Made by a program: the position numbers and the translations under genes | DNA from: Curtobacterium sp. 458 | Lineage (GTDB): Bacteria > Actinomycetota > Actinomycetes > Actinomycetales > Microbacteriaceae | Assembly: GCF_030406605.1 (NCBI RefSeq) | Contig: NZ_CP129104.1 | Coordinates: 1,252,072-1,316,071, forward strand | Reading direction: 5' to 3' | DNA length: 64,000 nucleotides | In this document: piece after piece, positions 1-64,000 of the stretch | Layout: every line of letters starts with the position of its first letter | How positions within the stretch are numbered: position 1 is the first letter of the stretch | Notes under the pieces: generated by a model | What the model was told of the DNA's origin: nothing | Database searches by the model: none | The model's input: only the letters and a program-made list of their open reading frames with translations

Positions 1-1209
1 GTCGACTACGCGTCCGTGCAGAGCTGCCTCGCCAGCGCGTCCTCGCAGCAGGGTCTCTACGACCTGATCAACCTCTTCTCCGGCGGCGCGCTGCTGAAGC
101 TCTCCGTCTTCGCGCTCGGCATCATGCCGTACATCACGTCGTCGATCATCGTGCAGCTCCTGCGCGTGGTCATCCCGCACTTCGACGCCCTCTACAAGGA
201 GGGCCAGTCCGGTCAGGCCAAGCTGACGCAGTACACGCGCTACCTCACCATCGCGCTCGGTGTCCTGCAGTCCACCACCCTGATCACCGTCGCCCGCTCG
301 GGTGCCCTGTTCGGCACGAACGCGTCGGCCTCCTGCTCGTCGATCATCTCGAACGACAGCTGGTACGCGATCATGCTGATGGTCATCACCCTGACCGCCG
401 GCACCGGCCTCATCATGTGGATGGGCGAGCTCGTCACCGAGCGCGGCATCGGCAACGGCATGTCGCTGCTCATCTTCACGTCGATCGCGGCGCAGTTCCC
501 GTCGGCGCTCTGGGCGATCGAGCAGTCGAACGGCTTCGAGCTGTTCCTGTTCGTGATCCTCGTCGGCCTGGTCATCATGATGGCCGTCGTCTTCGTGGAG
601 CAGTCGCAGCGGCGCATCCCGGTCCAGTACGCCAAGCGCATGGTCGGGCGTCGGACGTTCGGCGGCAACAACACCTACATCCCGATCAAGGTGAACATGG
701 CCGGCGTCGTGCCCGTCATCTTCGCCTCGTCGCTGCTGTACCTGCCGGCCCTCGTCGCGCAGTTCAACCAGCCCTCGGACGGCTCCGCGCCGGCCGCGTG
801 GGTGACCTGGATCCAGAGCAACCTGACCTCGGGTGACAACTGGTTCTACATGGTCCTGTACTTCCTGCTCATCGTCGGGTTCACCTACTTCTACGTCGCG
901 ATCACCTTCAACCCCGAAGAGGTCGCCGACAACATGAAGAAGTACGGCGGCTTCATCCCGGGCATCCGTGCCGGACGCCCCACCGCCGAGTACCTCGACT
1001 ACGTCCTGACCCGGGTGACGTTGCCCGGTTCGCTCTACCTCGGTCTGATCGCACTCATCCCGCTGGGCGCCCTCGCGTTCTTCGGTGCGAACCAGAACTT
1101 CCCGTTCGGTGGCGCCAGCATCCTCATCATCGTGGGTGTCGGCCTCGAGACCGTGAAGCAGATCGACTCCCAGCTCCAGCAACGTCACTACGAAGGGCTT
1201 CTCCGTTGA
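1..1209 (+). CDS. secY: SecY preprotein translocase channel subunit (5' end cut off)
   Basis: The reading frame is open from base 1, so the true start lies upstream of the window; about 402 residues are visible and roughly 35-40 N-terminal residues are missing compared with the usual ~440. SecY is the central channel of the Sec translocon in the cytoplasmic membrane. Multiple hydrophobic segments are visible, with family sequences such as [15 protein letters not shown], the loop region [20 protein letters not shown], and the C-terminal [12 protein letters not shown] that is typical of actinobacterial SecY. The stop codon overlaps the TTG start of adk, indicating translational coupling in the classical secY-adk-map arrangement. 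Confidence 0.97.
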
Positions 1210-1796
1210 GCGCACGTCTCATCATCGTCGGACCTCCCGGAGCCGGGAAGGGCACGCAGGCCGGCCGCATCGCCGAGGCCTTCGGCGTCCCGGCGATCTC
1301 GACGGGCGACATCTTCCGCAAGAACGTCGCCGAGGGCACCCCGCTCGGCATCGAGGCGAAGAAGCTGATGGACGCCGGTGAGTACGTGCCGGACGAGCTG
1401 ACGAACGAACTCGTGAAGTCGCGGCTGGCCGAGTCGGACGCCGAGCACGGCTTCCTGCTCGACGGCTACCCCCGCACGCTGAACCAGGTCGCGTACCTCG
1501 ACGCGCTGCTGACCGAGCAGGGCACCCAGCTCGACGCCGTCGTGCAGCTCGTCGCGGACCAGGACGAACTCGTCGGTCGGCTCCTCAAGCGCGCGGAGGA
1601 CCAGGGCCGCAGCGACGACAACGAGGACACGATCCGTCGTCGGCAGGAGGTCTACGTCGAGCAGACCGCCCCGATCGTCGGCGCCTACGCCGAGCGTGGG
1701 CTCGTGCTCGACGTCGACGGCCTCGGTGGCATCGACGAGGTCGGCGACCGCATCCAGTCGGCGCTCGCGTCCCGCGGGCTCACCGCGGGCGTCTGA
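1206..1796 (+). CDS. adk: Adenylate kinase
   Basis: This 196-residue protein interconverts AMP + ATP and 2 ADP in the cytoplasm. The P-loop GPPGAGKGT lies at about residues 9-17, followed by the AMP-binding region with DGYPRTLNQ. The protein is the short type: the LID is a brief loop (around [12 protein letters not shown]) with no zinc-binding cysteines, as in other actinobacteria. The chosen start is TTG, overlapping the secY stop codon by four bases, which fits the normal N-terminus of the family. It is followed closely by map, as in most Gram-positive secY operons. Confidence 0.96.
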
Positions 1797-1803
1797 CCCC
1801 GAA

Positions 1804-2637
1804 GTGGTCCGCTTCCGCAGGCCCTCCGTCTACAAGACGCCGGAGGAGCTCCGCGCCATGGTGCGCCCGGGGCTGCTCACGGCACAGGCGCTCGACGCGG
1901 TGCGCGCCGCGGTCCGCCCCGGCATCACGACCGGTGAACTCGACGCGATCGCGGAGCGGACCATCCGCGACGGTGGTGGCGTACCGAACTTCCAGCTCGT
2001 CCCCGGCTACCGGCACACCCTGTGCGTCTCCGTGAACGACGAGGTCGTCCACGGGATCCCGGGTGACCGGGTGGTGCAGCCCGGGGACATCGTGTCGGTG
2101 GACGCGGGTGCCGAGGTCGACGGGTGGAACGGCGACAGCGCCTTCACGATCGTCGTCCCCGGCGGCGACGCCGCGGTGTCCGAGGCGCGGCAGAAGCTCT
2201 GCGACACGACCGAACGGTCCTTGTGGCACGGGATCGCTGCGCTCGCCTCGGCGAAGCACCTCAACGAGGTCGGCGCCGCAGTCGAGGACGCCATCGAGGA
2301 GACCGGCGCCTGGGGCATCGTCGAGGACTACACAGGGCACGGCATCGGACGGTCCATGCACGAGGACCCACCCGTCTTCAACTACCGGGTGCGCGGCGCG
2401 GGTCCGGCGGTGAAGCCCGGCCTGGTCGTCGCGATCGAGCCGATGGTGACCGCGGGGACGATCGACAGCTCGACCGACGACGACGACTGGACGGTCCGGA
2501 CGCTGGACGGGTCGGACGCCGCGCACTGGGAGCACAGCGTCGCGGTGCACGCCGACGGCATCTGGGTGACCACCGCCGCCGACGGCGGTGCTGCGGGCCT
2601 GGCCCCGCTGGGTGTGACGCCGGTCCCGATCCCGTAG
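1804..2637 (+). CDS. map: Methionine aminopeptidase, type I
   Basis: The enzyme removes the initiator methionine from nascent proteins. With the GTG start chosen here (8 nt after the adk stop) the protein has 277 residues and begins VVRFRRPSVYKTPEE, like other actinobacterial homologues; an ATG at 1858 would cut into the fold. All five expected metal ligands are visible: Asp100 (SVDAGA), Asp111 (NGDSAF), His179 (GHGIG), Glu212 (AIEPM) and Glu243 (HWEHS). His83 matches the conserved substrate-side histidine. The infA gene that normally follows is displaced by an inverted LCP gene. Confidence 0.95.
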   Translation: MVRFRRPSVYKTPEELRAMVRPGLLTAQALDAVRAAVRPGITTGELDAIAERTIRDGGGVPNFQLVPGYRHTLCVSVNDEVVHGIPGDRVVQPGDIVSVDAGAEVDGWNGDSAFTIVVPGGDAAVSEARQKLCDTTERSLWHGIAALASAKHLNEVGAAVEDAIEETGAWGIVEDYTGHGIGRSMHEDPPVFNYRVRGAGPAVKPGLVVAIEPMVTAGTIDSSTDDDDWTVRTLDGSDAAHWEHSVAVHADGIWVTTAADGGAAGLAPLGVTPVPIP

Positions 2638-2641
2638 GACG

Positions 2642-2725
2642 GGCCTCCAGGCGGTACCGCCCGTCATCGGGTCGCGACGGTGCCGCCCGGCAGCGGGTCG
2701 CGACGGTACCGGCTTGGAGGCGCGG
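2642..2725. repeat. Dispersed palindromic repeat, two half copies facing each other
   Basis: Between the convergent map and LCP genes, a GCCTCCAGGCGGTACC arm near 2644-2659 faces a GGTACCGGCTTGGAGGC arm near 2705-2721, with short internal repeats GGGTCGCGACGGT in between. The arms belong to the CCTCCAG family seen elsewhere in this window. A bidirectional terminator role is an inference from position; there is no T-tract. Confidence 0.6.
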
Positions 2726-2745
2726 CTCGTCCCCGCCCCGTCGGT

Positions 2746-4023
2746 TCAGTTGCCGACGGAGCAGGTCTGTTCGTCGGCGTTCTGTCCGGTGATCGAGGAC
2801 GGCAGCGGCGTCGCGGTGGCCGTCGGCGTCGCCGACGACGCGGCCGCCGAGGACGACGTCCCGCCGGAGGAGGACGTCCCGCCGGAGGAGGACGTTGCGC
2901 CGGAGGAGGACGTTCCGCCGGAGGACGACGACGTCCCCGCGCTCGTCGACTCCTCGGACGCGCGTCCGGTGGTCGAGTCGGAGAGCGACGTCCGCTGGTC
3001 GGTCTGCAGCGCGACGTTGAGGACGTGTGCTGCTTCCTGCGACACGATCACCCGAGCGGTGTCCGCGGGGTCATCCACGACCGGGTACTGCACGAAGAGC
3101 ATGTTCGACGTGCTCATGCCCCGGAGGGTGGTGGCGAGGCCGACGAGGCTACGGGCCTTCGCGAGGCCGTCGGAGAGCGTCATGTTCTGCAGGGCTGCCG
3201 TCGCGAGGCGGTAGAGCGTGACCGGGTCGGACAGGGTGTCGCCCGAGGTGATCTTCCGGAGCAGCGCCGAGAGGAACACCTGCTGCGAGCTGATGCGGGC
3301 GAGGTCGCTGCCGTCCCCGACGCCGTGGCGGGTGCGGAGGAACGCGAGCGCGTCGGAGCCCTGGAGCGTGTGCTCGCCGGCCGTGAGGTGGAGTCCGGTG
3401 TAGGTGTCGTTGATCGGCTGGGCCACGCAGACGTCGACGCCGCCGAGCGCGTTGGACATCGAGATGACGCCGTCGAAGGTGATGAGTCCGGCGTAGGGGA
3501 TGCGGAGTCCGGTGAGGTTCTCGACAGTGTCGACGACGCAGGAGACCCCGCCGTTGCCGAGTGCGGTGTTGAACTGCGCCGAGGTCGACGCCGGGTACGT
3601 CGTCCCGGTGGCGGGGTTGCTGCACGCCGGGATCGGCACCATGAGGTCGCGCGGGAAGCTCACGGCGGTCAACTGCTGGTGGTCCTGCGAGATGTGCACG
3701 AGGATCGTGACGTCGTTCCGGGCGCCCTGCACGTCCTCGTCGGAGTCGAACTGGCCGATGCGGGTGTCGCTGCCGATGAGGAGGATGTTCGCGCCACCGG
3801 GCATCGCGGTGATGTCGGCGGTGTCCGCGACCTGCTGGTCGTCCTTGCTGAGCGCGACGGTCTTCGGCTTCGTCGCGAGTGTCCCACCGGCGATCGCGGC
3901 CACGCTGGTGCCGCTGACGAGGGCGACCGCCAGGACGGACGCGACGATCCCGAGGGCCGACGCCCAGGCGCGACGACGGGGCAGGCGTCCGTGGCGGGCC
4001 AGGGGGCCGCGGGTCTTCGGCAC
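2746..4023 (-). CDS. LytR-CpsA-Psr (LCP) family cell-wall glycopolymer transferase
   Basis: LCP proteins attach glycopolymers such as teichoic acids or arabinogalactan to peptidoglycan outside the membrane. The 425-residue product has a basic N-terminus, one membrane segment at about residues 20-44, then the LCP domain with [10 protein letters not shown] (about 79-88), [10 protein letters not shown] and the conserved SFPRD arginine. The GTG start at 4023 has a GGAGAG ribosome site six bases upstream, preferred over a longer frame. The C-terminus is a low-complexity Ser/Gly/Thr tail encoded partly by an 18-bp tandem repeat. Its reverse placement between map and infA breaks the usual operon. 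Exact glycopolymer substrate is not readable. Confidence 0.9.
2861..2932. repeat. 18-bp tandem repeat in the LCP gene (about 4 units)
   Basis: Four consecutive 18-bp units, starting CCGCCGGAGGAGGACGTC, lie inside the LCP gene near its 3' end. Read on the minus strand they encode the Ser-Ser-Ser-Gly-Gly-Thr type repeats of the tail. The units differ by one to three bases. Confidence 0.85.
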
Positions 4024-4163
4024 GGTTCTCTCCGTTCGGTGGGCTGCCGTGACACGGTACGGCCGGTGCACTCGAGACGGCCCAGAACGGGCCAGGCAAC
4101 CACTGTGGAACGTTCAGGGTCCCGCCGGGAAGCCCCAGGTCGAGGGGCCGGAGCCGTCCGCAC

Positions 4164-4192
4164 TTGGCAATCGGGCGTCTGGCAAGTAGGAT
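4164..4192 (+). promoter_or_regulatory. Sigma-70-type promoter of the infA-rpmJ-rpsM-rpsK operon
   Basis: A TTGGCA -35 box (4164-4169) and a TAGGAT -10 box (4187-4192) are separated by exactly 17 bases, and lie about 95 nt upstream of infA. A GGTGTG (4201-4206) / CACACC (4254-4259) inverted pair in the leader could fold. Confidence 0.8.
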
Positions 4193-4287
4193 CGATGTTT
4201 GGTGTGTCATGCCCTCCGGGCGTGGCGCCCGACCCGCAGACCGGCTCGGGGATCACACCGGTAATCCAACCAAGCGACAGTGAGGCT

Positions 4288-4509
4288 ATGGCCAAGAAAG
4301 ACGGCGTCATCGAGATCGAGGGCTCGGTGCTCGAAGCTCTGCCCAACGCGATGTTCCGCGTTGAGCTGACCAACGGACACAAGGTCCTCGCGCACATCTC
4401 CGGGAAGATGCGCCAGCACTACATCCGCATCCTCCCCGAGGACCGCGTGATCGTGGAGCTGAGCCCGTACGACCTGACCCGCGGCCGGATCGTCTACCGC
4501 TACAAGTGA
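4288..4509 (+). CDS. infA: Translation initiation factor IF-1
   Basis: The 73-residue product is a full-length IF-1, a single S1/OB-fold domain that occupies the ribosomal A site during initiation. The sequence [12 protein letters not shown] and the ending GRIVYRYK are diagnostic. The ATG at 4288 follows a weak GTGAGG ribosome site. It starts an operon with rpmJ, rpsM and rpsK and has its own good promoter at 4164-4192, which is expected since the LCP gene separates it from map. Confidence 0.97.
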
Positions 4510-4579
4510 TCCGCGAGCTGGAAAGGAACGGCCCGGCGAACCCGCCGAGCACGAAGCCAGCGAGCACGAGGAACCAACC

Positions 4580-4696
4580 ATGAAGGTCAACCCCAGCGTC
4601 AAGCCCATCTGCGAGCACTGCCGAGTGATCCGCCGGAAGGGCCGCGTCATGGTGATCTGCAAGAGCAACCCGCGCCACAAGCAGCGCCAGGGCTGA
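4580..4696 (+). CDS. rpmJ: 50S ribosomal protein L36 (zinc-binding form)
   Basis: The 38-residue protein begins [14 protein letters not shown] and ends HKQRQG. Cys11, Cys14, Cys27 and His32 form the zinc ribbon, so this is the C+ (zinc-dependent) form. A GAGGAACC ribosome site precedes the ATG. It sits between infA and rpsM in the standard order. Confidence 0.96.
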
Positions 4697-4731
4697 GCTC
4701 CCAGCAGGACCCACAACTCAACACCGAACAC

Positions 4732-4800
4732 GCAGTACCAGAACCCGCGGCTCCGGCAGCGGGGGACACCTCGGGGCGGAGGCCCGGGCACCGGTACTGC
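4732..4800 (+). promoter_or_regulatory. Structured leader between rpmJ and rpsM
   Basis: GCAGTACC (4732-4739) and GGTACTGC (4793-4800) are perfect complements enclosing a GC-rich segment with a smaller CCCGC/GCGGG hairpin. The fold would sit about 35 nt upstream of rpsM. It could be a ribosomal-protein feedback leader or simply a spacer hairpin; no known RNA family is recognised. Confidence 0.45.
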
Positions 4801-4835
4801 GCCACACCTCCACCAACCACAGGAGCAGCCAGCAC

Positions 4836-5210
4836 ATGGCACGTCTAGCAGGCGTCGACATCCCGCGCGAGAAGCGCGTGGAGATCGCACTCACGTACAT
4901 CTACGGCGTCGGCCGTACCCGGTCCGTCCAGGCCCTGGCCGAGACCGGCATCTCCGGCGACATCCGCGTCAAGGACCTCACCGACGACCAGCTCGTCGCC
5001 CTCCGCGACTACATCGAGGGCAACTTCAAGGTGGAGGGTGACCTCCGCCGCGAGGTCGCCGCCGACATCCGCCGCAAGGTCGAGATCGGTAGCTACGAGG
5101 GTCTCCGCCACCGTCGTGGTCTCCCGGTGCGCGGTCAGCGCACCAAGACCAACGCGCGTACCCGCAAGGGACCGAAGCGCACCGTGGCAGGCAAGAAGAA
5201 GGCCCGATAG
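4836..5210 (+). CDS. rpsM: 30S ribosomal protein S13
   Basis: The 124-residue product of the 30S head contacts the P-site tRNA and the 50S subunit. It begins [19 protein letters not shown], and the C-terminus is a basic tail ([17 protein letters not shown]) that reaches toward the tRNA. The length is normal. rpsK follows nine bases later with its ribosome site AGGAG inside the gap. The usual actinobacterial rpsD gene is not present between rpsK and rpoA. Confidence 0.97.
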
Positions 5211-5219
5211 GAGATCATC

Positions 5220-5618
5220 ATGGCTACCCCCAAGACTGCCGCGCGCAAGCCGCGTCGCAAGGAGAAGAAGAACGTCGCCGTGGGCCAGGCCCACATCAAG
5301 AGCACGTTCAACAACACGATCGTCAGCATCACCGACCCGTCGGGTGCCGTCCTCAGCTGGGCGTCCTCGGGTGCCGTCGGCTTCAAGGGTTCGCGCAAGT
5401 CGACGCCGTTCGCGGCGCAGCTCGCCGCCGAGTCCGCCGCGCGTCAGGCGCAGGAGCACGGCGTCAAGAAGGTCGACGTCTTCGTGAAGGGTCCGGGTTC
5501 GGGCCGCGAGACCGCGATCCGTTCCCTCCAGGCCGCCGGCCTCGAGGTCGGTTCGATCAACGACGTCACGCCGCAGGCGCACAACGGGTGCCGCCCGCCC
5601 AAGCGTCGCCGCGTCTGA
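5220..5618 (+). CDS. rpsK: 30S ribosomal protein S11
   Basis: The 132-residue protein of the 30S platform carries the family sequences [19 protein letters not shown] and [16 protein letters not shown], ending PPKRRRV. The ATG follows an AGGAG ribosome site. The next gene, rpoA, is separated by 205 bases containing hairpins, so rpoA may be differentially expressed. Confidence 0.97.
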
Positions 5619-5632
5619 CGCGAGGAGCAACC

Positions 5633-5677
5633 GGCCGTTCCCCGCTCGTTCCCTGACCGGGGCGAGCGGGGCCGGCC
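5633..5677 (+). terminator. Hairpin between rpsK and rpoA (possible attenuator)
   Basis: CCCCGCTCG (5640-5648) and CGAGCGGGG (5663-5671) form a nine-bp stem, extended by GGCC on both flanks. There is no T-tract, so termination is uncertain. A second small hairpin (CGGGGCC/GGCCCCG, 5754-5772) follows. Confidence 0.5.
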
Positions 5678-5782
5678 ATTCCTGGTCGTTCGATCGCGCA
5701 CGACGAGCCGTTCGCGGCCGTCGGTGCGCGTGATCACAACTCAACAGACCCGTCGGGGCCCGGTCGGCCCCGTCGTACCGCC

Positions 5783-5804
5783 GAGTGTCATATAGCGGAC
5801 ACTC
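5783..5804 (+). promoter_or_regulatory. Perfect inverted repeat just upstream of rpoA
   Basis: GAGTGTC (5783-5789) and GACACTC (5798-5804) flank an eight-base AT-rich centre ATATAGCG, ending about ten bases before the rpoA ribosome site. It could be an operator, a hairpin in the leader, or contain a -10 (TATAGC). No regulator can be named. Confidence 0.5.
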
Positions 5805-5823
5805 CGCCGAAAGGAATCCCACA

Positions 5824-6819
5824 GTGCTCATTGCACAGCGCCCCACCCTGACCGAGGAGTCGATCTCCGAGCACCGCTCGCGCTTCGTCATCGAGCCGCT
5901 CGAGCCGGGCTTCGGTTACACCCTCGGCAACTCGCTGCGCCGCACGCTCCTCTCCTCGATCCCCGGCGCGGCCGTCACCAGCATCCGCATCGACGGCGTC
6001 CTCCACGAGTTCAGCACCGTTCCCGGTGTCAAGGAAGACGTCACCGAGATCATCCTCAACATCAAGAGCCTCGTCGTCTCCAGCGAGCACGACGAGCCGA
6101 TCACCGCGTACCTGCGCAAGCAGGGTGCCGGTCAGGTCACCGCGGCGGACATCTCCGCCCCGGCCGGCGTCGAGATCCACAACCCGGACCTCGTCATCGC
6201 GACCCTGAACGACACCGCGCGGTTCGAGCTCGAGCTCACGATCGAGCGTGGCCGTGGCTACGTGTCGGCGACGCAGAACCGCTCGGAGTTCTCCGAGGCC
6301 GGTCAGATTCCGATCGACTCGATCTACTCGCCGGTCCTCAAGGTCACCTACCGCGTCGAGGCGACGCGTGCCGGTGAGCGCACGGACTTCGACCGCCTGG
6401 TCGTCGACGTCGAGACGAAGCCGGCGATCTCGCCGCGCGACGCCATCGCCTCGGCGGGCCGCACGCTGGTCGAGCTGTTCGGTCTCGCCCGCGAGCTGAA
6501 CACGGCGGCCGAGGGCATCGAGATCGGCCCCGCGCCGGTCGACGCGGTGCTCTCGAACGAGCTGCAGACCCCCATCGAGGACCTCGACCTGTCGGTCCGC
6601 AGCTACAACTGCCTCAAGCGGGAGGGCATCAACACGGTGTCCGAGCTCGTCGCCCTCTCGGAGACGCAGCTCATGAACATCCGCAACTTCGGTCAGAAGT
6701 CGGTGGACGAGGTCAAGGACAAGCTCACCGAGCTCGGCCTGTCCCTCAAGGACACCGTCCCCGGATTCGACGGCGCCCACTTCTACAGCGGGTACGACGA
6801 GGACGAGTCCAACAACTGA
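5824..6819 (+). CDS. rpoA: DNA-directed RNA polymerase alpha subunit
   Basis: Alpha dimerises to nucleate RNA polymerase assembly and its C-terminal domain contacts UP elements and activators. The GTG start gives 331 residues beginning [13 protein letters not shown], exactly like other actinobacterial homologues, and has a GAAAGGA ribosome site; the in-frame ATG 39 bases upstream is less likely. The N-terminal domain (about 1-230) contains [19 protein letters not shown]; the C-terminal domain (about 245-315) contains [16 protein letters not shown] and the helix-hairpin-helix [15 protein letters not shown]. It ends in a short acidic tail. Confidence 0.97.
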
Positions 6820-6882
6820 CCTCGCGCGCGAGCGCACGCGTGCTGAGTCAGCGCGCACCACCATCACCACTGGAGAACTGAC

Positions 6883-7455
6883 ATGCCGAAGCCCACCAAG
6901 GGCCCCCGCCTCGGTGGCGGTCCCGCCCACGAGCGCCTGCTCCTGAGCAACCTCGCCAACGCCCTCTTCACGCACGGCCGCATCACCACGACCGAGACGA
7001 AGGCCAAGCGCCTCCGCCCGGTCGCCGAGCGGCTCATCACGTTCGCGAAGCGCGGCGACCTGCACGCCCGTCGTCGTGTGATCAGCATCCTGCGCGACAA
7101 GTCCGTCGTGCACACGCTGTTCACCGAGATCGCCCCGCAGGTCGAGGACCGTCAGGGCGGCTACACCCGCATCACGAAGCTCGGTTTCCGCAAGGGCGAC
7201 AACGCTCCCCTCGCGTCGATCGAGCTCGTCCTCGAGCCGGTGTCGGGCAAGCCCGCCCCGGTGAAGCGCGACGCGGCTCCGGCCGCCGCCGCCCCGGTCG
7301 AGGAGCCGGCCGCTGACGAGGCCCCGGTCGACGAGACCGAGACCACCGAGGAGTCCGCGCCGGTCGAGGCCGAGACCGAGACCGAGGCTGCCGCCGAGGT
7401 CGAGGACGACGCTGCCGCCAAGGCGGACGACACGAAGGCCGACGACGCCAAGTAG
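6883..7455 (+). CDS. rplQ: 50S ribosomal protein L17 with acidic C-terminal extension
   Basis: Residues 1 to about 120 are the L17 core ([36 protein letters not shown]). The protein has 190 residues: the last ~65 are an Ala/Glu/Asp-rich disordered tail, a type of extension common in actinobacterial L17. It ends the alpha operon and is followed 21 bases later by a strong terminator. truA, its usual downstream neighbour, is about 7.4 kb away because of an inserted block. Confidence 0.96.
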
Positions 7456-7476
7456 TCACCAGCACCATACGAGAAA

Positions 7477-7502
7477 GCCCCCGCGACGCACGTCGCGGGG
7501 GC
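7477..7502 (+). terminator. Terminator of the ribosomal/rpoA operon
   Basis: GCCCCCGCGACG (7477-7488) is perfectly complementary to CGTCGCGGGGGC (7491-7502), giving an 11-bp stem with a four-base loop, followed by TTCCTCGT. It closes the operon ending in rplQ. Confidence 0.85.
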
Positions 7503-7553
7503 TTCCTCGTGTCCGGTGCCGGGAAGCGGGTCGGGACGCGACCGCGCGTCGGA

Positions 7554-7590
7554 CGGGAGGCACGGTGCCGGCCCGCCACGCGCCTCCCGG
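7554..7590. repeat. Dispersed palindromic repeat, paired copy
   Basis: GGGAGGCACGGTGCC (about 7555-7569) faces CGCGCCTCCCG (about 7579-7589). The arms match the GGAGGCACGG / CCGTGCCTCC family found at many other sites in this window, here in the CCC (not CCAG) variant. Confidence 0.6.
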
Positions 7591-7658
7591 CCCTCCCCGC
7601 GCAGCACGGACCGGACGGCCACGGCTCACAGGCGCACCCACGTAACCTCGCCGACGCC

Positions 7659-8780
7659 ATGGCACGAGCAGAACGCATCACGGGAGCCGGACGCCGCATC
7701 TGGCGGTGGAGCCGCGACTCCGGCACCCAGCCGCGCCTGCTGCTCGCCGCGAAGGCGGCTCTGGCCGCGACCATCGCGTGGGTCCTCGCCAAGTACGCCC
7801 CGGGCGTCGCGGCCGAGTACCCGTACTACGCGCCCCTCGGCGCGATCGTCGCCATGCGGACGACCGTGTTCGCCGGCATCCGTTCGGGCGTGCAGACGCT
7901 CGTGGGCATCACCCTCGGGATCGTCATCGCCTGGGTGACCATGCTCGTCGGCGACCCCGGCGTGATCGCGGTCGCCCTCGCGGTCGGCATCGGTGTCCTC
8001 GTGAGCGGGTTCCGGATCCTCGGTGAGGGGTACTCCTGGGTGCCGATGGCCGCGCTCTTCGTGCTGCTCGTCGGCGGCGGCAACGCGGAGGGCTACTCGT
8101 TCGCGTACATCGTGCAGATGGCCATCGGGATCGCGATCGGCCTCGCCGTGAACTTCGCCGTGTTCCCGCCGCTGCACTTCTGGGACGCGGAGCGCCGCAT
8201 CGACCAGGTGAACGCGGTGCTCGCGCAGCAGCTCGACGACCTGGCGGACGTGCTCGTGGACGGTGAGCCCGACACCGCCGCGTGGGACCGGCAGCAGGAG
8301 CGGCTCGACAAGGCCATCGCGGACGTGCGGGACCGGGTCGCCACCGCACAGGAGAGCCGGCGGATGAACCCGCGTGGTGCGCTCCGTGGTTCCCGAGCGC
8401 GCCTGCAGTCGGACGGTGCCCGGTTCCGTGCGGTCGAACGTGCTGCCTGGTACACGACGGACCTCACCGAGCTCGTCGCGCGCTCCGGCCCTGTGGCCGA
8501 CAACGTCGGACGGCCGGACCCCGCCTTCGCCGAGCCGTTCGCGGCCGCACTAAGGCAGGTGGCGTGCGTGGTCCGGGGCGACTGCCCGGCGGAGGAGGGG
8601 GACGAAGCCCTCGCGACGCTCGAGGCGGCGCTCGACGCGAGTCGGTCGAACCCGTCCCAGGTCACCGTGACGGCGAGTGCGATCGTGGCGCTGCGGGGTG
8701 TCATCGAGTCCGAGAAGCGGGCGACGGAGGACATCGACACCGACACCGGGCCGTTCGGGAAGAAGCAGACCGGACGGTGA
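7659..8780 (+). CDS. FUSC / aromatic-acid-exporter-like membrane protein
   Basis: The 373-residue protein has an N-terminal membrane half (about residues 25-175, several segments, including LLAAKAALAATIAWVLAKYA and FAYIVQMAIGIAIGLAVNFA) and a soluble, charged C-terminal half. This matches the FUSC/DUF939 family, whose members are linked to export of aromatic acids; the substrate here cannot be read. The ATG at 7659 is chosen over longer frames because the family sequence begins there; a TAACCT hexamer ends ten bases upstream, so the transcript may be nearly leaderless. It is the first gene of the accessory block between rplQ and truA. Confidence 0.75.
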   Translation: MARAERITGAGRRIWRWSRDSGTQPRLLLAAKAALAATIAWVLAKYAPGVAAEYPYYAPLGAIVAMRTTVFAGIRSGVQTLVGITLGIVIAWVTMLVGDPGVIAVALAVGIGVLVSGFRILGEGYSWVPMAALFVLLVGGGNAEGYSFAYIVQMAIGIAIGLAVNFAVFPPLHFWDAERRIDQVNAVLAQQLDDLADVLVDGEPDTAAWDRQQERLDKAIADVRDRVATAQESRRMNPRGALRGSRARLQSDGARFRAVERAAWYTTDLTELVARSGPVADNVGRPDPAFAEPFAAALRQVACVVRGDCPAEEGDEALATLEAALDASRSNPSQVTVTASAIVALRGVIESEKRATEDIDTDTGPFGKKQTGR

Positions 8781-8804
8781 GCGGGCCAGCGGTCCTCGAC
8801 GAAG

Positions 8805-8825
8805 ATAACACGTAGGTTATAGAGT
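8805..8825 (+). promoter_or_regulatory. Inverted-repeat operator overlapping the -10 box of the ArsR gene
   Basis: ATAAC (8805-8809) and GTTAT (8816-8820) form an inverted repeat with a six-base spacer. A TAGAGT -10-like box (8820-8825) overlaps its right arm and ends six bases before the ATG of the regulator, so the site is well placed for autorepression of a leaderless transcript. Confidence 0.65.
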
Positions 8826-8831
8826 GCGTGC

Positions 8832-9218
8832 ATGCACGCCTTCGACGTCCTCGGTGACCCGGTTCGACGACGTCTGACCGAGCTCCTGGCCACTGGCGAT
8901 CGCCCCGCGGGCGAGTTGGTCGACGTCATCGCATCGGAGTTCGGGATCTCGCAGCCGGCGGTCTCGCGGCACCTGCGGGTCTTGCGCGAGGCGGGTTTCG
9001 CATCGTCGGAGGCACACGGGACTGCCCGCATCTACCGCCTCGAGCCCCGCGTGGTGGCCGAGCTCGACGGAGCCGTCGAACGCTACCGCGCGCTCTGGCG
9101 ACAACGACTCGATGCGCTGGGCACCGAGATCGCCAGGGGGCAGCGCGAGGCTCGACCGGCGGCAGATGAGCCCGATCACACGACCAGAAGACCCGCACGA
9201 CACGACGAGGAGTCCTGA
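8832..9218 (+). CDS. ArsR-family winged-helix transcriptional regulator
   Basis: This 128-residue protein starts MHAFDVLGDPVRRRLTELL and carries the recognition helix SQPAVSRHLRVLREAGF (about residues 38-55), typical of ArsR repressors. The metal-binding ELCVCDL motif of arsenic sensors is absent, so a non-metal signal is likely. The C-terminal ~30 residues are charged and probably disordered. The next gene, an SRPBCC protein, starts two bases after its stop, a common ArsR/SRPBCC pairing. An inverted repeat overlaps its promoter, suggesting autoregulation. Confidence 0.88.
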   Translation: MHAFDVLGDPVRRRLTELLATGDRPAGELVDVIASEFGISQPAVSRHLRVLREAGFASSEAHGTARIYRLEPRVVAELDGAVERYRALWRQRLDALGTEIARGQREARPAADEPDHTTRRPARHDEES

Positions 9219-9219
9219 C

Positions 9220-9738
9220 ATGCGCACCACCGACGGCACCGCAGAACCGCTCTCCGAGGGCGGGTACCTCATCCGCTTCGCCCAGACCTACCCGACCACC
9301 CCGGAAGACCTCTGGCACGCGGTGACCGACCGCGAGCGACTCTCCCGGTGGATGGCCCCGTACGAGGGCGACCTGCGACTCGGCGGGCACTGGACCGCCC
9401 GTTACGACGACGGGAGCGTGTTCACCGTCGGGCAGGTCACAGCGTGCGACCCGCCCCGGAGCTTCACGACCACCTGGCACGCCGTCGAGGAGCAGCAGAC
9501 CACGATCACGGTCACGGTCGAGCCGACGGAGCACGGTGCGTCGCTCCGGCTCGAGCACCAGGGTGTCGGCAGCATCGACTACCTCGCCGGGTGGCACACG
9601 TACCTCGAGCTGCTCGAGCTCGACCTGGACGGCGACACGGCCGCAGCCGCGACGTTCGACTGGGATGCCCGGTACCGGGAGCTCCGGACGCGGTACCGGG
9701 AGAACGGCGCGGGAGGCGTGACGCCCGAGCGTCCGTAG
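9220..9738 (+). CDS. SRPBCC (AHSA1-like) domain protein
   Basis: The 172-residue product contains the START/Bet v1-like fold signature in order: RFAQTYPTTPEDLWHAVTDRE, RLSRWMAP, LGGHWTARYDDG, and a C-terminal helix with GWHTYLELLE. Such proteins bind small hydrophobic ligands or act as AHSA1-type factors, and they often sit next to an ArsR regulator, as here. The ATG at 9220 follows a CGAGGAG ribosome site at the end of the regulator gene. Ligand and function are unknown. Its stop codon lies within the predicted -10 of the next gene. Confidence 0.82.
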   Translation: MRTTDGTAEPLSEGGYLIRFAQTYPTTPEDLWHAVTDRERLSRWMAPYEGDLRLGGHWTARYDDGSVFTVGQVTACDPPRSFTTTWHAVEEQQTTITVTVEPTEHGASLRLEHQGVGSIDYLAGWHTYLELLELDLDGDTAAAATFDWDARYRELRTRYRENGAGGVTPERP

Positions 9739-9747
9739 ACTCGGGTC

Positions 9748-12700
9748 GTGACCGCGCGTCCCCGTCTCGCCGTCCTCGGACCCGTGCTGGTCGAGGGGAC
9801 GACTGGGACGCCCACCGCCGTCACCGGCGCGCTCGCGCGGTCGTTCCTCACCGCGCTGGTCCTGGCGCCCGGGCTCGGCGTGTCGACCGACTCGCTCATC
9901 GACGGCCTCTGGCCCGGCGAGCAGCCCCGTGCGGCACGGGCGGCGCTCCAGACCATGGTGTCGCGCCTGCGCCGGACGACCGCCGACGGGCTCGTCCGCT
10001 CCACCACGACGGGATACGCCCTCGGGTGCGACGCGGACGACGTCGACCTGCTCCGGGCGGAGCGCGCGGCGTCGTCGACCGACGTCGGTGCCGTGGAAGG
10101 CGCACTCGTGCTCTGGCGGGGTGCTCCCGGCGAGGACGTCGACGGTGACCTCGGCGACGCGCTCGCCGCCCGGGCCGCCACCGCACGCGGCGCCCTGCGT
10201 CGAACGCTCGGAGCAGTCCTGCTCGAGGCCGGACGAGCGGACGAGGCGGTCGCGGTCTGGCGGTCCGCCGCCGAGGCGGACCCCTTCGACGAGGTCACGG
10301 TCGCGGGCACGATGCGTGCGCTCGACGCTGCCGGCCGACCGGCCGAGGCGCTCGCCGTGTTCGCCGCGCACCGTGACCGGCTGGTCGACGAACTCGGTGC
10401 CGACCCCTCCGGCGACCTCGTCCGACTGAACGCGGACCTCCTGCGCCGGTCGGCAGACCAGGTGGGGCGGGCGCGACACATCGGCCTGCGGGCTGCGCCG
10501 AACCGGTTGGTCGGACGGGAGGCCGACCTCGCCGCCGTCACGGACCTCCTGTCCCGGGAGCGGTTGGTCACGGTCCTCGGTGCGGGTGGGCTCGGGAAGA
10601 CCCGCCTCGCCCAGGCGGTCGCGGCGGCGCTGCCGGACGACGTCGGCGTCGTCGTGGTGGAGCTCGCGTCCGTCGCGGCGCCCGAGGACGTCCTCCCCGC
10701 GCTCGGTGCGGTGCTCGGGATCGTGGAGGTCAGATCGGCCCGGACGCTGCGCGACGCCGTGGTGAGCGACCTGTCGGCCAGGGTCGTCAGATCGCTGTCG
10801 GACGGGCCGACGGTGCTCGTGCTCGACAACTGCGAGCACCTGCTCGAGCCGGTCGCCACGCTGACCGCCGAGCTGCTCGCCGCGGCCCCGGACCTGCGGG
10901 TGCTCGCCACGTCGAGGGCGCCCCTCGCGATCGCCGGTGAGGTCGTGGCGCCCCTGGCGCCCCTGCCGGTCGAGGCGGACGGTGCCGCGGTGCGCCTGTT
11001 CACCGAGCGTGCCCGCGCGGCCCGCCCCGGCGCGGTGCTGCCGGTGGACGCCGTCCGCCGGATCTGCACCCGTCTCGACGGCTCACCCCTCGCGATCGAG
11101 CTCGCCGCCGCACGGATCCGAGGCATGAGCACGGACGAGATCGAACGGCGTCTCGACGACCGCTTCGCGTTGCTGCGGGGCGGCGACCGGAGCGCCCCGG
11201 AACGGCACCGCACCCTGCTCGCGGTCATCGAGTGGAGCTGGCACCTGCTCGACGACGGCGCCCGCGACCTCCTGCCCCGACTCGCGCTCTTCCCCGACGG
11301 GCTCGCGGTGGACGCGGTGGAGGCGGTCGCGGCCCCGGATCAGGCCGACGCACTGGACGATCTCGCCGACCTCGTCGAGCAGTCCCTCGTGCAACTCGTC
11401 GAACACGAGGGCGAGCCGGTCCGCTACCGCCTGCTCGAGACCGTCCGGGAGTTCGGCGCGGCGCGGCTCCGCGACCTCGGACGCACCGACGAGGTCCGAC
11501 GTGCGATGCTCGGGTGGGCCCACGGCTTCGGCACCACCCACGACCTGTTCGCCATCGTCGGCCCGGAGCAGCTCGGCCGGTTCCACGAGGTCCGCCGCGA
11601 AGCCGACAACCTCGTCGGGCTCCTGCGATGGGCGCTCCGCGACGAGGACGCCGGGGCGACCGCGGCGGTGTTCGCTGCCCTCGGTGCTTACTGGACGCTC
11701 CGTGGCACGCAGGAGGAGATCACCGCGGTCGCTCCGGACGTCGTGACCGTCCTGCGGTCCCGCGAGCCGGCAGCGGCAGACCGCACCGCCGCGCACATCG
11801 GGCTCGTCGTCGCGGGTGGCGCGTCCGCGTTCGACGACCGCCGCACGACCGCGTGGGCCGTGTCGACGCTCCGCCGCTGGCGCCGGACCGCGACCGCCGA
11901 CGATCCCGTCGTCGACGCCCTCGCCGCCCTCTTCGTCGAGCTCGGCCGCCCGGATGCCGCGACTGCACTCCTCGCCGGGTTCCGTGCCGATCCGGACGAC
12001 CGCGTCGCCTGCATCGGGAACCTGCTCAGCGCCCCGCTCGCCGAGAACGGCGGGGAACCCGCCGAGGCGCTCCGCTTCGCCGTTGCCGCCCAGGACCTCG
12101 CGAACCGTGCCGGCGACGTGTGGACCACCGGGACCTCCGCGGTCACGATGACGCAGCTCCTCGCGCAGACGGGCCGGTACACGGATGCCTTGGACGCGGC
12201 CGAACGGGCACGGGGACGCCTCGAGCTCCTGGGCGCCGACGACGACCTGTCCGAGATCGCGTGGTCAGTCGGGCTCTGCGCCGCCGCGACCGGGGACGTC
12301 GACCGAGCCAGGTCGGTCGCCCGCGAGCTGCAGCACCGACCGGCCAGCGGTCGTGGCCCCGAGGCCGACGGTGCGATGGTTGCCCTGATCGCGCTGGCGA
12401 TCGAGGCGGAGTGCCGGCGGGCGGAGGGCGACCCGGCAGCGGCCGCCGACCGGTACACGGCGGCGTGGGAGGCGGCATCGGAGCGGCGCGGACCCGCCCC
12501 GAACTGGCGGCTGATGGCCGGCGCCGCCCGCATCGCCGCGGTCGACGAGACCGCGGGCGGTCTCGACAGGCTCCGGCCGGCCGAGCGAGCCGTCGCGCGA
12601 CGGATGCGGAACGCGACACTCGCCCTGCTCCGGGTCCGGCCGTGGTGGACCGACCTGCCCGTGGTCGGGACGACCCTCGCCGGACTGGCGCTCGCCGCCG

Positions 12701-12945
12701 CCCGCGAGGGATCCCTCGATGCGGCTGCGCGGTGCTGGGCACTGGCCGTGCGCTTCGGCACGCGGCAGGACTTCGCGGTGCTCTCGCACGAGCGGCTCCG
12801 GCCCGTGATCGCCGCGGCGGTCGGCACCGACGTGCTCCGCGACGCCGAGACGGCCTCGGCCCGGTGGGACCGGGACGAGGCCGTGGCGGCGACGCGCGTG
12901 GTGCTCGAGGACCTGCGGGCGGGGGCTCAGGCCTTCCGCATGTAG
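9748..12945 (+). CDS. SARP/AfsR-like regulator with BTAD and STAND-type ATPase
   Basis: A 1065-residue multidomain regulator. Residues 1-90 resemble an OmpR-like winged helix (SLIDGLWPGEQPRAARAALQ), about 95-240 a bacterial transcriptional activation domain (ADPFDEVTVAGTMRALDAAGR), then an NB-ARC/STAND ATPase with Walker A GAGGLGKTR near 277, Walker B VLVLDNCEHLL near 355 and VLATSRAPL. The C-terminal 450 residues are alanine-rich helical repeats. Such proteins activate secondary-metabolism or export genes. TAGACT ends six bases before the GTG, predicting a leaderless transcript. It is convergent with, and overlaps by 19 bases, the ABC exporter genes, which are a plausible but unproven target. 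Confidence 0.85.
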   Translation: MTARPRLAVLGPVLVEGTTGTPTAVTGALARSFLTALVLAPGLGVSTDSLIDGLWPGEQPRAARAALQTMVSRLRRTTADGLVRSTTTGYALGCDADDVDLLRAERAASSTDVGAVEGALVLWRGAPGEDVDGDLGDALAARAATARGALRRTLGAVLLEAGRADEAVAVWRSAAEADPFDEVTVAGTMRALDAAGRPAEALAVFAAHRDRLVDELGADPSGDLVRLNADLLRRSADQVGRARHIGLRAAPNRLVGREADLAAVTDLLSRERLVTVLGAGGLGKTRLAQAVAAALPDDVGVVVVELASVAAPEDVLPALGAVLGIVEVRSARTLRDAVVSDLSARVVRSLSDGPTVLVLDNCEHLLEPVATLTAELLAAAPDLRVLATSRAPLAIAGEVVAPLAPLPVEADGAAVRLFTERARAARPGAVLPVDAVRRICTRLDGSPLAIELAAARIRGMSTDEIERRLDDRFALLRGGDRSAPERHRTLLAVIEWSWHLLDDGARDLLPRLALFPDGLAVDAVEAVAAPDQADALDDLADLVEQSLVQLVEHEGEPVRYRLLETVREFGAARLRDLGRTDEVRRAMLGWAHGFGTTHDLFAIVGPEQLGRFHEVRREADNLVGLLRWALRDEDAGATAAVFAALGAYWTLRGTQEEITAVAPDVVTVLRSREPAAADRTAAHIGLVVAGGASAFDDRRTTAWAVSTLRRWRRTATADDPVVDALAALFVELGRPDAATALLAGFRADPDDRVACIGNLLSAPLAENGGEPAEALRFAVAAQDLANRAGDVWTTGTSAVTMTQLLAQTGRYTDALDAAERARGRLELLGADDDLSEIAWSVGLCAAATGDVDRARSVARELQHRPASGRGPEADGAMVALIALAIEAECRRAEGDPAAAADRYTAAWEAASERRGPAPNWRLMAGAARIAAVDETAGGLDRLRPAERAVARRMRNATLALLRVRPWWTDLPVVGTTLAGLALAAAREGSLDAAARCWALAVRFGTRQDFAVLSHERLRPVIAAAVGTDVLRDAETASARWDRDEAVAATRVVLEDLRAGAQAFRM

Positions 12946-13757
12946 GTCCGCACGGTGAGTGGGGCGAAGACCGCGACGACGACCGCCGCGCCGAGGAGGC
13001 TGATCCAGAGGTCACCCGTCACCGCGCCGTGGTTCACGAGTTCACGGACCGCCGTGATGAGGTGCGAGATCGGGTTGACCTCGGTGAACCAGCGCAGCCA
13101 GCTCGGCAGGGTGTCGACGGGGACGAACGCGTTCGACAGGAACGTCAGCGGGAACAGCACGAGGTTCGCGATGCCGGAGACACTCGACGCCGTGCGCGCG
13201 ACCACGCCGAAGTACGCGAAGATCCAGCTGATCGCCCACGCGACGACGATCACGAGGAGCCCGGCGAGCACGACGGCCGCGGGACCGCCCTCGGGCCGCA
13301 GACCCATGATGATCCCGACCGTGAAGGTGATCGTGGTCGCGATGGCGTAGCGGACGGTGTCGGCGAGCAGGGCTCCCGCGAGGGGTGCGATGCGCGCGAT
13401 CGGGAGCGACTTGAAGCGGTCGAACACCCCCTTGTCCATGTCCTCGCGGAGCTGGACGCCGGTGACGATCGACGACGTGATGTTCGTCTGCACGAGGATG
13501 CCGGGGATGATCACGGGCAGGTAGCTGCCGATGTCGCCGGAGATCGCGCCGCCGAAGATGTACGTGAACATCACGGTGAAGACGATCGGCATGAGCGTGA
13601 CGTCGAAGAGCTGCTCGGGCGTCCGGCGGATCTTCACGAGTCCGCGGTAGGCCATCGTGAACGACTGCCGGACGGTCGCGCCGAGTCCGGTGCTGCCGAC
13701 GCCGGCGCGCGGCGTGACCCGGGGTGTCGAGGTCGGGGTGGGGGCGATGGTGGTCAT
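12927..13757 (-). CDS. ABC-2 type exporter permease (DrrB-like)
   Basis: The 276-residue membrane protein has six hydrophobic segments and the ABC-2 signature region NAFVPVDTLPSWLRWFTEVNPISHLI near the C-terminal third, as in daunorubicin-type DrrB permeases. The N-terminal ~30 residues are a Thr/Pro-rich cytoplasmic leader. It overlaps the upstream ATPase gene by four bases (ATGA), so both are translated together. Its last 19 bases overlap the convergent SARP gene. The substrate is unknown; drugs or lipophilic compounds are typical for the family. Confidence 0.88.
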   Translation of the reverse strand: MTTIAPTPTSTPRVTPRAGVGSTGLGATVRQSFTMAYRGLVKIRRTPEQLFDVTLMPIVFTVMFTYIFGGAISGDIGSYLPVIIPGILVQTNITSSIVTGVQLREDMDKGVFDRFKSLPIARIAPLAGALLADTVRYAIATTITFTVGIIMGLRPEGGPAAVVLAGLLVIVVAWAISWIFAYFGVVARTASSVSGIANLVLFPLTFLSNAFVPVDTLPSWLRWFTEVNPISHLITAVRELVNHGAVTGDLWISLLGAAVVVAVFAPLTVRTYMRKA

Positions 13758-14749
13758 GCGATGCTCCCTTCGAGCTCGCGGTCGGCGCCGTCGGTCGCGT
13801 CGGCGTCCGTCGGCCTGCCGGTGATGGTCAGGAAGACCTCGTCGAGCGTCGGCTTCTGCACGCTCATCTCGGCGAGGGAGATGCCCGCCTCGCGGAACGA
13901 CACGAGCAGGTCGGTCACCCGGTCGGGGTCGGTCATCGGTGCGGTCAGCCGGGAGCCCTCGGGGCTCGCGACCGCGTCGACGCCGAGCGTGGTGCGCACG
14001 ATCGTCCGCGCCGCGTCCAGCCGGAGCCCGTCGGTCAACCGGAGCTGCAGCGACGAGGTGCCGATCGAGGCCTTGAGCTCGTCACCCGTGCCCTCGGCGA
14101 CGACGCGGCCGTGGTCGATGACGGCGATGCGGTCGGCGAGCTGGTCGGCCTCGTCGAGGTACTGCGTGGTCAGGAGCACCGTCGACCCGGTCGCGACGAG
14201 CTCCCGGATGGTGTCCCACATCTGCGCCCGGGTCCGCGGGTCCAGCCCGGTGGTGGGTTCGTCGAGGAAGATGAGCGGCGGCTGCGCGATCAGGCTCGCC
14301 GCGAGGTCGAGCCGACGACGCATGCCGCCCGAGAACGCCTTGAGCGGTCGGGACGCCGCCTCGGTCAGGCCGAAGCGGTCGAGCAGCTCGGACGACTTCG
14401 CCTTCGCGTCGCGACGGGAGAGCCCGAGCAGCCGCGAGAAGATGACGAGGTTCTCGGTCGCGCTGAGCGTCTCGTCGACGCTCGCGTACTGTCCGGTCAC
14501 GCCGATGAGCGAGCGGACCGTCTGGGCCTCATGCCGGACGTCGTGCCCGAACACGCGGGCCTCGCCGGCGTCCGCCGTGAGCAGGGTCGCCAGCATCGAG
14601 ATCGTGGTCGTCTTGCCGGCGCCGTTCGGGCCGAGCACGCTGTACACCGTGCCGGCCTCCACGCGGAGGTCGACACCGTCCACGGCGCGGTTCGTCCCGA
14701 AGGTCTTCACGAGGCCGGATGCCTCCACCGCGAGGGGTGTCGTGGTCAT
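13754..14749 (-). CDS. ABC exporter ATP-binding protein (DrrA-like)
   Basis: The 331-residue ATPase contains Walker A GPNGAGKTT, Q-loop VTGQYASVDE, signature SGGMRRRLDLA, Walker B LIFLDEPTTGLDP and the H-region position as TTQYLDEAD, in which Gln replaces the switch His, as in other DrrA-type ATPases. The C-terminal ~100 residues form the extra DrrA-like domain with SVQKPTLDEVFLTITG. The ATG at 14749 has an AAAGGA ribosome site. It pairs with the permease gene downstream; together they form a small exporter whose cargo is unknown. Confidence 0.92.
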   Translation of the reverse strand: MTTTPLAVEASGLVKTFGTNRAVDGVDLRVEAGTVYSVLGPNGAGKTTTISMLATLLTADAGEARVFGHDVRHEAQTVRSLIGVTGQYASVDETLSATENLVIFSRLLGLSRRDAKAKSSELLDRFGLTEAASRPLKAFSGGMRRRLDLAASLIAQPPLIFLDEPTTGLDPRTRAQMWDTIRELVATGSTVLLTTQYLDEADQLADRIAVIDHGRVVAEGTGDELKASIGTSSLQLRLTDGLRLDAARTIVRTTLGVDAVASPEGSRLTAPMTDPDRVTDLLVSFREAGISLAEMSVQKPTLDEVFLTITGRPTDADATDGADRELEGSIA

Positions 14750-14839
14750 CGCAGGTTCCTTTCGTCGATGTCGGGGTCGATCGTGCAGCCGCCCGCTCAC
14801 ACGCCACTGACGCGCCGCTGACACCGCTACCGTGGGGGC

Positions 14840-15745
14840 GTGACCGACATCGAGACCCCCGACGGCGTGCGGCTCCGTCTCGACATCGCGTACGACGGAG
14901 CAGCCTTCTCCGGCTGGGCCCGCCAGCCGGGCCTCCGCACCGTGCAGGGCGCGCTCGAGTCGGCGCTCGCCACGGTCTTCACCCGGTGGGGCGAGCCGCC
15001 GGTCCTCACCGTCGCGGGCCGCACGGACGCCGGCGTGCACGCCACCGGACAGGTCGCCCACCTCGACCTCTCGCCCGAACAGTGGGGGGCGTTGCGGGCC
15101 AAGCGCGGCACCACCGGGCGCTCGCCGCTGGACGGTCTCGTGAAGCGGGTGAACGGCATCGCGGCGCCCGAGGGCGACGTCGTGGTCACGCGCGCCTCGA
15201 TCGCCCCGGACGGGTTCGACGCCCGGTTCTCCCCCCTCTGGCGTCGCTACCAGTACCGGGTCGCGGACGCCGACACACCCCGCGACCCACGTCGTCGTGG
15301 ACACACCACCTGGCACCCGACGCGTCTCGACCCCGCTGCGATGGAGCGCGGTGCGCTGGTGCTGCTCGGGCTGCACGACTTCGCGACCTTCTGCAAGCCG
15401 CGCGACGGGGCGACCACGATCCGGACGCTCCAGGAGTTCCGCTGGGACCGCGAGCCGGACGGCACACTGGTGGCGAGCCTCCAGGCCGACGCGTTCTGCC
15501 ACTCCATGGTGCGCGCGATGGTCGGGGCGACCATCGCCGTCGGCGAGGGCCGCTTCGGCCTGGAGCGCCTCGAGGCGCTGCGGCGCGCGCAGCAGCGCAC
15601 CAGCGAGTTCAAGGTGGCGCCGGCCCGCGGGCTCACCCTGACCGAGGTCGGCTACCCGGCCGACGACGCGCTCGCGGCGCGGGCCGACCAGACCCGTGCG
15701 CGCCGGACGGTGGACGGACCCGCCACCGGTACGGTCGGGGGATGA
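14840..15745 (+). CDS. truA: tRNA pseudouridine(38-40) synthase TruA
   Basis: TruA converts uridines 38-40 of tRNA anticodon stems to pseudouridine. The 301-residue protein contains the catalytic aspartate motif GRTDAGVHATGQVAH, plus LDIAYDGAAFSGWARQP and FCHSMVRAMVGA. The GTG start is preceded by TACCGT six bases upstream, suggesting its own leaderless promoter. This fits the fact that truA is no longer next to rplQ. Its stop codon overlaps the next ATG (ATGA). Confidence 0.95.
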   Translation: MTDIETPDGVRLRLDIAYDGAAFSGWARQPGLRTVQGALESALATVFTRWGEPPVLTVAGRTDAGVHATGQVAHLDLSPEQWGALRAKRGTTGRSPLDGLVKRVNGIAAPEGDVVVTRASIAPDGFDARFSPLWRRYQYRVADADTPRDPRRRGHTTWHPTRLDPAAMERGALVLLGLHDFATFCKPRDGATTIRTLQEFRWDREPDGTLVASLQADAFCHSMVRAMVGATIAVGEGRFGLERLEALRRAQQRTSEFKVAPARGLTLTEVGYPADDALAARADQTRARRTVDGPATGTVGG

Positions 15746-16488
15746 GCTCCCGCACCGCCCGGTCCGTCGTCTCCGTCGCGCCCGGTGTGGTGTTCGTCGA
15801 GGGACCGGTGTCGAACTGGGTCGTCCTCGCCGAGGAGGACGGGGTCGCCCTGATCGACGCCGGGTACCCCGCGGACACGGACCTCGTGCTCGACACCGTG
15901 CGCTGGGCGGGCCACGACCTCGACGACCTCCGCCGCGTGTACGTCACCCACGGGCACGTCGACCACGTCGGCGGCATCCCCGGGATCCTCGAACGGTTCC
16001 CGCGCGTCGAGGTGCTCGCCCACGCGGACGAGGTCGACAACGTCCGCGGTCCCGGGCGGCAGCAGGTCACCCCCGCGGAGATCGGCGGGCGGCTCGCGGC
16101 ACCACGGGTGCTCCGGTGGCTCGCCCGGGCGATCGCGTCCGACGCGCTCCGACCGACGACCGTCCCGACCGTCCGCGCCTTCACCGCTGCGGACTTCGAC
16201 GGCCGCGCGATCACCCCCTTCCCGGCCGACGGCCACACCGCCGGGTCGACGGCGTACCTCCTCCCGGCCGCGGACGCGATCGTCACGGGTGACGCGGTGG
16301 TGTCGCGGCACGACACGCAGCCGGCGTCCTGGGCGCCGCGCCCCCGGATGATCACGCCGTTCTTCACGGCCGACCCGGGACGGGCACTCGAGTCGGCGCG
16401 AGCGCTGCCGATGCCGGGCATCCTGCTCCCCGGTCACGGCCCGGCGGTGCACCGCGTCGGGTCGGAGTGGCTGCCCGTCCCGCACTGA
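15742..16488 (+). CDS. Metallo-beta-lactamase-fold hydrolase
   Basis: The 248-residue protein carries the zinc-binding motif THGHVDHVGG, an ALIDAGYP strand-loop, the metal aspartate region IVTGDAVVS and the C-terminal PGHGPAVH, all in the order of the MBL superfamily. Members include glyoxalase II and many hydrolases; the substrate here is unknown. The start overlaps truA by four bases, but a TACGGT box also ends six bases before the ATG, so it can be expressed both by coupling and on its own. Confidence 0.88.
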   Translation: MSSRTARSVVSVAPGVVFVEGPVSNWVVLAEEDGVALIDAGYPADTDLVLDTVRWAGHDLDDLRRVYVTHGHVDHVGGIPGILERFPRVEVLAHADEVDNVRGPGRQQVTPAEIGGRLAAPRVLRWLARAIASDALRPTTVPTVRAFTAADFDGRAITPFPADGHTAGSTAYLLPAADAIVTGDAVVSRHDTQPASWAPRPRMITPFFTADPGRALESARALPMPGILLPGHGPAVHRVGSEWLPVPH

Positions 16489-16524
16489 GTCGTCCCGGGA
16501 CGTTCGTACCGGGAAGCAATCATT

Positions 16525-16565
16525 TACCTGTCCGCAACCTGAGCGACCGTCCAGGCAGGTAGGTT
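16525..16565 (+). promoter_or_regulatory. Candidate promoter/operator of the secreted nuclease gene
   Basis: TACCTG (16525-16530) and CAGGTA (16556-16561) are inverted over 25 bases, and a TAGGTT -10-like box (16560-16565) overlaps the right half. This lies about 57 bases before the nuclease gene. Tentative; no regulator is identified. Confidence 0.35.
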
Positions 16566-16621
16566 CCGAGGGTCGTTGCCCCCCGACCGGGGGGAGCCAA
16601 CCCACGAACGCGAAGGTCCTC

Positions 16622-19339
16622 ATGCTCCGAACCGAACGCTCGGCGGGGGTGACGAGCCGCACGCTGGTGTGCGCCGTCACCGCCGCAGCCCTCGTCGCCG
16701 CCCCGCTCGTCGCCGCCGCCCCGGCGTCGGCGAACCCGGACGGCACCGGCCTCGTCATCGAGGAGGCCTACCTCAAGGGCGGCAGCGCGAACCAGCCGTT
16801 CACGAACAAGTTCGTCGAGCTCGGCAACCCGACCGACGCCCCGATCAGCGTGGACGGGTGGTCGCTCCAGTACCGCGCCGCGACCAGCACGGGTGCGCCG
16901 TCGGTCGGCAGGCTCGCCGGCTCGGTCCCCGCGCACGGCACGTACCTCGTGCAGATGGGGTCCAACGGGTCGACCGGTCAGGCGCTGCCCGAAGCCGACG
17001 CCGTCACGGGACTGAACCCGTCGGGGTCGACGGGCACGCTCGTCCTCGCCGACCAGGCGACCGCGCTGACCCTCCCCGCCGGTGCCGTCACGACCGGGAC
17101 GCCCGGTGTCGTCGACCTGCTCGGCTACGGCACGTCGAACACCTTCGAGACCGCGGCCGCCACGACCGGCACCGCCAACTCGGTGCCGGACGCGCTGACC
17201 CGCACGGGCACGACCGACACGGACTCGAACGCGGCGGACTTCTCGCTGACGAGCACGGTCACCCCGGAGAACGCGGCCGGCGAGACGACCCAGCCGACGG
17301 ACCCCACCGACCCGACGGACCCCACCGACCCGGGCACGCCGGCGACACCGGCCGAGCAGGTCACCATCGCGCAGCTGCAGGGGACGGCGGACACCTCGCC
17401 GTACGTCGGCAAGACCGTGCGCACGGACGGCGTCGTCACCGCCGTGTACGCCACGGGCGGGTTCAACGGCTACACGATCCAGACGGCCGGCACCGGCGGG
17501 GCGCTCGACCTGGCGACGCACACGGCGTCGGACGCCGTCTTCGTGTACTCCTCGGCCACCGCGGCGAAGGTCGCGATCGGCGACGTCGTGCGCCTCACGG
17601 GCGCGGTCTCCGAGTTCAACGGTCTGACCGAACTCACCGTCCCGACCGCCGCGGGTCTCGAGCAGCTCCCGAAGGACGGCGTCGCCAAGCCCGTGCCCGC
17701 GACGCTCACGTTCCCGCGCACCGACGCACAGCGCGAGTCGCTCGAGAGCATGCTCGTCGCGCCGCAGGGGGACTACACGGTCGCCGACAACTACACGACG
17801 AACCAGTACGGCGAGGTCGTGCTCGCGAGCGGGAAGCAGCGACTGCTCCAGCCGACGGAGGCCGCCCGTCCGGGCAGCGCCGCAGCCGCCGCGGTCGTCG
17901 CCGACAACGCCGCGCGCAAGGTCGTGCTCGACGACGGCGCGAGCACGAACTTCCTCAGCGCCGCCAACCAGTCGATCCCGGTCTCCTGGCTCACCCAGGG
18001 CCCGGTCACGGTCGGCGCCGCCGCGACCTTCGACGAGCCCGTCGTCCTCGACTTCCGGAACGACGCGTGGAAGTTCCAGCCGACCTCGCCGATCACCGGG
18101 GCCACCCCGGCAGCGGACCTGCCGGTGTCGTTCTCGAACGTCCGCACCGCAGCGCCGGAGAACGTCGGCGGGGACGTCAAGCTCGCCGGGTTCAACGTCC
18201 TGAACTACTTCCCGACGACCGGCGACCAGCTCACCGGCTGCACGTACTACACGGACCGTGACGGCGACCCCGTGACCGTCAAGGGCGGCTGCGACGCCCG
18301 TGGTGCGGCGAACGCGGACGACCTCGCCCGCCAGCAGGTGAAGATCGTCAAGGCGATCAACGGCCTCGGCGCCGACGTCGTGTCGCTCGAGGAGATCGAG
18401 AACTCGGCCCGCTTCGGCCAGGACCGCGACGCCGCCGTGGCCGCCCTCGTCGCCGCCCTCAACGAGGCCACCGGCAAGGACACCTGGGCCTACGCGAAGT
18501 CGCCGGCGAAGCTCCCGTCGAGCGAGGACGTCATCCGGCTCGCACTCATCTACAAGCAGGACCGCGTGCAGCCGGTCGGCGGGTCGACGATCCTCACCGA
18601 CTCGACGGCGTTCGCCAACGCCCGGCAGCCCCTCGCCCAGGCGTTCGCGCCGGTCGTGACCGGGCCCGGCAAGGGCAAGGGCGTCGAGAAGCCGAAGAAG
18701 GCGGACACGTTCCTCGTCATCGCGAACCACTTCAAGTCGAAGGGCTCCGGCGAGGGCGCCGACGCCGACCAGGGCGACGGCCAGGGTGCGTCGAACGCCT
18801 CCCGTGTGGCGCAGTCGAAGGCGCTCGTGGCGTTCTCGACCGCGATGCAGAAGACCTCCGGCACCGACAAGGTGTTCATGCTCGGCGACTTCAACGCCTA
18901 CAGCCAGGAGGACCCGGTGAAGGTCCTCGACGACGCCGGCTACACGGACCTCGGCCCGACCGAGGACCCGACCGAGTGGTCGTACGTCTTCAGCGGGCTG
19001 AGCGGGTCGCTCGACCACGTGTTCGCGTCGAAGGCGGCCGTGAAGACCGTCACCGGCGTGGACATCTGGAACATCAACTCGGTGGAGTCGGTCGGCCTCG
19101 AGTACTCGCGCTACGACTACAACGTCACGGACCTCTACCGCGACGACGTGTTCCGCGCGAGCGACCACGACCCGATCCTGGTGGGCATCGACCTGCCGGG
19201 CGTCGGGAAGCCCGGCGGGCCCGGTGACGGTCCGGGCAAGCCCGGTGACGGACCCGGGAAGCCCGGCAACAGCGGGACCGGCCCGATCGCGGCGGCCATC
19301 GCGGCGCTCATCGACTGGTTGCGCGGCCTCTTCGGGTGA
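16622..19339 (+). CDS. Secreted ExeM/NucH-type nuclease with lamin-tail domain
   Basis: A 905-residue exported protein. The signal peptide (about 1-37, cleavage after APASA) is followed by a lamin-tail domain (about 40-150; VIEEAYLKGGS, FVELGNPTDAPI), a Thr-Asp-Pro linker (TDPTDPTDP, near 227), an OB-like nucleic-acid-binding region (about 245-380), and an endonuclease/exonuclease/phosphatase domain from FNVLNYFP (near 523) through LEEIENS, LGDFNAYSQEDP and the terminal SDHDPILV. The C-terminus has Gly-Lys-Pro-rich repeats and an amphipathic end. The family degrades extracellular DNA. No LPXTG anchor is present. Confidence 0.88.
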   Translation: MLRTERSAGVTSRTLVCAVTAAALVAAPLVAAAPASANPDGTGLVIEEAYLKGGSANQPFTNKFVELGNPTDAPISVDGWSLQYRAATSTGAPSVGRLAGSVPAHGTYLVQMGSNGSTGQALPEADAVTGLNPSGSTGTLVLADQATALTLPAGAVTTGTPGVVDLLGYGTSNTFETAAATTGTANSVPDALTRTGTTDTDSNAADFSLTSTVTPENAAGETTQPTDPTDPTDPTDPGTPATPAEQVTIAQLQGTADTSPYVGKTVRTDGVVTAVYATGGFNGYTIQTAGTGGALDLATHTASDAVFVYSSATAAKVAIGDVVRLTGAVSEFNGLTELTVPTAAGLEQLPKDGVAKPVPATLTFPRTDAQRESLESMLVAPQGDYTVADNYTTNQYGEVVLASGKQRLLQPTEAARPGSAAAAAVVADNAARKVVLDDGASTNFLSAANQSIPVSWLTQGPVTVGAAATFDEPVVLDFRNDAWKFQPTSPITGATPAADLPVSFSNVRTAAPENVGGDVKLAGFNVLNYFPTTGDQLTGCTYYTDRDGDPVTVKGGCDARGAANADDLARQQVKIVKAINGLGADVVSLEEIENSARFGQDRDAAVAALVAALNEATGKDTWAYAKSPAKLPSSEDVIRLALIYKQDRVQPVGGSTILTDSTAFANARQPLAQAFAPVVTGPGKGKGVEKPKKADTFLVIANHFKSKGSGEGADADQGDGQGASNASRVAQSKALVAFSTAMQKTSGTDKVFMLGDFNAYSQEDPVKVLDDAGYTDLGPTEDPTEWSYVFSGLSGSLDHVFASKAAVKTVTGVDIWNINSVESVGLEYSRYDYNVTDLYRDDVFRASDHDPILVGIDLPGVGKPGGPGDGPGKPGDGPGKPGNSGTGPIAAAIAALIDWLRGLFG

Positions 19340-19367
19340 CGGCCGTCCTGACGGACGTGACCACCTG

Positions 19368-19413
19368 ACGGACTGGAGGCGCGGTGCCAGCGGGCACCGT
19401 GCCTCCAGTCCGT
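19368..19413. repeat. Dispersed palindromic repeat, complete hairpin (21-bp arms)
   Basis: The arms 19368-19388 and 19393-19413 pair over 21 positions with one G-U type mismatch and an AGCG loop. They contain CTGGAGGCGCGGTGCC and GGCACCGTGCCTCCAG, the fullest example of the repeat family in this window. It follows the nuclease gene and could terminate it, though no T-tract follows. Confidence 0.85.
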
Positions 19414-19424
19414 TGCCGGGCGCG

Positions 19425-19454
19425 TTCGACAACGCGAGTCGCGTCGGGTAGGCT
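19425..19454 (+). promoter_or_regulatory. Promoter of rplM-rpsI
   Basis: TTCGAC (19425-19430) and TAGGCT (19449-19454) are separated by 18 bases. The predicted leader to rplM is about 130 bases, long enough for leader regulation, but no known motif is recognised in it. Confidence 0.6.
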
Positions 19455-19592
19455 CTCTCCTTGGTCTGTGCGCCCCGTGCGCCGGACAGTCAGATGAGCC
19501 CTCCACCGGGCAGTTCCACGTGCATCGCGCGGGGAACACCCACCGGAGCGGGATTCACGGACTCCTCACCTCGACACGAAAGCAGCACACCT

Positions 19593-20039
19593 GTGACTCG
19601 TACGTTCTCCCCGAAGCCGGCAGACGTCCAGCACGACTGGATCGTCATCGACGCGACCGACGTCGTCCTCGGCCGCCTCGCCACCCACGCGGCTGCGCTC
19701 CTGCGCGGCAAGCACAAGGCCACCTTCGCCCAGCACATGGACATGGGTGACTACGTCATCATCATCAACGCGGACAAGGTCGCCCTCACCGGCTCCAAGC
19801 TCGCCAAGAAGGTCTACTACCGTCACTCGGGCTACCCGGGCGGCCTCACGGCGACCTCCTACCCGGAGATGCTCGAGAAGCACCCCACCCGCGCCGTCGA
19901 GAAGGCGATCCGCGGCATGCTGCCGAAGAACACCCTCGGCCGTGAGCAGCTCAAGAAGCTGAAGGTCTACGCCGGCGCGGAGCACCCGCACGCCGCGCAG
20001 CAGCCCAAGGCGTACACCTTCGACCAGGTCGCGCAGTAA
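19593..20039 (+). CDS. rplM: 50S ribosomal protein L13
   Basis: The GTG start gives 148 residues beginning [16 protein letters not shown], the normal L13 N-terminus; a longer in-frame extension to 19461 has no family similarity. Internal signatures are [16 protein letters not shown] and [13 protein letters not shown]13 is an early-assembling 23S rRNA-binding protein. It forms the conserved pair with rpsI, 36 bases downstream. Upstream lies a promoter and a leader of about 130 bases. Confidence 0.96.
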
Positions 20040-20075
20040 CGACGGCCACGACGACTTCAAGGACTGATACAACTC

Positions 20076-20561
20076 ATGGCACAGATCGCTGACTCCCTCG
20101 ACCAGACCCCGGAGAGCTTCACCACGGAGAGCGCACCCGCCGCTGCCGAGGCTGCTCCCCGCCAGATCCTCAACGTCTCGGGCGGTGCCGTCGGGCGCCG
20201 CAAGGAGGCCATCGCCCGCGTCCGCCTCGTCCCCGGTGGCGGCGCGTTCACCGTCAACGGCCGCACGCTCGAGGACTACTTCCCGAACAAGCTGCACCAG
20301 CAGCTGATCAACGACCCGTTCAAGGTGCTCGAGCTCCTCGGCGCCTACGACGTCACCGCCCGCATCACCGGTGGTGGCCCCTCGGGTCAGGCCGGTGCGC
20401 TCCGCCTCGCCATCGCGCGTGCGCTGAACGAGATCGACCGCGAGAACAACCGCCCGGCGCTCAAGAAGGCCGGCTTCCTCACCCGTGACGCCCGCGTCAT
20501 CGAGCGCAAGAAGGCCGGTCTCAAGAAGGCCCGCAAGGCGTCGCAGTTCTCGAAGCGCTAG
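20076..20561 (+). CDS. rpsI: 30S ribosomal protein S9
   Basis: The 161-residue protein has an N-terminal Ala/Glu-rich extension of about 30 residues, then the S9 core ([46 protein letters not shown]) and the universal C-terminal tail [12 protein letters not shown] that reaches P-site tRNA. It follows rplM as usual and is 22 bases ahead of glmM, probably in the same transcript. Confidence 0.97.
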
Positions 20562-20583
20562 TCGCTCACCGAACCCGATCGCA

Positions 20584-21960
20584 ATGCCGCGTCTGTTCGG
20601 TACCGACGGTGTTCGTGGTCTCGCCAACGGCGAGCTGACGGCCGCGCTGGCTCTGGGTCTCGCCCAGGCCAGCGCGGCCGTGCTCACACACGGACACCAT
20701 GCGGACGCCCGTCGGGCGTCCGGTCGACCGCGCCCCCGCGCGGTCCTGGCGCGCGACCCACGCGTCTCCGGTGAGTTCCTCGGCGCGGCCGTCGCCGCCG
20801 GGCTCGCCTCCGCCGGCGTCGACGTGCTCGACGCCGGGGTCATCCCCACCCCCGCTGCCGCGTTCCTCGTCGCGGACATCGACGCCGACTTCGGCGTGAT
20901 GATCTCCGCGTCGCACAACCCGGCCCCCGACAACGGGATCAAGTTCTTCGCCGCCGGCGGCCGCAAGCTGCCGGACGAGGTCGAGGACCGCATCGAAGCG
21001 GCCATGCACGACCACTCGGCGCCCACCCCGACCGGTGGCGACGTCGGGCGGATCACGCGCTTCGCCGACGCCGAGGACCGCTACGTCGTGCACCTGCTCG
21101 GCACGCTCCCGGCGCGGCTCGACGGCATCCACGTGGTGCTCGACTGCGCCAACGGTGCGGCCTCGGCCGTCTCGCCCGAGGTCTTCGTCAACGCCGGTGC
21201 CCGCGTCACCCTGATCGGCGCCGACCCCGACGGCGTGAACATCAACGACGGTGTCGGCTCGACCCACATCGACAACCTGGCGCGGGCCGTGCTCGAGGCG
21301 GGGGCCGACGTCGGCATCGCCCACGACGGCGACGCCGACCGCTGCCTCGCGGTGGACGCCGCGGGCAACGCCGTCGACGGTGACCAGATCATGGCGATCC
21401 TCGCGCTGTCGCTCAAGGAGCGCGGGCAGCTGGCGTCGGACACCCTCGTGGCGACCGTCATGTCGAACCTCGGGCTCTTCCGGGCCATGTCGGACGCCGG
21501 CATCTCGGTCGAGCAGACCGCCGTGGGGGACCGCTACGTGCTCGAGCGCATGAACGAGGGCGGGTTCTCCCTCGGCGGCGAGCAGTCCGGCCACGTCATC
21601 TTCCACGAGTACGCCACCACGGGCGACGGCATCCTCACGGGCCTGCACCTCGTCGCGGAGATGGCGCGGACGGGCAAGTCGCTCGCGCAGCTCGCGGAGT
21701 GCATGACGGTGTTCCCGCAGGTCCTGCTCAACGTCCGGGGCGTCGACCGCACCGGCCTCGACGACCAGGGCGTGCAGGAGGCCGTCGCGGCGCACACCGC
21801 TGCGCTCGGGGACTCCGGGCGCGTGCTGTTGCGCCCGTCCGGGACCGAGCCCGTCGTGCGGGTCATGGTCGAGGCGGCGTCGCAGGCCGATGCCGAGCGC
21901 ATCGCCGAGGACCTCGCGGACGTCGTGCGTGCGCGGCTCGCGATCGAGGACGCCGCGTAG
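20584..21960 (+). CDS. glmM: Phosphoglucosamine mutase
   Basis: GlmM interconverts glucosamine-6-phosphate and glucosamine-1-phosphate, the step toward UDP-GlcNAc. The 458-residue protein has the phosphoserine loop ISASHNP (Ser110), the metal loop DGDADRC, the sugar-binding GGEQSGHVI, and the phosphate-binding [12 protein letters not shown] near the end. The ATG at 20584 begins [12 protein letters not shown], the standard N-terminus. A short basic, Arg/Pro-rich insert sits near residues 40-55. Its partner glmS is about 3 kb downstream. Confidence 0.96.
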
Positions 21961-22006
21961 GGTCCGCCCGCCGAACCCTGCTGCTGCGACCGGCGCGAAC
22001 CGCCGC

Positions 22007-22068
22007 CGCACAACCAAAGGCCCTCGGAACCACGTCATCGCGTGGTTCCGAGGGCCTTTGGTTGTGCG
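22007..22068. terminator. 62-nt perfect palindrome between convergent glmM and coaA
   Basis: The arms 22007-22034 and 22041-22068 pair perfectly over 28 bp around a six-base loop (TCATCG). Arms begin CGCACAACCAAAG and end CTTTGGTTGTGCG. It lies midway between two convergent genes, so a bidirectional terminator is likely. A second, diverged 62-nt element with the same ends lies at 61455-61516. Confidence 0.85.
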
Positions 22069-22117
22069 AGCGCGATCCGCGCCGCGTGCGCGTGCTCCCG
22101 CGCGAGCCCGCCGCGCG

Positions 22118-23062
22118 TCAGATCTTGCGGAGCAGCACCGAGTTGACCTTGTGGTTCGCGCCCTTCTTGAGCACGAGGGTCGCCCGGGAGCGCGTCGGCA
22201 GCACGTTCTCGATGAGGTTCGGCTCGTTGATGGCCCGCCACACCTCCGTCGCCGTGCGCACGGCGTCCTCGCGCGAGAGCGAGGCGAAGCGGTGGAAGAA
22301 GGAGTCCGGGCTGGAGAAGGCCTCCTCCTGCAGGGCGAGGAACCGGTCGACGTACCAGGACTCGATGTCCTTCGTCTTCGCGTCGACGTAGATCGTGAAG
22401 TCGAACAGGTCGGACAGCGCCAGACGCCCGTTGGTCGGTGCCGCGAGCACGTTGAGTCCCTCGACGATGAGGATGTCCGGCTGCCGGACGACCACCTCGG
22501 CGTCGGGCACGATGTCGTACACGAGGTGCGAGTAGAACGGCGCACGGACCTCGGCCGCACCGCTCTTCACCTGGCTGACGAACCGCAGCAGGGACCGACG
22601 GTCGTACGACTCCGGGAAGCCCTTGCGGTCCATGATCCCGCGGCGTTCGAGTTCGGCGTTCGGGTACAGGAACCCGTCCGTCGTCACGAGTTCGACCCGG
22701 GGCGTGTCCGGCCACCGCTTCGTGAGTTCGCGCAGGAGTCGTGCGACGGTCGACTTGCCGACCGCGACCGAGCCCGCGACACCGATGACGAACGGCGTCC
22801 TGCCGGCTCGTTCCCCGAGGAAGCTCGACGTCGACGCGTGCAGGTTCCGCGCGCCGGCCGCGTACAGCGTCAGGAGGCGTGACAGCGGCAGGTAGACCTC
22901 TTGGACCTCCTGCATGTCCAACCGGTCGCCGAGGCCGCGCAGCTGCACGATCTCGGTCTCGGTGAGGGACAGGTGCTCCCGCGGCGCGAGCTGTGCCCAC
23001 TCGTCGCGGGGGATCTCCACGAAGGGGGTCGGGTGCGCGACGGTGGTGTCCGTGATCGGCAT
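22118..23062 (-). CDS. coaA: Pantothenate kinase, type I (prokaryotic)
   Basis: CoaA phosphorylates pantothenate, the first step to coenzyme A. The 314-residue protein carries the P-loop [12 protein letters not shown] (about 94-105), [12 protein letters not shown], and DFTIYVDA further on, all CoaA signatures. A TACGCT box ends seven bases before the ATG on this strand, predicting a leaderless transcript. The coaA/glmS neighbourhood is typical of actinobacteria, although here a peroxidase and an ATPase gene lie between them. Confidence 0.96.
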
Positions 23063-23114
23063 GGGGACGAGCGTACCGACGGGAGGCCCGGATCACGTGA
23101 GCAGGCGCGCTCCC

Positions 23115-23137
23115 GTGCACCGTGCCTCCAGTCCGGA
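23115..23137. repeat. Dispersed palindromic repeat, single copy
   Basis: GTGCACCGTGCCTCCAGTCC lies in the gap between the coaA start and the 3' end of the peroxidase gene. It matches the right arm of the 19368-19413 hairpin. Only one long arm is present, with a small CTCC/GGAG hairpin at its end. Confidence 0.7.
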
Positions 23138-23184
23138 GCCCGGTGCGCGTCCGCCGGACGCGGGCCGGTCTGCGCTCGGTGCGG

Positions 23185-23670
23185 TCAGGCGGGCAGGGCC
23201 GCCTCGATGGCGGCGACGACCTCGGGGTCGTCCGGCTTGGTCGTCGGACGGAAGCGCGTCACCCCGCCGTCGGGCGCGACGAGGAACTTCTCGAAGTTCC
23301 AGCTGACCCGGCCGGCCTTGCCCGCGCTGTCCGGGGTCTCCTTGAGTGCCTGGTACAGCGGGTGGGCGCCCTTGCCGTTGACCTTGACCTTCTCGGACAT
23401 CGGGAACGTGACGCCCCACGTCGTCGAGCAGTACTCCTCGATCGCCTCGGACGAGCCGAGCTCCTGCAGGAACTGGTTGCTCGGGAAGCCGAGGACCGTG
23501 AAGCCGCGCGGGCCGTACTCCTTCTGCAGTGCCTCGAGCTGCTCGTACTGCGGCGCGAGGCCGCATCGCGAGGCGACGTTCACCACGAGCACCGCCTTGT
23601 CGGAGAACTGCCCGAACGTGGTGTGCTCACCGTGCAGCGTCGTGATCTCGATGTCGTCGAACCGTCCCAT
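23185..23670 (-). CDS. Glutathione/thioredoxin peroxidase family protein
   Basis: The 161-residue protein has the peroxidatic residue as Cys36 (NVASRCGLAP), with catalytic Gln66 (FPSNQF) and Trp124-Asn125 (SWNFEKF). Cys81 (EYCSTTWGVTFP) sits where the resolving cysteine of thioredoxin-dependent members occurs, so thioredoxin rather than glutathione is the likely reductant, especially since actinobacteria usually lack glutathione. A TAACGT box ends seven bases before the ATG and overlaps the stop codon of the upstream ATPase gene. Confidence 0.93.
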   Translation of the reverse strand: MGRFDDIEITTLHGEHTTFGQFSDKAVLVVNVASRCGLAPQYEQLEALQKEYGPRGFTVLGFPSNQFLQELGSSEAIEEYCSTTWGVTFPMSEKVKVNGKGAHPLYQALKETPDSAGKAGRVSWNFEKFLVAPDGGVTRFRPTTKPDDPEVVAAIEAALPA

Positions 23671-23680
23671 GTGACGGACG

Positions 23681-24901
23681 TTAGTCCACCAGGTCGAGAT
23701 CAGCCTGTCGCCGGACGAAGGCCCGCATGTGCGGCACCGTGTAAGCGATCCGCCCTCGCTGCGGCGCGAACACGATGCCCTTGCCGATGAGTGCCTGACG
23801 CGCCTGACTGGTCGCCTTCGCGGGGACGCCCAGGCGGCTCGCGACTTCACCGGTCGAGGACTCACCCTCAGGGTCGTCGGACATCGCGACGAGGTACTGG
23901 CGCTCAGCGGGCGTCGCACTCGCCCAGCGCCCGGGGAAGAACCCGCTGTCCAGCTCGGCGTTCCCGCGTTCGATGGCTCCGTCGGCGTCCGCTCGGGTGA
24001 TCCGCTTGTCCGCCGCCAGGTCCCACGCGGCAGATCCGTACGTCTGCAGGAAGTACGGGTAGCCGCCCGCTGCGTCGACGATGGTGTCGAGCGCGTCCGG
24101 GTCGAACGTGACCCCGGACCGCTGCGCCGGCAGGACGAGCGCGTCCGCAGCGGCCCCGGAGGGGAGCGACCCGATCTCGCGGTAGTCGAACAGGCGCTCC
24201 GCGTACGACTTCGCCGTGGTGAGCGCCCCGGGCACACTCGGCAGCCCGGCTCCGACCACGACGAACGGCCACTCGCGCTGGCCCGCCCGGTGCTGCACGG
24301 AGATCAACGCGGCGAGCAGCGCGGGTTCGAGGTCCTGGAGTTCGTCGACGAACAGCGCGAGCACCCGCTGCTGTTCGCGGAGTGCGGGCGCGAGGTCCTC
24401 GACGAGCTCTTCGAGGTCGATCTCGATCACGCCGGTGTCTGCGCGCCCGACCGAGGCCTCGACGTCGACGGAGAACCCCATGCCCCCGAACTGCACGCTG
24501 AACGCCTTCACCGTGGCCAACGCGTCCCGCACCGCGGAGGTCAGCGCCCTTCCTCGGTGCAGACGGCGTGCTGCGAGGGCGATCTCACGAGCGAGTCGCC
24601 GACGGGTGGTCTGCTGCCCCGAGTCCGATGTCTGCCCTTCCACGTCGACCACGAGCCAGCCGGCCGAGTCGGCCTGCGCCCGGAACTGGTTCAGCAGAAC
24701 GGTCTTGCCGACTCCGCGGAGCCCGTGCAGGACGAGGCTGCGCGAGGTCTGGCCGCGACGGGACCGCGCGACCAGGAGGTCGAACGCGTCGACCTCGGGC
24801 TGGCGTCCGACGAGTTCCGGCGGCCGCAAGCCGGCACCGGGGGCGTACGGGTTCAGTTCGGCGCGCATCTCTCCCAATCTGATCCGGTCTGTGGTGGACA
24901 T
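23681..24901 (-). CDS. ORC1/Cdc6-like AAA ATPase with winged-helix C-terminus
   Basis: The 406-residue protein has LNPYAPGAGLRPPELVGRQ near its start, a Walker A loop GLRGVGKTVLL, a Walker B-like LALFVDELQDL with the following region in ORC/Cdc6-type order, and a C-terminal winged helix (TGEVASRLGVPAKATSQARQ, GRIAYTVPHMRAF). Homologues occur widely in actinobacteria, often alone, with no proven role; archaeal relatives bind replication origins. The ATG at 24901 is used; an ATG at 24868 is possible. It is inserted between the coaA/peroxidase genes and glmS and is divergent from glmS. Confidence 0.75.
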   Translation of the reverse strand: MSTTDRIRLGEMRAELNPYAPGAGLRPPELVGRQPEVDAFDLLVARSRRGQTSRSLVLHGLRGVGKTVLLNQFRAQADSAGWLVVDVEGQTSDSGQQTTRRRLAREIALAARRLHRGRALTSAVRDALATVKAFSVQFGGMGFSVDVEASVGRADTGVIEIDLEELVEDLAPALREQQRVLALFVDELQDLEPALLAALISVQHRAGQREWPFVVVGAGLPSVPGALTTAKSYAERLFDYREIGSLPSGAAADALVLPAQRSGVTFDPDALDTIVDAAGGYPYFLQTYGSAAWDLAADKRITRADADGAIERGNAELDSGFFPGRWASATPAERQYLVAMSDDPEGESSTGEVASRLGVPAKATSQARQALIGKGIVFAPQRGRIAYTVPHMRAFVRRQADLDLVD

Positions 24902-24992
24902 CAGACTACGGCAGAAACCGACAGATGACGAGACGGCATCGATCCGGCCGCTTCGCAGGGTCACCGCCCAGGCAGACCGTAGGATCGAGGCC

Positions 24993-26840
24993 ATGTGTGG
25001 AATCGTCGGCTACGTCGGCAGCAACAGCAGTCAGGACGTGCTCCTCGGTGGACTCCGTCGGCTCGAGTACCGCGGCTACGACTCGGCGGGCATCGCCGTC
25101 GTGGACGCCGCATCGGACCTCGCCTCGGCCAAGAAGGCCGGCAAGCTCCAGGCGCTCGTCGACGAACTCGAGTCGCACCCCATCGCGGACGGCGGCACCG
25201 GCATCGGTCACACCCGCTGGGCCACGCACGGCGGGCCGACCGACGGCAACGCCCACCCGCACCTCGCGGACGGCGGCAAGCTCGCCCTCATCCACAACGG
25301 CATCATCGAGAACTTCGCCGAGCTCCGCGCCGAGCTGCAGGCCGAGGGCGTCGAGTTCCTCAGCGAGACCGACTCCGAGGTCGCGGCGCACCTCGTCGCG
25401 CGGTCGTTCCGCGAGACCGGGGACCTGACGGACGCCATGCAGCAGGCCGTGCAGTGGCTCGAGGGCGCGTTCACGCTCCTCGTCGTGCACGCCGACCAGC
25501 CCGGCGTCGTCGTCGGTGCCCGGCGGAACTCCCCGCTCGTGGTCGGCCTCGGCGACGGCGAGAACTTCATGGGCTCCGACGTCGCCGCGTTCGTCGCGTA
25601 CACGCAGCGGGCCCTCGCGATCGGACAGGACGAGATCGCCACGATCCGCCCCGACGGCGTCGACGTGATCCACTTCGACGGCACCCCGGCGTCGCCGAGC
25701 GAGTTCGAGGTCAACTGGGACGCCTCGGCAGCCGACAAGGGCGGTTGGTCGTCCTTCATGGCGAAGGAGATCAGCGAGGAGCCCGAGGCCGTCGCGAAGA
25801 CGATCCTCGGCCGCGTCCACGACGGCGCCGTCACCCTGACGGACCTCGACCCGATCGCCGAGCGCCTCGCGACCGTCGAGCGTGTCATCGTCATCGCGTG
25901 CGGGACCGCCGCGTACGCCGGCATCCTCGGCAAGTACGCGATCGAGCAGTGGGCCCGTGTCCCCGTCGAGGTCGAGCTCGCACACGAGTTCCGGTACCGC
26001 GACCCCGTGCTCGACGAGCGCACGCTCGTCGTCTCGATCAGCCAGTCGGGCGAGACCATGGACACGCTCATGGCCGTCAAGTACGCCCGTGAGCAGGGGG
26101 CGCAGGTCCTCTCCATCTGCAACACCCAGGGCGCGACGATCCCGCGCGAGTCCGACGCGGTCATCTACACGCACGCCGGACCCGAGGTCGCCGTGGCCTC
26201 GACGAAGGCGTTCATCGCGCAGGGTGTCGCGCTGTACCTGCTCGGGCTGCACCTCGCGACCCTCCGCGGGACGCTGACGGCCGAGCAGATCGCCGAGCAG
26301 GTCGCCGAGCTCGAGGGCCTCGCCCCGAAGCTGCAGCAGACCATCGACGACGCGTCCGGCATCAAGGACCTCGCCCGCTGGATGGCGGACACACGGAGCG
26401 TCCTGTTCCTCGGCCGCCACGTCGGGTACCCGATCGCGCTCGAGGGTGCGCTCAAGCTCAAGGAGCTCGCGTACATCCACGCCGAGGGCTTCGCCGCCGG
26501 TGAGCTCAAGCACGGTCCGATCGCCCTCATCGAGCCCGGGCAGATCGTCTTCGTCATCGTGCCGTCGCCGCGTGACAGCCGCTCGCTGCACCCGAAGGTG
26601 GTGTCGAACATCCAGGAGATCCGCGCCCGCGGCGCCCGGGTGATCGCCATCGCGGAAGAGGGTGACGCCGCCGTGCTGCCCTTCGCCGACGAGGTCCTGC
26701 GGATCCCGCTGGCGACGCCGCTGTTCGAGCCGCTGCTCGCGGTCGCGCCGCTGCACATGTTCGGCATGGAGCTCGCCGCGGCCAAGGGCCTCGACGTCGA
26801 CCAGCCGCGCAACCTCGCGAAGTCGGTCACCGTCGAGTAG
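24993..26840 (+). CDS. glmS: Glutamine-fructose-6-phosphate aminotransferase (isomerising)
   Basis: GlmS makes glucosamine-6-phosphate from fructose-6-phosphate and glutamine. The 615-residue protein starts MCGIVGYVG, giving the N-terminal nucleophile cysteine after Met removal. The glutaminase domain covers about 1-225 (GHTRWATHG, HNGIIENFAELR), followed by two SIS sugar domains (ISQSGETMDTL, STKAFIAQG, EGFAAGELKHGPIAL) and the conserved end PRNLAKSVTVE. TAGGAT ends seven bases before the ATG, predicting a leaderless mRNA. No glmS ribozyme is present, as expected outside Firmicutes. Confidence 0.97.
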   Translation: MCGIVGYVGSNSSQDVLLGGLRRLEYRGYDSAGIAVVDAASDLASAKKAGKLQALVDELESHPIADGGTGIGHTRWATHGGPTDGNAHPHLADGGKLALIHNGIIENFAELRAELQAEGVEFLSETDSEVAAHLVARSFRETGDLTDAMQQAVQWLEGAFTLLVVHADQPGVVVGARRNSPLVVGLGDGENFMGSDVAAFVAYTQRALAIGQDEIATIRPDGVDVIHFDGTPASPSEFEVNWDASAADKGGWSSFMAKEISEEPEAVAKTILGRVHDGAVTLTDLDPIAERLATVERVIVIACGTAAYAGILGKYAIEQWARVPVEVELAHEFRYRDPVLDERTLVVSISQSGETMDTLMAVKYAREQGAQVLSICNTQGATIPRESDAVIYTHAGPEVAVASTKAFIAQGVALYLLGLHLATLRGTLTAEQIAEQVAELEGLAPKLQQTIDDASGIKDLARWMADTRSVLFLGRHVGYPIALEGALKLKELAYIHAEGFAAGELKHGPIALIEPGQIVFVIVPSPRDSRSLHPKVVSNIQEIRARGARVIAIAEEGDAAVLPFADEVLRIPLATPLFEPLLAVAPLHMFGMELAAAKGLDVDQPRNLAKSVTVE

Positions 26841-26846
26841 TCGCTC

Positions 26847-27221
26847 GTGATCATCGGCATCGGGGTGGACGTCGTCGACCTGGAACGCTTCCGTGGTGTG
26901 CTCGAGCGCACCCCGGCGCTCCGGACGCGCCTGTTCACCCCCGCCGAGCTCGTCCGCGACGGTGAACCCCGCCCTGCCGCGTCGCTCGCCGCGCGGTTCG
27001 CCGCCAAGGAAGCACTGATCAAGGCCTTCGGCACGAGCGCGGGCCTGAGCTGGCAGGAGCTCGAGGTCGTCGCGGACGACCAGCGGAACCCGTCGCTGAC
27101 CCTCCACGAGGGTGCTCGGCGGGTGGCGGAGCAGCGTGGCGTGACGAGCGTGCACCTGTCGCTGTCGCACGATGGAGGGATCGCGACGGCGTTCGTGATC
27201 ATCGAAGGGAAGTCGGATTGA
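26847..27221 (+). CDS. acpS: Holo-[acyl-carrier-protein] synthase
   Basis: AcpS transfers 4'-phosphopantetheine from CoA to acyl carrier protein. The 124-residue protein contains IIGIGVDVVDLERF with the metal aspartate and RFAAKEALIKAFGT with the metal glutamate, the two signatures of the family. The GTG start is six bases after the glmS stop. The nnrD gene often found next in related actinobacteria is missing here; alr follows directly. Confidence 0.95.
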   Translation: MIIGIGVDVVDLERFRGVLERTPALRTRLFTPAELVRDGEPRPAASLAARFAAKEALIKAFGTSAGLSWQELEVVADDQRNPSLTLHEGARRVAEQRGVTSVHLSLSHDGGIATAFVIIEGKSD

Positions 27222-27264
27222 CCAGCCACTTGCGGTTGCCGCGCCGGTCGGCGCGGCTGCACCC

Positions 27265-27280
27265 GCGCCTCCAGGCCGGA
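27265..27280. repeat. Dispersed palindromic repeat, single copy before alr
   Basis: GCGCCTCCAGGCCGGA lies in the 73-bp gap between acpS and the first alanine racemase gene. Its right flank supplies the GGAGGGGG that can act as the ribosome site of the racemase. Confidence 0.65.
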
Positions 27281-27294
27281 GGGGGTGACGCGCG

Positions 27295-28398
27295 GTGAGC
27301 GCGTTCACCGGGATCACCGTCGACCGGGAGGCCCTCATCGCGAACTACGCGACCGTCGCCGAACAGGTGGCACCGTCCGGCGTCATCGCGGTCGTCAAGG
27401 CGAACGCGTACGGGCACGGCGCGGCCGACGCCGCGCGGGCCTTCGTGGACGCCGGGGCGGAGTGGCTCGGCGTCGCGGACATCGACGAGGGGATCGCCCT
27501 GCGCGAGGCCGGCATCGACGAGGGGACCCGCATCCTCGCGTGGCTGCACGCCCCAGACGAGGACTTCCGTCGCGCCGCGCAGCACGGCATCACACCGGCG
27601 GTCTCCAGCGTCTCGCAGCTGTCGGCAGCGGCCGACTCCGAGGTGCCCGCCGTGCACGTGTGCGTCGACACCGGGCTGAGCCGCAACGGCGCCGTCGAGT
27701 CGGAGTGGCCCGAGCTCTTCGAGACCGCCGGTCGGCTCGCCCGCAGCGGCTCCCGCACCCGTGTCGAGGGGCTCATGTCGCACCTGGCGAACGCCTCGCG
27801 GTCGGACGACCTCGACCAGGACGCCGCGCTCCAGCGTGCGCTCGACGGCCTCGCGGCGAACGGCATCGTGCCGGACATGGTGCACCTCGCGGCCAGCGCC
27901 GCGAGCATCGCCGTGCCGGAGACCCGCCGGGACATCGCGCGCGTCGGTGTCGCGCTGTACGGGCTGAGCCCCTTCGCGGACCGCACCTCGGCCGATCTCG
28001 GGCTCCGTCCCGCGATGCGCGTCACCGCGGCGGTGCTCCGGACCGTCCCGGTCCGCGCCGGCGAGGGCGCCAGCTACGGGTTCACCTGGCGCGCCGAGCA
28101 CGACACCCGCCTCGCGGTCATCGGCCTCGGGTACGCGGACGGCTTCGACCGGGCGCTCGGCAACCACGTGTCGGTGCGCATCGGCGACCAGCGGTTCCCG
28201 GTCGTGGGCCGCGTCGCGATGAACGCCATGCACGTCGACATCGGTGACGCGGACGTACAGGTCGGCGACGAGGTCGTCCTCTGGGGCGACCCGGCGAACG
28301 GCGACCCCGCGGTCGAGGAGTGGGCCGACGCCATCGGCACGATCAACTACGAGATCGTCGCCCGCGTCGGCCGCAGCGTCGAGCGGAGGACCACGTGA
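27295..28398 (+). CDS. alr: Alanine racemase, first copy (conserved Asp replaced by Asn)
   Basis: The 367-residue protein is a PLP-dependent amino-acid racemase with Lys35 (VVKANAYGHG) as PLP lysine, catalytic Tyr261 (ASYGFTW), the THFA-equivalent LMSHLAN and RVGVALYG arginine. Asn310 (VAMNAMHVD) sits where most alanine racemases, including the two other copies in this window, have Asp (MDQ). Position between acpS and tsaE is that of the housekeeping alr in actinobacteria. GTG start with a GGAGGGGG ribosome site. It overlaps the second copy by four bases. Confidence 0.9.
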   Translation: MSAFTGITVDREALIANYATVAEQVAPSGVIAVVKANAYGHGAADAARAFVDAGAEWLGVADIDEGIALREAGIDEGTRILAWLHAPDEDFRRAAQHGITPAVSSVSQLSAAADSEVPAVHVCVDTGLSRNGAVESEWPELFETAGRLARSGSRTRVEGLMSHLANASRSDDLDQDAALQRALDGLAANGIVPDMVHLAASAASIAVPETRRDIARVGVALYGLSPFADRTSADLGLRPAMRVTAAVLRTVPVRAGEGASYGFTWRAEHDTRLAVIGLGYADGFDRALGNHVSVRIGDQRFPVVGRVAMNAMHVDIGDADVQVGDEVVLWGDPANGDPAVEEWADAIGTINYEIVARVGRSVERRTT

Positions 28399-29555
28399 GC
28401 GCATCACTGCGACAGGCATCGGTCGACCTCGACGCCTACCGGGCGAACCTCGACCTGGTGCGCGAGTGGATGGAACCGGTCGAGCTCATGGCGATCATGA
28501 AGGCCGACGCGTACGGCCACGGGCTGGAGCCGATCGCGCTCGCCGCGGTGGACGCCGGTGTGCGGTGGATCGGCGTCCTGACCGTCCCGGCAGCCCTCCG
28601 GCTCCGGGCCATCGGTGTCGACGAGGACGTCCGCGTGTTCACGTGGCAGCACGCCCCGGACCTCGACTTCCGCGACGCGATCGACTCCGCGGTCGACCTC
28701 GGGGTCTCGAACGTGCCCGAGCTGCAGCGGATCGTCGACGCCGTCGACCACCGACCCGCGCGCGTGCACCTCGGCTTCGACTCCGGCCTCCACCGTGACG
28801 GCGCGACGCCGGAGGACTGGCCGGCCCTCGTCGCCGCAGCACTCGACGCCCAGCGCGCCGGTCGGATCGAGGTCGTCGCCGCGTACACGCACCTCGCGGA
28901 GTCGTCGGACGACGAGGACACCGCCGCGGTCGCCGCGTTTGACGAGGCCGTCGAGCAGGCCGAGGACGCCGGGCTCGACCTCCCGGTGCGGCACGTCGCC
29001 GCATCGCTGGCGGGGCTCGAACGCAAGGAGTTCCGGAAGGACATGGTCCGGATGGGGGCGAACCTGTTCGGCATCCCGGGCGCGGACGGCGTCTCCGCAG
29101 CCGACCTCGGTCTGGAGGCCGTGATGACGCTGCGTGCCTCCGTCGCGAAGACGAAGCGCGTGCCCGTCGACACGGGGGTCTCGTACGACTACACGTACCG
29201 CACGACCGCGGAGACGACCCTCGCGCTCGTCCCGGTCGGGTACGCGGACGGTGTGCCGCGACTCGCGCAGGGACGGGTGCAGGTCGCGATCAAGGGGAAG
29301 CGGTACCCGATCGCGGGCCGGGTCGCGATGGACCAGTTCCTCGTGGACGTCGGCGACGACGAGGTCCGGGTCGGGGACGCTGTGACGCTGTTCGGCACGG
29401 GGGAGCACGGGGAGATGACGGTCCTCGAGTGGGGTGAGGCGCTCGACACCATCGGCGAGGAGATCGTCTGCCGCATCGGTGAGCGCGTGCCCCGCGTGTA
29501 CGAGGGGCACGAGGCCGAGGGGCACGTGGCCGAGTACCTCCGGGGCGAGCGATGA
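28395..29555 (+). CDS. alr: Alanine racemase, second copy
   Basis: A full-length (386-residue) fold-type III PLP racemase: Lys36 (IMKADAYGHG), Tyr264 (VSYDYTY), Asp313 (VAMDQF) and the YTHLAES histidine are all present. The start GTG overlaps the stop codon of the first copy (GTGA). Sequence similarity to the first copy is modest, so this is an old paralogue rather than a recent duplication. It may supply D-alanine, or racemise another amino acid for the cell wall. The C-terminus carries an extra charged tail (YEGHEAEGHVAEYL). tsaE starts within its last bases. Confidence 0.9.
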   Translation: MSASLRQASVDLDAYRANLDLVREWMEPVELMAIMKADAYGHGLEPIALAAVDAGVRWIGVLTVPAALRLRAIGVDEDVRVFTWQHAPDLDFRDAIDSAVDLGVSNVPELQRIVDAVDHRPARVHLGFDSGLHRDGATPEDWPALVAAALDAQRAGRIEVVAAYTHLAESSDDEDTAAVAAFDEAVEQAEDAGLDLPVRHVAASLAGLERKEFRKDMVRMGANLFGIPGADGVSAADLGLEAVMTLRASVAKTKRVPVDTGVSYDYTYRTTAETTLALVPVGYADGVPRLAQGRVQVAIKGKRYPIAGRVAMDQFLVDVGDDEVRVGDAVTLFGTGEHGEMTVLEWGEALDTIGEEIVCRIGERVPRVYEGHEAEGHVAEYLRGER

Positions 29556-30064
29556 CCGAACCGCGCGTCCTCCTCGACACCACCGTCGCCACGACGGAGG
29601 AGATGGGCGACCTCGGTGCACGGCTCGCGGGCGTCCTGCGCGCTGGCGACCTCGTCGTGCTCACCGGTCCCCTCGGCGCCGGCAAGACGACGCTCACGCG
29701 GGGCCTCGGTGCCGCACTCGGTGCCCGGGGGCAGGTCTCCAGCCCGACGTTCGTGCTCGCCCGGACCCACCCGACGACGAGCGGGCCGGACCTCGTGCAC
29801 GTCGATGCCTACCGCCTGTCGGACCCGCTGGAGCTCGACGACCTGGACCTCGACTGGGACGGCTCGATCGTGGTGGTCGAGTGGGGTCGCGGCTTCGTCG
29901 ACGGCATCACCGACGACGTGCTCGACGTCGAGATCGTCCGGGCGACGGGCAGCGCCGGTGACCGGGCAGCCGACGAGGACCTCGACCCGGACGACGTGCC
30001 CGACGAACCCCGGCGGGTCATCGTGACCGGTACCGGTGGCCGCTGGGCCGGCGTCCGGCTCTAG
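29552..30064 (+). CDS. tsaE: tRNA t6A biosynthesis ATPase TsaE
   Basis: TsaE is the ATPase partner of TsaB/TsaD in making threonylcarbamoyladenosine at tRNA position 37. The 170-residue protein has Walker A TGPLGAGKTTLTRG (about 38-51), SSPTFVLAR, and VEWGRGF. An acidic stretch (DRAADEDLDPDDVPDEP) lengthens the C-terminal part. It overlaps alr by four bases. Its final 47 bases overlap a convergent hydrolase gene that separates it from tsaB. Confidence 0.94.
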   Translation: MTEPRVLLDTTVATTEEMGDLGARLAGVLRAGDLVVLTGPLGAGKTTLTRGLGAALGARGQVSSPTFVLARTHPTTSGPDLVHVDAYRLSDPLELDDLDLDWDGSIVVVEWGRGFVDGITDDVLDVEIVRATGSAGDRAADEDLDPDDVPDEPRRVIVTGTGGRWAGVRL

Positions 30065-30770
30065 GCCCGTCACCGCAGAGCACCTGCTCCGCCACGAGGT
30101 CCGGTCGGGTGACGAACGGGTGGTGTCCCGTGGGGACGTCCACCGTCCGCGTCGCCCGCGCTGCGTGGGAGCGCTGGAGGCCGACGGTGGTGCTCCGGTC
30201 CTCCGTGCACACCACGTAGGTCGAGTCGACGCCCTGCCATCCCGCACCGGTCGTCGGCGTGACGAAGGCGGTGGCGTCCTGCGCCGTCACCCGCTCCCAG
30301 CCCGCCCGCTGCGTGTCCGGGTCGGCGTCCTGCAGGAACCTCGCTCCGAACGACGCGGCGTCGTACCCGCTGACCGCGAGCCGTCCCTCGCCCCCGTCGC
30401 CGATCGACACCGGGTCCGGTTCGTCGGCCATGATCGCGCCCTGGGCGGTCCCGACGTCCGGGAGGTACGAGGACACGAACAGCAGCCGAGCGACCGCCGG
30501 GTGGTGGCCCGCCTCGGCGATGACGGTCCCGCCGTAGGAGTGCCCGACGACGACCGCGCCGTCGGGGTCGTCGACGTCGTCGAGCGCTGCACGGAGCGCA
30601 GCCGCATCAGCCACGAGGCCGGACGTCCCGTCCACCGCCGGTGCTTCGCCGCAGCTCGGGAGGGTGACCGAACGGCTCCGGACGCCGGCGCGGTCGAGCA
30701 GTGCTGCCGTGGGCGACCACCACCAGTCGCCGTCGCGGACGAGGGCGCCGTGCACGAAGAGCAGTTCCAT
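30018..30770 (-). CDS. Alpha/beta-fold hydrolase
   Basis: The 250-residue protein begins MELLFVHGALVRDGDWWW, has the nucleophile elbow GHSYGG and a C-terminal GHHPFVTRPDLVAE histidine, as in esterases of the alpha/beta-hydrolase superfamily. The substrate is unknown. A TAGCGT box ends seven bases before the ATG, so it can be made from a leaderless transcript. It is reversed within the tsaE-tsaB-rimI-tsaD group. The last ~16 codons read through the tsaE 3' end and have no family similarity, suggesting loss of an earlier stop. Confidence 0.82.
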   Translation of the reverse strand: MELLFVHGALVRDGDWWWSPTAALLDRAGVRSRSVTLPSCGEAPAVDGTSGLVADAAALRAALDDVDDPDGAVVVGHSYGGTVIAEAGHHPAVARLLFVSSYLPDVGTAQGAIMADEPDPVSIGDGGEGRLAVSGYDAASFGARFLQDADPDTQRAGWERVTAQDATAFVTPTTGAGWQGVDSTYVVCTEDRSTTVGLQRSHAARATRTVDVPTGHHPFVTRPDLVAEQVLCGDGPRAGRRPSGHRYRSR

Positions 30771-30859
30771 GTCGGTGACGCTACGTCGTGGGGAGGTCGC
30801 CGTTCCGGCGTTCCGCTCACAGCGATGGAGCAACCGTCGGGGACGCCTACGATGGACGG

Positions 30860-31531
30860 GTGCTGCTCGCGATCGACACCTCCGCCGGGACGTCCGTCGC
30901 CGTCGTCGACCCGTCGACCGGGCAGCAGCTCGCGAGCCGCAGCACCGACGACTCCCGCCGTCACGCCGAGGTCATCGGACCCTTCCTCGCCGAGGTCCTG
31001 ACAGAGGCCGGCGTCACACCTGCCGAGGTGACGGGCGTCGTCGCCGGCATGGGCCCCGGCCCGTTCACCGGTCTCCGCGTCGGCATCGCCGCCGCCCGCA
31101 CCTTCGCCGCGGCGCGCGGCGTCCCCTTCCTCCCACTCGTGAGTCACGACGCCGTCGCGGCCGACCAGCCCCAGACCGACCAGCCCCAGGCCGATCAGCC
31201 CCAGACCGATCAGCCGCCGACCGGCCCCTTCGTCGTCCTGACGGACGCGCGGAGGCGCGAGGTCTACTGGTCGGCGTACGACGCCGACGGCGTCCGCGTC
31301 GCCGGCCCGGGACTCGCCAAGCCGGCGGACCTCGACGAGGCGATCCGCGCCTCCCGTCCGGAAGCGGTCACCTGGGAGCGCGTCACCGCGGTCGCGATCC
31401 CGGCCTGGAGGCTCGGCGCGCTCGCCGCGGAACGTCTCGCCTCCGGCGCTCCCTTCGCCGACGACACCCCGCTCTACCTGCGCGACCCCGACGTGACGAT
31501 GCCGGGAGCCCCGAAGCGGGTCGTCCGGTGA
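30860..31531 (+). CDS. tsaB: tRNA t6A biosynthesis protein TsaB (with internal DQPQ repeat)
   Basis: TsaB is a non-catalytic ASKHA-fold partner of TsaD. The 223-residue protein begins VLLAIDTSAGTSVAVVD and contains GMGPGPFTGLRVGIAAARTFA. Residues about 102-121 are a four-unit Asp-Gln-Pro-Gln repeat encoded by a 15-bp tandem repeat, inserted just before FVVLTDARRREVYW. TACGAT ends six bases before the GTG, predicting a leaderless transcript independent of tsaE. rimI overlaps its stop codon. Confidence 0.93.
   Translation: MLLAIDTSAGTSVAVVDPSTGQQLASRSTDDSRRHAEVIGPFLAEVLTEAGVTPAEVTGVVAGMGPGPFTGLRVGIAAARTFAAARGVPFLPLVSHDAVAADQPQTDQPQADQPQTDQPPTGPFVVLTDARRREVYWSAYDADGVRVAGPGLAKPADLDEAIRASRPEAVTWERVTAVAIPAWRLGALAAERLASGAPFADDTPLYLRDPDVTMPGAPKRVVR
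31163..31222 (+). repeat. 15-bp tandem repeat in tsaB (4 units)
   Basis: Four 15-bp units, starting GACCAGCCCCAGACC, are joined head to tail and encode DQPQT/DQPQA/DQPQT/DQPPT. The units differ by one to three bases, and the frame is preserved. Confidence 0.9.
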
Positions 31532-32070
31532 CGGGCCTCCCCGACGGGCTGCGGCTCCGACCGGCCCACCCGCAGGACCTCGACGACATCATGTGGCTCG
31601 AGCACGTGTCGTTCCCCACGGACGCCTGGTCGGCGTCGCAGATGTCCGGCGAGCTGTACTCGCCGCACGGGTACTACGTCGTGGTCGAGACCGTGGCCGA
31701 GGGCACGGCGCCGACGGTCGTGGGGTACGCCGGACTGTCCTCGCTCGCGGGCAACCCGGTCGCCGACGTGCAGACGATCGCGGTCGCCGCCGAGCAGCGT
31801 GGGCGTGGCATCGGCAGGGCGCTCTTCACCGAGCTGCTCGACGAAGCGCGTCGTCGCGGCGTGCACGAGGTCTTCCTCGAGGTGCGGGCGGACAACCCGG
31901 TGGCACAGGCGATGTACACCGCGTTCGGCTTCGAGCACATCGCCACGCGGCCCCGCTACTACCAGCCGGACGGCGTCGACGCGTGGGTGATGCGCGCGGA
32001 GCTGCCCGCGGCACCCGGCACCGGTTCCGTCGGGCCGATCGGACAGGAGGCGCTCGATGAGCACAGCTGA
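31528..32070 (+). CDS. rimI: Ribosomal protein S18-alanine N-acetyltransferase RimI
   Basis: The 180-residue GNAT acetyltransferase carries the acetyl-CoA loop [14 protein letters not shown] and the RimI signature [21 protein letters not shown]. It starts at GTG overlapping the tsaB stop and ends 14 bases inside tsaD, so the three genes are tightly coupled. RimI next to tsaB and tsaD is standard in actinobacteria. Its substrate is presumed to be S18, as in Escherichia coli. Confidence 0.92.
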
Positions 32071-33112
32071 ACCGCTCGTGCTCGGCATCGAGACGAGTTG
32101 TGACGAGACGGGCGTGGGCATCGTCCGGGGGAACACCCTGCTCGCGAACGTCATCGCGTCGAGCATGGACGAGCACGCCCGGTACGGCGGCGTCGTGCCC
32201 GAGGTCGCCGCACGGGCGCACCTCGAGGCCATGACGCCGACGCTGCACGAAGCGCTCGACCGCGCCGGCGTCTCCCTCGACGAGCTCGACGCCGTCGCGG
32301 TCACCGCCGGACCCGGGCTCGCCGGTGCGCTCATGGTCGGGGTCGGGGCTGCGAAGGCGCTCGCGGTCGCGACGGGCAAGCCGCTGTACGGGGTGAACCA
32401 CCTCGTCGGGCACGTCGGCGCCGACGTGCTGCGCTCGGACGGCTCCGAGATCGAACTGCCCACGGTCGCGCTGCTCGTCTCCGGCGGGCACACGTCGCTC
32501 CTGCTCGTGCGGGACCTCGTGGGTGACGTCGAGCTCCTCGGCGAGACGATCGACGACGCCGCGGGCGAGGCGTTCGACAAGGTCGCGCGGCTGCTCGGCC
32601 TGCCGTACCCGGGCGGCCCGCAGATCGACCGGGCTGCCGCGGACGGTGACCCGACCGCGATCCGGTTCCCCCGCGGCCTGACGCTGCCGAAGGACATGGC
32701 GGCGCACCGGTACGACTTCTCGTTCTCCGGGCTGAAGACCGCCGTTGCCCGCTGGGTCGAGAAGTGCCGCGACGAGGGCCGCGAGGTCCCCGTCGCCGAC
32801 GTCGCCGCGTCCTTCCGCGAGGCCGTGGTCGACGTGCTCCTCACGAAGGCCCTGAACGCGTGCCGCGACACCGGGGTCGACCGGCTCCTGCTCGGCGGCG
32901 GGGTGGTGGCGAACGCCCGCCTGCGTGCCGTCGCGACCGAACGCTGCGCAGCCGCCGGTGTCGCGCTCCGCATCCCGCCGTTCGACCTCTGCACCGACAA
33001 CGGCGCGATGATCGCCGCAGTCGGTGCACGGCTCGTCGCCGAGGGGCACGCGCCGAGCGACCTCGGGATCGCCGCCGACTCGACGCTGCCGGTCACGACC
33101 GTCCAGGTCTGA
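32057..33112 (+). CDS. tsaD: tRNA t6A transferase TsaD
   Basis: TsaD transfers the threonylcarbamoyl group to adenosine 37 of ANN-decoding tRNAs. The 351-residue protein has [12 protein letters not shown], the metal site region [29 protein letters not shown] and the C-terminal [13 protein letters not shown]. Length is normal. The start lies inside the 3' end of rimI, with the ribosome site CAGGAGG in rimI. Confidence 0.96.
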
Positions 33113-33211
33113 GGCCCGGCGGCGCGGCTCGGCGTCCTGCACGGGCTCGGGCTCCGTGTGGAACGATGGGGGCCGGTGTCCGACGAGTGGGTGCCGGGAG
33201 GGGTGGACGCG

Positions 33212-34036
33212 GTGTCCGATCAGAACCAGTGGCCGAGGCCCGGCCAGTCCGACGAGCAGGCGAGCGGCGGGTACTCCGGCGCCCCGCAGCCCGACGGCGA
33301 CCGTGCGTCCGACGGCAGCCGTGCGTCCGACCCGACGTCGACCCCGGCGCCCGGTGAAGCACCGAGCGCGCCGCAACCGCCGAGCGCCCCGCAGCCGCCC
33401 GAGAACCCGTACGGCCAAAACCCGTCCGGCCAGAACCCGTCCGGCCAGAACCCGTACGGCGCGCAGCAGACCGGCTCGCAGCAGAACCCGTACGCGACGC
33501 CCGGGCAGGAGAACCCGTACGCCGCGCCGGGTCAGCAGCCGGGGTACGGGGCGCCGCAGAACCCCTACGCCGCGCCGAGCAACCCGTACGCTGCGCCGAA
33601 CCAGCAGCAGTACGGGCAGCCGCAGTACGGAGGCCAGCAGCAGTACGGCCAGCAGCAGTACGGCAGCCAGCAGCAGTACGGCCAGCAGTACGGCGGCCAG
33701 TACGCCGCGGCGGGCTACCAGCCCTACGCGCAGCGCCCGAAGACGAACACACTGTCGATCCTGTCGATCGTGTTCGCCTTCGCCGGCATCCTGATCTGGC
33801 CGATCATCATCCTCACGAGCCCGGCCGGCGCGATCATGGGCCACGTCGCCCTCGGCAAGATCAAGCAGACCGGTGAGGGTGGACGTGGTCTGGCGCTCGC
33901 CGGCATCATCGGCGGCTGGGCGCTGACGGGTCTCTGGATCCTCATCATCGGACTCCTGATCGCCCTCTCCATCGCTGCCCGCAGCGGGTCGGGCTACTCC
34001 GACGACTTCGGCTCCACGGGCGCGTTCGTCCTCTGA
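33212..34036 (+). CDS. Pro/Gln/Tyr-rich DUF4190-type membrane protein
   Basis: The 274-residue protein has a disordered N-terminal two-thirds built of repeats such as NPYAAP, QNPSG and QQQYGQ, then a DUF4190 domain with two membrane segments (LSILSIVFAFAGILIWPIIIL and ALTGLWILIIGLLIALSI) around GHVALGKIKQTGEGGRGLALAG. Function is unknown; related proteins are common in actinobacteria. The GTG at 33212 is chosen because GGGAGGGG lies eight bases upstream; GTG 33176 is an alternative. It lies between tsaD and a convergent methyltransferase gene. Confidence 0.75.
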   Translation: MSDQNQWPRPGQSDEQASGGYSGAPQPDGDRASDGSRASDPTSTPAPGEAPSAPQPPSAPQPPENPYGQNPSGQNPSGQNPYGAQQTGSQQNPYATPGQENPYAAPGQQPGYGAPQNPYAAPSNPYAAPNQQQYGQPQYGGQQQYGQQQYGSQQQYGQQYGGQYAAAGYQPYAQRPKTNTLSILSIVFAFAGILIWPIIILTSPAGAIMGHVALGKIKQTGEGGRGLALAGIIGGWALTGLWILIIGLLIALSIAARSGSGYSDDFGSTGAFVL

Positions 34037-34071
34037 ACCCGACGCACGACCCGCACACGACGCGCCCACGA

Positions 34072-34101
34072 CGACGGCCCCCGCACCCGCGGGGGCCGTC
34101 G
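34072..34101. terminator. Terminator between convergent genes
   Basis: CGACGGCCCCCGC (34072-34084) and GCGGGGGCCGTCG (34089-34101) form a perfect 13-bp stem with an ACCC loop. It lies between the DUF4190 gene and the methyltransferase gene and can serve both. Confidence 0.8.
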
Positions 34102-34116
34102 CGGCGTCCGGGGGGA

Positions 34117-35319
34117 CTAGCCGGCCACCTCGCCCAGCCGCTCGCACAGGATCGCGGTGTGCCGTCCCTCCAGGCGGGTGAGCACGAGCGTCACTGCGCG
34201 CCGCCCCCGGAGCCGCAACCGCTTCCGGAACTGCGCGGGGTCGACGTCGACTCCGCGCTTCTTGATCTCGACCGTCCCGACGTCGTCCGCGGCCAACCGT
34301 GCCGCGAGCTGCTTCACGTCGAGCGGCATGGTGTCGACGACCCGGAACCCCTGCGCGAACGGCGTCGTGACGGCACGGTCCGACGTGACGTAGGCAATGC
34401 CGTCGGAGAGCATGCGACCGTCGATCGAGCGGGCGAGGTCCCCGATGAGCCGTGCGCGGATCACGGCTCCGTCGGGCTCGTAGAGGTAGGTACCCAGGGC
34501 ACCGACGGACACGTCCGGCGCATCGGCGGCCCCGGTCAGCTCGGCGACCCCGTGCGCCCCGATCACGGTCGCGGCGCGCCGGACCCCGTCGCGGGCGAGC
34601 GGGCCGAACCAGAGGGCCAGCTCGACGACCTCGCGGTCGACGGACACCCACTGCGCCTCGGCGGTGTCGGGGATGAGGTCGCGGTCGATGCCCGGGCCGA
34701 GCTTCACGCCGGTCGGGGTGGTCGTCGCGGCGGCGAACACGGTGTCGAGCGACGGCGACCAGTCGTCCGGGTCGGCCAGGCGCCGGGTGTTCCCGTGTCC
34801 GGCGGTGCGGCGGGCGGGGTCCATCCACACGCCGTCGACGCGGGAGAGGTCGAACGCTGCGGCGTCGCCGAGCTCCACACGAGCACCGGGCCACGGCGCG
34901 AGGTTGTGCGTCGCGACCGCCGCGGTGACCTCGTCGCGGTCCACCGCGGTGACGTCGAGGTCGAGCGCGGCCATCGCCATCGCGTCGCCGCCGATGCCGC
35001 ACCCGAGGTCGGCGACCCGCGAGAGCCCGGCGGCGGCGAACCGGCCGGCGTGCTGCGCGGCGACCTGCAGCCGGGTGGCCTGCTCGAGTCCGGCCTCGGT
35101 GAAGAGCATGCGCGACGCGAACGGCCCGAACTTCGCGCCCGCCTTCTGTCGGAGCTTCGCCTGGGTCAGGACGGCGGCGACGAGCCCGGGGTCGTGCCCC
35201 TCGCTGCGGAGCCGGGAGACCACCCGCACGATCTCGCCGCCGTCGGAGACGCTCGGAGTACGGTCGAGCAGGGCCATCCCCTCGGGGGTGAGCAGCTGGG
35301 CGAGATCGGCGGCGTCCAT
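34117..35319 (-). CDS. Class I SAM methyltransferase with THUMP-like domain
   Basis: The 400-residue protein contains the SAM-binding loop ADLGCGIGGDAMAMA and VWMDPARRTAGHGNTR, followed by a C-terminal THUMP-like region with VEIKKRGVDVDPAQFRKRL. This architecture is known in actinobacteria but its substrate is not established; an RNA is plausible given the THUMP-like part. The ATG at 35319 has a GGAGG ribosome site; a longer frame would run into the groES control region. Its start lies only 37 bases from the first CIRCE element, so both promoters share this space. Confidence 0.8.
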   Translation of the reverse strand: MDAADLAQLLTPEGMALLDRTPSVSDGGEIVRVVSRLRSEGHDPGLVAAVLTQAKLRQKAGAKFGPFASRMLFTEAGLEQATRLQVAAQHAGRFAAAGLSRVADLGCGIGGDAMAMAALDLDVTAVDRDEVTAAVATHNLAPWPGARVELGDAAAFDLSRVDGVWMDPARRTAGHGNTRRLADPDDWSPSLDTVFAAATTTPTGVKLGPGIDRDLIPDTAEAQWVSVDREVVELALWFGPLARDGVRRAATVIGAHGVAELTGAADAPDVSVGALGTYLYEPDGAVIRARLIGDLARSIDGRMLSDGIAYVTSDRAVTTPFAQGFRVVDTMPLDVKQLAARLAADDVGTVEIKKRGVDVDPAQFRKRLRLRGRRAVTLVLTRLEGRHTAILCERLGEVAG

Positions 35320-35356
35320 CCTCCGATCCTCCCAGGTGCACACCGAGTCCACCGTG

Positions 35357-35383
35357 TTGGCACTCGGATTGACCGAGTGCCAA
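35357..35383 (+). promoter_or_regulatory. CIRCE element 1 (HrcA operator) upstream of groES
   Basis: TTGGCACTC (35357-35365), nine-base spacer, and GAGTGCCAA (35375-35383) form a perfect inverted repeat matching the CIRCE consensus. The groES -35 box (TTGACC, 35369-35374) lies in its spacer. Confidence 0.92.
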
Positions 35384-35397
35384 CGACCCCCTAGAGT
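35369..35397 (+). promoter_or_regulatory. groES promoter
   Basis: TTGACC (35369-35374) and TAGAGT (35392-35397) are separated by 17 bases. Transcription would start near the left edge of the second CIRCE element, so HrcA would cover both the -35 box and the start site. Confidence 0.85.
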
Positions 35398-35402
35398 TGG
35401 CG

Positions 35403-35429
35403 TTGGCACTCTCCTGTGCGTAGTGCCAA
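35403..35429 (+). promoter_or_regulatory. CIRCE element 2 upstream of groES
   Basis: TTGGCACTC (35403-35411), nine-base spacer, and TAGTGCCAA (35421-35429) form an inverted repeat with one mismatch from the GAGTGCCAA arm. Confidence 0.9.
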
Positions 35430-35477
35430 CCCGGTTTTCATCTGTACCGAGTCTGTACCGAGAAAGAAGAGGTCACC

Positions 35478-35774
35478 GTGGCCGTCAGCATCAAGCCGCT
35501 CGAGGATCGCATCGTCATCCGCCAGGTCGAGGCGGAGCAGACCACCGCTTCCGGTCTGGTCATCCCGGACACCGCCAAGGAGAAGCCCCAGGAGGGCGAG
35601 GTCGTGGCCGTGGGCCCGGGCCGTGTCGACGACAACGGCAACCGCATCCCGCTGGACATCGCCGTCGGCGACAAGGTCATCTACTCCAAGTACGGCGGCA
35701 CCGAGGTCAAGTACTCGGGCGAGGACCTGCTGGTCCTCTCGGCCCGCGACGTCCTCGCGGTCGTCGTGCGCTGA
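35478..35774 (+). CDS. groES: Co-chaperonin GroES
   Basis: The 98-residue GroES begins [16 protein letters not shown] and contains the mobile loop region [26 protein letters not shown]. It caps GroEL chambers. The GTG start follows an AGAGGTCACC ribosome site. It is preceded by two CIRCE elements, so it is under HrcA control, and is followed by a terminator with no groEL gene, meaning groEL is elsewhere. Confidence 0.97.
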
Positions 35775-35790
35775 GTCCAGCCCACTCCTC

Positions 35791-35826
35791 GAACGCCCCG
35801 TCGGCCACCTGGTCGGCGGGGCGTTC
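35791..35826 (+). terminator. Terminator of groES
   Basis: GAACGCCCCG (35791-35800) and CGGGGCGTTC (35817-35826) form a perfect ten-bp stem around a 16-base loop that can pair further. It is followed by GTGCGTCC, not a T-tract. Confidence 0.75.
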
Positions 35827-35870
35827 GTGCGTCCGCGCTCGGTCCGGCGGGTGGTCACCGAGCGTTCCTG

Positions 35871-35887
35871 CCGGGAGGCACGGTGTG
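35871..35887. repeat. Dispersed palindromic repeat, single copy before rarD
   Basis: CCGGGAGGCACGGTGTG lies between the groES terminator and the rarD start. It is the GGGAGGCACGG variant of the family. Confidence 0.6.
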
Positions 35888-35923
35888 ATCCGCAGCGTCG
35901 GCGCCGCTTCCTAGGATGGTTCC

Positions 35924-36886
35924 GTGAGTGAACCGACGACCGTGCGCCCGGCCCGCAGCGAGGCATCCGTCGGTGTCGTCCAGGCGATCGTGGCGTACGG
36001 GCTGTGGGGACTCATGCCGCTGCTCTTCGCGGCGATGTCCCCGGCCGGCGCGTTCGAGATCGTGGCGTGGCGCATCGTCTTCGGCCTGGTGTTCTGCGTC
36101 GTCGCGATCGCCGTGACCCGGTCGTGGCTCCGGACCCGCTCCCTGGTCGCCCAGCGTCGGGTGATGCTCGTGATGGGCCTCGCCGCGGTGCTCATCCTCG
36201 TGAACTGGACCGTGTACGTCGCCGCGACGACCACCGGCCACACCGTCGAGGCTGCGCTCGGGTACTTCATCAACCCGCTCGTCACGATCGCACTCGGCGT
36301 GGTCGTGCTGCGCGAACGCCTCCGTCCGGCGCAGTGGACGGCCGTGGGCATCAGCATCGTCGCGGTCGTCGTCATCGCGGTCGGGTACGGGCAGGTGCCG
36401 TGGATCTCGCTCGCCCTGGCGTTCTCGTTCGGACTGTACGGGCTCGTGAAGAAGCGGGTCGGCGGGACGGTCGACGCGCTGAGCGGCCTGACGATCGAGA
36501 CCGTGTGGCTGCTGCCGATCGCTGTGGTGGCCCTCGTGGTCATGGGCGTGACGGGCCTCGGCGGCGGTCTGACGTTCACGAGCGAGGGCTGGGTGCACGT
36601 CCTCGTCACGGTGCTGACCGGCCCGGCGACGGCGGTGCCCCTGCTGCTGTTCGCGTCCTCGGCGCGGCGGGTGAGCCTGTCGACCCTCGGGCTCACGCAG
36701 TACCTCGCGCCGGTGATGCAGCTGCTCGTCGGTGTGGTCGTGCAGCACGAGCCGATGCCGCCCGAGCGGTGGATCGGCTTCGCGATCGTGTGGCTGGCGC
36801 TCGTCGTGCTCACGGTGGACAGCTTCGCCTGGGCACGGTCGTCGCGGCGTCGTGCCCAGGCCGCGCCGGTGGCGGACCCGGCCTGA
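35924..36886 (+). CDS. rarD: RarD-like EamA-family transporter
   Basis: The 320-residue protein has about ten membrane segments and the RarD-type opening VVQAIVAYGLWGLMPLLFAAM. NWTVYVAATTTGHTVEAALGYFINPLV is the family's first-repeat signature (given here in part). Proteins of this family export or import small metabolites; RarD was named for a chloramphenicol phenotype, and the true substrate is unknown. TAGGAT ends six bases before the GTG, predicting a leaderless mRNA. It is followed by a large hairpin and the convergent amino-acid-binding protein gene. Confidence 0.85.
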   Translation: MSEPTTVRPARSEASVGVVQAIVAYGLWGLMPLLFAAMSPAGAFEIVAWRIVFGLVFCVVAIAVTRSWLRTRSLVAQRRVMLVMGLAAVLILVNWTVYVAATTTGHTVEAALGYFINPLVTIALGVVVLRERLRPAQWTAVGISIVAVVVIAVGYGQVPWISLALAFSFGLYGLVKKRVGGTVDALSGLTIETVWLLPIAVVALVVMGVTGLGGGLTFTSEGWVHVLVTVLTGPATAVPLLLFASSARRVSLSTLGLTQYLAPVMQLLVGVVVQHEPMPPERWIGFAIVWLALVVLTVDSFAWARSSRRRAQAAPVADPA

Positions 36887-36900
36887 CATGCCGGACGCGC

Positions 36901-36918
36901 GCCGTGCCTCCCGGCCGG
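36901..36918. repeat. Dispersed palindromic repeat, single copy after rarD
   Basis: GCCGTGCCTCCCGGCCGG lies 15 bases after the rarD stop codon, in the inverted orientation relative to the copy just upstream of rarD (35871-35887). The two copies therefore flank rarD as an inverted pair. Confidence 0.6.
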
Positions 36919-36966
36919 TCCGGCGGACGGTCATGCCGAGAACGCGACGCGATCCGCCCTCTCAAC

Positions 36967-37019
36967 CGCGAAAGCGACAGTCCCCCGCGGTTGAACTGCG
37001 GGGGACTGTCGCTTTCGCG
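36967..37019. terminator. Perfect 22-bp-stem hairpin between convergent rarD and binding-protein genes
   Basis: The arms 36967-36988 and 36998-37019 pair perfectly over 22 bp around a nine-base loop. A 14-bp direct duplication (CTGGTCGTGCCTAC, 37022-37035 and 37036-37049) follows, and the second copy contains the stop codon of the binding-protein gene. A bidirectional terminator is the likely role. Confidence 0.8.
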
Positions 37020-37045
37020 TACTGGTCGTGCCTACCTGGTCGTGC

Positions 37046-38380
37046 CTACTTCGAGACCGAGCCCTGGATGGCGCTCTGGTACACGGGCTTGTTGTCCGCG
37101 TCGAACTTGTAGATGCCGATGTAGGCGCTCGACGGGTCGTTGTTGTCGTCGAACGGCCCGATGCCGGACGGACCCGTGTAGTGGATGTCCTTCCCGTCAC
37201 CGAGGAGCGTCGAGCACTCCTTGAACGTCGAGCACTCGGTGCCGCCGTCCGCGCCGGAGACCGCGGCCATGTTGGCCTGGATCGTGCCGGAGTCGGTGCC
37301 CTTGCCCTTCACCGCGGCGAGGGCGGCGAGCATCGTGGCGTCGTAGGACTCGGCCGCGTACGAGTAGTCGGCGAGGTCCTTGCCCGAGGACTCCTTGTAG
37401 AACGCGGCGAGCTTCTTCTTCAGGTCGTCCTTCGGCGAGGCGCCGGGGATCGTGCCCTGCGCGCCCTCGAGGGTGCCCTTGTCGAAGTCCTTCGAGTAGT
37501 CAGCGGTGTTGCCGTCGGACATGTAGATGCTCGACATCTTCGCGTTCTGGGCCTTGAGCTCCGGGATGATCGACTTCGTCTCGTCGAAGGCCAGGACGAC
37601 GATCGCGTCCGGCTTCGAGTCGAGCGCCGCCGTCACCTCGGACGAGAACGTGGTCTGTCCGGGCGGGAACTCCTGACCCTTGCCCTTGCCGCCGTAGACG
37701 ACCTGGCCACCGGACGCCTCGACCGCGGCCTGCACCGAGTTGCGGAGACCCGTGCCGTAGGTGTCGTTGAAGACGAGGAACGCGACCTTGGCGTTGCCGT
37801 CACCCGTGATGAGCTGGCCGAGGGCCGAACCCTGCACCGAGTCCGGCGGAGCGGTCCGGAAGTAGTAGGACGAGTAGCCCGAGAGGTCGGTCGCGGTGTT
37901 CGCGGGGGAGATCTCCACGATGCAGTTGCTCGTGAGCTGGTCGATCACGTTGAGCGTGACGGACGAGGACTCGGCACCGATCGCGACCGGGACCTTCGCA
38001 TTGACCAGCTTGGTCGCCGCGGCGCTCGACACGGTCATGTCGTTGCTGTCGCCGGAGTCCGTCGCCGGGCTGATCGAGACGTCCTTGCCGAGCACGCCGC
38101 CGGCCGCGTTGATGTCCTCGACCGCGAGGCCCACACCGGACTCGGCGGGCGGGTTGAGGTACGCGAGCGAACCGGTGAGCGGCAGGATCGTGCCGATCTT
38201 CAGCGCGTCGGTGCTGGGGGAGTCCGGAGCCTTGCAGCTCGCGGCCGGGTCCTTCTTCGCGCCGCCGGAGGCGGACTCCGAAGGCGAGCTGCCGCCCGAG
38301 GTGGTGGAACACGCGGCGAGCAGGAGCGCTGCCGCCCCCGCCACTGCCAGTGCCGAGGTGGCACGGGTGGTTCTGATCAT
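37046..38380 (-). CDS. livK: Branched-chain amino acid ABC transporter, lipoprotein binding protein
   Basis: The 444-residue protein has a lipoprotein signal (LLAAC, acylated Cys24), a Ser/Gly linker, and a periplasmic-binding fold of the Leu/Ile/Val type (LKIGTILPLTGSLAYLNPPA, AKVAFLVFNDTYGTGLRN, PDAIVVLAFDETKS, YAAESYDATMLA). It captures the substrate outside the membrane for the livHMGF importer located further along on the other strand. The ATG at 38380 is chosen for its AAAGGG-type ribosome site and because the signal peptide starts there. guaB, on the same strand, lies upstream. Confidence 0.9.
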   Translation of the reverse strand: MIRTTRATSALAVAGAAALLLAACSTTSGGSSPSESASGGAKKDPAASCKAPDSPSTDALKIGTILPLTGSLAYLNPPAESGVGLAVEDINAAGGVLGKDVSISPATDSGDSNDMTVSSAAATKLVNAKVPVAIGAESSSVTLNVIDQLTSNCIVEISPANTATDLSGYSSYYFRTAPPDSVQGSALGQLITGDGNAKVAFLVFNDTYGTGLRNSVQAAVEASGGQVVYGGKGKGQEFPPGQTTFSSEVTAALDSKPDAIVVLAFDETKSIIPELKAQNAKMSSIYMSDGNTADYSKDFDKGTLEGAQGTIPGASPKDDLKKKLAAFYKESSGKDLADYSYAAESYDATMLAALAAVKGKGTDSGTIQANMAAVSGADGGTECSTFKECSTLLGDGKDIHYTGPSGIGPFDDNNDPSSAYIGIYKFDADNKPVYQSAIQGSVSK

Positions 38381-38572
38381 CCGTGGAGCCCTTTCTCTGC
38401 GCGGGGGCCGGACCGCATCGGGTCGAGCGCGGTGTCCTCCGCGTGGGATGTCGAGAAAGCTAGAGCGGATCTGTTTCGCCCGTGTGACGATCATCCACCC
38501 CTGGATGTTTCGTTACAGACCCGTGATGAAAGCTGAGCAGCCGCACAACCGTCCCGTACCCCGGATGCACGA

Positions 38573-38604
38573 ACGCCCCGCTCCTCACTGAGGAACGGGG
38601 CGTC
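38573..38604 (-). terminator. Terminator of guaB
   Basis: CGCCCCGCTCCTC (38573-38585) faces GAGGAACGGGGCG (38590-38602), pairing with a single mismatch around a short loop. It lies just downstream of the guaB stop on the minus strand and before the binding-protein promoter region. Confidence 0.7.
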
Positions 38605-38625
38605 CGGGGCGGTCGCGCGGACCGA

Positions 38626-41788
<3,163 letters not shown>

Positions 41789-41799
41789 GGGAGCGCGTC

Positions 41800-42786
41800 A
41801 TGGACTACTTCGTCAACCTGCTCAGCAGTCTCAGCCAGGAGGCCCTGGCACCCACCACGGCCGCGTTCGCCCTCGCCGCGATCGGTCTGAACGTGCACTT
41901 CGGCCTCACCGGACTCGTCAACATGGGCCAGGCGGCGTTCCTGCTGCTCGGCGCGTACGGCTTCGCGATCTCGATCACGAACGGACTGCCCTTCGTGGTG
42001 GCGGTGCTCATCGCCCTCGCGATCGCGATCGTCTTCGCGGTCATCCTCGGCATCCCGACGCTGCGGCTCCGCGGCGACTACCTGGCGATCGTGACCATCT
42101 CCGGCGCCGAGATCATCCGCATGGTCGGCCGATCGAGCCTCCTCACGGACACCACCGGCGGCTCGAACGGCATCGCCGGCTCGACCTACCGCGACCCGTT
42201 CAACGCGATCAGCCCGCTGCCGGACGGCACGACCACCATCCTGTGGTTCACGTACTCGAACAACGGCGTCAACGGCTGGTGGATCCGACTCGCGGCGTGG
42301 GGCCTCGTCGCCCTGTTCACCCTCGTGCTCTTCCTCCTCATGCGCAGCCCCTGGGGCCGGGTCGTGAAGGCGATCCGTGAGGACGAGGACGCCGTGCGCT
42401 CCCTCGGCAAGAACGTCTACTCGTACAAGATGCAGGCGCTCGTGTTCGGCGGCGCGCTCGGGGCCCTGGCCGGCGTGATCTACGTCCTGCCGAGTTCCGT
42501 GCAGCCCGACGCCATGGGCCGATCGATGACGTTCTTCATCTGGACGGCGCTCATCCTCGGCGGCGCGGCGACGGTGTTCGGGCCGGTGCTCGGCGCGGTG
42601 CTGTTCTTCGTCGTCCGACTCTTCATCCGCACGGTCGCGAGCGACTTCATCCCCGACTCGATCATGAACCAGCAGCAGGCGGAGCAGTTCTCCTACGTGC
42701 TCGTCGGCGTCGCGCTCATGCTCCTCATCGTGTTCCGTCCACAGGGACTCCTCGGCAACAAGAAGGAGCTGACGTTCAGTGTCTGA
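41800..42786 (+). CDS. livM: Branched-chain amino acid ABC transporter permease LivM
   Basis: The 328-residue membrane protein has the LivM signature GLTGLVNMGQAAFLLLGAYG and the EAA-like loop PWGRVVKAIREDEDAVRSLGKN that contacts the ATPases. It forms the second half of the importer channel. It overlaps livG by eight bases, so translation is coupled. Confidence 0.92.
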   Translation: MDYFVNLLSSLSQEALAPTTAAFALAAIGLNVHFGLTGLVNMGQAAFLLLGAYGFAISITNGLPFVVAVLIALAIAIVFAVILGIPTLRLRGDYLAIVTISGAEIIRMVGRSSLLTDTTGGSNGIAGSTYRDPFNAISPLPDGTTTILWFTYSNNGVNGWWIRLAAWGLVALFTLVLFLLMRSPWGRVVKAIREDEDAVRSLGKNVYSYKMQALVFGGALGALAGVIYVLPSSVQPDAMGRSMTFFIWTALILGGAATVFGPVLGAVLFFVVRLFIRTVASDFIPDSIMNQQQAEQFSYVLVGVALMLLIVFRPQGLLGNKKELTFSV

Positions 42787-43663
42787 GTACAGCCACCCCA
42801 AGGCCGACCCGATCCTCACGGTCGACACCGTCACCCGTCGCTTCGGCGGCATGACCGCGGTCGACGTCGACCACCTCGAGGTCCAGCGGGGCTCGATCAC
42901 CGCCCTGATCGGCCCGAACGGCGCCGGCAAGACCACGTTCTTCAACCTGCTCACCGGGTTCGACAAGCCGAGCCCCGGCGCGACGACCCGCTTCAACGGT
43001 GACACGCTGCAGAAGACGAGCGCGACACACATCGCGAACAAGGGCATGGTCCGCACGTTCCAGCTCACCAAGGCGCTCTCGCGGCTCACGGTGATGCAGA
43101 ACATGCTGCTCGGAGCGCGCGACCAGCCGGGCGAGAACTTCTTCGCCGCGCTCGTCCCCGCCCTCTGGCGACCCCGCGAGCGGGCCATCACCGCGAAGGC
43201 CGAGGAGATCCTCGCCCGCTTCAAGCTCGACACGAAGGCCGACGACTACGCCGGCTCGCTGTCCGGCGGCCAGCGGAAGCTGCTCGAGATGGCCCGCGCG
43301 CTGATGTCCGACCCGACGATGATCATGCTCGACGAGCCGATGGCCGGCGTGAACCCGGCGCTGACCCAGTCGCTCCTCGGGCACATCCAGTCCCTCCGCG
43401 ACGACGGCATGACCGTGCTGTTCGTCGAGCACGACATGCACATGGTCCGGCACATCTCGGACTGGGTGGTCGTGATGGCCGAGGGCAAGGTCGTGGCCGA
43501 GGGACCGGCGGACACCGTGATGGACGACCAGGCCGTCATCGACGCGTACCTCGGCGCCCACCACGACACCGACCTGGGCGACGACTCGCTCCTCACCGAG
43601 GAGACCTACGAGGAGCTCGCCGAGGAAGTCAAGGAAGAAGACGAGCAGGAGGCGACCCGATGA
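42779..43663 (+). CDS. livG: Branched-chain amino acid ABC transporter ATP-binding protein LivG
   Basis: The 294-residue ATPase contains Walker A GPNGAGKTTFFNLLTG, signature LSGGQRKLLEMARAL, Walker B MIMLDEPMAGVNP and the switch histidine in FVEHDMHMV, all LivG hallmarks. The C-terminus carries an acidic Asp/Glu-rich tail of about 30 residues. GTG start overlaps livM; livF starts four bases before its end. Confidence 0.94.
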   Translation: MSEYSHPKADPILTVDTVTRRFGGMTAVDVDHLEVQRGSITALIGPNGAGKTTFFNLLTGFDKPSPGATTRFNGDTLQKTSATHIANKGMVRTFQLTKALSRLTVMQNMLLGARDQPGENFFAALVPALWRPRERAITAKAEEILARFKLDTKADDYAGSLSGGQRKLLEMARALMSDPTMIMLDEPMAGVNPALTQSLLGHIQSLRDDGMTVLFVEHDMHMVRHISDWVVVMAEGKVVAEGPADTVMDDQAVIDAYLGAHHDTDLGDDSLLTEETYEELAEEVKEEDEQEATR

Positions 43664-44496
43664 CCGACGCACCGAACGCTGCGGACGCGAGCCGCGCCTC
43701 CAGTCCGGAAACGCCGCAGGCGCCGGAAACGCCGCAGGCGGCGACCGCCACCCTGGACCGCGAGCCGGTCCTGAGCGCGAAGAACCTCGTCGCCGGCTAC
43801 CTGCCCGGGGTGAACATCCTCAACGGCTGCGACCTCGACTGCTACCCCGGCGAGCTCATCGGCATCATCGGCCCGAACGGCGCCGGCAAGTCGACGCTCC
43901 TCAAGGCGCTCTTCGGCCTCGTCTCCATCCGTGAGGGGTCCGTGAGCCTGCAGGGTGAGGACATCACGAACCTCAAGGCGAACAAGCTCGTCCAGGCGGG
44001 CGTCGGCTTCGTCCCGCAGACGAACAACGTGTTCCCGTCGCTCTCCATCGAGGAGAACCTGCAGATGGGGCTCTACCTCCGGCCCCGGAAGTTCGCCGAG
44101 CGCCTCGAGGTCATCTACGACCTCTTCCCGGTGCTCGCGCAGCGCCGCAACCAGCGGGCGGGCTCGCTCTCCGGCGGTGAGCGGCAGTCGGTCGCGATGG
44201 CCAGGGCGCTCATGATGGACCCGAAGGTGCTGCTCCTCGACGAGCCGAGCGCCGGACTGTCTCCCGTTCGGCAGGACGAGACGTTCATCCGCACACGCCG
44301 GATCAACAAGGCCGGTGTGTCGATCATCATGGTGGAGCAGAACGCGCGACGCTGTCTGCAGATCTGCGATCGTGGGTACGTGCTCGACCAGGGGAGGAAC
44401 GCGTACTCGGGCACCGGGCGTGAGCTCGCCGACGACCCGAAGGTCATCGAGCTGTACCTGGGCACGCTCGCCAAGGACGTCGACTCGGCGCGGTAG
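43660..44496 (+). CDS. livF: Branched-chain amino acid ABC transporter ATP-binding protein LivF
   Basis: The 278-residue ATPase has Walker A GPNGAGKSTLLKALFG, the Q-loop FVPQTNNVFPSLS, signature LSGGERQSVAMARAL and Walker B LLLDEPSAGLSP; Gln replaces the switch His (VEQNARR), as usual for LivF. The first ~38 residues are an unusual extension, ASRASSPETPQAPETPQA, that coincides with a copy of the dispersed DNA repeat and an 18-bp tandem duplication. It ends the operon and is followed by a terminator. Confidence 0.93.
   Translation: MTDAPNAADASRASSPETPQAPETPQAATATLDREPVLSAKNLVAGYLPGVNILNGCDLDCYPGELIGIIGPNGAGKSTLLKALFGLVSIREGSVSLQGEDITNLKANKLVQAGVGFVPQTNNVFPSLSIEENLQMGLYLRPRKFAERLEVIYDLFPVLAQRRNQRAGSLSGGERQSVAMARALMMDPKVLLLDEPSAGLSPVRQDETFIRTRRINKAGVSIIMVEQNARRCLQICDRGYVLDQGRNAYSGTGRELADDPKVIELYLGTLAKDVDSAR
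43692..43708. repeat. Dispersed palindromic repeat inside the livF coding region
   Basis: CCGCGCCTCCAGTCCGG lies in codons about 11-17 of livF, in frame, encoding Arg-Ala-Ser-Ser-Pro. It matches the arm of the intergenic hairpin at 19393-19413 with one base difference. Confidence 0.7.
43705..43740 (+). repeat. 18-bp tandem duplication at the start of livF
   Basis: Two perfect copies of CCGGAAACGCCGCAGGCG (43705-43722 and 43723-43740) encode the repeated Pro-Glu-Thr-Pro-Gln-Ala. Confidence 0.9.
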
Positions 44497-44544
44497 CGCC
44501 GGTCGGCCGCGGGTCCCGCTGTGGGGGTGGGATCCGCACCGGGT

Positions 44545-44580
44545 GGGGCCGTGCGTGGACGCTCCGCGCCGCACGGCCCC
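44545..44580 (+). terminator. Terminator of the liv operon
   Basis: GGGGCCGTGCG (44545-44555) and CGCACGGCCCC (44570-44580) form a perfect 11-bp stem with a 14-base loop, followed by ATTCCCGTCT. Confidence 0.75.
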
Positions 44581-44616
44581 ATTCCCGTCTGCACCCGGTC
44601 GTGTCGGGTCGCACAC

Positions 44617-44632
44617 CGGCCTGGAGGCACGG
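44617..44632. repeat. Dispersed palindromic repeat, single copy
   Basis: CCGGCCTGGAGGCACGGG lies between the liv terminator and a small membrane-protein gene. Confidence 0.65.
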
Positions 44633-44664
44633 GTCGGCCCCGCCGCTCGGCTACCGTTGCGCGG

Positions 44665-44874
44665 GTGCGCACCCCCGGCTCCCGTCCGTCCGGACCCCGT
44701 CAGCTCGGTCCCGGTGCGCTCGACGCCGTCGTCTGGCTGCTCTTCGTCGCCCTGTTCGTCGGCGCCGCGCTGCTCGTGAAGGTCGCCGCGGTGCTGCTCG
44801 TCGTCCTCGTGGTGCTCGCGGTCCTGCTCGGCCTCACGTTGCGGGTCCTGCGGAAGCGTCGGTCGCGCGGCTGA
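44665..44874 (+). CDS. Small membrane protein of unknown function
   Basis: A 69-residue protein with a Pro/Arg/Gly N-terminus and two hydrophobic stretches, DAVVWLLFVALFVGAALLV and AAVLLVVLVVLAVLLGLTL, ending in a basic RVLRKRRSRG. TACCGT ends seven bases before the GTG, which supports a real leaderless gene. No family is recognised. The gap to the dipeptidase gene is 79 bases. Confidence 0.5.
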   Translation: MRTPGSRPSGPRQLGPGALDAVVWLLFVALFVGAALLVKVAAVLLVVLVVLAVLLGLTLRVLRKRRSRG

Positions 44875-44953
44875 TCGCAGTTCATCCTCCGGGACGACAG
44901 CGCTCACCCGCGGCCCCGATCCGCCGCGGGCACCCTGCCGCCACGCTGAGTGC

Positions 44954-45670
44954 GTGCCGACGCTCATCAACGACCCTCGCGTCCTCGCGGTCACCGTCCG
45001 ACCACGGCGCGAGCCGCTGGTGCCCGTGGCCGACCTCGGTGTCCGCACGACCTCGACCGGTGTCGGCGGGCTCGTCCGCCGCGGGGTGGCGGAGCGCCTC
45101 GCCCATGCCGACCGCGCACTGCCCGCCGGCGTGCACCTGCTCGTCGTCGAGGGGTACCGGACGCTCGCGGCCCAGCACGCGATCATCGCCGACTACCGTG
45201 CGACCCTCGCCGCCCTCCACCCCGGCGTCACCCCGGGCGAGCTCGACGACCTCGTCTCCCGCTTCGTCGCACCCGCGCAGGCGGCGCCGCACGTCGCCGG
45301 TGCGGCGGTCGACTGCACCCTCGTGGACGACGACGGCGACCAGCTCTGGATGGGCACGGCGATCGACGACACCCCCGAGCAGAGCGGCGGCCGGTGCTTC
45401 ACGGGCTCGCCGGACATCGACGACGAAGCCCGGGCGAACCGAGCGCTCATGGCCTCGGTCCTCGAACCGGTCGGCATGGTGAACTACGAGACCGAGTGGT
45501 GGCACTGGAGCCACGGCGACCGGTACTGGGCACACCGGACGGGGGCCGCCGCCGCGCGGTACGCGGCGGTCCCGGAGGCGTCCGACGCCGCACGGTCCAG
45601 GGCGGTCCCGGAGGGGGCCTGCGCCGCGGTGCGCAGCGCCGGTGCGGTGAACCCTCGGGTCGTCGCATGA
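44954..45670 (+). CDS. VanX-like D-alanyl-D-alanine dipeptidase
   Basis: This 238-residue zinc dipeptidase matches the VanX/DdpX (M15D) family at every expected position: His113 and Asp120 (PHVAGAAVD), Glu181 and His184 (TEWWHW), and substrate Arg69 (VEGYRTL). In VanX the corresponding residues are His116, Asp123, Glu181, His184 and Arg71. It would hydrolyse D-Ala-D-Ala in the cytoplasm or cell envelope; no signal peptide is seen. The C-terminal ~40 residues are Ala/Val-rich. It overlaps the next gene, an alanine racemase, by four bases, with the ligase gene after it. Confidence 0.88.
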   Translation: MPTLINDPRVLAVTVRPRREPLVPVADLGVRTTSTGVGGLVRRGVAERLAHADRALPAGVHLLVVEGYRTLAAQHAIIADYRATLAALHPGVTPGELDDLVSRFVAPAQAAPHVAGAAVDCTLVDDDGDQLWMGTAIDDTPEQSGGRCFTGSPDIDDEARANRALMASVLEPVGMVNYETEWWHWSHGDRYWAHRTGAAAARYAAVPEASDAARSRAVPEGACAAVRSAGAVNPRVVA

Positions 45671-46827
45671 CCGTCCTCGCGGCGCCGGTGCCGACCACAC
45701 CGACGGTCGGGCCGCTCCGCACCGTGCTCCCCGCCGCGATCGCCGCGAACGTCCGCCGGGTCACCGCCCGCGGGCACGACCTCGTCGCCGTGGTGAAGGC
45801 CGACGGCTACGGCCACGGCGCCGAGGTCGTCGGTCGCACGGCGCTCGCCGCGGGGGCGTCCGCACTCGGCACGGCGACCCTCGCCGAAGCACTCGCGCTC
45901 CGGGCCGCGGGCATCGACGCCCGCCTGCTCTGCTGGCTGCACCTCCCCGGGGCCGACTTCGCCGCCGCCGCGCGGGAGCGGATCGAGGTCGCGGTCGGCG
46001 ACGAGACGACGCTGACCGCCGTCACGGACGCCGGACGTCTCGCCCGCACCCCCGTCGTCGTGCACCTCCACGTCGACACCGGGATGGCGCGCGAGGGCGC
46101 CGAACCCCACCGCTGGCAGGGCCTCCTCGACGCCGCAGCCGCTGCCGAGCGAGCCGGTCACGTGGTCGTGCGGGCGGTGATGGGGCACGTGCCGAACGCC
46201 GACCGTGCCTCGGCGTCGCGCGCGGCGACCCTCCTGCGGCTCGCCGGACTCGCGGCCGACCTGACGCTCGGGCACCCGGTCGACCTGCACCTCGGCGGGA
46301 CCCCGGCCGCGTTCGCCGGGGCCGACCTGGCCGGCATCGCCGTGCGGGTCGGGGCGGCGCTCGTCGGCATCGGCCCCGCCGGTGCCGGACTCGTCCCCGC
46401 GATGACGGTCACCGCGCCGGTCGTCGCGGTGCGCTCGGTCCGTGCGGGCACCCCGGTCGGGTACGACGGCACGTGGACGGCGCCGCGGGACGCCGTGCTC
46501 GCCGTGCTGCCGGTCGGGTACGCCGACGGTGTGCCCCGCGCCGCGTCGGGGTCGGCGCGGGTGGGCCTCCGCGGGCAGCTCGTGCCCGTGGTCGGTCGGA
46601 TCAACATGGACCAGGTCGTGCTCGACGTGACCGGGCTGCCCGGGTCACCCGTGGTGCCCGGAGAGGTCGCCACGCTGATCGGACCTGCGGGCGTGCCCGC
46701 CGGCACGGGGCCGACCGCCGCGGACTGGGCCGCCTGGGCCGACACGAACCCCCACGAGATCGTCACCGGACTCGGCGGCCGCATCGCGCGCACCGTCGCC
46801 ACCACGAACAGCAGGAGCACCGCATGA
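45667..46827 (+). CDS. alr: Alanine racemase, third copy (in dipeptidase-ligase operon)
   Basis: The 386-residue PLP racemase has Lys44 (VVKADGYGHG), Tyr266 (VGYDGTW), Asp315 (INMDQ) and the MGHVPNA histidine. RVGAALVGIGP replaces the usual RIGIALYG. Alanine-rich composition is marked. The start overlaps the dipeptidase stop and its own stop overlaps the ligase start (ATGA), so the three products are made in step. D-alanine is the expected product; another amino acid cannot be excluded. Confidence 0.88.
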   Translation: MTVLAAPVPTTPTVGPLRTVLPAAIAANVRRVTARGHDLVAVVKADGYGHGAEVVGRTALAAGASALGTATLAEALALRAAGIDARLLCWLHLPGADFAAAARERIEVAVGDETTLTAVTDAGRLARTPVVVHLHVDTGMAREGAEPHRWQGLLDAAAAAERAGHVVVRAVMGHVPNADRASASRAATLLRLAGLAADLTLGHPVDLHLGGTPAAFAGADLAGIAVRVGAALVGIGPAGAGLVPAMTVTAPVVAVRSVRAGTPVGYDGTWTAPRDAVLAVLPVGYADGVPRAASGSARVGLRGQLVPVVGRINMDQVVLDVTGLPGSPVVPGEVATLIGPAGVPAGTGPTAADWAAWADTNPHEIVTGLGGRIARTVATTNSRSTA

Positions 46828-47843
46828 GCACCACCGAGCCCGTCCGCGTCGTCGTCATCGGCGGCGGCGCCAACAGCGAGCACGAGGTGGGGCTCGCGAG
46901 TGCCGCCTCGGTCGCGGCCGCCCTCGACCCGACGAGGTACGAGGTCGCGCGCCTGACGATCGACCGCGACGGCGGGTGGCGCTCGGCCGACCTCCCGTGC
47001 TCCTTCCCCGAGGCCGCAGCGGTGCTCGCATCCGCCGACGTCGTGTTCCCCGCGGTGCACGGGCCGGACGGCGAGGACGGCTCGCTCGCCGCCCTCGCCC
47101 GGCTCGCCGGCGTGCCCGTCGTCGGGTCACCCGTCGGGGCGGGGGCGGTCGCGATGGACAAGTGGGCGACGAAGCTGGTCGCCGAGGCCTCCGGCGTCGC
47201 CGTCGCTCCGGGCGCACTGCTGACGCGCGACGAGCGACTGGACGCGGACGCGACGTCGCTCGGAGCAGCGGTCGGTCCGATGCCGTGGATCGTCAAGCCC
47301 GTGGCGGGCGGGTCGAGCTTCGGTGTGAGCCGCGTCGACGAGCCCGACCAGCTCGACGCTGGGCTCGCCGAGGCGTTCGCCCACGACGACCGCGTGCTCG
47401 TCGAGCGCATGTTGACCGGGCGCGAGGTCGACGTCGCCGTGCTCGAACGCCCGGACGGCGAGCTCGTCGTGGGGCCGCCGCTCGAGGTGCTGAACGACGC
47501 GGCCGGGTTCTTCGACGCGGACACGAAGTACGACGGCTCCGCCCGGTTCGTGCTGCCCGCACCGCTCGACCCCGTCGTCGCGGAGCGCATCGACGAGGTG
47601 GCCCGGACGCTCTTCGCCCGCCTCGGATGCGCCGGTCTCGCGCGGGTCGACTGCTTCGTCACCCCCGAGGGCGCGGTCGTGCTCAACGAGGTGAACACGA
47701 TGCCCGGGCTGACCGCGCAGTCCCAGCTGCCGAAGATGTTCGCGTCGGTCGGGGTCGACTACCCGGACCTGCTGTCCGACCTGGTCGAGACCGCCCGGCG
47801 ACCGTCCACCCGGTCGGGGACCGCCGTGGAGGCCGCCCGGTAG
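46824..47843 (+). CDS. ddl: D-alanine-D-alanine ligase
   Basis: The 339-residue ATP-grasp ligase carries Glu19 (GANSEHEV), the serine loop GGSSFGVS, the omega-loop FFDADTKYDG with Lys235-Tyr236, and the metal residues in RVDCFVTPEG and LNEVNTMPGLT. The KY pair is the marker of D-Ala-D-Ala specificity; VanA-type D-lactate ligases lack it. It joins two D-alanines for the lipid II pentapeptide. It is the third gene of the operon with the dipeptidase and racemase. The usual GGRSSEHEV reads GGGANSEHEV. Confidence 0.92.
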   Translation: MSTTEPVRVVVIGGGANSEHEVGLASAASVAAALDPTRYEVARLTIDRDGGWRSADLPCSFPEAAAVLASADVVFPAVHGPDGEDGSLAALARLAGVPVVGSPVGAGAVAMDKWATKLVAEASGVAVAPGALLTRDERLDADATSLGAAVGPMPWIVKPVAGGSSFGVSRVDEPDQLDAGLAEAFAHDDRVLVERMLTGREVDVAVLERPDGELVVGPPLEVLNDAAGFFDADTKYDGSARFVLPAPLDPVVAERIDEVARTLFARLGCAGLARVDCFVTPEGAVVLNEVNTMPGLTAQSQLPKMFASVGVDYPDLLSDLVETARRPSTRSGTAVEAAR

Positions 47844-47852
47844 GCTGTGCGC

Positions 47853-48974
47853 GTGAGTGAAGTCGAGATCGGTGCAGGCAAGCGCGGACGACGGGCGTAC
47901 GCGTTCGACGACATCGCGGTGGTCCCCTCGCGTCGCACGCGAGACCCGCGCGACGTCAGCGTGCAGTGGACGATCGACGCGTTCACCTTCGAGTCGCCGA
48001 TCCTCTCCGCCCCGATGGACTCCGTCGCCTCCCCGGCCACGGTCATCCAGATGGGCAAGCTCGGCATCCTCGGCGTGCTCGACCTCGAGGGCCTGTGGAC
48101 CCGATACGAGGACCCGGCGCCGTACTACGAGGAGATCAAGGCCCTCGCCGACGGCAACGTCACCAAGCGCATGCAGGAGATCTACTCGGAGCCGATCAAG
48201 GCCGAGCTGATCACCGCACGTCTGGCCGAGATCCGTGCCGCTGGTGTCCCCGTCGCCGGCTCGCTCAGCCCGCAGCGCACGCAGGAGTTCTCGCAGACCG
48301 TCGTCGACGCCGGAGTCGACCTGTTCGTCATCCGCGGCACGACCGTCTCGGCCGAGCACGTCTCGCAGGACGAGGAGCCCCTCAACCTCAAGAAGTTCAT
48401 CTACGAGCTCGACGTCCCCGTCATCGTCGGCGGTGCCTCGACCTACACGTCGGCGCTCCACCTCATGCGCACCGGTGCCGCCGGTGTCCTCGTCGGCTTC
48501 GGCGGGGGCGCGGCGTCGACCACCCGGGCCGCGCTCGGCATCCACGCGCCCATGGCGACCGCGGTGGCGGACGTCGCCGGTGCCCGTCGTGACTACATGG
48601 ACGAGTCCGGCGGCCGGTACGTGCACGTCATCGCCGACGGCGGCCTCGACACCGCCGGTGACGTCGTCAAGGCGATCGCCGTGGGAGCCGACGCCGTCAT
48701 GCTCGGCACCGCGCTGGCCCGGGCGACCGAGGCCCCCGGCGGTGGCTTCCACTGGGGTGCCGAGGCGCACCACCCGGAGCTGCCCCGCGGCCGTCGGGTC
48801 GAGGTCGGCACGATCGCCCCGCTCGAGAACGTCCTGCACGGCCCGACCCCCACCTGGGACGGCCGCGCGAACATCGTCGGCGCCCTGCGTCGGTCGATGG
48901 CGACGACCGGATACTCCGACGTCAAGGAGTTCCAGCGAGTAGAAGTGGTCGTGGCGCCGTACCACCAGCAGTGA
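47853..48974 (+). CDS. guaB3: GuaB3-family IMP dehydrogenase-related protein
   Basis: A 373-residue IMPDH-like barrel without CBS domains, of the actinobacterial GuaB3 type: AYAFDDIAVVPSRRTRDPRDV, ILSAPMDSVASP, PVIVGGASTYTSALHLMRTG, IADGGLDTAGDVVKAIAVGA. The catalytic Cys loop of true IMPDH is absent, so it may act as a GMP reductase-like or regulatory enzyme; for cyanobacterial GuaB3 a GMP reductase activity has been proposed. TAGGCT, overlapping the ddl stop, ends six bases before the chosen GTG; GTG 47847 is the alternative. Confidence 0.9.
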   Translation: MSEVEIGAGKRGRRAYAFDDIAVVPSRRTRDPRDVSVQWTIDAFTFESPILSAPMDSVASPATVIQMGKLGILGVLDLEGLWTRYEDPAPYYEEIKALADGNVTKRMQEIYSEPIKAELITARLAEIRAAGVPVAGSLSPQRTQEFSQTVVDAGVDLFVIRGTTVSAEHVSQDEEPLNLKKFIYELDVPVIVGGASTYTSALHLMRTGAAGVLVGFGGGAASTTRAALGIHAPMATAVADVAGARRDYMDESGGRYVHVIADGGLDTAGDVVKAIAVGADAVMLGTALARATEAPGGGFHWGAEAHHPELPRGRRVEVGTIAPLENVLHGPTPTWDGRANIVGALRRSMATTGYSDVKEFQRVEVVVAPYHQQ

Positions 48975-49007
48975 CGCTCCGGCGCCGACCGTGAACCGGA
49001 GGCGACC

Positions 49008-50879
49008 ATGGCGAAGGCAACGACCACCAGCACCACGACCGACGGCCTGCCCGGCGGTGTCGGGTTCGACCCGACCGTGAAGCTCGGACCCGACGAACGC
49101 GCGGTCGCGATCGCGGCGCTCAAGGAGCACGAGGTCGACGTCCTCGTCGTCGGTGGTGGCATCGTCGGGGCCGGCAGCGCACTCGACGCCGCCACCCGCG
49201 GCCTGAGCGTCGGCATCGTCGAGGCCCGCGACTGGGGCTCCGGGACGTCGAGCCGCTCGTCGAAGCTCGTGCACGGCGGCATCCGCTACCTCGAGCAGCT
49301 CAACTTCGCCCTCGTCCGCGAGGCACTGATCGAACGCGGCCTGCTCCTCCAGCGCATCGCCCCGCACCTGGTGAAGCCCGTCCGCTTCCTCTACCCGCTC
49401 AACCACCGCGTGTGGGAGCGCTTCTACATCGGCATCGGCATGGCGATGTACGACGTGTTCAGCTGGTCCGGTGGCCGTCCGCCGGGGGTCCCGCACCACC
49501 GGCACCTCAGCCGCAAGCAGGTGCTCAAGAACATGCCGGGCCTCAAGAAGGACGCCTTCGTCGGCGGCATGACGTACTACGACGCCCAGGTCGACGACGC
49601 ACGCTACGTCGCCTCACTCGTCCGCACCGCGGCGTCCTACGGTGCCCACGCCGCGAGCCGGGTCCGCATCGAGGGCTTTATCAAGGTCGGGGAACGCGTG
49701 GTCGGTGCACACGCGCACGACATCCAGACCGGCGAGAAGTTCGACATCCGGGCGAAGCAGGTCGTCAACGCGACGGGCGTCTGGACCGACGACACCCAGG
49801 CGATGGTCGGCACCCGCGGGCAGTTCAAGGTCCGTGCGTCGAAGGGCGTGCACCTCGTCATCCCGCGCGACCGCTTCCAGTCGAACACGGGCATGATCCT
49901 CCGCACCGAGAAGAGCGTCCTCTTCGTGATCCCGTGGGGTCGGCACTGGCTCGTCGGCACCACCGACACCGACTGGAACCTCGACAAGGCACACCCGGCG
50001 GCGACAGCGGCGGACATCGACTACATCCTCGAGCACGTCAACAAGGTGCTCGCGGTCCCGCTCACCCGCGAGGACGTCGAGGGCGTCTACGCCGGCCTCC
50101 GCCCACTGCTCGCCGGGGAGTCCGACCAGACCTCGCAGCTCAGCCGCGAGCACGTCGTCGCGCACACCGCACCAGGCCTGGTGGTGGTCGCGGGCGGCAA
50201 GTGGACGACCTACCGCGTGATGGGGAAGGACGCCATCGACGAGGCCGTCGCCGCGATGGACGGCAGGATCCCCGAGTCGACGACCGAGGACATCCCGCTG
50301 CTCGGTGCCGAGGGTTACCCCGCCGCGTGGAACCGCCGCGGCCGGACGGCCCGGCAGGTCGGCGTGCACAAGGTCCGGATCGAGCACCTGCTCAACCGCT
50401 ACGGCACCCTCGCGACCGAGGTGCTCGCGCTCGTCGAGCAGGACCCCTCGCTCGCCGAGCCCCTGCCGCAGGCCGACGACTACATCGGGGCCGAGGTCGT
50501 GTACGCGGCCTCGCACGAGGGCGCACTGCACCTCGAGGACGTCCTCGCCCGCCGCACCCGCATCTCGATCGAGGCGTGGGACCGCGGGGAGTCGGCGGCC
50601 CCGGTCGCGGCGAAGCTCATGGCCGACGTCCTCGGCTGGGACCAGGAGACCACCGAGAACGAGGTCTCGAACTACCTCAAGCGCGTCGCCGCCGAGCGCG
50701 AGTCGCAGCTCCAGCCCGACGACGAGTCCGCGGACCGCGTGCGCCTCGAGGCGCCGGACATCGCGTTCGGCTTCGACGAGGACGACGTCGTCGTCGGCGG
50801 TGGCCGGTCGAGCGGCGCGGACGGCGCGAAGGCGTCCGACGAGCAGGTGGTCGGGGAGAAGACGAGCGAACCCAGCTAG
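49008..50879 (+). CDS. glpD: Aerobic glycerol-3-phosphate dehydrogenase
   Basis: GlpD oxidises glycerol-3-phosphate to dihydroxyacetone phosphate with FAD, passing electrons to quinone at the membrane. The 623-residue protein has the FAD loop LVVGGGIVGAGSALDAAT, SSRSSKLVHGGIRYLEQ, and the C-terminal DAO region. The final ~35 residues are an extra acidic/Ser-rich tail. A GGAGG ribosome site precedes the ATG. It follows guaB3 with a short gap. Confidence 0.95.
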   Translation: MAKATTTSTTTDGLPGGVGFDPTVKLGPDERAVAIAALKEHEVDVLVVGGGIVGAGSALDAATRGLSVGIVEARDWGSGTSSRSSKLVHGGIRYLEQLNFALVREALIERGLLLQRIAPHLVKPVRFLYPLNHRVWERFYIGIGMAMYDVFSWSGGRPPGVPHHRHLSRKQVLKNMPGLKKDAFVGGMTYYDAQVDDARYVASLVRTAASYGAHAASRVRIEGFIKVGERVVGAHAHDIQTGEKFDIRAKQVVNATGVWTDDTQAMVGTRGQFKVRASKGVHLVIPRDRFQSNTGMILRTEKSVLFVIPWGRHWLVGTTDTDWNLDKAHPAATAADIDYILEHVNKVLAVPLTREDVEGVYAGLRPLLAGESDQTSQLSREHVVAHTAPGLVVVAGGKWTTYRVMGKDAIDEAVAAMDGRIPESTTEDIPLLGAEGYPAAWNRRGRTARQVGVHKVRIEHLLNRYGTLATEVLALVEQDPSLAEPLPQADDYIGAEVVYAASHEGALHLEDVLARRTRISIEAWDRGESAAPVAAKLMADVLGWDQETTENEVSNYLKRVAAERESQLQPDDESADRVRLEAPDIAFGFDEDDVVVGGGRSSGADGAKASDEQVVGEKTSEPS

Positions 50880-50898
50880 GCCACGGACGTCGCCGACC

Positions 50899-50936
50899 CG
50901 CACCGTGCCTCCAGACCGGCCTGGAGGCGCGGTGCG
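50899..50936. repeat. Dispersed palindromic repeat, complete hairpin between convergent genes
   Basis: Arms 50899-50914 and 50921-50936 pair over 16 bp with one G-U type mismatch and an ACCGGC loop. They contain CGCACCGTGCCTCCAG and CTGGAGGCGCGGTGCG. It lies between glpD and the convergent membrane-protein gene and could terminate both. Confidence 0.85.
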
Positions 50937-50942
50937 TGCCCG

Positions 50943-51467
50943 TCAGGCAGCCGCGCCCTGGTCGGACGCTCGCGCCTGGTCCGCGCGCTGTCGCGTCCGC
51001 CGTCGCGTGCGCTCGGCGGTGGCCGTGAGGACCGCGAGCAGCGCGACCACCGCGGCCGCGCTCGTGCAGCCGAGCACCGTCGGCCAGACGGTGTGCGGGC
51101 CACCCGAGCCCGGGTACGAGTCCGCGAGGTCCATGCCGAGGAACCACGACGACTGGAAGACCGCGGCCGCGCCGAGGACCACGAGGCCGAGGTGGAGGAC
51201 CGTGACCACGGTCGTCGGCAGGTGCTGCCGGATGCCGAGGACGCCGACGCCGATGCCGAGGATCGCGCCGATGCCCGCGACGACCAGCACGCCGACGAGG
51301 TCCTGCGTGGAGGAGTTCCCCATCGCGTCGACGTGCGCGTAGACCGCCGCGAGCGGGCGACCCGGTGCGACCGAGAGCGGCTCTGCCACGAGCGCGTTGA
51401 CCGCGAGCAGCGCGGCGTAGGTGACGACGACGGCGGCACCCGCGATCGAGACGGTCCTGGAGGTCAT
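50943..51467 (-). CDS. Membrane protein of unknown function, four segments
   Basis: The 174-residue protein has about four membrane segments (IAGAAVVVTYAALLAVNALV, DLVGVLVVAGIGAILGIGVG, VVTVLHLGLVVLGAAAVFQ, VLGCTSAAAVVALLAVLTA) and a basic C-terminal tail. No family is recognised. TACGGT ends six bases before the ATG on this strand, predicting a leaderless mRNA. It is divergent from the khtT gene. Confidence 0.7.
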   Translation of the reverse strand: MTSRTVSIAGAAVVVTYAALLAVNALVAEPLSVAPGRPLAAVYAHVDAMGNSSTQDLVGVLVVAGIGAILGIGVGVLGIRQHLPTTVVTVLHLGLVVLGAAAVFQSSWFLGMDLADSYPGSGGPHTVWPTVLGCTSAAAVVALLAVLTATAERTRRRTRQRADQARASDQGAAA

Positions 51468-51589
51468 GCCGCGACCGTAGCCCCGCCGCGCGGCCACCCG
51501 CATCCGTCCGGAGGACGATGCCCACCCGCCGGAATGGTGCGCGCCTCCCGGTGGTTATCATCGTGGTACTCGGAAAGGGAGGCCATCTC

Positions 51590-52120
51590 ATGGTCGACGT
51601 CCATCGCGTCAAGCTCCCCGGAGTCGGCGTGCTGCACAGCTTCTACACCGACGACGGTGGCAAGTGCGGTGTCATCACGCACCGGTCGGGACATTCCGAC
51701 CTCATCTCCTTCGCGGACGTCTCGGACGGCGCTGACAAGTCGGAGAAGGTGTCGCTGCGCCTCAGCGAGGACGAAGCGCACACGCTCGCGGAGCTGCTCG
51801 GCGGCACCCGCATCACCGAGGGCCTCGACAAGCTCGACGAGATCCCCGGCCTCAGCATCGACTGGTTCTCCGTCGACTACGAGGACGCCATCGCGGGCAA
51901 GCCCCTCGGCGACCTCCACGACTCGGGGTTCATCGGACTGACCGTCGTCGCGGTGGTCCGTGGTGACAGCGCCAACCCTGCTCCCTCCCCGGACTTCGTC
52001 GTCTTCCCCGGCGACACCATCGTCGTGGCCGGAGCACCCGAGAAGGTCGCCAAGGCCTTCTCGTTCTACCGCAGCGGAGAGCTCGCGGCCGCACCGGCCG
52101 AGGCCCCGCGCCGGAGCTGA
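51590..52120 (+). CDS. khtT: KhtT-like RCK_C regulatory subunit of a K+/H+ antiporter
   Basis: The 176-residue cytoplasmic protein ends in a TrkA-C/RCK_C domain (LHDSGFIGLTVVAVVRGD, FPGDTIVVAGAPEKV). The gene pair with the next CPA2 antiporter matches the KhtT/KhtU system, in which KhtT gates potassium efflux in response to nucleotides and pH. The ATG at 51590 has a GGGAGG ribosome site seven bases upstream. It ends three bases before khtU. Confidence 0.85.
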   Translation: MVDVHRVKLPGVGVLHSFYTDDGGKCGVITHRSGHSDLISFADVSDGADKSEKVSLRLSEDEAHTLAELLGGTRITEGLDKLDEIPGLSIDWFSVDYEDAIAGKPLGDLHDSGFIGLTVVAVVRGDSANPAPSPDFVVFPGDTIVVAGAPEKVAKAFSFYRSGELAAAPAEAPRRS

Positions 52121-52123
52121 CGC

Positions 52124-53614
52124 GTGCACCTGGGCGGTGAGCTGCTCACCATCGGTGTGCTCTTCGTCATCGCCTACGTCCTCGGACGCCTCGGCAAGAC
52201 CATCGGGCTCCCGGCGATCCCGATCTACATGGTGGTCGGACTCATCGCGAGCCCGCACACCCCGTGGATCGGCCTCAACGTCGAGTCGCACACGATCGAG
52301 CTCATCGCGACGTTCGGGCTCGTGCTGCTCCTGTTCAACCTCGGACTCGAGTTCGACCAGGAGGAGTTCTACGGCAACGCCGGCAAGCTCCTCGTGTCCG
52401 GTGGCACGTACGTCGCCATCAACATGGGGATCGGCTTCGCGTTCGGGTTCTCGCTCGGCTGGGGCACCCGCGAGGCGCTGATCATCGCGGGCATGACCGC
52501 GACCTCGTCGAGTGCGATCGTCACGAAGCTCCTCATCGAGCTGCGGCGGCTCGCGAACGACGAGACGCCGATGATCCTCGGTGTCACCGTCATCGAGGAC
52601 GTCTTCATCGCCATCTACCTGGCGATCGTGTCGGTCGTGCTCTCGGGCGACACGAACATCTGGGGCGTGGTCGGCAAGCTCGCGCTGGCGTTCGGCTTCC
52701 TCATCGTGATGTTCACCCTCGCCCGGTTCGCCGGCAAGTGGGTGTCCAAGATCTTCGCCACGCGTGACGACGAGCTCTTCACCGTGCTGTTCTTCGGCCT
52801 CGCGGTGATGTTCGGCGGGATCGGCGAGATCCTCGGCGTGACCGACGCGATCGGTGCGTTCGTGATCGGCCTGCTCTGCGGTGCCACGCGCTACCGAGAC
52901 CGCATCGAGCAGCTCGCCCTCCCGATGCGCGACGTGTTCGCGGCGTTCTTCTTCGTGAACTTCGGCCTCGGACTCGACCTGTCGACCTTCGGCGAGGTGC
53001 TCTGGCCGGTCCTCGGCGCGATCGGCATGACCGTCGTGCTCAACGCCGTCGCCGGTCAGATCGTCGCCCGCATGAACGGGTTCAACGTCCAGCAGGGGAT
53101 CAACACCGCCGTCATCCTGGTGAACCGTGGCGAGTTCGCGCTGATCCTCGCGACGCTCTCGGCTGCCGCCGGCCTGGAGGCGCGGATCACCGCGTTCGCG
53201 GGCCTCTACGTCCTCGTCATGGCCGTCCTGGGTCCGCTGCTCGCCGTGAACTCGGACCGGATCGGCCGCCTCGTGGTGCGTCCGGCGCGCGTCGCGCGGC
53301 TGCGCCAGCGCCTCCGCGCGCGGCTCGGGGGCCGCGGCGGCGCCGTGCCCGTCGGAGCGTCCGGACCGGCCCTCGACGAAGCGATCGACTCGGCCGCGGA
53401 GGCCGGGGTCGCCGACGAGGACGCCTCCCGGGCCGCCCGTCGTGCCGAACGCGACCGGCAGTTCGCGGAGGAGTTCGCCCTCGTGGAGGCCGCTGGGAGG
53501 GAAGAGCGCGAGAATGGTGCACCGGAGCCCCGCGACGAACCCGTGACCTCGTCGGTGGAGATCCCCGCCGAGCGTCCCGAACGCCCGGTGCGACAGCGCG
53601 ATCCGGAGTACTGA
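52124..53614 (+). CDS. khtU: KhtU-like CPA2 cation/proton antiporter
   Basis: The 496-residue protein is a CPA2 antiporter (GLPAIPIYMVVGLIASPH, LNLG-type FNLGLEFDQEEF, TSSSAIVTKLLIEL, GVTDAIGAFVIGLLCG) with 12 or more membrane segments, followed by an Arg-rich and Glu-rich cytoplasmic tail of about 100 residues. GTG start three bases after khtT. A copy of the GGCCTGGAGGCGCGG repeat occurs inside the coding region near 53171, encoding Gly-Leu-Glu-Ala-Arg. Confidence 0.9.
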   Translation: MHLGGELLTIGVLFVIAYVLGRLGKTIGLPAIPIYMVVGLIASPHTPWIGLNVESHTIELIATFGLVLLLFNLGLEFDQEEFYGNAGKLLVSGGTYVAINMGIGFAFGFSLGWGTREALIIAGMTATSSSAIVTKLLIELRRLANDETPMILGVTVIEDVFIAIYLAIVSVVLSGDTNIWGVVGKLALAFGFLIVMFTLARFAGKWVSKIFATRDDELFTVLFFGLAVMFGGIGEILGVTDAIGAFVIGLLCGATRYRDRIEQLALPMRDVFAAFFFVNFGLGLDLSTFGEVLWPVLGAIGMTVVLNAVAGQIVARMNGFNVQQGINTAVILVNRGEFALILATLSAAAGLEARITAFAGLYVLVMAVLGPLLAVNSDRIGRLVVRPARVARLRQRLRARLGGRGGAVPVGASGPALDEAIDSAAEAGVADEDASRAARRAERDRQFAEEFALVEAAGREERENGAPEPRDEPVTSSVEIPAERPERPVRQRDPEY

Positions 53615-53619
53615 TACAG

Positions 53620-54399
53620 ATGTGGGCCGTTGCCCGACGACCGAAGTGGATCGCGCTGCTGCTGCTCGCGCTCGTGCTCGCGGCGGTGTTCGCGTTCCTG
53701 GGCAAGTGGCAGCTCGAGCGGAGCATCCAGAACGGCAAGCCCCTGCCCGCGACCACCGAGACGCAGCGGACGCTCGACGACGCGCTCGCTCCGATGAAGC
53801 CCGTCACCGAGGCGCTCGCCGGGCAGAAGGTCACCGTCACCGGCACCTTCGTCGCGGGTGACACCACCGTCCTGACCGGGCGGAGCGGCGGTGGGACGTA
53901 CCAGACCGTCGGACACCTCGTCGACTCCGGGACCGGCGCGAGCCTCCCGGTCGTGATCGGCTGGTCCGACCAGCGGTCCGCAGCCGTCGCCGGCGGTGAC
54001 CGGCTCACCGACGGGCAGACGATGACCATCGAGGGGCGGCTCTACCCGGAGGAGTCCCCGGACCAGGACACCTACGCCGAGGGCGAGTACTCCGCCGTGG
54101 CGCCGGCCCGGTTCGTCAACACGTGGAAGCAGTTCGACGACCGCATGTACCTCGGGTACGTGGTCGCCGATGGTTCCACCGCGAAGGCGGCCGACCTCGG
54201 CACCATCGCCGACCGTGCACCGACGCGCGAGGTCCAGTTCGACTGGCTCAACCTCTTCTACGCGGTCGAGTGGGCCGTGTTCGCGGGGTTCGCCGTGTTC
54301 CTCTGGTACCGCTTCGTGAAGGACGCCTGGGAGCGCGAGGAAGAGGACCGCCGTGAGCGCCTCCACAGCTCCGACGGGGCGCTCGTCGACCGACGGTAG
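53620..54399 (+). CDS. SURF1-family protein
   Basis: SURF1 proteins assist cytochrome c oxidase assembly. The 259-residue protein has an N-terminal membrane helix (WIALLLLALVLAAVFAFLGKWQLER), an extracytoplasmic domain and a second helix near the end (FYAVEWAVFAGFAVFLWYRF). The GKWQLER motif is typical. It starts six bases after khtU and may be co-transcribed. Confidence 0.9.
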   Translation: MWAVARRPKWIALLLLALVLAAVFAFLGKWQLERSIQNGKPLPATTETQRTLDDALAPMKPVTEALAGQKVTVTGTFVAGDTTVLTGRSGGGTYQTVGHLVDSGTGASLPVVIGWSDQRSAAVAGGDRLTDGQTMTIEGRLYPEESPDQDTYAEGEYSAVAPARFVNTWKQFDDRMYLGYVVADGSTAKAADLGTIADRAPTREVQFDWLNLFYAVEWAVFAGFAVFLWYRFVKDAWEREEEDRRERLHSSDGALVDRR

Positions 54400-54409
54400 G
54401 ATGGCCGAT

Positions 54410-54856
54410 ATGGCTCTGACCGTCCGACCCCGCGACGTCCCGAAGATCCCGGGAGCGGTGAAGTGGTACCGCGTCTCCGCGTACATCACCGGTGTGCTGC
54501 TCCTGGCCCTCGTGGTCGAGGTCATCATCAAGTACACCCCGCTGCAGCTCGAGATGCAGCTCGGCAACGGCCCGTTCTTCGTCCCGAACGGCACGGCCGG
54601 TGAAGCCCCGGGCACGTTCAACCTGTCGATCGCGATCCTCATCGCGCACGGTTGGCTGTACGTCCTCTACCTCTTCACGGACTTCCGTCTGTGGAGCATC
54701 ATGCGCTGGAGGCCCTCGCGCTTCCTGCTCATCGCCCTCGGCGGCATCATCCCGTTCATGTCCTTCGTCGTCGAGCACCGCATGCAGCAGAAGGCCATGG
54801 ACACCTACCACGAGCTGACCGCTGCCCAGCAGCGTGAGAAGGAGGCCGCTCGGTGA
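54410..54856 (+). CDS. DUF3817-family membrane protein
   Basis: The 148-residue protein has three or four membrane segments ([59 protein letters not shown]), as in the DUF3817 family that commonly sits beside guaA in actinobacteria. Function is unknown. TAGGAT ends seven bases before the chosen ATG; an ATG at 54401 is possible. It overlaps guaA by four bases. Confidence 0.85.
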
Positions 54857-56439
54857 GCGAGACCGACCAGCGTCCCGTCCTCGTCGTCGACTTCGGAGCC
54901 CAGTACGCGCAGCTCATCGCTCGCCGCGTCCGCGAGGCCAACGTCTACAGCGAGATCGTCCCCCACTCGATCACCGCGGACGAGGTGAAGGCGAAAGACC
55001 CCTCGGCCATCGTGCTGTCCGGTGGTCCGTCGTCCGTCTACGAACCGGGTGCGCCGTCGCTCGACGGCGACATCCTCGACCTCGGCGTCCCGGTGCTCGG
55101 CATCTGCTACGGCTTCCAGGCCATGGCGACCGCGCTCGGCGGCGAGGTCGCCCAGACCGGTCAGCGCGAGTACGGCGCGACCGACGTCAGTGTGAACGAG
55201 ACCGGCACGGGCAGTGTCCTCCTCGGCGACCAGCCGGCGTCGCAGGTCACGTGGATGTCGCACGGCGACTCCGTGGCGAAGGCCCCCGAGGGCTTCGAGG
55301 TGCTCGCATCGAGCGCGTCGACCCCCGTCGCGGCGTTCGCGTCCGACGAGCGCAAGCTCTACGGCGTGCAGTGGCACCCCGAGGTCAAGCACTCGGCGTT
55401 CGGCCAGGCCGTGCTCGAGAACTTCCTCCACCGCGCCGCCGGGCTGCCCGGTGACTGGAACTCCGCCAACGTCATCGACGAGCAGGTCGCGCGCATCAAG
55501 GAGCAGGTCGGTTCCGCGCGGGTCATCGCCGGGCTCTCCGGCGGCGTCGACTCTGCCGTGGCCGCGGCTCTCGTGCACAAGGCCGTCGGCGACCAGCTCA
55601 CGTGCGTGTTCGTCGACCACGGGCTCCTCCGCGCCGACGAGCGCAAGCAGGTGGAAGAGGACTACGTCGCCTCCACCGGTGTCCGGCTCGTGACGGTCGA
55701 CGCCGAGCAGCAGTTCCTCGACGCCCTCGCGGGGGTGAGCGACCCGGAGCAGAAGCGCAAGATCATCGGGCGTGAGTTCATCCGTACCTTCGAGGCCGCC
55801 GCCGAGGCGCTCGTGCTCGAGGCTCGCGGAGACGACGAGGCGGGCGAGGTCAAGTTCCTCGTGCAGGGCACCCTCTACCCCGACGTGGTCGAGTCCGGCG
55901 GTGGCTCCGGCACGGCGAACATCAAGTCGCACCACAACGTCGGCGGTCTGCCCGAGGACATGACCTTCGAGCTCGTCGAGCCGCTGCGCACCCTGTTCAA
56001 GGACGAGGTGCGCGCCGTCGGCCGCGAGCTCGGGCTGCCCGAGGTCATCGTCGGACGCCAGCCGTTCCCCGGTCCGGGGCTCGGCATCCGCATCGTGGGC
56101 GAGGTCACGAAGGACCGCCTCGAGCTGCTCCGTGCCGCCGACAAGATCGCCCGCGAGGAACTCACCGCGGCCGGCCTCGACGAGGAGATCTGGCAGTGCC
56201 CGGTCGTCCTGCTCGCCGATGTCCGCTCCGTGGGTGTCCAGGGCGACGGCCGCACGTACGGCCACCCGATCGTGCTCCGTCCGGTGTCCTCCGAGGACGC
56301 CATGACCGCCGACTGGACGCGCCTGCCGTACGACACCCTCGCGAAGATCTCGAACCGGATCACGAACGAGGTGCCGGACGTGAACCGCGTCGTGCTCGAC
56401 GTCACGTCGAAGCCGCCGGGGACGATCGAGTGGGAGTAG
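54853..56439 (+). CDS. guaA: GMP synthase (glutamine-hydrolysing)
   Basis: GuaA converts XMP to GMP. The 528-residue protein has a class I amidotransferase domain with nucleophile Cys85 (GICYGFQAM) and QWHPEVKHS, an ATP pyrophosphatase P-loop GLSGGVDSA (near 227), and the C-terminal dimerisation domain ending [12 protein letters not shown]. With guaB and guaB3 in the same window, it completes the guanine branch. A GTG start overlaps DUF3817, and a strong terminator follows. Confidence 0.97.
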
Positions 56440-56455
56440 TCACTCCCTGACGCCC

Positions 56456-56490
56456 GAGGGCCCGGCGCGCATCTTGCGTGCCGGGCCCTC
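56456..56490 (+). terminator. Terminator of guaA
   Basis: GAGGGCCCGGCGCGC (56456-56470) and GCGTGCCGGGCCCTC (56476-56490) form a 15-bp stem with one G-U pair and a five-base loop, followed by GTGCGTCC. Confidence 0.85.
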
Positions 56491-56532
56491 GTGCGTCCGG
56501 TGTGTTCCCTGCGGGCCATTCCTCCGGCGGGC

Positions 56533-56634
56533 AAGACTCCCCGCTTGCTCGGCGTCGATCGGTCACGAAACGTCGCTCAGCGTCGTGGAGACCGACCTTT
56601 CGTGACCGCTGGGAATCCGCATGCGGGGAGTCCT
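56533..56634. repeat. Nested inverted repeats (about 100 nt) in the guaA-yccA gap
   Basis: GACTCCCCGC (56535-56544) pairs with GCGGGGAGTC (56623-56632); inside it GGTCACGAAACGTCG (56561-56575) pairs with CGACCTTTCGTGACC (56593-56607), one mismatch. The 354-base gap 56440-56793 otherwise holds only the guaA terminator and no gene that I can support. Confidence 0.75.
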
Positions 56635-56793
56635 GACCGCGGTCCGGCCGAGTCCAGCCGTGTCGGGGGAGCTCGGATTCGGGCTGCTCGGCGTCGACCC
56701 CGGCATGCGCGGATCCCGCACGCGTGGCCCCGCGCACGACGAAGGGCCCCGGCGTGTTCGCCGGGGTCCTCTTGGTCGTGCTGCGCGCGAGTG

Positions 56794-57645
56794 CTAGTTG
56801 CGCGAGCTGCTCGCGATGATGGCGAGGATGCGCAGGATCTCGAGGTACAGCCACACCAGGGTGACGATGAGGCCGAACGCCGCGGTCCACGCGTAGATCC
56901 GGGGAGCGCCGCGCTGGACGCCCGTCTTGATCTGGTCGAAGTCGAGGATCAGCGAGTACGCCGCCATCAGCACGACGAAGATGCCGATCACGACACCGAG
57001 CGGGATACCGAAGACCGTCACGCCGAGCAGACCGAACGCGGTGTTCGTGACGCCGGTCCACATGAGCACGAGGTTCACCAGCGAGAACGCCATGTACCCG
57101 ACGATCGCGACCAGGAAGAACCGCGTTGCCTTCGGGGTCGCACGCACCTTGCCGGACGTGAAGAGCAACAGTGTCACCGCGAACACGCCGAGCGTGCCGA
57201 ACACTGCCTGGGTGACGATGCCGTCGAACGCGCTGTTGTAGTACGCCGAGATGCCACCGACGAAGAGACCCTCGAAGAAGGCGTAGGCGAGTACGAGCGC
57301 CGGCGACGGCTTCTTCTTGAAGGTGTTCACCAGGGCGAGGACGAACCCGACGATCGCGCCGACGATCCAGACGACCGGCGGGAGGTTCCAACCGGCCACC
57401 GCGCCGACGACGAGCACGCCGAAGGCGAGGAGCGTCTTGACGATGGTGTCCTCGTACGACATGCGGTCGGTGTCGACCGTGGAGGCCGACGGACGGTCGT
57501 ACATGTACTGCAGCTGATCAGGGGTCATCCCTTGCTGCGGCGTCTGACCCCAGCCAGCCTGCTGCTGTCCGGCGCCCGCGCCCCAGGCGTTCCGGCCCGC
57601 GTCGTTGAAGGCGGGGGACTGGTCGAAACCGGGCTTGAAGGCCAT
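56794..57645 (-). CDS. Bax inhibitor-1/YccA-family membrane protein
   Basis: The 283-residue protein has a Gly/Gln-rich soluble N-terminus (about 55 residues, GAGQQQAGWGQTPQQG) and seven membrane segments of the BI-1/YccA fold, ending with DFDQIKTGVQRGAPRIYAW, the loop carrying the fold's paired-aspartate-like region. Bacterial members are calcium-leak or protease-associated proteins; the role here is unknown. GAGAGG ribosome site upstream of the ATG, and a TAGGCT box at 57678-57683 on this strand. Confidence 0.88.
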   Translation of the reverse strand: MAFKPGFDQSPAFNDAGRNAWGAGAGQQQAGWGQTPQQGMTPDQLQYMYDRPSASTVDTDRMSYEDTIVKTLLAFGVLVVGAVAGWNLPPVVWIVGAIVGFVLALVNTFKKKPSPALVLAYAFFEGLFVGGISAYYNSAFDGIVTQAVFGTLGVFAVTLLLFTSGKVRATPKATRFFLVAIVGYMAFSLVNLVLMWTGVTNTAFGLLGVTVFGIPLGVVIGIFVVLMAAYSLILDFDQIKTGVQRGAPRIYAWTAAFGLIVTLVWLYLEILRILAIIASSSRN

Positions 57646-57830
57646 GGTGTCCTCTCATGGATGATTCGAGTCCTCTCAGCCTACGGATCAGGTGGCCCGG
57701 AAGGCTGTGGATTCGCGGCGAGCGGAACGGCTGTCCCGTGGTCGCCTGCGGCGATCGTCGCAGCCCCGGCTCGGAGTTCGCCGTACCGGGCCTGAGCACC
57801 TGACGGAGGTGGGCTGGAAGGCGGCGGCGA

Positions 57831-57848
57831 GCCGTGCCTCCAGGCCGG
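57831..57848. repeat. Dispersed palindromic repeat just before the phosphodiesterase gene
   Basis: GCCGTGCCTCCAGGCCGG ends at the -10-like TACCGT of the downstream gene, so the repeat abuts the predicted promoter. Confidence 0.65.
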
Positions 57849-57860
57849 TACCGTGCACGC

Positions 57861-58889
57861 ATGACCCTCGTCATCGCCCACCGCGGCGCGTCCGGACACC
57901 GCCCAGAGCACTCGCGCAGCGCCTACGACCTCGCGATCGCGATGGGGTGCGACGCGATCGAACCGGACCTCGTCCCGACGCGCGACGGCGTCCTCGTGCT
58001 GCGGCACGAGAACGAGATCTCCGGCACGACCGACGTCGCCGACCACTCCGAGTTCGCCGGCCGCCGGACCACGAAGACGGTCGACGGGCAGACCCTGACC
58101 GGGTGGTTCACCGAGGACTTCACGTGGGCAGAGCTGCAGACGCTGCGGACCCGCGAGCGGCTGCCCGCCCTGCGCCCCGCCTCCGCAGCGCACGACGGGG
58201 AGGACCCGATCCTGCGGCTCGAGGACCTCCTCGCTATCCTCGACGGCGCCCCTCGGGCGGTGAGGCTGGTCGCCGAGGTCAAGCACGCCACGTCCTTCGA
58301 GCGGGCCGGGTTCCCGATGGGCGCGATGCTCGACGAGGTGCTCGCGGGCGCTGGGTGGCGGCAGGACGAGCGGCTCACGGTCGAGAGCTTCGAGAAGGGC
58401 GTGCTCCGCGACCTCCGCACGCGTCGGACCGGTGGCCGGCTCGTGTACCTCCAGGAGGCGCGGGGCAGCGCCGCCGACGAGGTCGCGTCCCACGGGTCGC
58501 TGGCCCCGTCCTACGCGTCCGAGCGGTCCGACGAGGCGCTCGCGGAGCTCGCCACCGAGTTCCACGGGATCAGCGTCGACCTGGGGACCCTGATGGCGGG
58601 CGTCGACACCCGGGCGGTGGACGACCGTGGGCCGGTGCGAAGTGCGATCGTCGACCGGGCGCACGACGCCGGGCTCGACGTGTTCACGTGGACCCTGCGG
58701 CCGGAGAACCGCTTCCTGCCGGCACCGCTCCGGCGAGGCGGCGACGTGGCGGCGCACGGTGACTGGGAGCGGTGGTTCACGTCGATCGTCCGCACCGGTG
58801 TCGACGGGGTGTTCGCCGACCACACGGACCTCGCCGTCCACGCCCGTTCGATCGTCGGGCCCGGTTCGGCTGTCGGGGGCCCCGCCTAG
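57861..58889 (+). CDS. Glycerophosphodiester phosphodiesterase
   Basis: The 342-residue GDPD-family enzyme begins MTLVIAHRGASGHRPEHS, with the catalytic histidines in AHRG and LRHENE and the metal glutamate in AIEPDLVPTRDG. It releases glycerol-3-phosphate from phospholipid head groups, which GlpD could then oxidise. TACCGT ends six bases before the ATG, predicting a leaderless transcript. No signal peptide is seen, so it probably acts inside the cell. Confidence 0.93.
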   Translation: MTLVIAHRGASGHRPEHSRSAYDLAIAMGCDAIEPDLVPTRDGVLVLRHENEISGTTDVADHSEFAGRRTTKTVDGQTLTGWFTEDFTWAELQTLRTRERLPALRPASAAHDGEDPILRLEDLLAILDGAPRAVRLVAEVKHATSFERAGFPMGAMLDEVLAGAGWRQDERLTVESFEKGVLRDLRTRRTGGRLVYLQEARGSAADEVASHGSLAPSYASERSDEALAELATEFHGISVDLGTLMAGVDTRAVDDRGPVRSAIVDRAHDAGLDVFTWTLRPENRFLPAPLRRGGDVAAHGDWERWFTSIVRTGVDGVFADHTDLAVHARSIVGPGSAVGGPA

Positions 58890-58901
58890 ACTGTTGCGGA
58901 C

Positions 58902-61364
58902 ATGACGATCGTGCTGGACCCATTCGACTCGTCGCCCGAGCAGGGTGGCGGGGCCGCTGCCTACGAAGACCCGTTCACCGCGGGTCTGAACCCCCAGCAG
59001 AAGGAAGCCGTCGAGTACCGCGGCGAGTCCCTGCTCATCGTCGCGGGTGCCGGATCGGGCAAGACCAGCGTGCTGACACGGCGGATCGCGCTGTTGCTCG
59101 CCAACCGCGAGGCCTGGCCGTCGCAGATCCTGGCGATCACGTTCACGAACAAGGCCGCGGCGGAGATGCGGGAGCGGGTGCGTGCCCTCGTCGGCAACGA
59201 GGCCGAGGGCATGTGGATCTCGACGTTCCACTCCGCGTGCGTGCGCATCCTGCGGCGCGAGGCCGAGCGGTTCGGGTTCTCGCAGTCCTTCACGATCTAC
59301 GACTCGGCCGACTCCCGTGCGCTCCTCAAGCGGATCATCAAGGAGTACGAGGCGGACCAGCTCGGACTGACGGTCGGTGCGGCGGCGTCGAAGATCTCGA
59401 AGCTCAAGAACGAGCTGCAGGACGTCGACACCTACGTCCGGAACATCAACGCGAACGACCCGCAAGAGGTCATGTTCGCCCAGGTGTTCCGCCGCTACAC
59501 CGACGAGCTCCGTCGCGCGAACGCGTTCGACTTCGACGACCTCATCGGGCAGACGGTGTTCCTCTTCCGCGCCTTCCCCGACGTCGCCGCGCTGTACCAG
59601 CGGCGGTTCCGGTTCATCCTCGTCGACGAGTACCAGGACACGAACCACGCGCAGTACGCCCTCATCCGTGAGCTCACCCGTCCGGTGCCCGTCGAGCAGG
59701 TCGACGCGCTCGAGGACGCCGGCCAGCACGTCGAACGCATGCGGGAGCGCGACGGGTCGATCGCTCCGGCGTCACTGACCGTCGTCGGTGACTCGGACCA
59801 GTCGATCTACGCCTTCCGCGGGGCGGACATCCGCAACATCGTCGAGTTCGAGCGGGACTTCCCGAACTCGAAGGTCATCCTGCTCGAGCAGAACTACCGG
59901 TCGACGCAGAACATCCTCGACGCCGCGAACGCCGTCATCGCGAACAACTTCGACCGGCAGGCGAAGAACCTGTTCACCGACGTCGGCGCCGGCGACAAGA
60001 TCGTCGGCTTCACCGGGTACACCGGCCACGACGAGGCCCAGTTCGTCGCGGACGAGGTCCAGCGGCTGCACGAGGGCGGCACGGCCTACCGGGACATGGC
60101 GGTCTTCTACCGGACGAACTCGCAGACGCGTGCGCTGGAGGAGATCTTCATCCGGGCGGCGATCCCGTACCGGGTGCTCGGCGGCACGAAGTTCTACGAG
60201 CGTGCCGAGATCAAGGACGCGATGGCGTACCTGATCACGATCGCGAACCCCGCCGACCCGATGGCGCTCCGCCGCATCCTCAACGTGCCGAAGCGCGGCA
60301 TCGGCGCCGTCACCGAGACGACGCTGCAGCGCTACGCGGACGAGCACGAGACGACGATGCGCGACGCCCTGCGGCACGCGGACGAGCTCGGCTTCGGTCC
60401 GAAGGTCCGGAACGCGATCACCGCGTTCGCAGCGCTCCTCGACGAGGTCTCCGCCAAGGCCCAGGACCAGCCGGTCGTCGACACCCTGACGCAGTTGCTC
60501 GACGGCTCCGGACTGCTCGAGAACCTCCGGAAGTCGCCCGACGCGCAAGACGCTGCGCGGGCGGACAACATCGACGAACTCGTCGCGGTCACGCGCGAGT
60601 TCCAGAAGAACAACCCGGACGGCACGCTCTCGGACTTCCTCACCGAGGTCTCGCTCGTGGCGGCGGCGGACGAGCTCGACGACTCATCCGGAACGGTGTC
60701 CCTGATGACGCTGCACACGGCGAAGGGCCTCGAGTACGACGCGGTGTTCCTCACCGGCGTCGAGGAAGACCTGCTGCCGCACCGGATGTCCGCGAACGAA
60801 CCGGGCGGCCCTGCCGAGGAACGCCGGCTCTTCTACGTCGGGATCACCCGCGCGAAGAAGTCGCTCTTCCTGTCGCTCGCGATGACCCGGGCACAGTTCG
60901 GTGACGTCAACGTGGCGATGCCGTCCCGCTTCCTGCAGGAGATCCCCGAGGGGCTCATCGAGTGGAAGCAGTCGCCGGGCATGGCGAACAGTCGCGGTGG
61001 CACCGAGCCCCGGGCACTGAACGCCCGGCGCGGTGGCTTCGGCGGCGCGGGCGGTGCCGGCGGTGCGTCCGGTGGTGGTGGCTACCGCGGTGGTGGCGGT
61101 TGGGGCGGCGGGTCGTACGACCGGGCGGCCGCGGCGCAGAAGACCCGCCCGAAGACCGAGTGGGCGAACCGGGTGTCCGGGCAGGTCCGCGACAACGGCG
61201 ACCTCGAGCTCGTGGCCGGCGATCGCATCAAGCACCTCGACTTCGGTGAGGGCACGGTCTCGGCGGTGACGGGGCAGGGCGCCAAGCGGATCGCCGAGAT
61301 CGCGTTCGACTCGGCGGGGCGCAAGAAGCTCCTCATCAAGATCGCCCCCATCGAGAAGCTCTAG
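58902..61364 (+). CDS. pcrA: ATP-dependent DNA helicase PcrA/UvrD
   Basis: An 820-residue superfamily 1A helicase for repair and replication. Motifs in order: Walker A GAGSGKTS (about 49-56), DEYQDTN, GDSDQSIYAFRGA, NYRST, TLHTAKGLEYDAVFLTG and VGITRAKKSL. An insertion (about residues 265-290, with VDALEDAGQHVERMRERD) lies between motifs II and III. Near residues 705-740 a Gly-rich stretch (GGFGGAGGAGG) links the core to the C-terminal tudor-like RNA-polymerase-contact domain (GDRIKHLDFGEGTV). TAGACT ends nine bases before the ATG. Confidence 0.95.
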   Translation: MTIVLDPFDSSPEQGGGAAAYEDPFTAGLNPQQKEAVEYRGESLLIVAGAGSGKTSVLTRRIALLLANREAWPSQILAITFTNKAAAEMRERVRALVGNEAEGMWISTFHSACVRILRREAERFGFSQSFTIYDSADSRALLKRIIKEYEADQLGLTVGAAASKISKLKNELQDVDTYVRNINANDPQEVMFAQVFRRYTDELRRANAFDFDDLIGQTVFLFRAFPDVAALYQRRFRFILVDEYQDTNHAQYALIRELTRPVPVEQVDALEDAGQHVERMRERDGSIAPASLTVVGDSDQSIYAFRGADIRNIVEFERDFPNSKVILLEQNYRSTQNILDAANAVIANNFDRQAKNLFTDVGAGDKIVGFTGYTGHDEAQFVADEVQRLHEGGTAYRDMAVFYRTNSQTRALEEIFIRAAIPYRVLGGTKFYERAEIKDAMAYLITIANPADPMALRRILNVPKRGIGAVTETTLQRYADEHETTMRDALRHADELGFGPKVRNAITAFAALLDEVSAKAQDQPVVDTLTQLLDGSGLLENLRKSPDAQDAARADNIDELVAVTREFQKNNPDGTLSDFLTEVSLVAAADELDDSSGTVSLMTLHTAKGLEYDAVFLTGVEEDLLPHRMSANEPGGPAEERRLFYVGITRAKKSLFLSLAMTRAQFGDVNVAMPSRFLQEIPEGLIEWKQSPGMANSRGGTEPRALNARRGGFGGAGGAGGASGGGGYRGGGGWGGGSYDRAAAAQKTRPKTEWANRVSGQVRDNGDLELVAGDRIKHLDFGEGTVSAVTGQGAKRIAEIAFDSAGRKKLLIKIAPIEKL

Positions 61365-61370
61365 CGACGC

Positions 61371-61415
61371 GGCGCCAGCGGGCGCGGCGCCAGCGGGCGC
61401 GGCGCCAGCGGACGC
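61371..61415. repeat. 15-bp tandem repeat after pcrA (3 units)
   Basis: Three 15-bp units of GGCGCCAGCGGGCGC (third with one change) follow the pcrA stop codon immediately, continuing into GGCGGCGGG-rich sequence. The 274-base gap to pdxH also holds a 62-nt palindrome and no gene I can support. Confidence 0.85.
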
Positions 61416-61454
61416 GGCGGCGGGCGCGGCGGCGGGACGACGGCGGCGCGACGG

Positions 61455-61516
61455 CGCACAACCAAAGACGCGTCGAACCGCGCGTTCTCGCGGTGCGAGC
61501 CGACTCCGGTTGTGCG
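61455..61516. repeat. 62-nt palindrome, diverged relative of 22007-22068
   Basis: Starts CGCACAACCAAAG and ends CCGGTTGTGCG, with a CGAACCGCG / CGCGGT core, in an imperfect inverted repeat of exactly the same length (62 nt) as the perfect one between glmM and coaA. It too lies between convergent genes, pcrA and pdxH. Confidence 0.75.
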
Positions 61517-61638
61517 AACGCGGTGCACGCCGGCGGACGCCATGGCGAGCGTGAGCGGGCGCCACGGTGCCCGCTGGCACTGCACCCGCGGGCGCACGCC
61601 AGCGAGCGCGGCGGCGCGCGGCGGCGCGCGTCGGACCG

Positions 61639-62274
61639 CTACGGCTGGAGCCGCGCGGCGTCCCACCCGTCCGACGTGCGGACGTACTGCAGTCGTCGGT
61701 GCATCCGGTCGCGGCTGCCGTGCCAGAACTCCACGATCTCGGGCTCGAGCCGCCAGGCCACCCAGCCCTCCGGACGGGGCACGTCGTCGTCGGTCTCGGA
61801 CAGTAGGACGTTCGCGTCGTCGATGAGGTCCTGCAGGGTCCGCGGTTCGAGCACGTCCGACTGGTCGGCGATCGCGGTCGCGGCGCGGGACTTCGGCGAC
61901 CGGTCGGCGAAGAGCTGGTCGGACGCCTCGTCGGAGAGCTGCACGGCCCGGCCCTCGAACCGGAGCTGCTGCATGGTCTCGCGCCAGTACACCTGCAGCG
62001 CCGCGTGCGGGTTCTCGGCGAGCTGCCGACCCTTGGGGCTCAGCGTGGAGGTGCCGAACACGAGCCCGTCGTCCTCGAGGCGCTTCACGTCGACCGTGCG
62101 CGCGGACACCCGGCCGTCGGCGCCCGCGGTGGCGAGGGTCATCGACAGCGGCTCCGACACCTCGCGCTCGTCGGCGTCGTGGAGCCACTGCCGGGCGAGG
62201 TCGATCGGCGACGCCGGCGGGGCGTCGAACTCGGGGAGGTGCAGGGAGTCGTCACCGGACAGCGAAGCGGACAT
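61639..62274 (-). CDS. pdxH: Pyridoxamine/pyridoxine 5'-phosphate oxidase
   Basis: PdxH makes pyridoxal 5'-phosphate with FMN. The 211-residue protein has MTLATAGADGRVSARTVDVKR (FMN region), ETMQQLRFEGRAVQLSD, SPKSRAATAIADQSD and the C-terminal end GWDAARLQP. The ATG at 62274 is chosen; a TTG four codons upstream is also possible. PLP is the cofactor of the three racemases in this window. Confidence 0.93.
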   Translation of the reverse strand: MSASLSGDDSLHLPEFDAPPASPIDLARQWLHDADEREVSEPLSMTLATAGADGRVSARTVDVKRLEDDGLVFGTSTLSPKGRQLAENPHAALQVYWRETMQQLRFEGRAVQLSDEASDQLFADRSPKSRAATAIADQSDVLEPRTLQDLIDDANVLLSETDDDVPRPEGWVAWRLEPEIVEFWHGSRDRMHRRLQYVRTSDGWDAARLQP

Positions 62275-62292
62275 GGCCCCAGCCAACCGCGC

Positions 62293-62946
62293 TCAGTCCA
62301 CCCACGTCCAGGTCGCCGGGGGACGCCCGCCCCGCGTGGTCGCCGCCGAGGACGCCTCGGCCCGCACGAGCGCCGGGTTCGTGCGCAGGGAGCGGTTGAG
62401 GTTGCCGGCATCGGGCGCGCTGCCGTGGAGCGCCGTGTGCAGCTGCGCCGCCGCGGAGGTCGGGAACAGCTCGCCGAGCAGCGCGCGGGTCAACGGGACG
62501 TCTCGCCAGAGTCGCGTGCGCACCTGGTCGACGGCCGTCCGGACGATCGTGTCGTGGTCGAACGGGAGGCCCGGCTCGGCCCCGTCGACGGGTCGCCACA
62601 CCGTGGGCGGTGCGTCCACCCCCGGGGTCACCACCGCGATGAACGCGATGCTGATCGCGGCGTCCCGCGGGTCACGCGACGGTCCGTCGAACGCGCCGAC
62701 CTGCGCGAGGTGCCGGACCGCAGCCGCCTCGATCCCGGTCTTGGTCCGCAGTGCGCGCCCCGCGCCGTCGACGAGGCGTTCCGCAGCGTCCAGGAGCACG
62801 CCGGGAAGTGCCTCCCGGCCGGCGAAGGGGGCGTACGGCCGACGCGCGGTCGCGACCCGCAGACCGTGCGCCGTCGTGAACGACACCGGGACGACGTCGA
62901 TCGCGATGAGCGGCTGGTCGCGGGCCGCGGAGGCGGCGTCGGTCAC
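62293..62946 (-). CDS. NrtR-like Nudix-fold transcriptional regulator of NAD metabolism
   Basis: The 217-residue protein has an N-terminal Nudix-like domain whose catalytic box is degenerate (GRALRTKTG where active enzymes have REUXEEXG), and a C-terminal winged-helix-like part (LTRALLGELFPTSAAAQLH, NLNRSLRTN, RGGRPPATWTW). This pattern is that of NrtR repressors, which sense ADP-ribose-type ligands and control NAD genes. GTG start overlaps the stop of nadV (GTGA), so it is translated with nadV. An active Nudix hydrolase is less likely, since the glutamates are missing. Confidence 0.8.
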   Translation of the reverse strand: MTDAASAARDQPLIAIDVVPVSFTTAHGLRVATARRPYAPFAGREALPGVLLDAAERLVDGAGRALRTKTGIEAAAVRHLAQVGAFDGPSRDPRDAAISIAFIAVVTPGVDAPPTVWRPVDGAEPGLPFDHDTIVRTAVDQVRTRLWRDVPLTRALLGELFPTSAAAQLHTALHGSAPDAGNLNRSLRTNPALVRAEASSAATTRGGRPPATWTWVD

Positions 62947-64000
62947 GCCCGCGACCGGCGCGCTGAGCGCGCGGCCCGTTCCGCGCGGAGGGTGGCCCGG
63001 ACGTCGGCGAAGGACTGCAGGACCGTGAACCGGCCGTCCACCCACACCGTCTGGAGGAGGCTCGTGGCCTCGTCCTCGGCGCTCGCCTCGTCTGTCTGCC
63101 GGATCTCGCCGTCCGCGCCACGGTGCAGGGCGATCCGACCCTTGGCACTCTTCTTGCCGCTGCCGGTCTTCGGGTCCTTCTGGATGTCGACCGGCTTCCC
63201 GTCGACGAGGGCCCAGGTCGCCTTCACCGCGCTGCCGAGGTTGTCGCGGGTCATGTACTGGTAGGTGTACGACCCGATCCCGAGGACGATGGTGTCGCTC
63301 GCGTAGCCCTTCGCGGCGAGACGCTCGTAGATGCGCCGGGCGCGGTCGAGGGTGATGCTGTCGCCGTAGATCACGCCGATGTGCTGGTCGAGGACCTTGA
63401 AGCCCTGCTCGTTCACGGTGTGGCCGAACAGCTCGTCGAGGAGCTCGACGACGCCCTTCTCCTCGTTGCTGCGCCCGGGGCGGAAGAGCTCGTACTCCGG
63501 GACGCCGTGCACGGTGCCGGTGACGATGTCGACCGGGTCGCCGGAGTCGGGGCGGATGACGAGCTTGCCGTCGCGGGCCGTGATGCGGTCCTTGAGCTGC
63601 GGGAGCGTCTCGGTGATCACCTTGAACAGGTCGAAGCCGTCGCTCACCGCCGAGACGATGCCGGTCGGGTAGACGTCGAGGATCTGCTCGAAGGTCTCGA
63701 GCTCGCCGTCGGCGCCGCGCACGCACATGACGCTGTGCTCGGTCGCGGGGACGCTGGCGCCCACCCAGCCGTTGTCGCCGGGGTAGTAGCGGTCGATGAA
63801 GTCGAGCGACGGCATCGAGTCGGTGCCGAGGAACGACAGGAGGTGACCGGCGCCGGCAGCGGCGGCGGACTCGATGCTCGACTGGCCTCGGAAAGAGAAG
63901 TCGTGGGCGGCGAAGTCGATGCTCGCCGGGTCCGCACCGGTGCGCGCTGCCCAGTCCTCCATGAGGTCGCGGTACTCGAGCGCCTTCGTCGCGACGGTGG
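62943..64000 (-). CDS. nadV: Nicotinamide phosphoribosyltransferase (5' end beyond the window)
   Basis: NadV/NAMPT converts nicotinamide and PRPP to NMN, starting NAD salvage. About 352 residues are visible and the frame stays open to base 64000, so the N-terminal part is missing. Family sequences include AAHDFSFRGQSSIESA, VIRPDSGDPVDIVTGTVHG, QHIGVIYGDSITLDRAR and GIGSYTYQYMTRD. The C-terminal ~60 residues include a Lys-rich and acidic region. The NrtR-like gene overlaps its end by three bases. Confidence 0.93.
   Translation of the reverse strand, partial: TVATKALEYRDLMEDWAARTGADPASIDFAAHDFSFRGQSSIESAAAAGAGHLLSFLGTDSMPSLDFIDRYYPGDNGWVGASVPATEHSVMCVRGADGELETFEQILDVYPTGIVSAVSDGFDLFKVITETLPQLKDRITARDGKLVIRPDSGDPVDIVTGTVHGVPEYELFRPGRSNEEKGVVELLDELFGHTVNEQGFKVLDQHIGVIYGDSITLDRARRIYERLAAKGYASDTIVLGIGSYTYQYMTRDNLGSAVKATWALVDGKPVDIQKDPKTGSGKKSAKGRIALHRGADGEIRQTDEASAEDEATSLLQTVWVDGRFTVLQSFADVRATLRAERAARSARRSRA

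Follow-up and report, generated by a model that had tools for sequence, protein, structure and literature searches.

Analysis of 64,000 nt of the Curtobacterium sp. 458 genome (GCF_030406605.1, NZ_CP129104.1, 1,252,072-1,316,071 of the forward strand; hereafter the window) and of related genomes revealed a dispersed palindromic repeat whose complete copies, in a reading that we hold and doubt in equal measure, form a genus-specific, REP-like family of 3′-end hairpins homogenised without a RAYT transposase. The complete form is a palindrome of ~48 bp, GACGGAC[G/T]GGAGGC-N-CG..CG-N-GCCTCC[C/A]GTCCGTC. A strict pattern for it occurs 208 times in the genome and its reversed control not at all; the repeat is short, extragenic and present in more than 100 copies, as REPs are. 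The sequence-only reading had likened it to REP-type elements clustered in intergenic gaps, and had proposed a genome-wide count of its core and a comparison with related genomes. Both bear this out and show a repeat far above chance that relatives have too: the exact 12-mer is found 136 times in the genome versus 7 for the reversed control, and the strict pattern gives 70-262 copies in 63 of 66 Curtobacterium genomes (the three low-copy exceptions being G163, G295 and G336), with at most 6 per genome among 292 other Microbacteriaceae genomes. Across a 464-kb sample of the genome, intergenic DNA (45.8 kb) holds 99 matches to the 11-mer CG.GCCTCC[AC]G, as against a shuffle mean of 1.38, and coding DNA (419 kb) holds 51, as against a synonymous-shuffle mean of 19.3; the 18-fold higher density in gaps agrees with the proposed intergenic enrichment. 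This sample was partly chosen for known matches, and the genome-wide figures rest on the 12-mer and strict-pattern counts. Chance or base composition as the source of the repeat is ruled out by the reversed-pattern and shuffle controls. A described RNA family was rejected for the sequences scanned, which had no Rfam match (the window, L009, L015 and L018 at gathering thresholds; L222, L224, L233 and L001 at E 0.1). One set of loci from relatives numbered 80, of which 41 of Curtobacterium type entered one comparison (L053 is titled only Microbacteriaceae), 29 served as other genera and 10 were unused; 39 Curtobacterium-type loci served for gap conservation, with L053 and L055 left out.

Within the window, CCGTGCCTCCAG with at most one mismatch has 16 matches, compared with a mean of 1.01 (maximum 5) in 100 dinucleotide shuffles. 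At least 13 sites had been claimed, and the core or a weaker variant is present at 13 of 13, those at 2642 and 51539 being matched by the looser 11-mer only:

2642..2725, unstranded: arms in opposite order, 84 nt overall, convergent gap
7554..7590, unstranded: imperfect full element with both arms and the exact 25-bp geometry, beyond a terminator-like hairpin at 7469-7510
19368..19413, unstranded: complete palindrome with 21-bp arms, 5′ of rplM and 28 nt past the stop codon of a nuclease gene of ExeM/NucH type
23079..23137, unstranded: long-loop form, two outward arms 41 bp apart, between two minus-strand genes
27265..27280, plus strand: single arm, 14 nt upstream of a called start
35871..35887, minus strand: single arm, tandem gap
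36901..36918, plus strand: single arm, convergent gap, adjoined by another hairpin at 36967-37019
43692..43708, plus strand: single arm, coding by the gene calls, close to where an ABC ATPase gene is called to start
44617..44632, minus strand: single arm, tandem gap
50899..50936, unstranded: hairpin with opposite arm order (CCTCC first), in a convergent gap whose stops are 19 nt and 6 nt away
51539..51550, plus strand: weaker single arm, divergent gap
53171..53185, minus strand: single arm within an antiporter-like gene, which may be ordinary coding sequence
57831..57848, plus strand: single arm without a stable fold, divergent gap, 12 nt 5′ of a glycerophosphodiesterase-like gene

The two complete hairpins originally described are both found, one at 19368-19413 (arms 95% complementary; predicted RNA fold -49.7 kcal/mol, z -9.6) and one at 50899-50936 (a long hairpin when folded; predicted -36.9 kcal/mol, z -5.2). 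Most of the claimed sites are single arms; the sequence-only reading missed the full two-arm geometry of 7554-7590 and, at 23079-23131, a pair of arms separated by a longer loop. The predicted fold of 7554-7590 is not better than that of shuffles (z -0.14), and the neighbouring 7469-7510 is an ordinary terminator-like hairpin 3′ of the L17 gene. Two sites were said to lie in coding genes, and 43692 and 53171 are coding by our gene calls; 7554 is coding only if the far-upstream start of its ORF is correct. Where both flanking genes are adjacent in relatives, at least one core is kept in 36 of 37 nuclease-rplM gaps and in 26 of 27 gaps corresponding to 23079..23137 (two cores in 13), conservation being scored in both cases by core counts only.

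What the sequence-only reading missed is that complete elements lie at gene 3′ ends. In 564 kb of the same genome, complete hairpins occupy 13 of 65 convergent, 14 of 171 tandem and 0 of 79 divergent gaps, one of these 27 hairpins (L014 6454) being unlike the repeat family; their absence from divergent gaps has a p value of 6e-5. The median distance from hairpin to facing stop is 12 nt, versus 31 nt for random placement. In a separate count, 62 of 72 hairpins in tandem gaps are closer to the upstream stop. Stable hairpins are thus found close 3′ of stops and, with few exceptions, outside divergent gaps, as is typical of terminators; the exceptions are one imperfect arm pair in a divergent gap of the same genome, 2 of 145 geometry-defined copies and, among the relatives, hairpins in 3 of 168 divergent gaps. 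Similar hairpins in another Microbacteriaceae genus sit 18-39 nt past a stop in 9 of 9 cases examined. L131 was excluded from the gap, apex, arm-match, T-tract and flank counts because it overlaps another G299 stretch. Mutual exclusion of stereotyped and other strong hairpins was also considered: the Curtobacterium sp. 458 genome gave a hint of it, with 1 shared gap, but it fails in the relatives, with 17; in the window, 7469-7510 is another hairpin of this kind. Such shared gaps count against the 3′-end hairpin reading.

This placement is consistent with hairpins that probably act as transcript terminators or stabilisers. Each complete element would form an mRNA 3′-end hairpin that ends or protects transcripts, and in convergent gaps one hairpin could serve transcripts from both sides. 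Like intrinsic terminators, the repeat is a very stable G+C-rich hairpin just past stops and rare in divergent gaps; unlike them, it is near-identical at ~200 loci, has a symmetric centre and shows no T-tract bias. The transcribed strand carries no T-rich tail across 72 tandem sites (2.8 versus 3.0 T per 14 nt, p 0.63), and T is in slight excess over background on both hairpin sides. The repeats offer a way to ask how actinobacteria of high G+C content terminate transcripts where T-tracts are lacking. A CGACC 5′ flank, observed at 22 and mirrored at 7 of 67 tandem sites, is a hint only, since a single locus contributes many orthologous rows.

The hairpin 3′ of ffh is kept at 41 of 50 loci, though the sequence beyond often differs. 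Eight of the 50 loci failed the palindrome test (L105, L118 and L130, at contig ends, and L127, L132, L133, L134 and L135), and the homopolymer-rich, poor sequence of L122, which passed by chance, was excluded from the ffh alignment A1. In the hairpin alignment pairing holds in 95% of cells, both partners vary in 12 of the 22 pairs, and covariation is 0.293 versus 0.099 in shuffles; in one genome (L123) the core is altered on both arms together. The arms of one element match each other in 17 of 38 copies from Curtobacterium sp. 458 and 51 of 107 others, as against 6.8 and 12.4 by random pairing. Across complete elements the stem base and GGAGGC arms are constant, and the apex is variable and exchangeable. 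Of the stereotyped hairpins, 18 of 25 have a palindromic centre, versus 4 of 27 other hairpins; the centre is symmetric without being one sequence (AGCT, GGCC, GCGC); an RNA hairpin loop does not require a palindromic centre.

One exact 32-mer reaches 15-22 copies in each of 8 genomes, and the remaining 58 hold 0-6 each. A composite of ~108 bp, bounded by the outer inverted repeats GACGGACGGG/CCCGTCCGTC, is found again and again at loci that are not linked, and three genomes have it at such loci with identical junctions; seen at 20 loci examined, it is short, dispersed and bounded by terminal inverted repeats, as MITEs are. Exact variants and composites at unlinked loci show that sequence has been copied between loci. 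ERIC and other bacterial MITEs are likewise dispersed palindromic units of ~100 bp in gaps, although their sequences are not known to be related to the Curtobacterium repeat; the likeness is one of size, form and placement. A mechanism is proposed where one arm may be templated from the other by replication template switching, without a RAYT, and copies could overwrite one another by ectopic recombination, which would account for the uniformity of the family. Taken further, these would be self-homogenising palindromes without a dedicated transposase, in which both processes copy hairpins and single arms and Curtobacterium has come to use ~200 of them as its regular transcript ends, working in both directions; we advance this fuller scheme only tentatively.

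The copies could instead be non-autonomous MITE- or REP-like elements moved by a non-Y1 enzyme, with 3′ ends tolerating insertion and the terminator role secondary. The composite with its GACGGACGGG/CCCGTCCGTC ends, the clade-specific amplification of one 32-mer and the steep genus boundary in copy number would all suit such mobility, but syntenic gaps aligned across four genomes show neither a clean empty site nor a stepwise change in length, no 5-bp direct repeats (target duplication) flank the 4 copies that fitted a strict pattern, and apex and arms are swapped inside elements; we regard it as unlikely. The search for a mobiliser used the PF01797 profile only. RAYT transposases are the usual explanation for REP-like repeats, and spread by a RAYT-like Y1 transposase, as the sequence-only reading had suggested, would fit the number of copies, their palindromic form and their position outside genes. 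PF01797, however, has no match in the Curtobacterium sp. 458 genome or in 66 of 66 Curtobacterium genomes, in a search where 5 of 14 control genomes were positive, which disfavours this origin. REPs with a RAYT are described in PMC3733652 as bearing a terminal tag, GTAG or CGTC, that is left unpaired; the stem here ends in CGTC, but in most ffh copies this pairs with GACG of the other arm, which may also speak against a RAYT. Classical RAYT-spread REPs are the least probable explanation of all. The family nevertheless resembles REP/BIME/REPIN systems as PMC2817692 and PMC3733652 portray them, with hundreds of short extragenic palindromes, mosaic composites and proposed roles in termination and mRNA stability, and differs from REPs with a RAYT in its longer stem paired at both ends and its lack of a Y1 transposase match across the 66 genomes. 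Actinobacteria are not named in the passages of PMC3733652 consulted. A high-copy family across most of Curtobacterium, with arms and apexes that vary in concert and without a RAYT match in those genomes, offers a clean system for studying repeat spread and uniformity.

Single arms constitute a second, less clear population beside the complete elements, and may be half-elements or a second type of site. They also occur in divergent gaps, which, with the symmetry through the centre and the constant GGAGGC arms flanking a variable apex, would suit a dyad-symmetric DNA site for a protein (a nucleoid-associated protein, gyrase or a regulator), the hairpin being a by-product. We think this improbable, given that the symmetric centre takes several sequences, that the L123 ffh copy changed its core on both arms together and that proximity to stop codons is strong. 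Still less credible is a DNA-uptake-type signal, as in Neisseria and Pasteurellaceae, whose inverted pairs are terminators and whose single copies are kept by biased uptake. The geography is that of Neisseria uptake-sequence hairpins, and PMC1852404 describes, for Neisseria and Haemophilus, similarly stereotyped inverted pairs in tail-to-tail and tail-to-head gaps with singles elsewhere; the Curtobacterium repeat differs from those hairpins in its palindromic centres, clade-specific apexes and lack of T-tail bias. The genome has a ComEC-type protein, but such proteins are common, occurring in 10 of 14 control genomes. Single coding copies of the extended motif exceed shuffles (28 versus 1.8), but many coding matches in relatives are conserved ungapped peptides, and the motif of syntenic genes either drifts through substitutions or falls in variable tails, so that the coding excess is weak evidence of insertion. 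Single arms were rejected as gene insertions, since, of the 76 coding matches lying 90 nt or more inside a gene, many encode conserved peptides with ungapped orthologues. The left flank of single arms is only partly distinct from that of paired arms: a score of at least 8 of 12, reached by 38 of 87 single and 35 of 93 partnered arms, was rejected as a single-arm mark, and at least 9 of 12 is reached by 26 of 87 and 13 of 93, respectively.

The palindromic core CCGTGCCTCCAG is matched 16 times in the window at ≤1 mismatch, against a shuffle mean of 1.01, and exact copies across the genome number 69 + 67 on the two strands versus 6 + 1 for the reversed pattern, a control that is important because the window has 71% G+C. 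The genome-wide enrichment that the sequence-only reading set as a check is borne out, and the repeat is common to related genomes. Named relatives of a nuclease gene in the window also point to Curtobacterium, with C. luteum the nearest. The 20-mer GGCACCGNGCCTCCAGNCCG is present in 64 of 66 Curtobacterium genomes (reversed control 0), and the strict pattern for complete elements, GGAGGCNNG-N14-CNNGCCTCC, is matched in all 66, with 70-262 copies in 63 of them (control ≤1), 208 copies in Curtobacterium sp. 458 (control 0), and only 11, 17 and 20 in G163, G295 and G336, respectively. Among 299 sampled family genomes, core copies number 4-227 in seven of the same genus and ≤4 in the other 292, where the complete pattern reaches a maximum of 6. 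One other genus of the family carries 2-6 complete copies in each of six sampled genomes, and all nine copies fetched from it are located 18-39 nt 3′ of a stop. No description of this family was found among the matches listed for Curtobacterium, Microbacteriaceae or Clavibacter in the open-licence PMC literature on repeats and terminators (see also PMC3733652, PMC2817692, PMC1852404 and PMC2267715).

The pattern CG.GCCTCC[AC]G occurs 152 times across 464 kb of the Curtobacterium sp. 458 genome, a sample in which some stretches were picked because they contain hits. In 30 cases neighbouring cores there point outward with exactly 25 bp between them; each other spacing below 200 bp is seen 1-2 times. 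The 25-bp-spaced pairs are complete palindromes, CGGAC[G/T]GGAGGC-N-CG-(14)-CG-N-GCCTCC[C/A]GTCCG, in which pairing frequently extends to GAC..GTC; the remaining cores stand as single arms, for which a strict pattern gave 0-38 copies per genus genome, with 38 in this one (control ≤1). The left flank of the single arms, approximately GGCGGACGCGANCCG, is partly common to paired arms. The 13 window sites listed in the sequence-only reading are mostly such single arms; 19368-19413 stands as complete, and 7554-7590 is also complete:

19368-19413: complete palindrome
7554-7590: complete element, predicted fold no better than shuffles
23079-23137: long-loop form
50899-50936: arms in reversed order
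2642-2725: arms in reversed order

Placement was analyzed with a home-made gene caller, hairpins being defined by pairing and GGAGG..CCTCC. Across 564 kb of the same genome, such hairpins were located in 13/65 gaps between convergent genes, in 14/171 tandem gaps and in 0/79 divergent ones; of these 27, L014 6454 does not resemble the family. The median distance to the nearest facing stop is 12 nt, versus 31 nt for random placement; motif geometry revealed one imperfect arm pair in a divergent gap. The corresponding counts are 51/142, 46/545 and 3/168 in 61 other Curtobacterium loci and 2/59, 4/232 and 0/73 in 29 loci of other genera, rows that are not independent because many loci are orthologous.

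The 3′ end of ffh (identified by TIGR00959) was compared in 50 loci. The palindrome test is passed by 42, one being poor sequence, and 41/50 keep the hairpin; three further loci stop at a contig end. Sequence past the hairpin frequently differs, and pairing is kept up to about pair 24, then drops to background. In an alignment of 40 distinct rows, scored at 22 pairs, pairing holds in 95% of cells (which count sequences, not events), against 36-46% when the structure is slid, and 12 pairs vary on both sides; covariation is 0.293, versus 0.099 for shuffles. In L102, from the closest relative by Ffh (99.4%), many base pairs of the hairpin differ from those in Curtobacterium sp. 458, almost always through changes to both arms, a pattern suggestive of replacement and not of stepwise change. 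Of two related genomes, one (L126) has the ffh hairpin and the other (L127) does not, but retains a different hairpin downstream; as most ffh loci have the hairpin, its absence is read as loss. Homopolymer-rich, low-quality runs follow ffh in L122 (G105) and lie at the end of L053, in two public assemblies.

Placement, conserved pairing and the predicted stability of three copies (−50 to −64 kcal/mol) fit a role as mRNA 3′-end hairpins. T content beyond the stem slightly exceeds background (2.5 versus 1.7 per 12 nt), with 2.2 beyond other strong hairpins, whose placement among gaps is the same. A plain RNA terminator is nevertheless argued against by the absence of transcribed-strand T bias in 72 tandem sites (2.8 versus 3.0 T), and by a palindromic centre in 18/25 stereotyped but 4/27 other hairpins (Fisher p 5e-5). 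This central symmetry points to a DNA-level feature, either a by-product of how the copies are made or a putative dyad binding site.

In composite forms the right hairpin arm is interrupted by a ~66-nt insert, whose junctions are identical at the unlinked loci where it recurs in three genomes. A genus search with a 131-bp composite stretch matched 66/66 genomes, with best E ≤1e-20 in 58; ≤13 candidates were scored per genome, and weak matches may be simple hairpins. All 20 copies fetched (10 from Curtobacterium sp. 458, 10 from G302) lie 3′ of genes, 14 convergent and 6 tandem. GACGGACGGG/CCCGTCCGTC form the outer stem, the apex of the first hairpin is exchangeable and the middle is almost invariant (49 aligned copies); predicted folds of three copies agree only partially. 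In a second type, at other loci, the hairpins contain or adjoin another insert of ~60 nt, whose end is GGCGTGGGCCCA or similar:

L038, L043, L051, L078 ~12.9-13.1 kb: second-type insert
L152 ~16.6 kb: second-type insert
L031 and L074, minus strand: second-type insert

Recurrence of composites at unlinked loci thus indicates that whole units are copied between loci. Across four genomes, one and the same syntenic gap can carry differing apex types, or a simple versus a composite form. Comparison of paralogues shows that the two arms of an element agree far more often than arms paired at random, and elements of mixed arm type also exist; copies of one exact 32-mer whose arms carry GTAC number 15-22 in 8 genomes and 0-6 in each of the remaining 58.

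The proposed spread by a RAYT-like Y1 transposase found no support, as PF01797 had no match in Curtobacterium sp. 458 or in any of the 66 genus genomes. Another type of mobiliser is possible; clean empty sites were not seen in eight aligned gaps. Template switching, which PMC8794818 describes as creating and repairing hairpin stems, fits the two-arm changes; exchange between copies fits the dialects and composites.

Two further sets of gene-end hairpins were observed, a dispersed family with arms containing GCACAACCAAAG or close and a set built on CGAAAGCGACA / TGTCGCTTTCG:

21991-22084 and 61455-61516; L014 ~10618-10683: second family, after genes
36967-37019; L006, L009, L020; Curtobacterium sp. 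458 gap after L015 10518: third set

In the second-family gap 21961-22117, the GGAGGC-type core is absent in 37/37 relatives. L013 3443-3475 holds two inward-facing cores within the L-aspartate oxidase (nadB) coding region, between its main parts, which could be an in-frame insertion.
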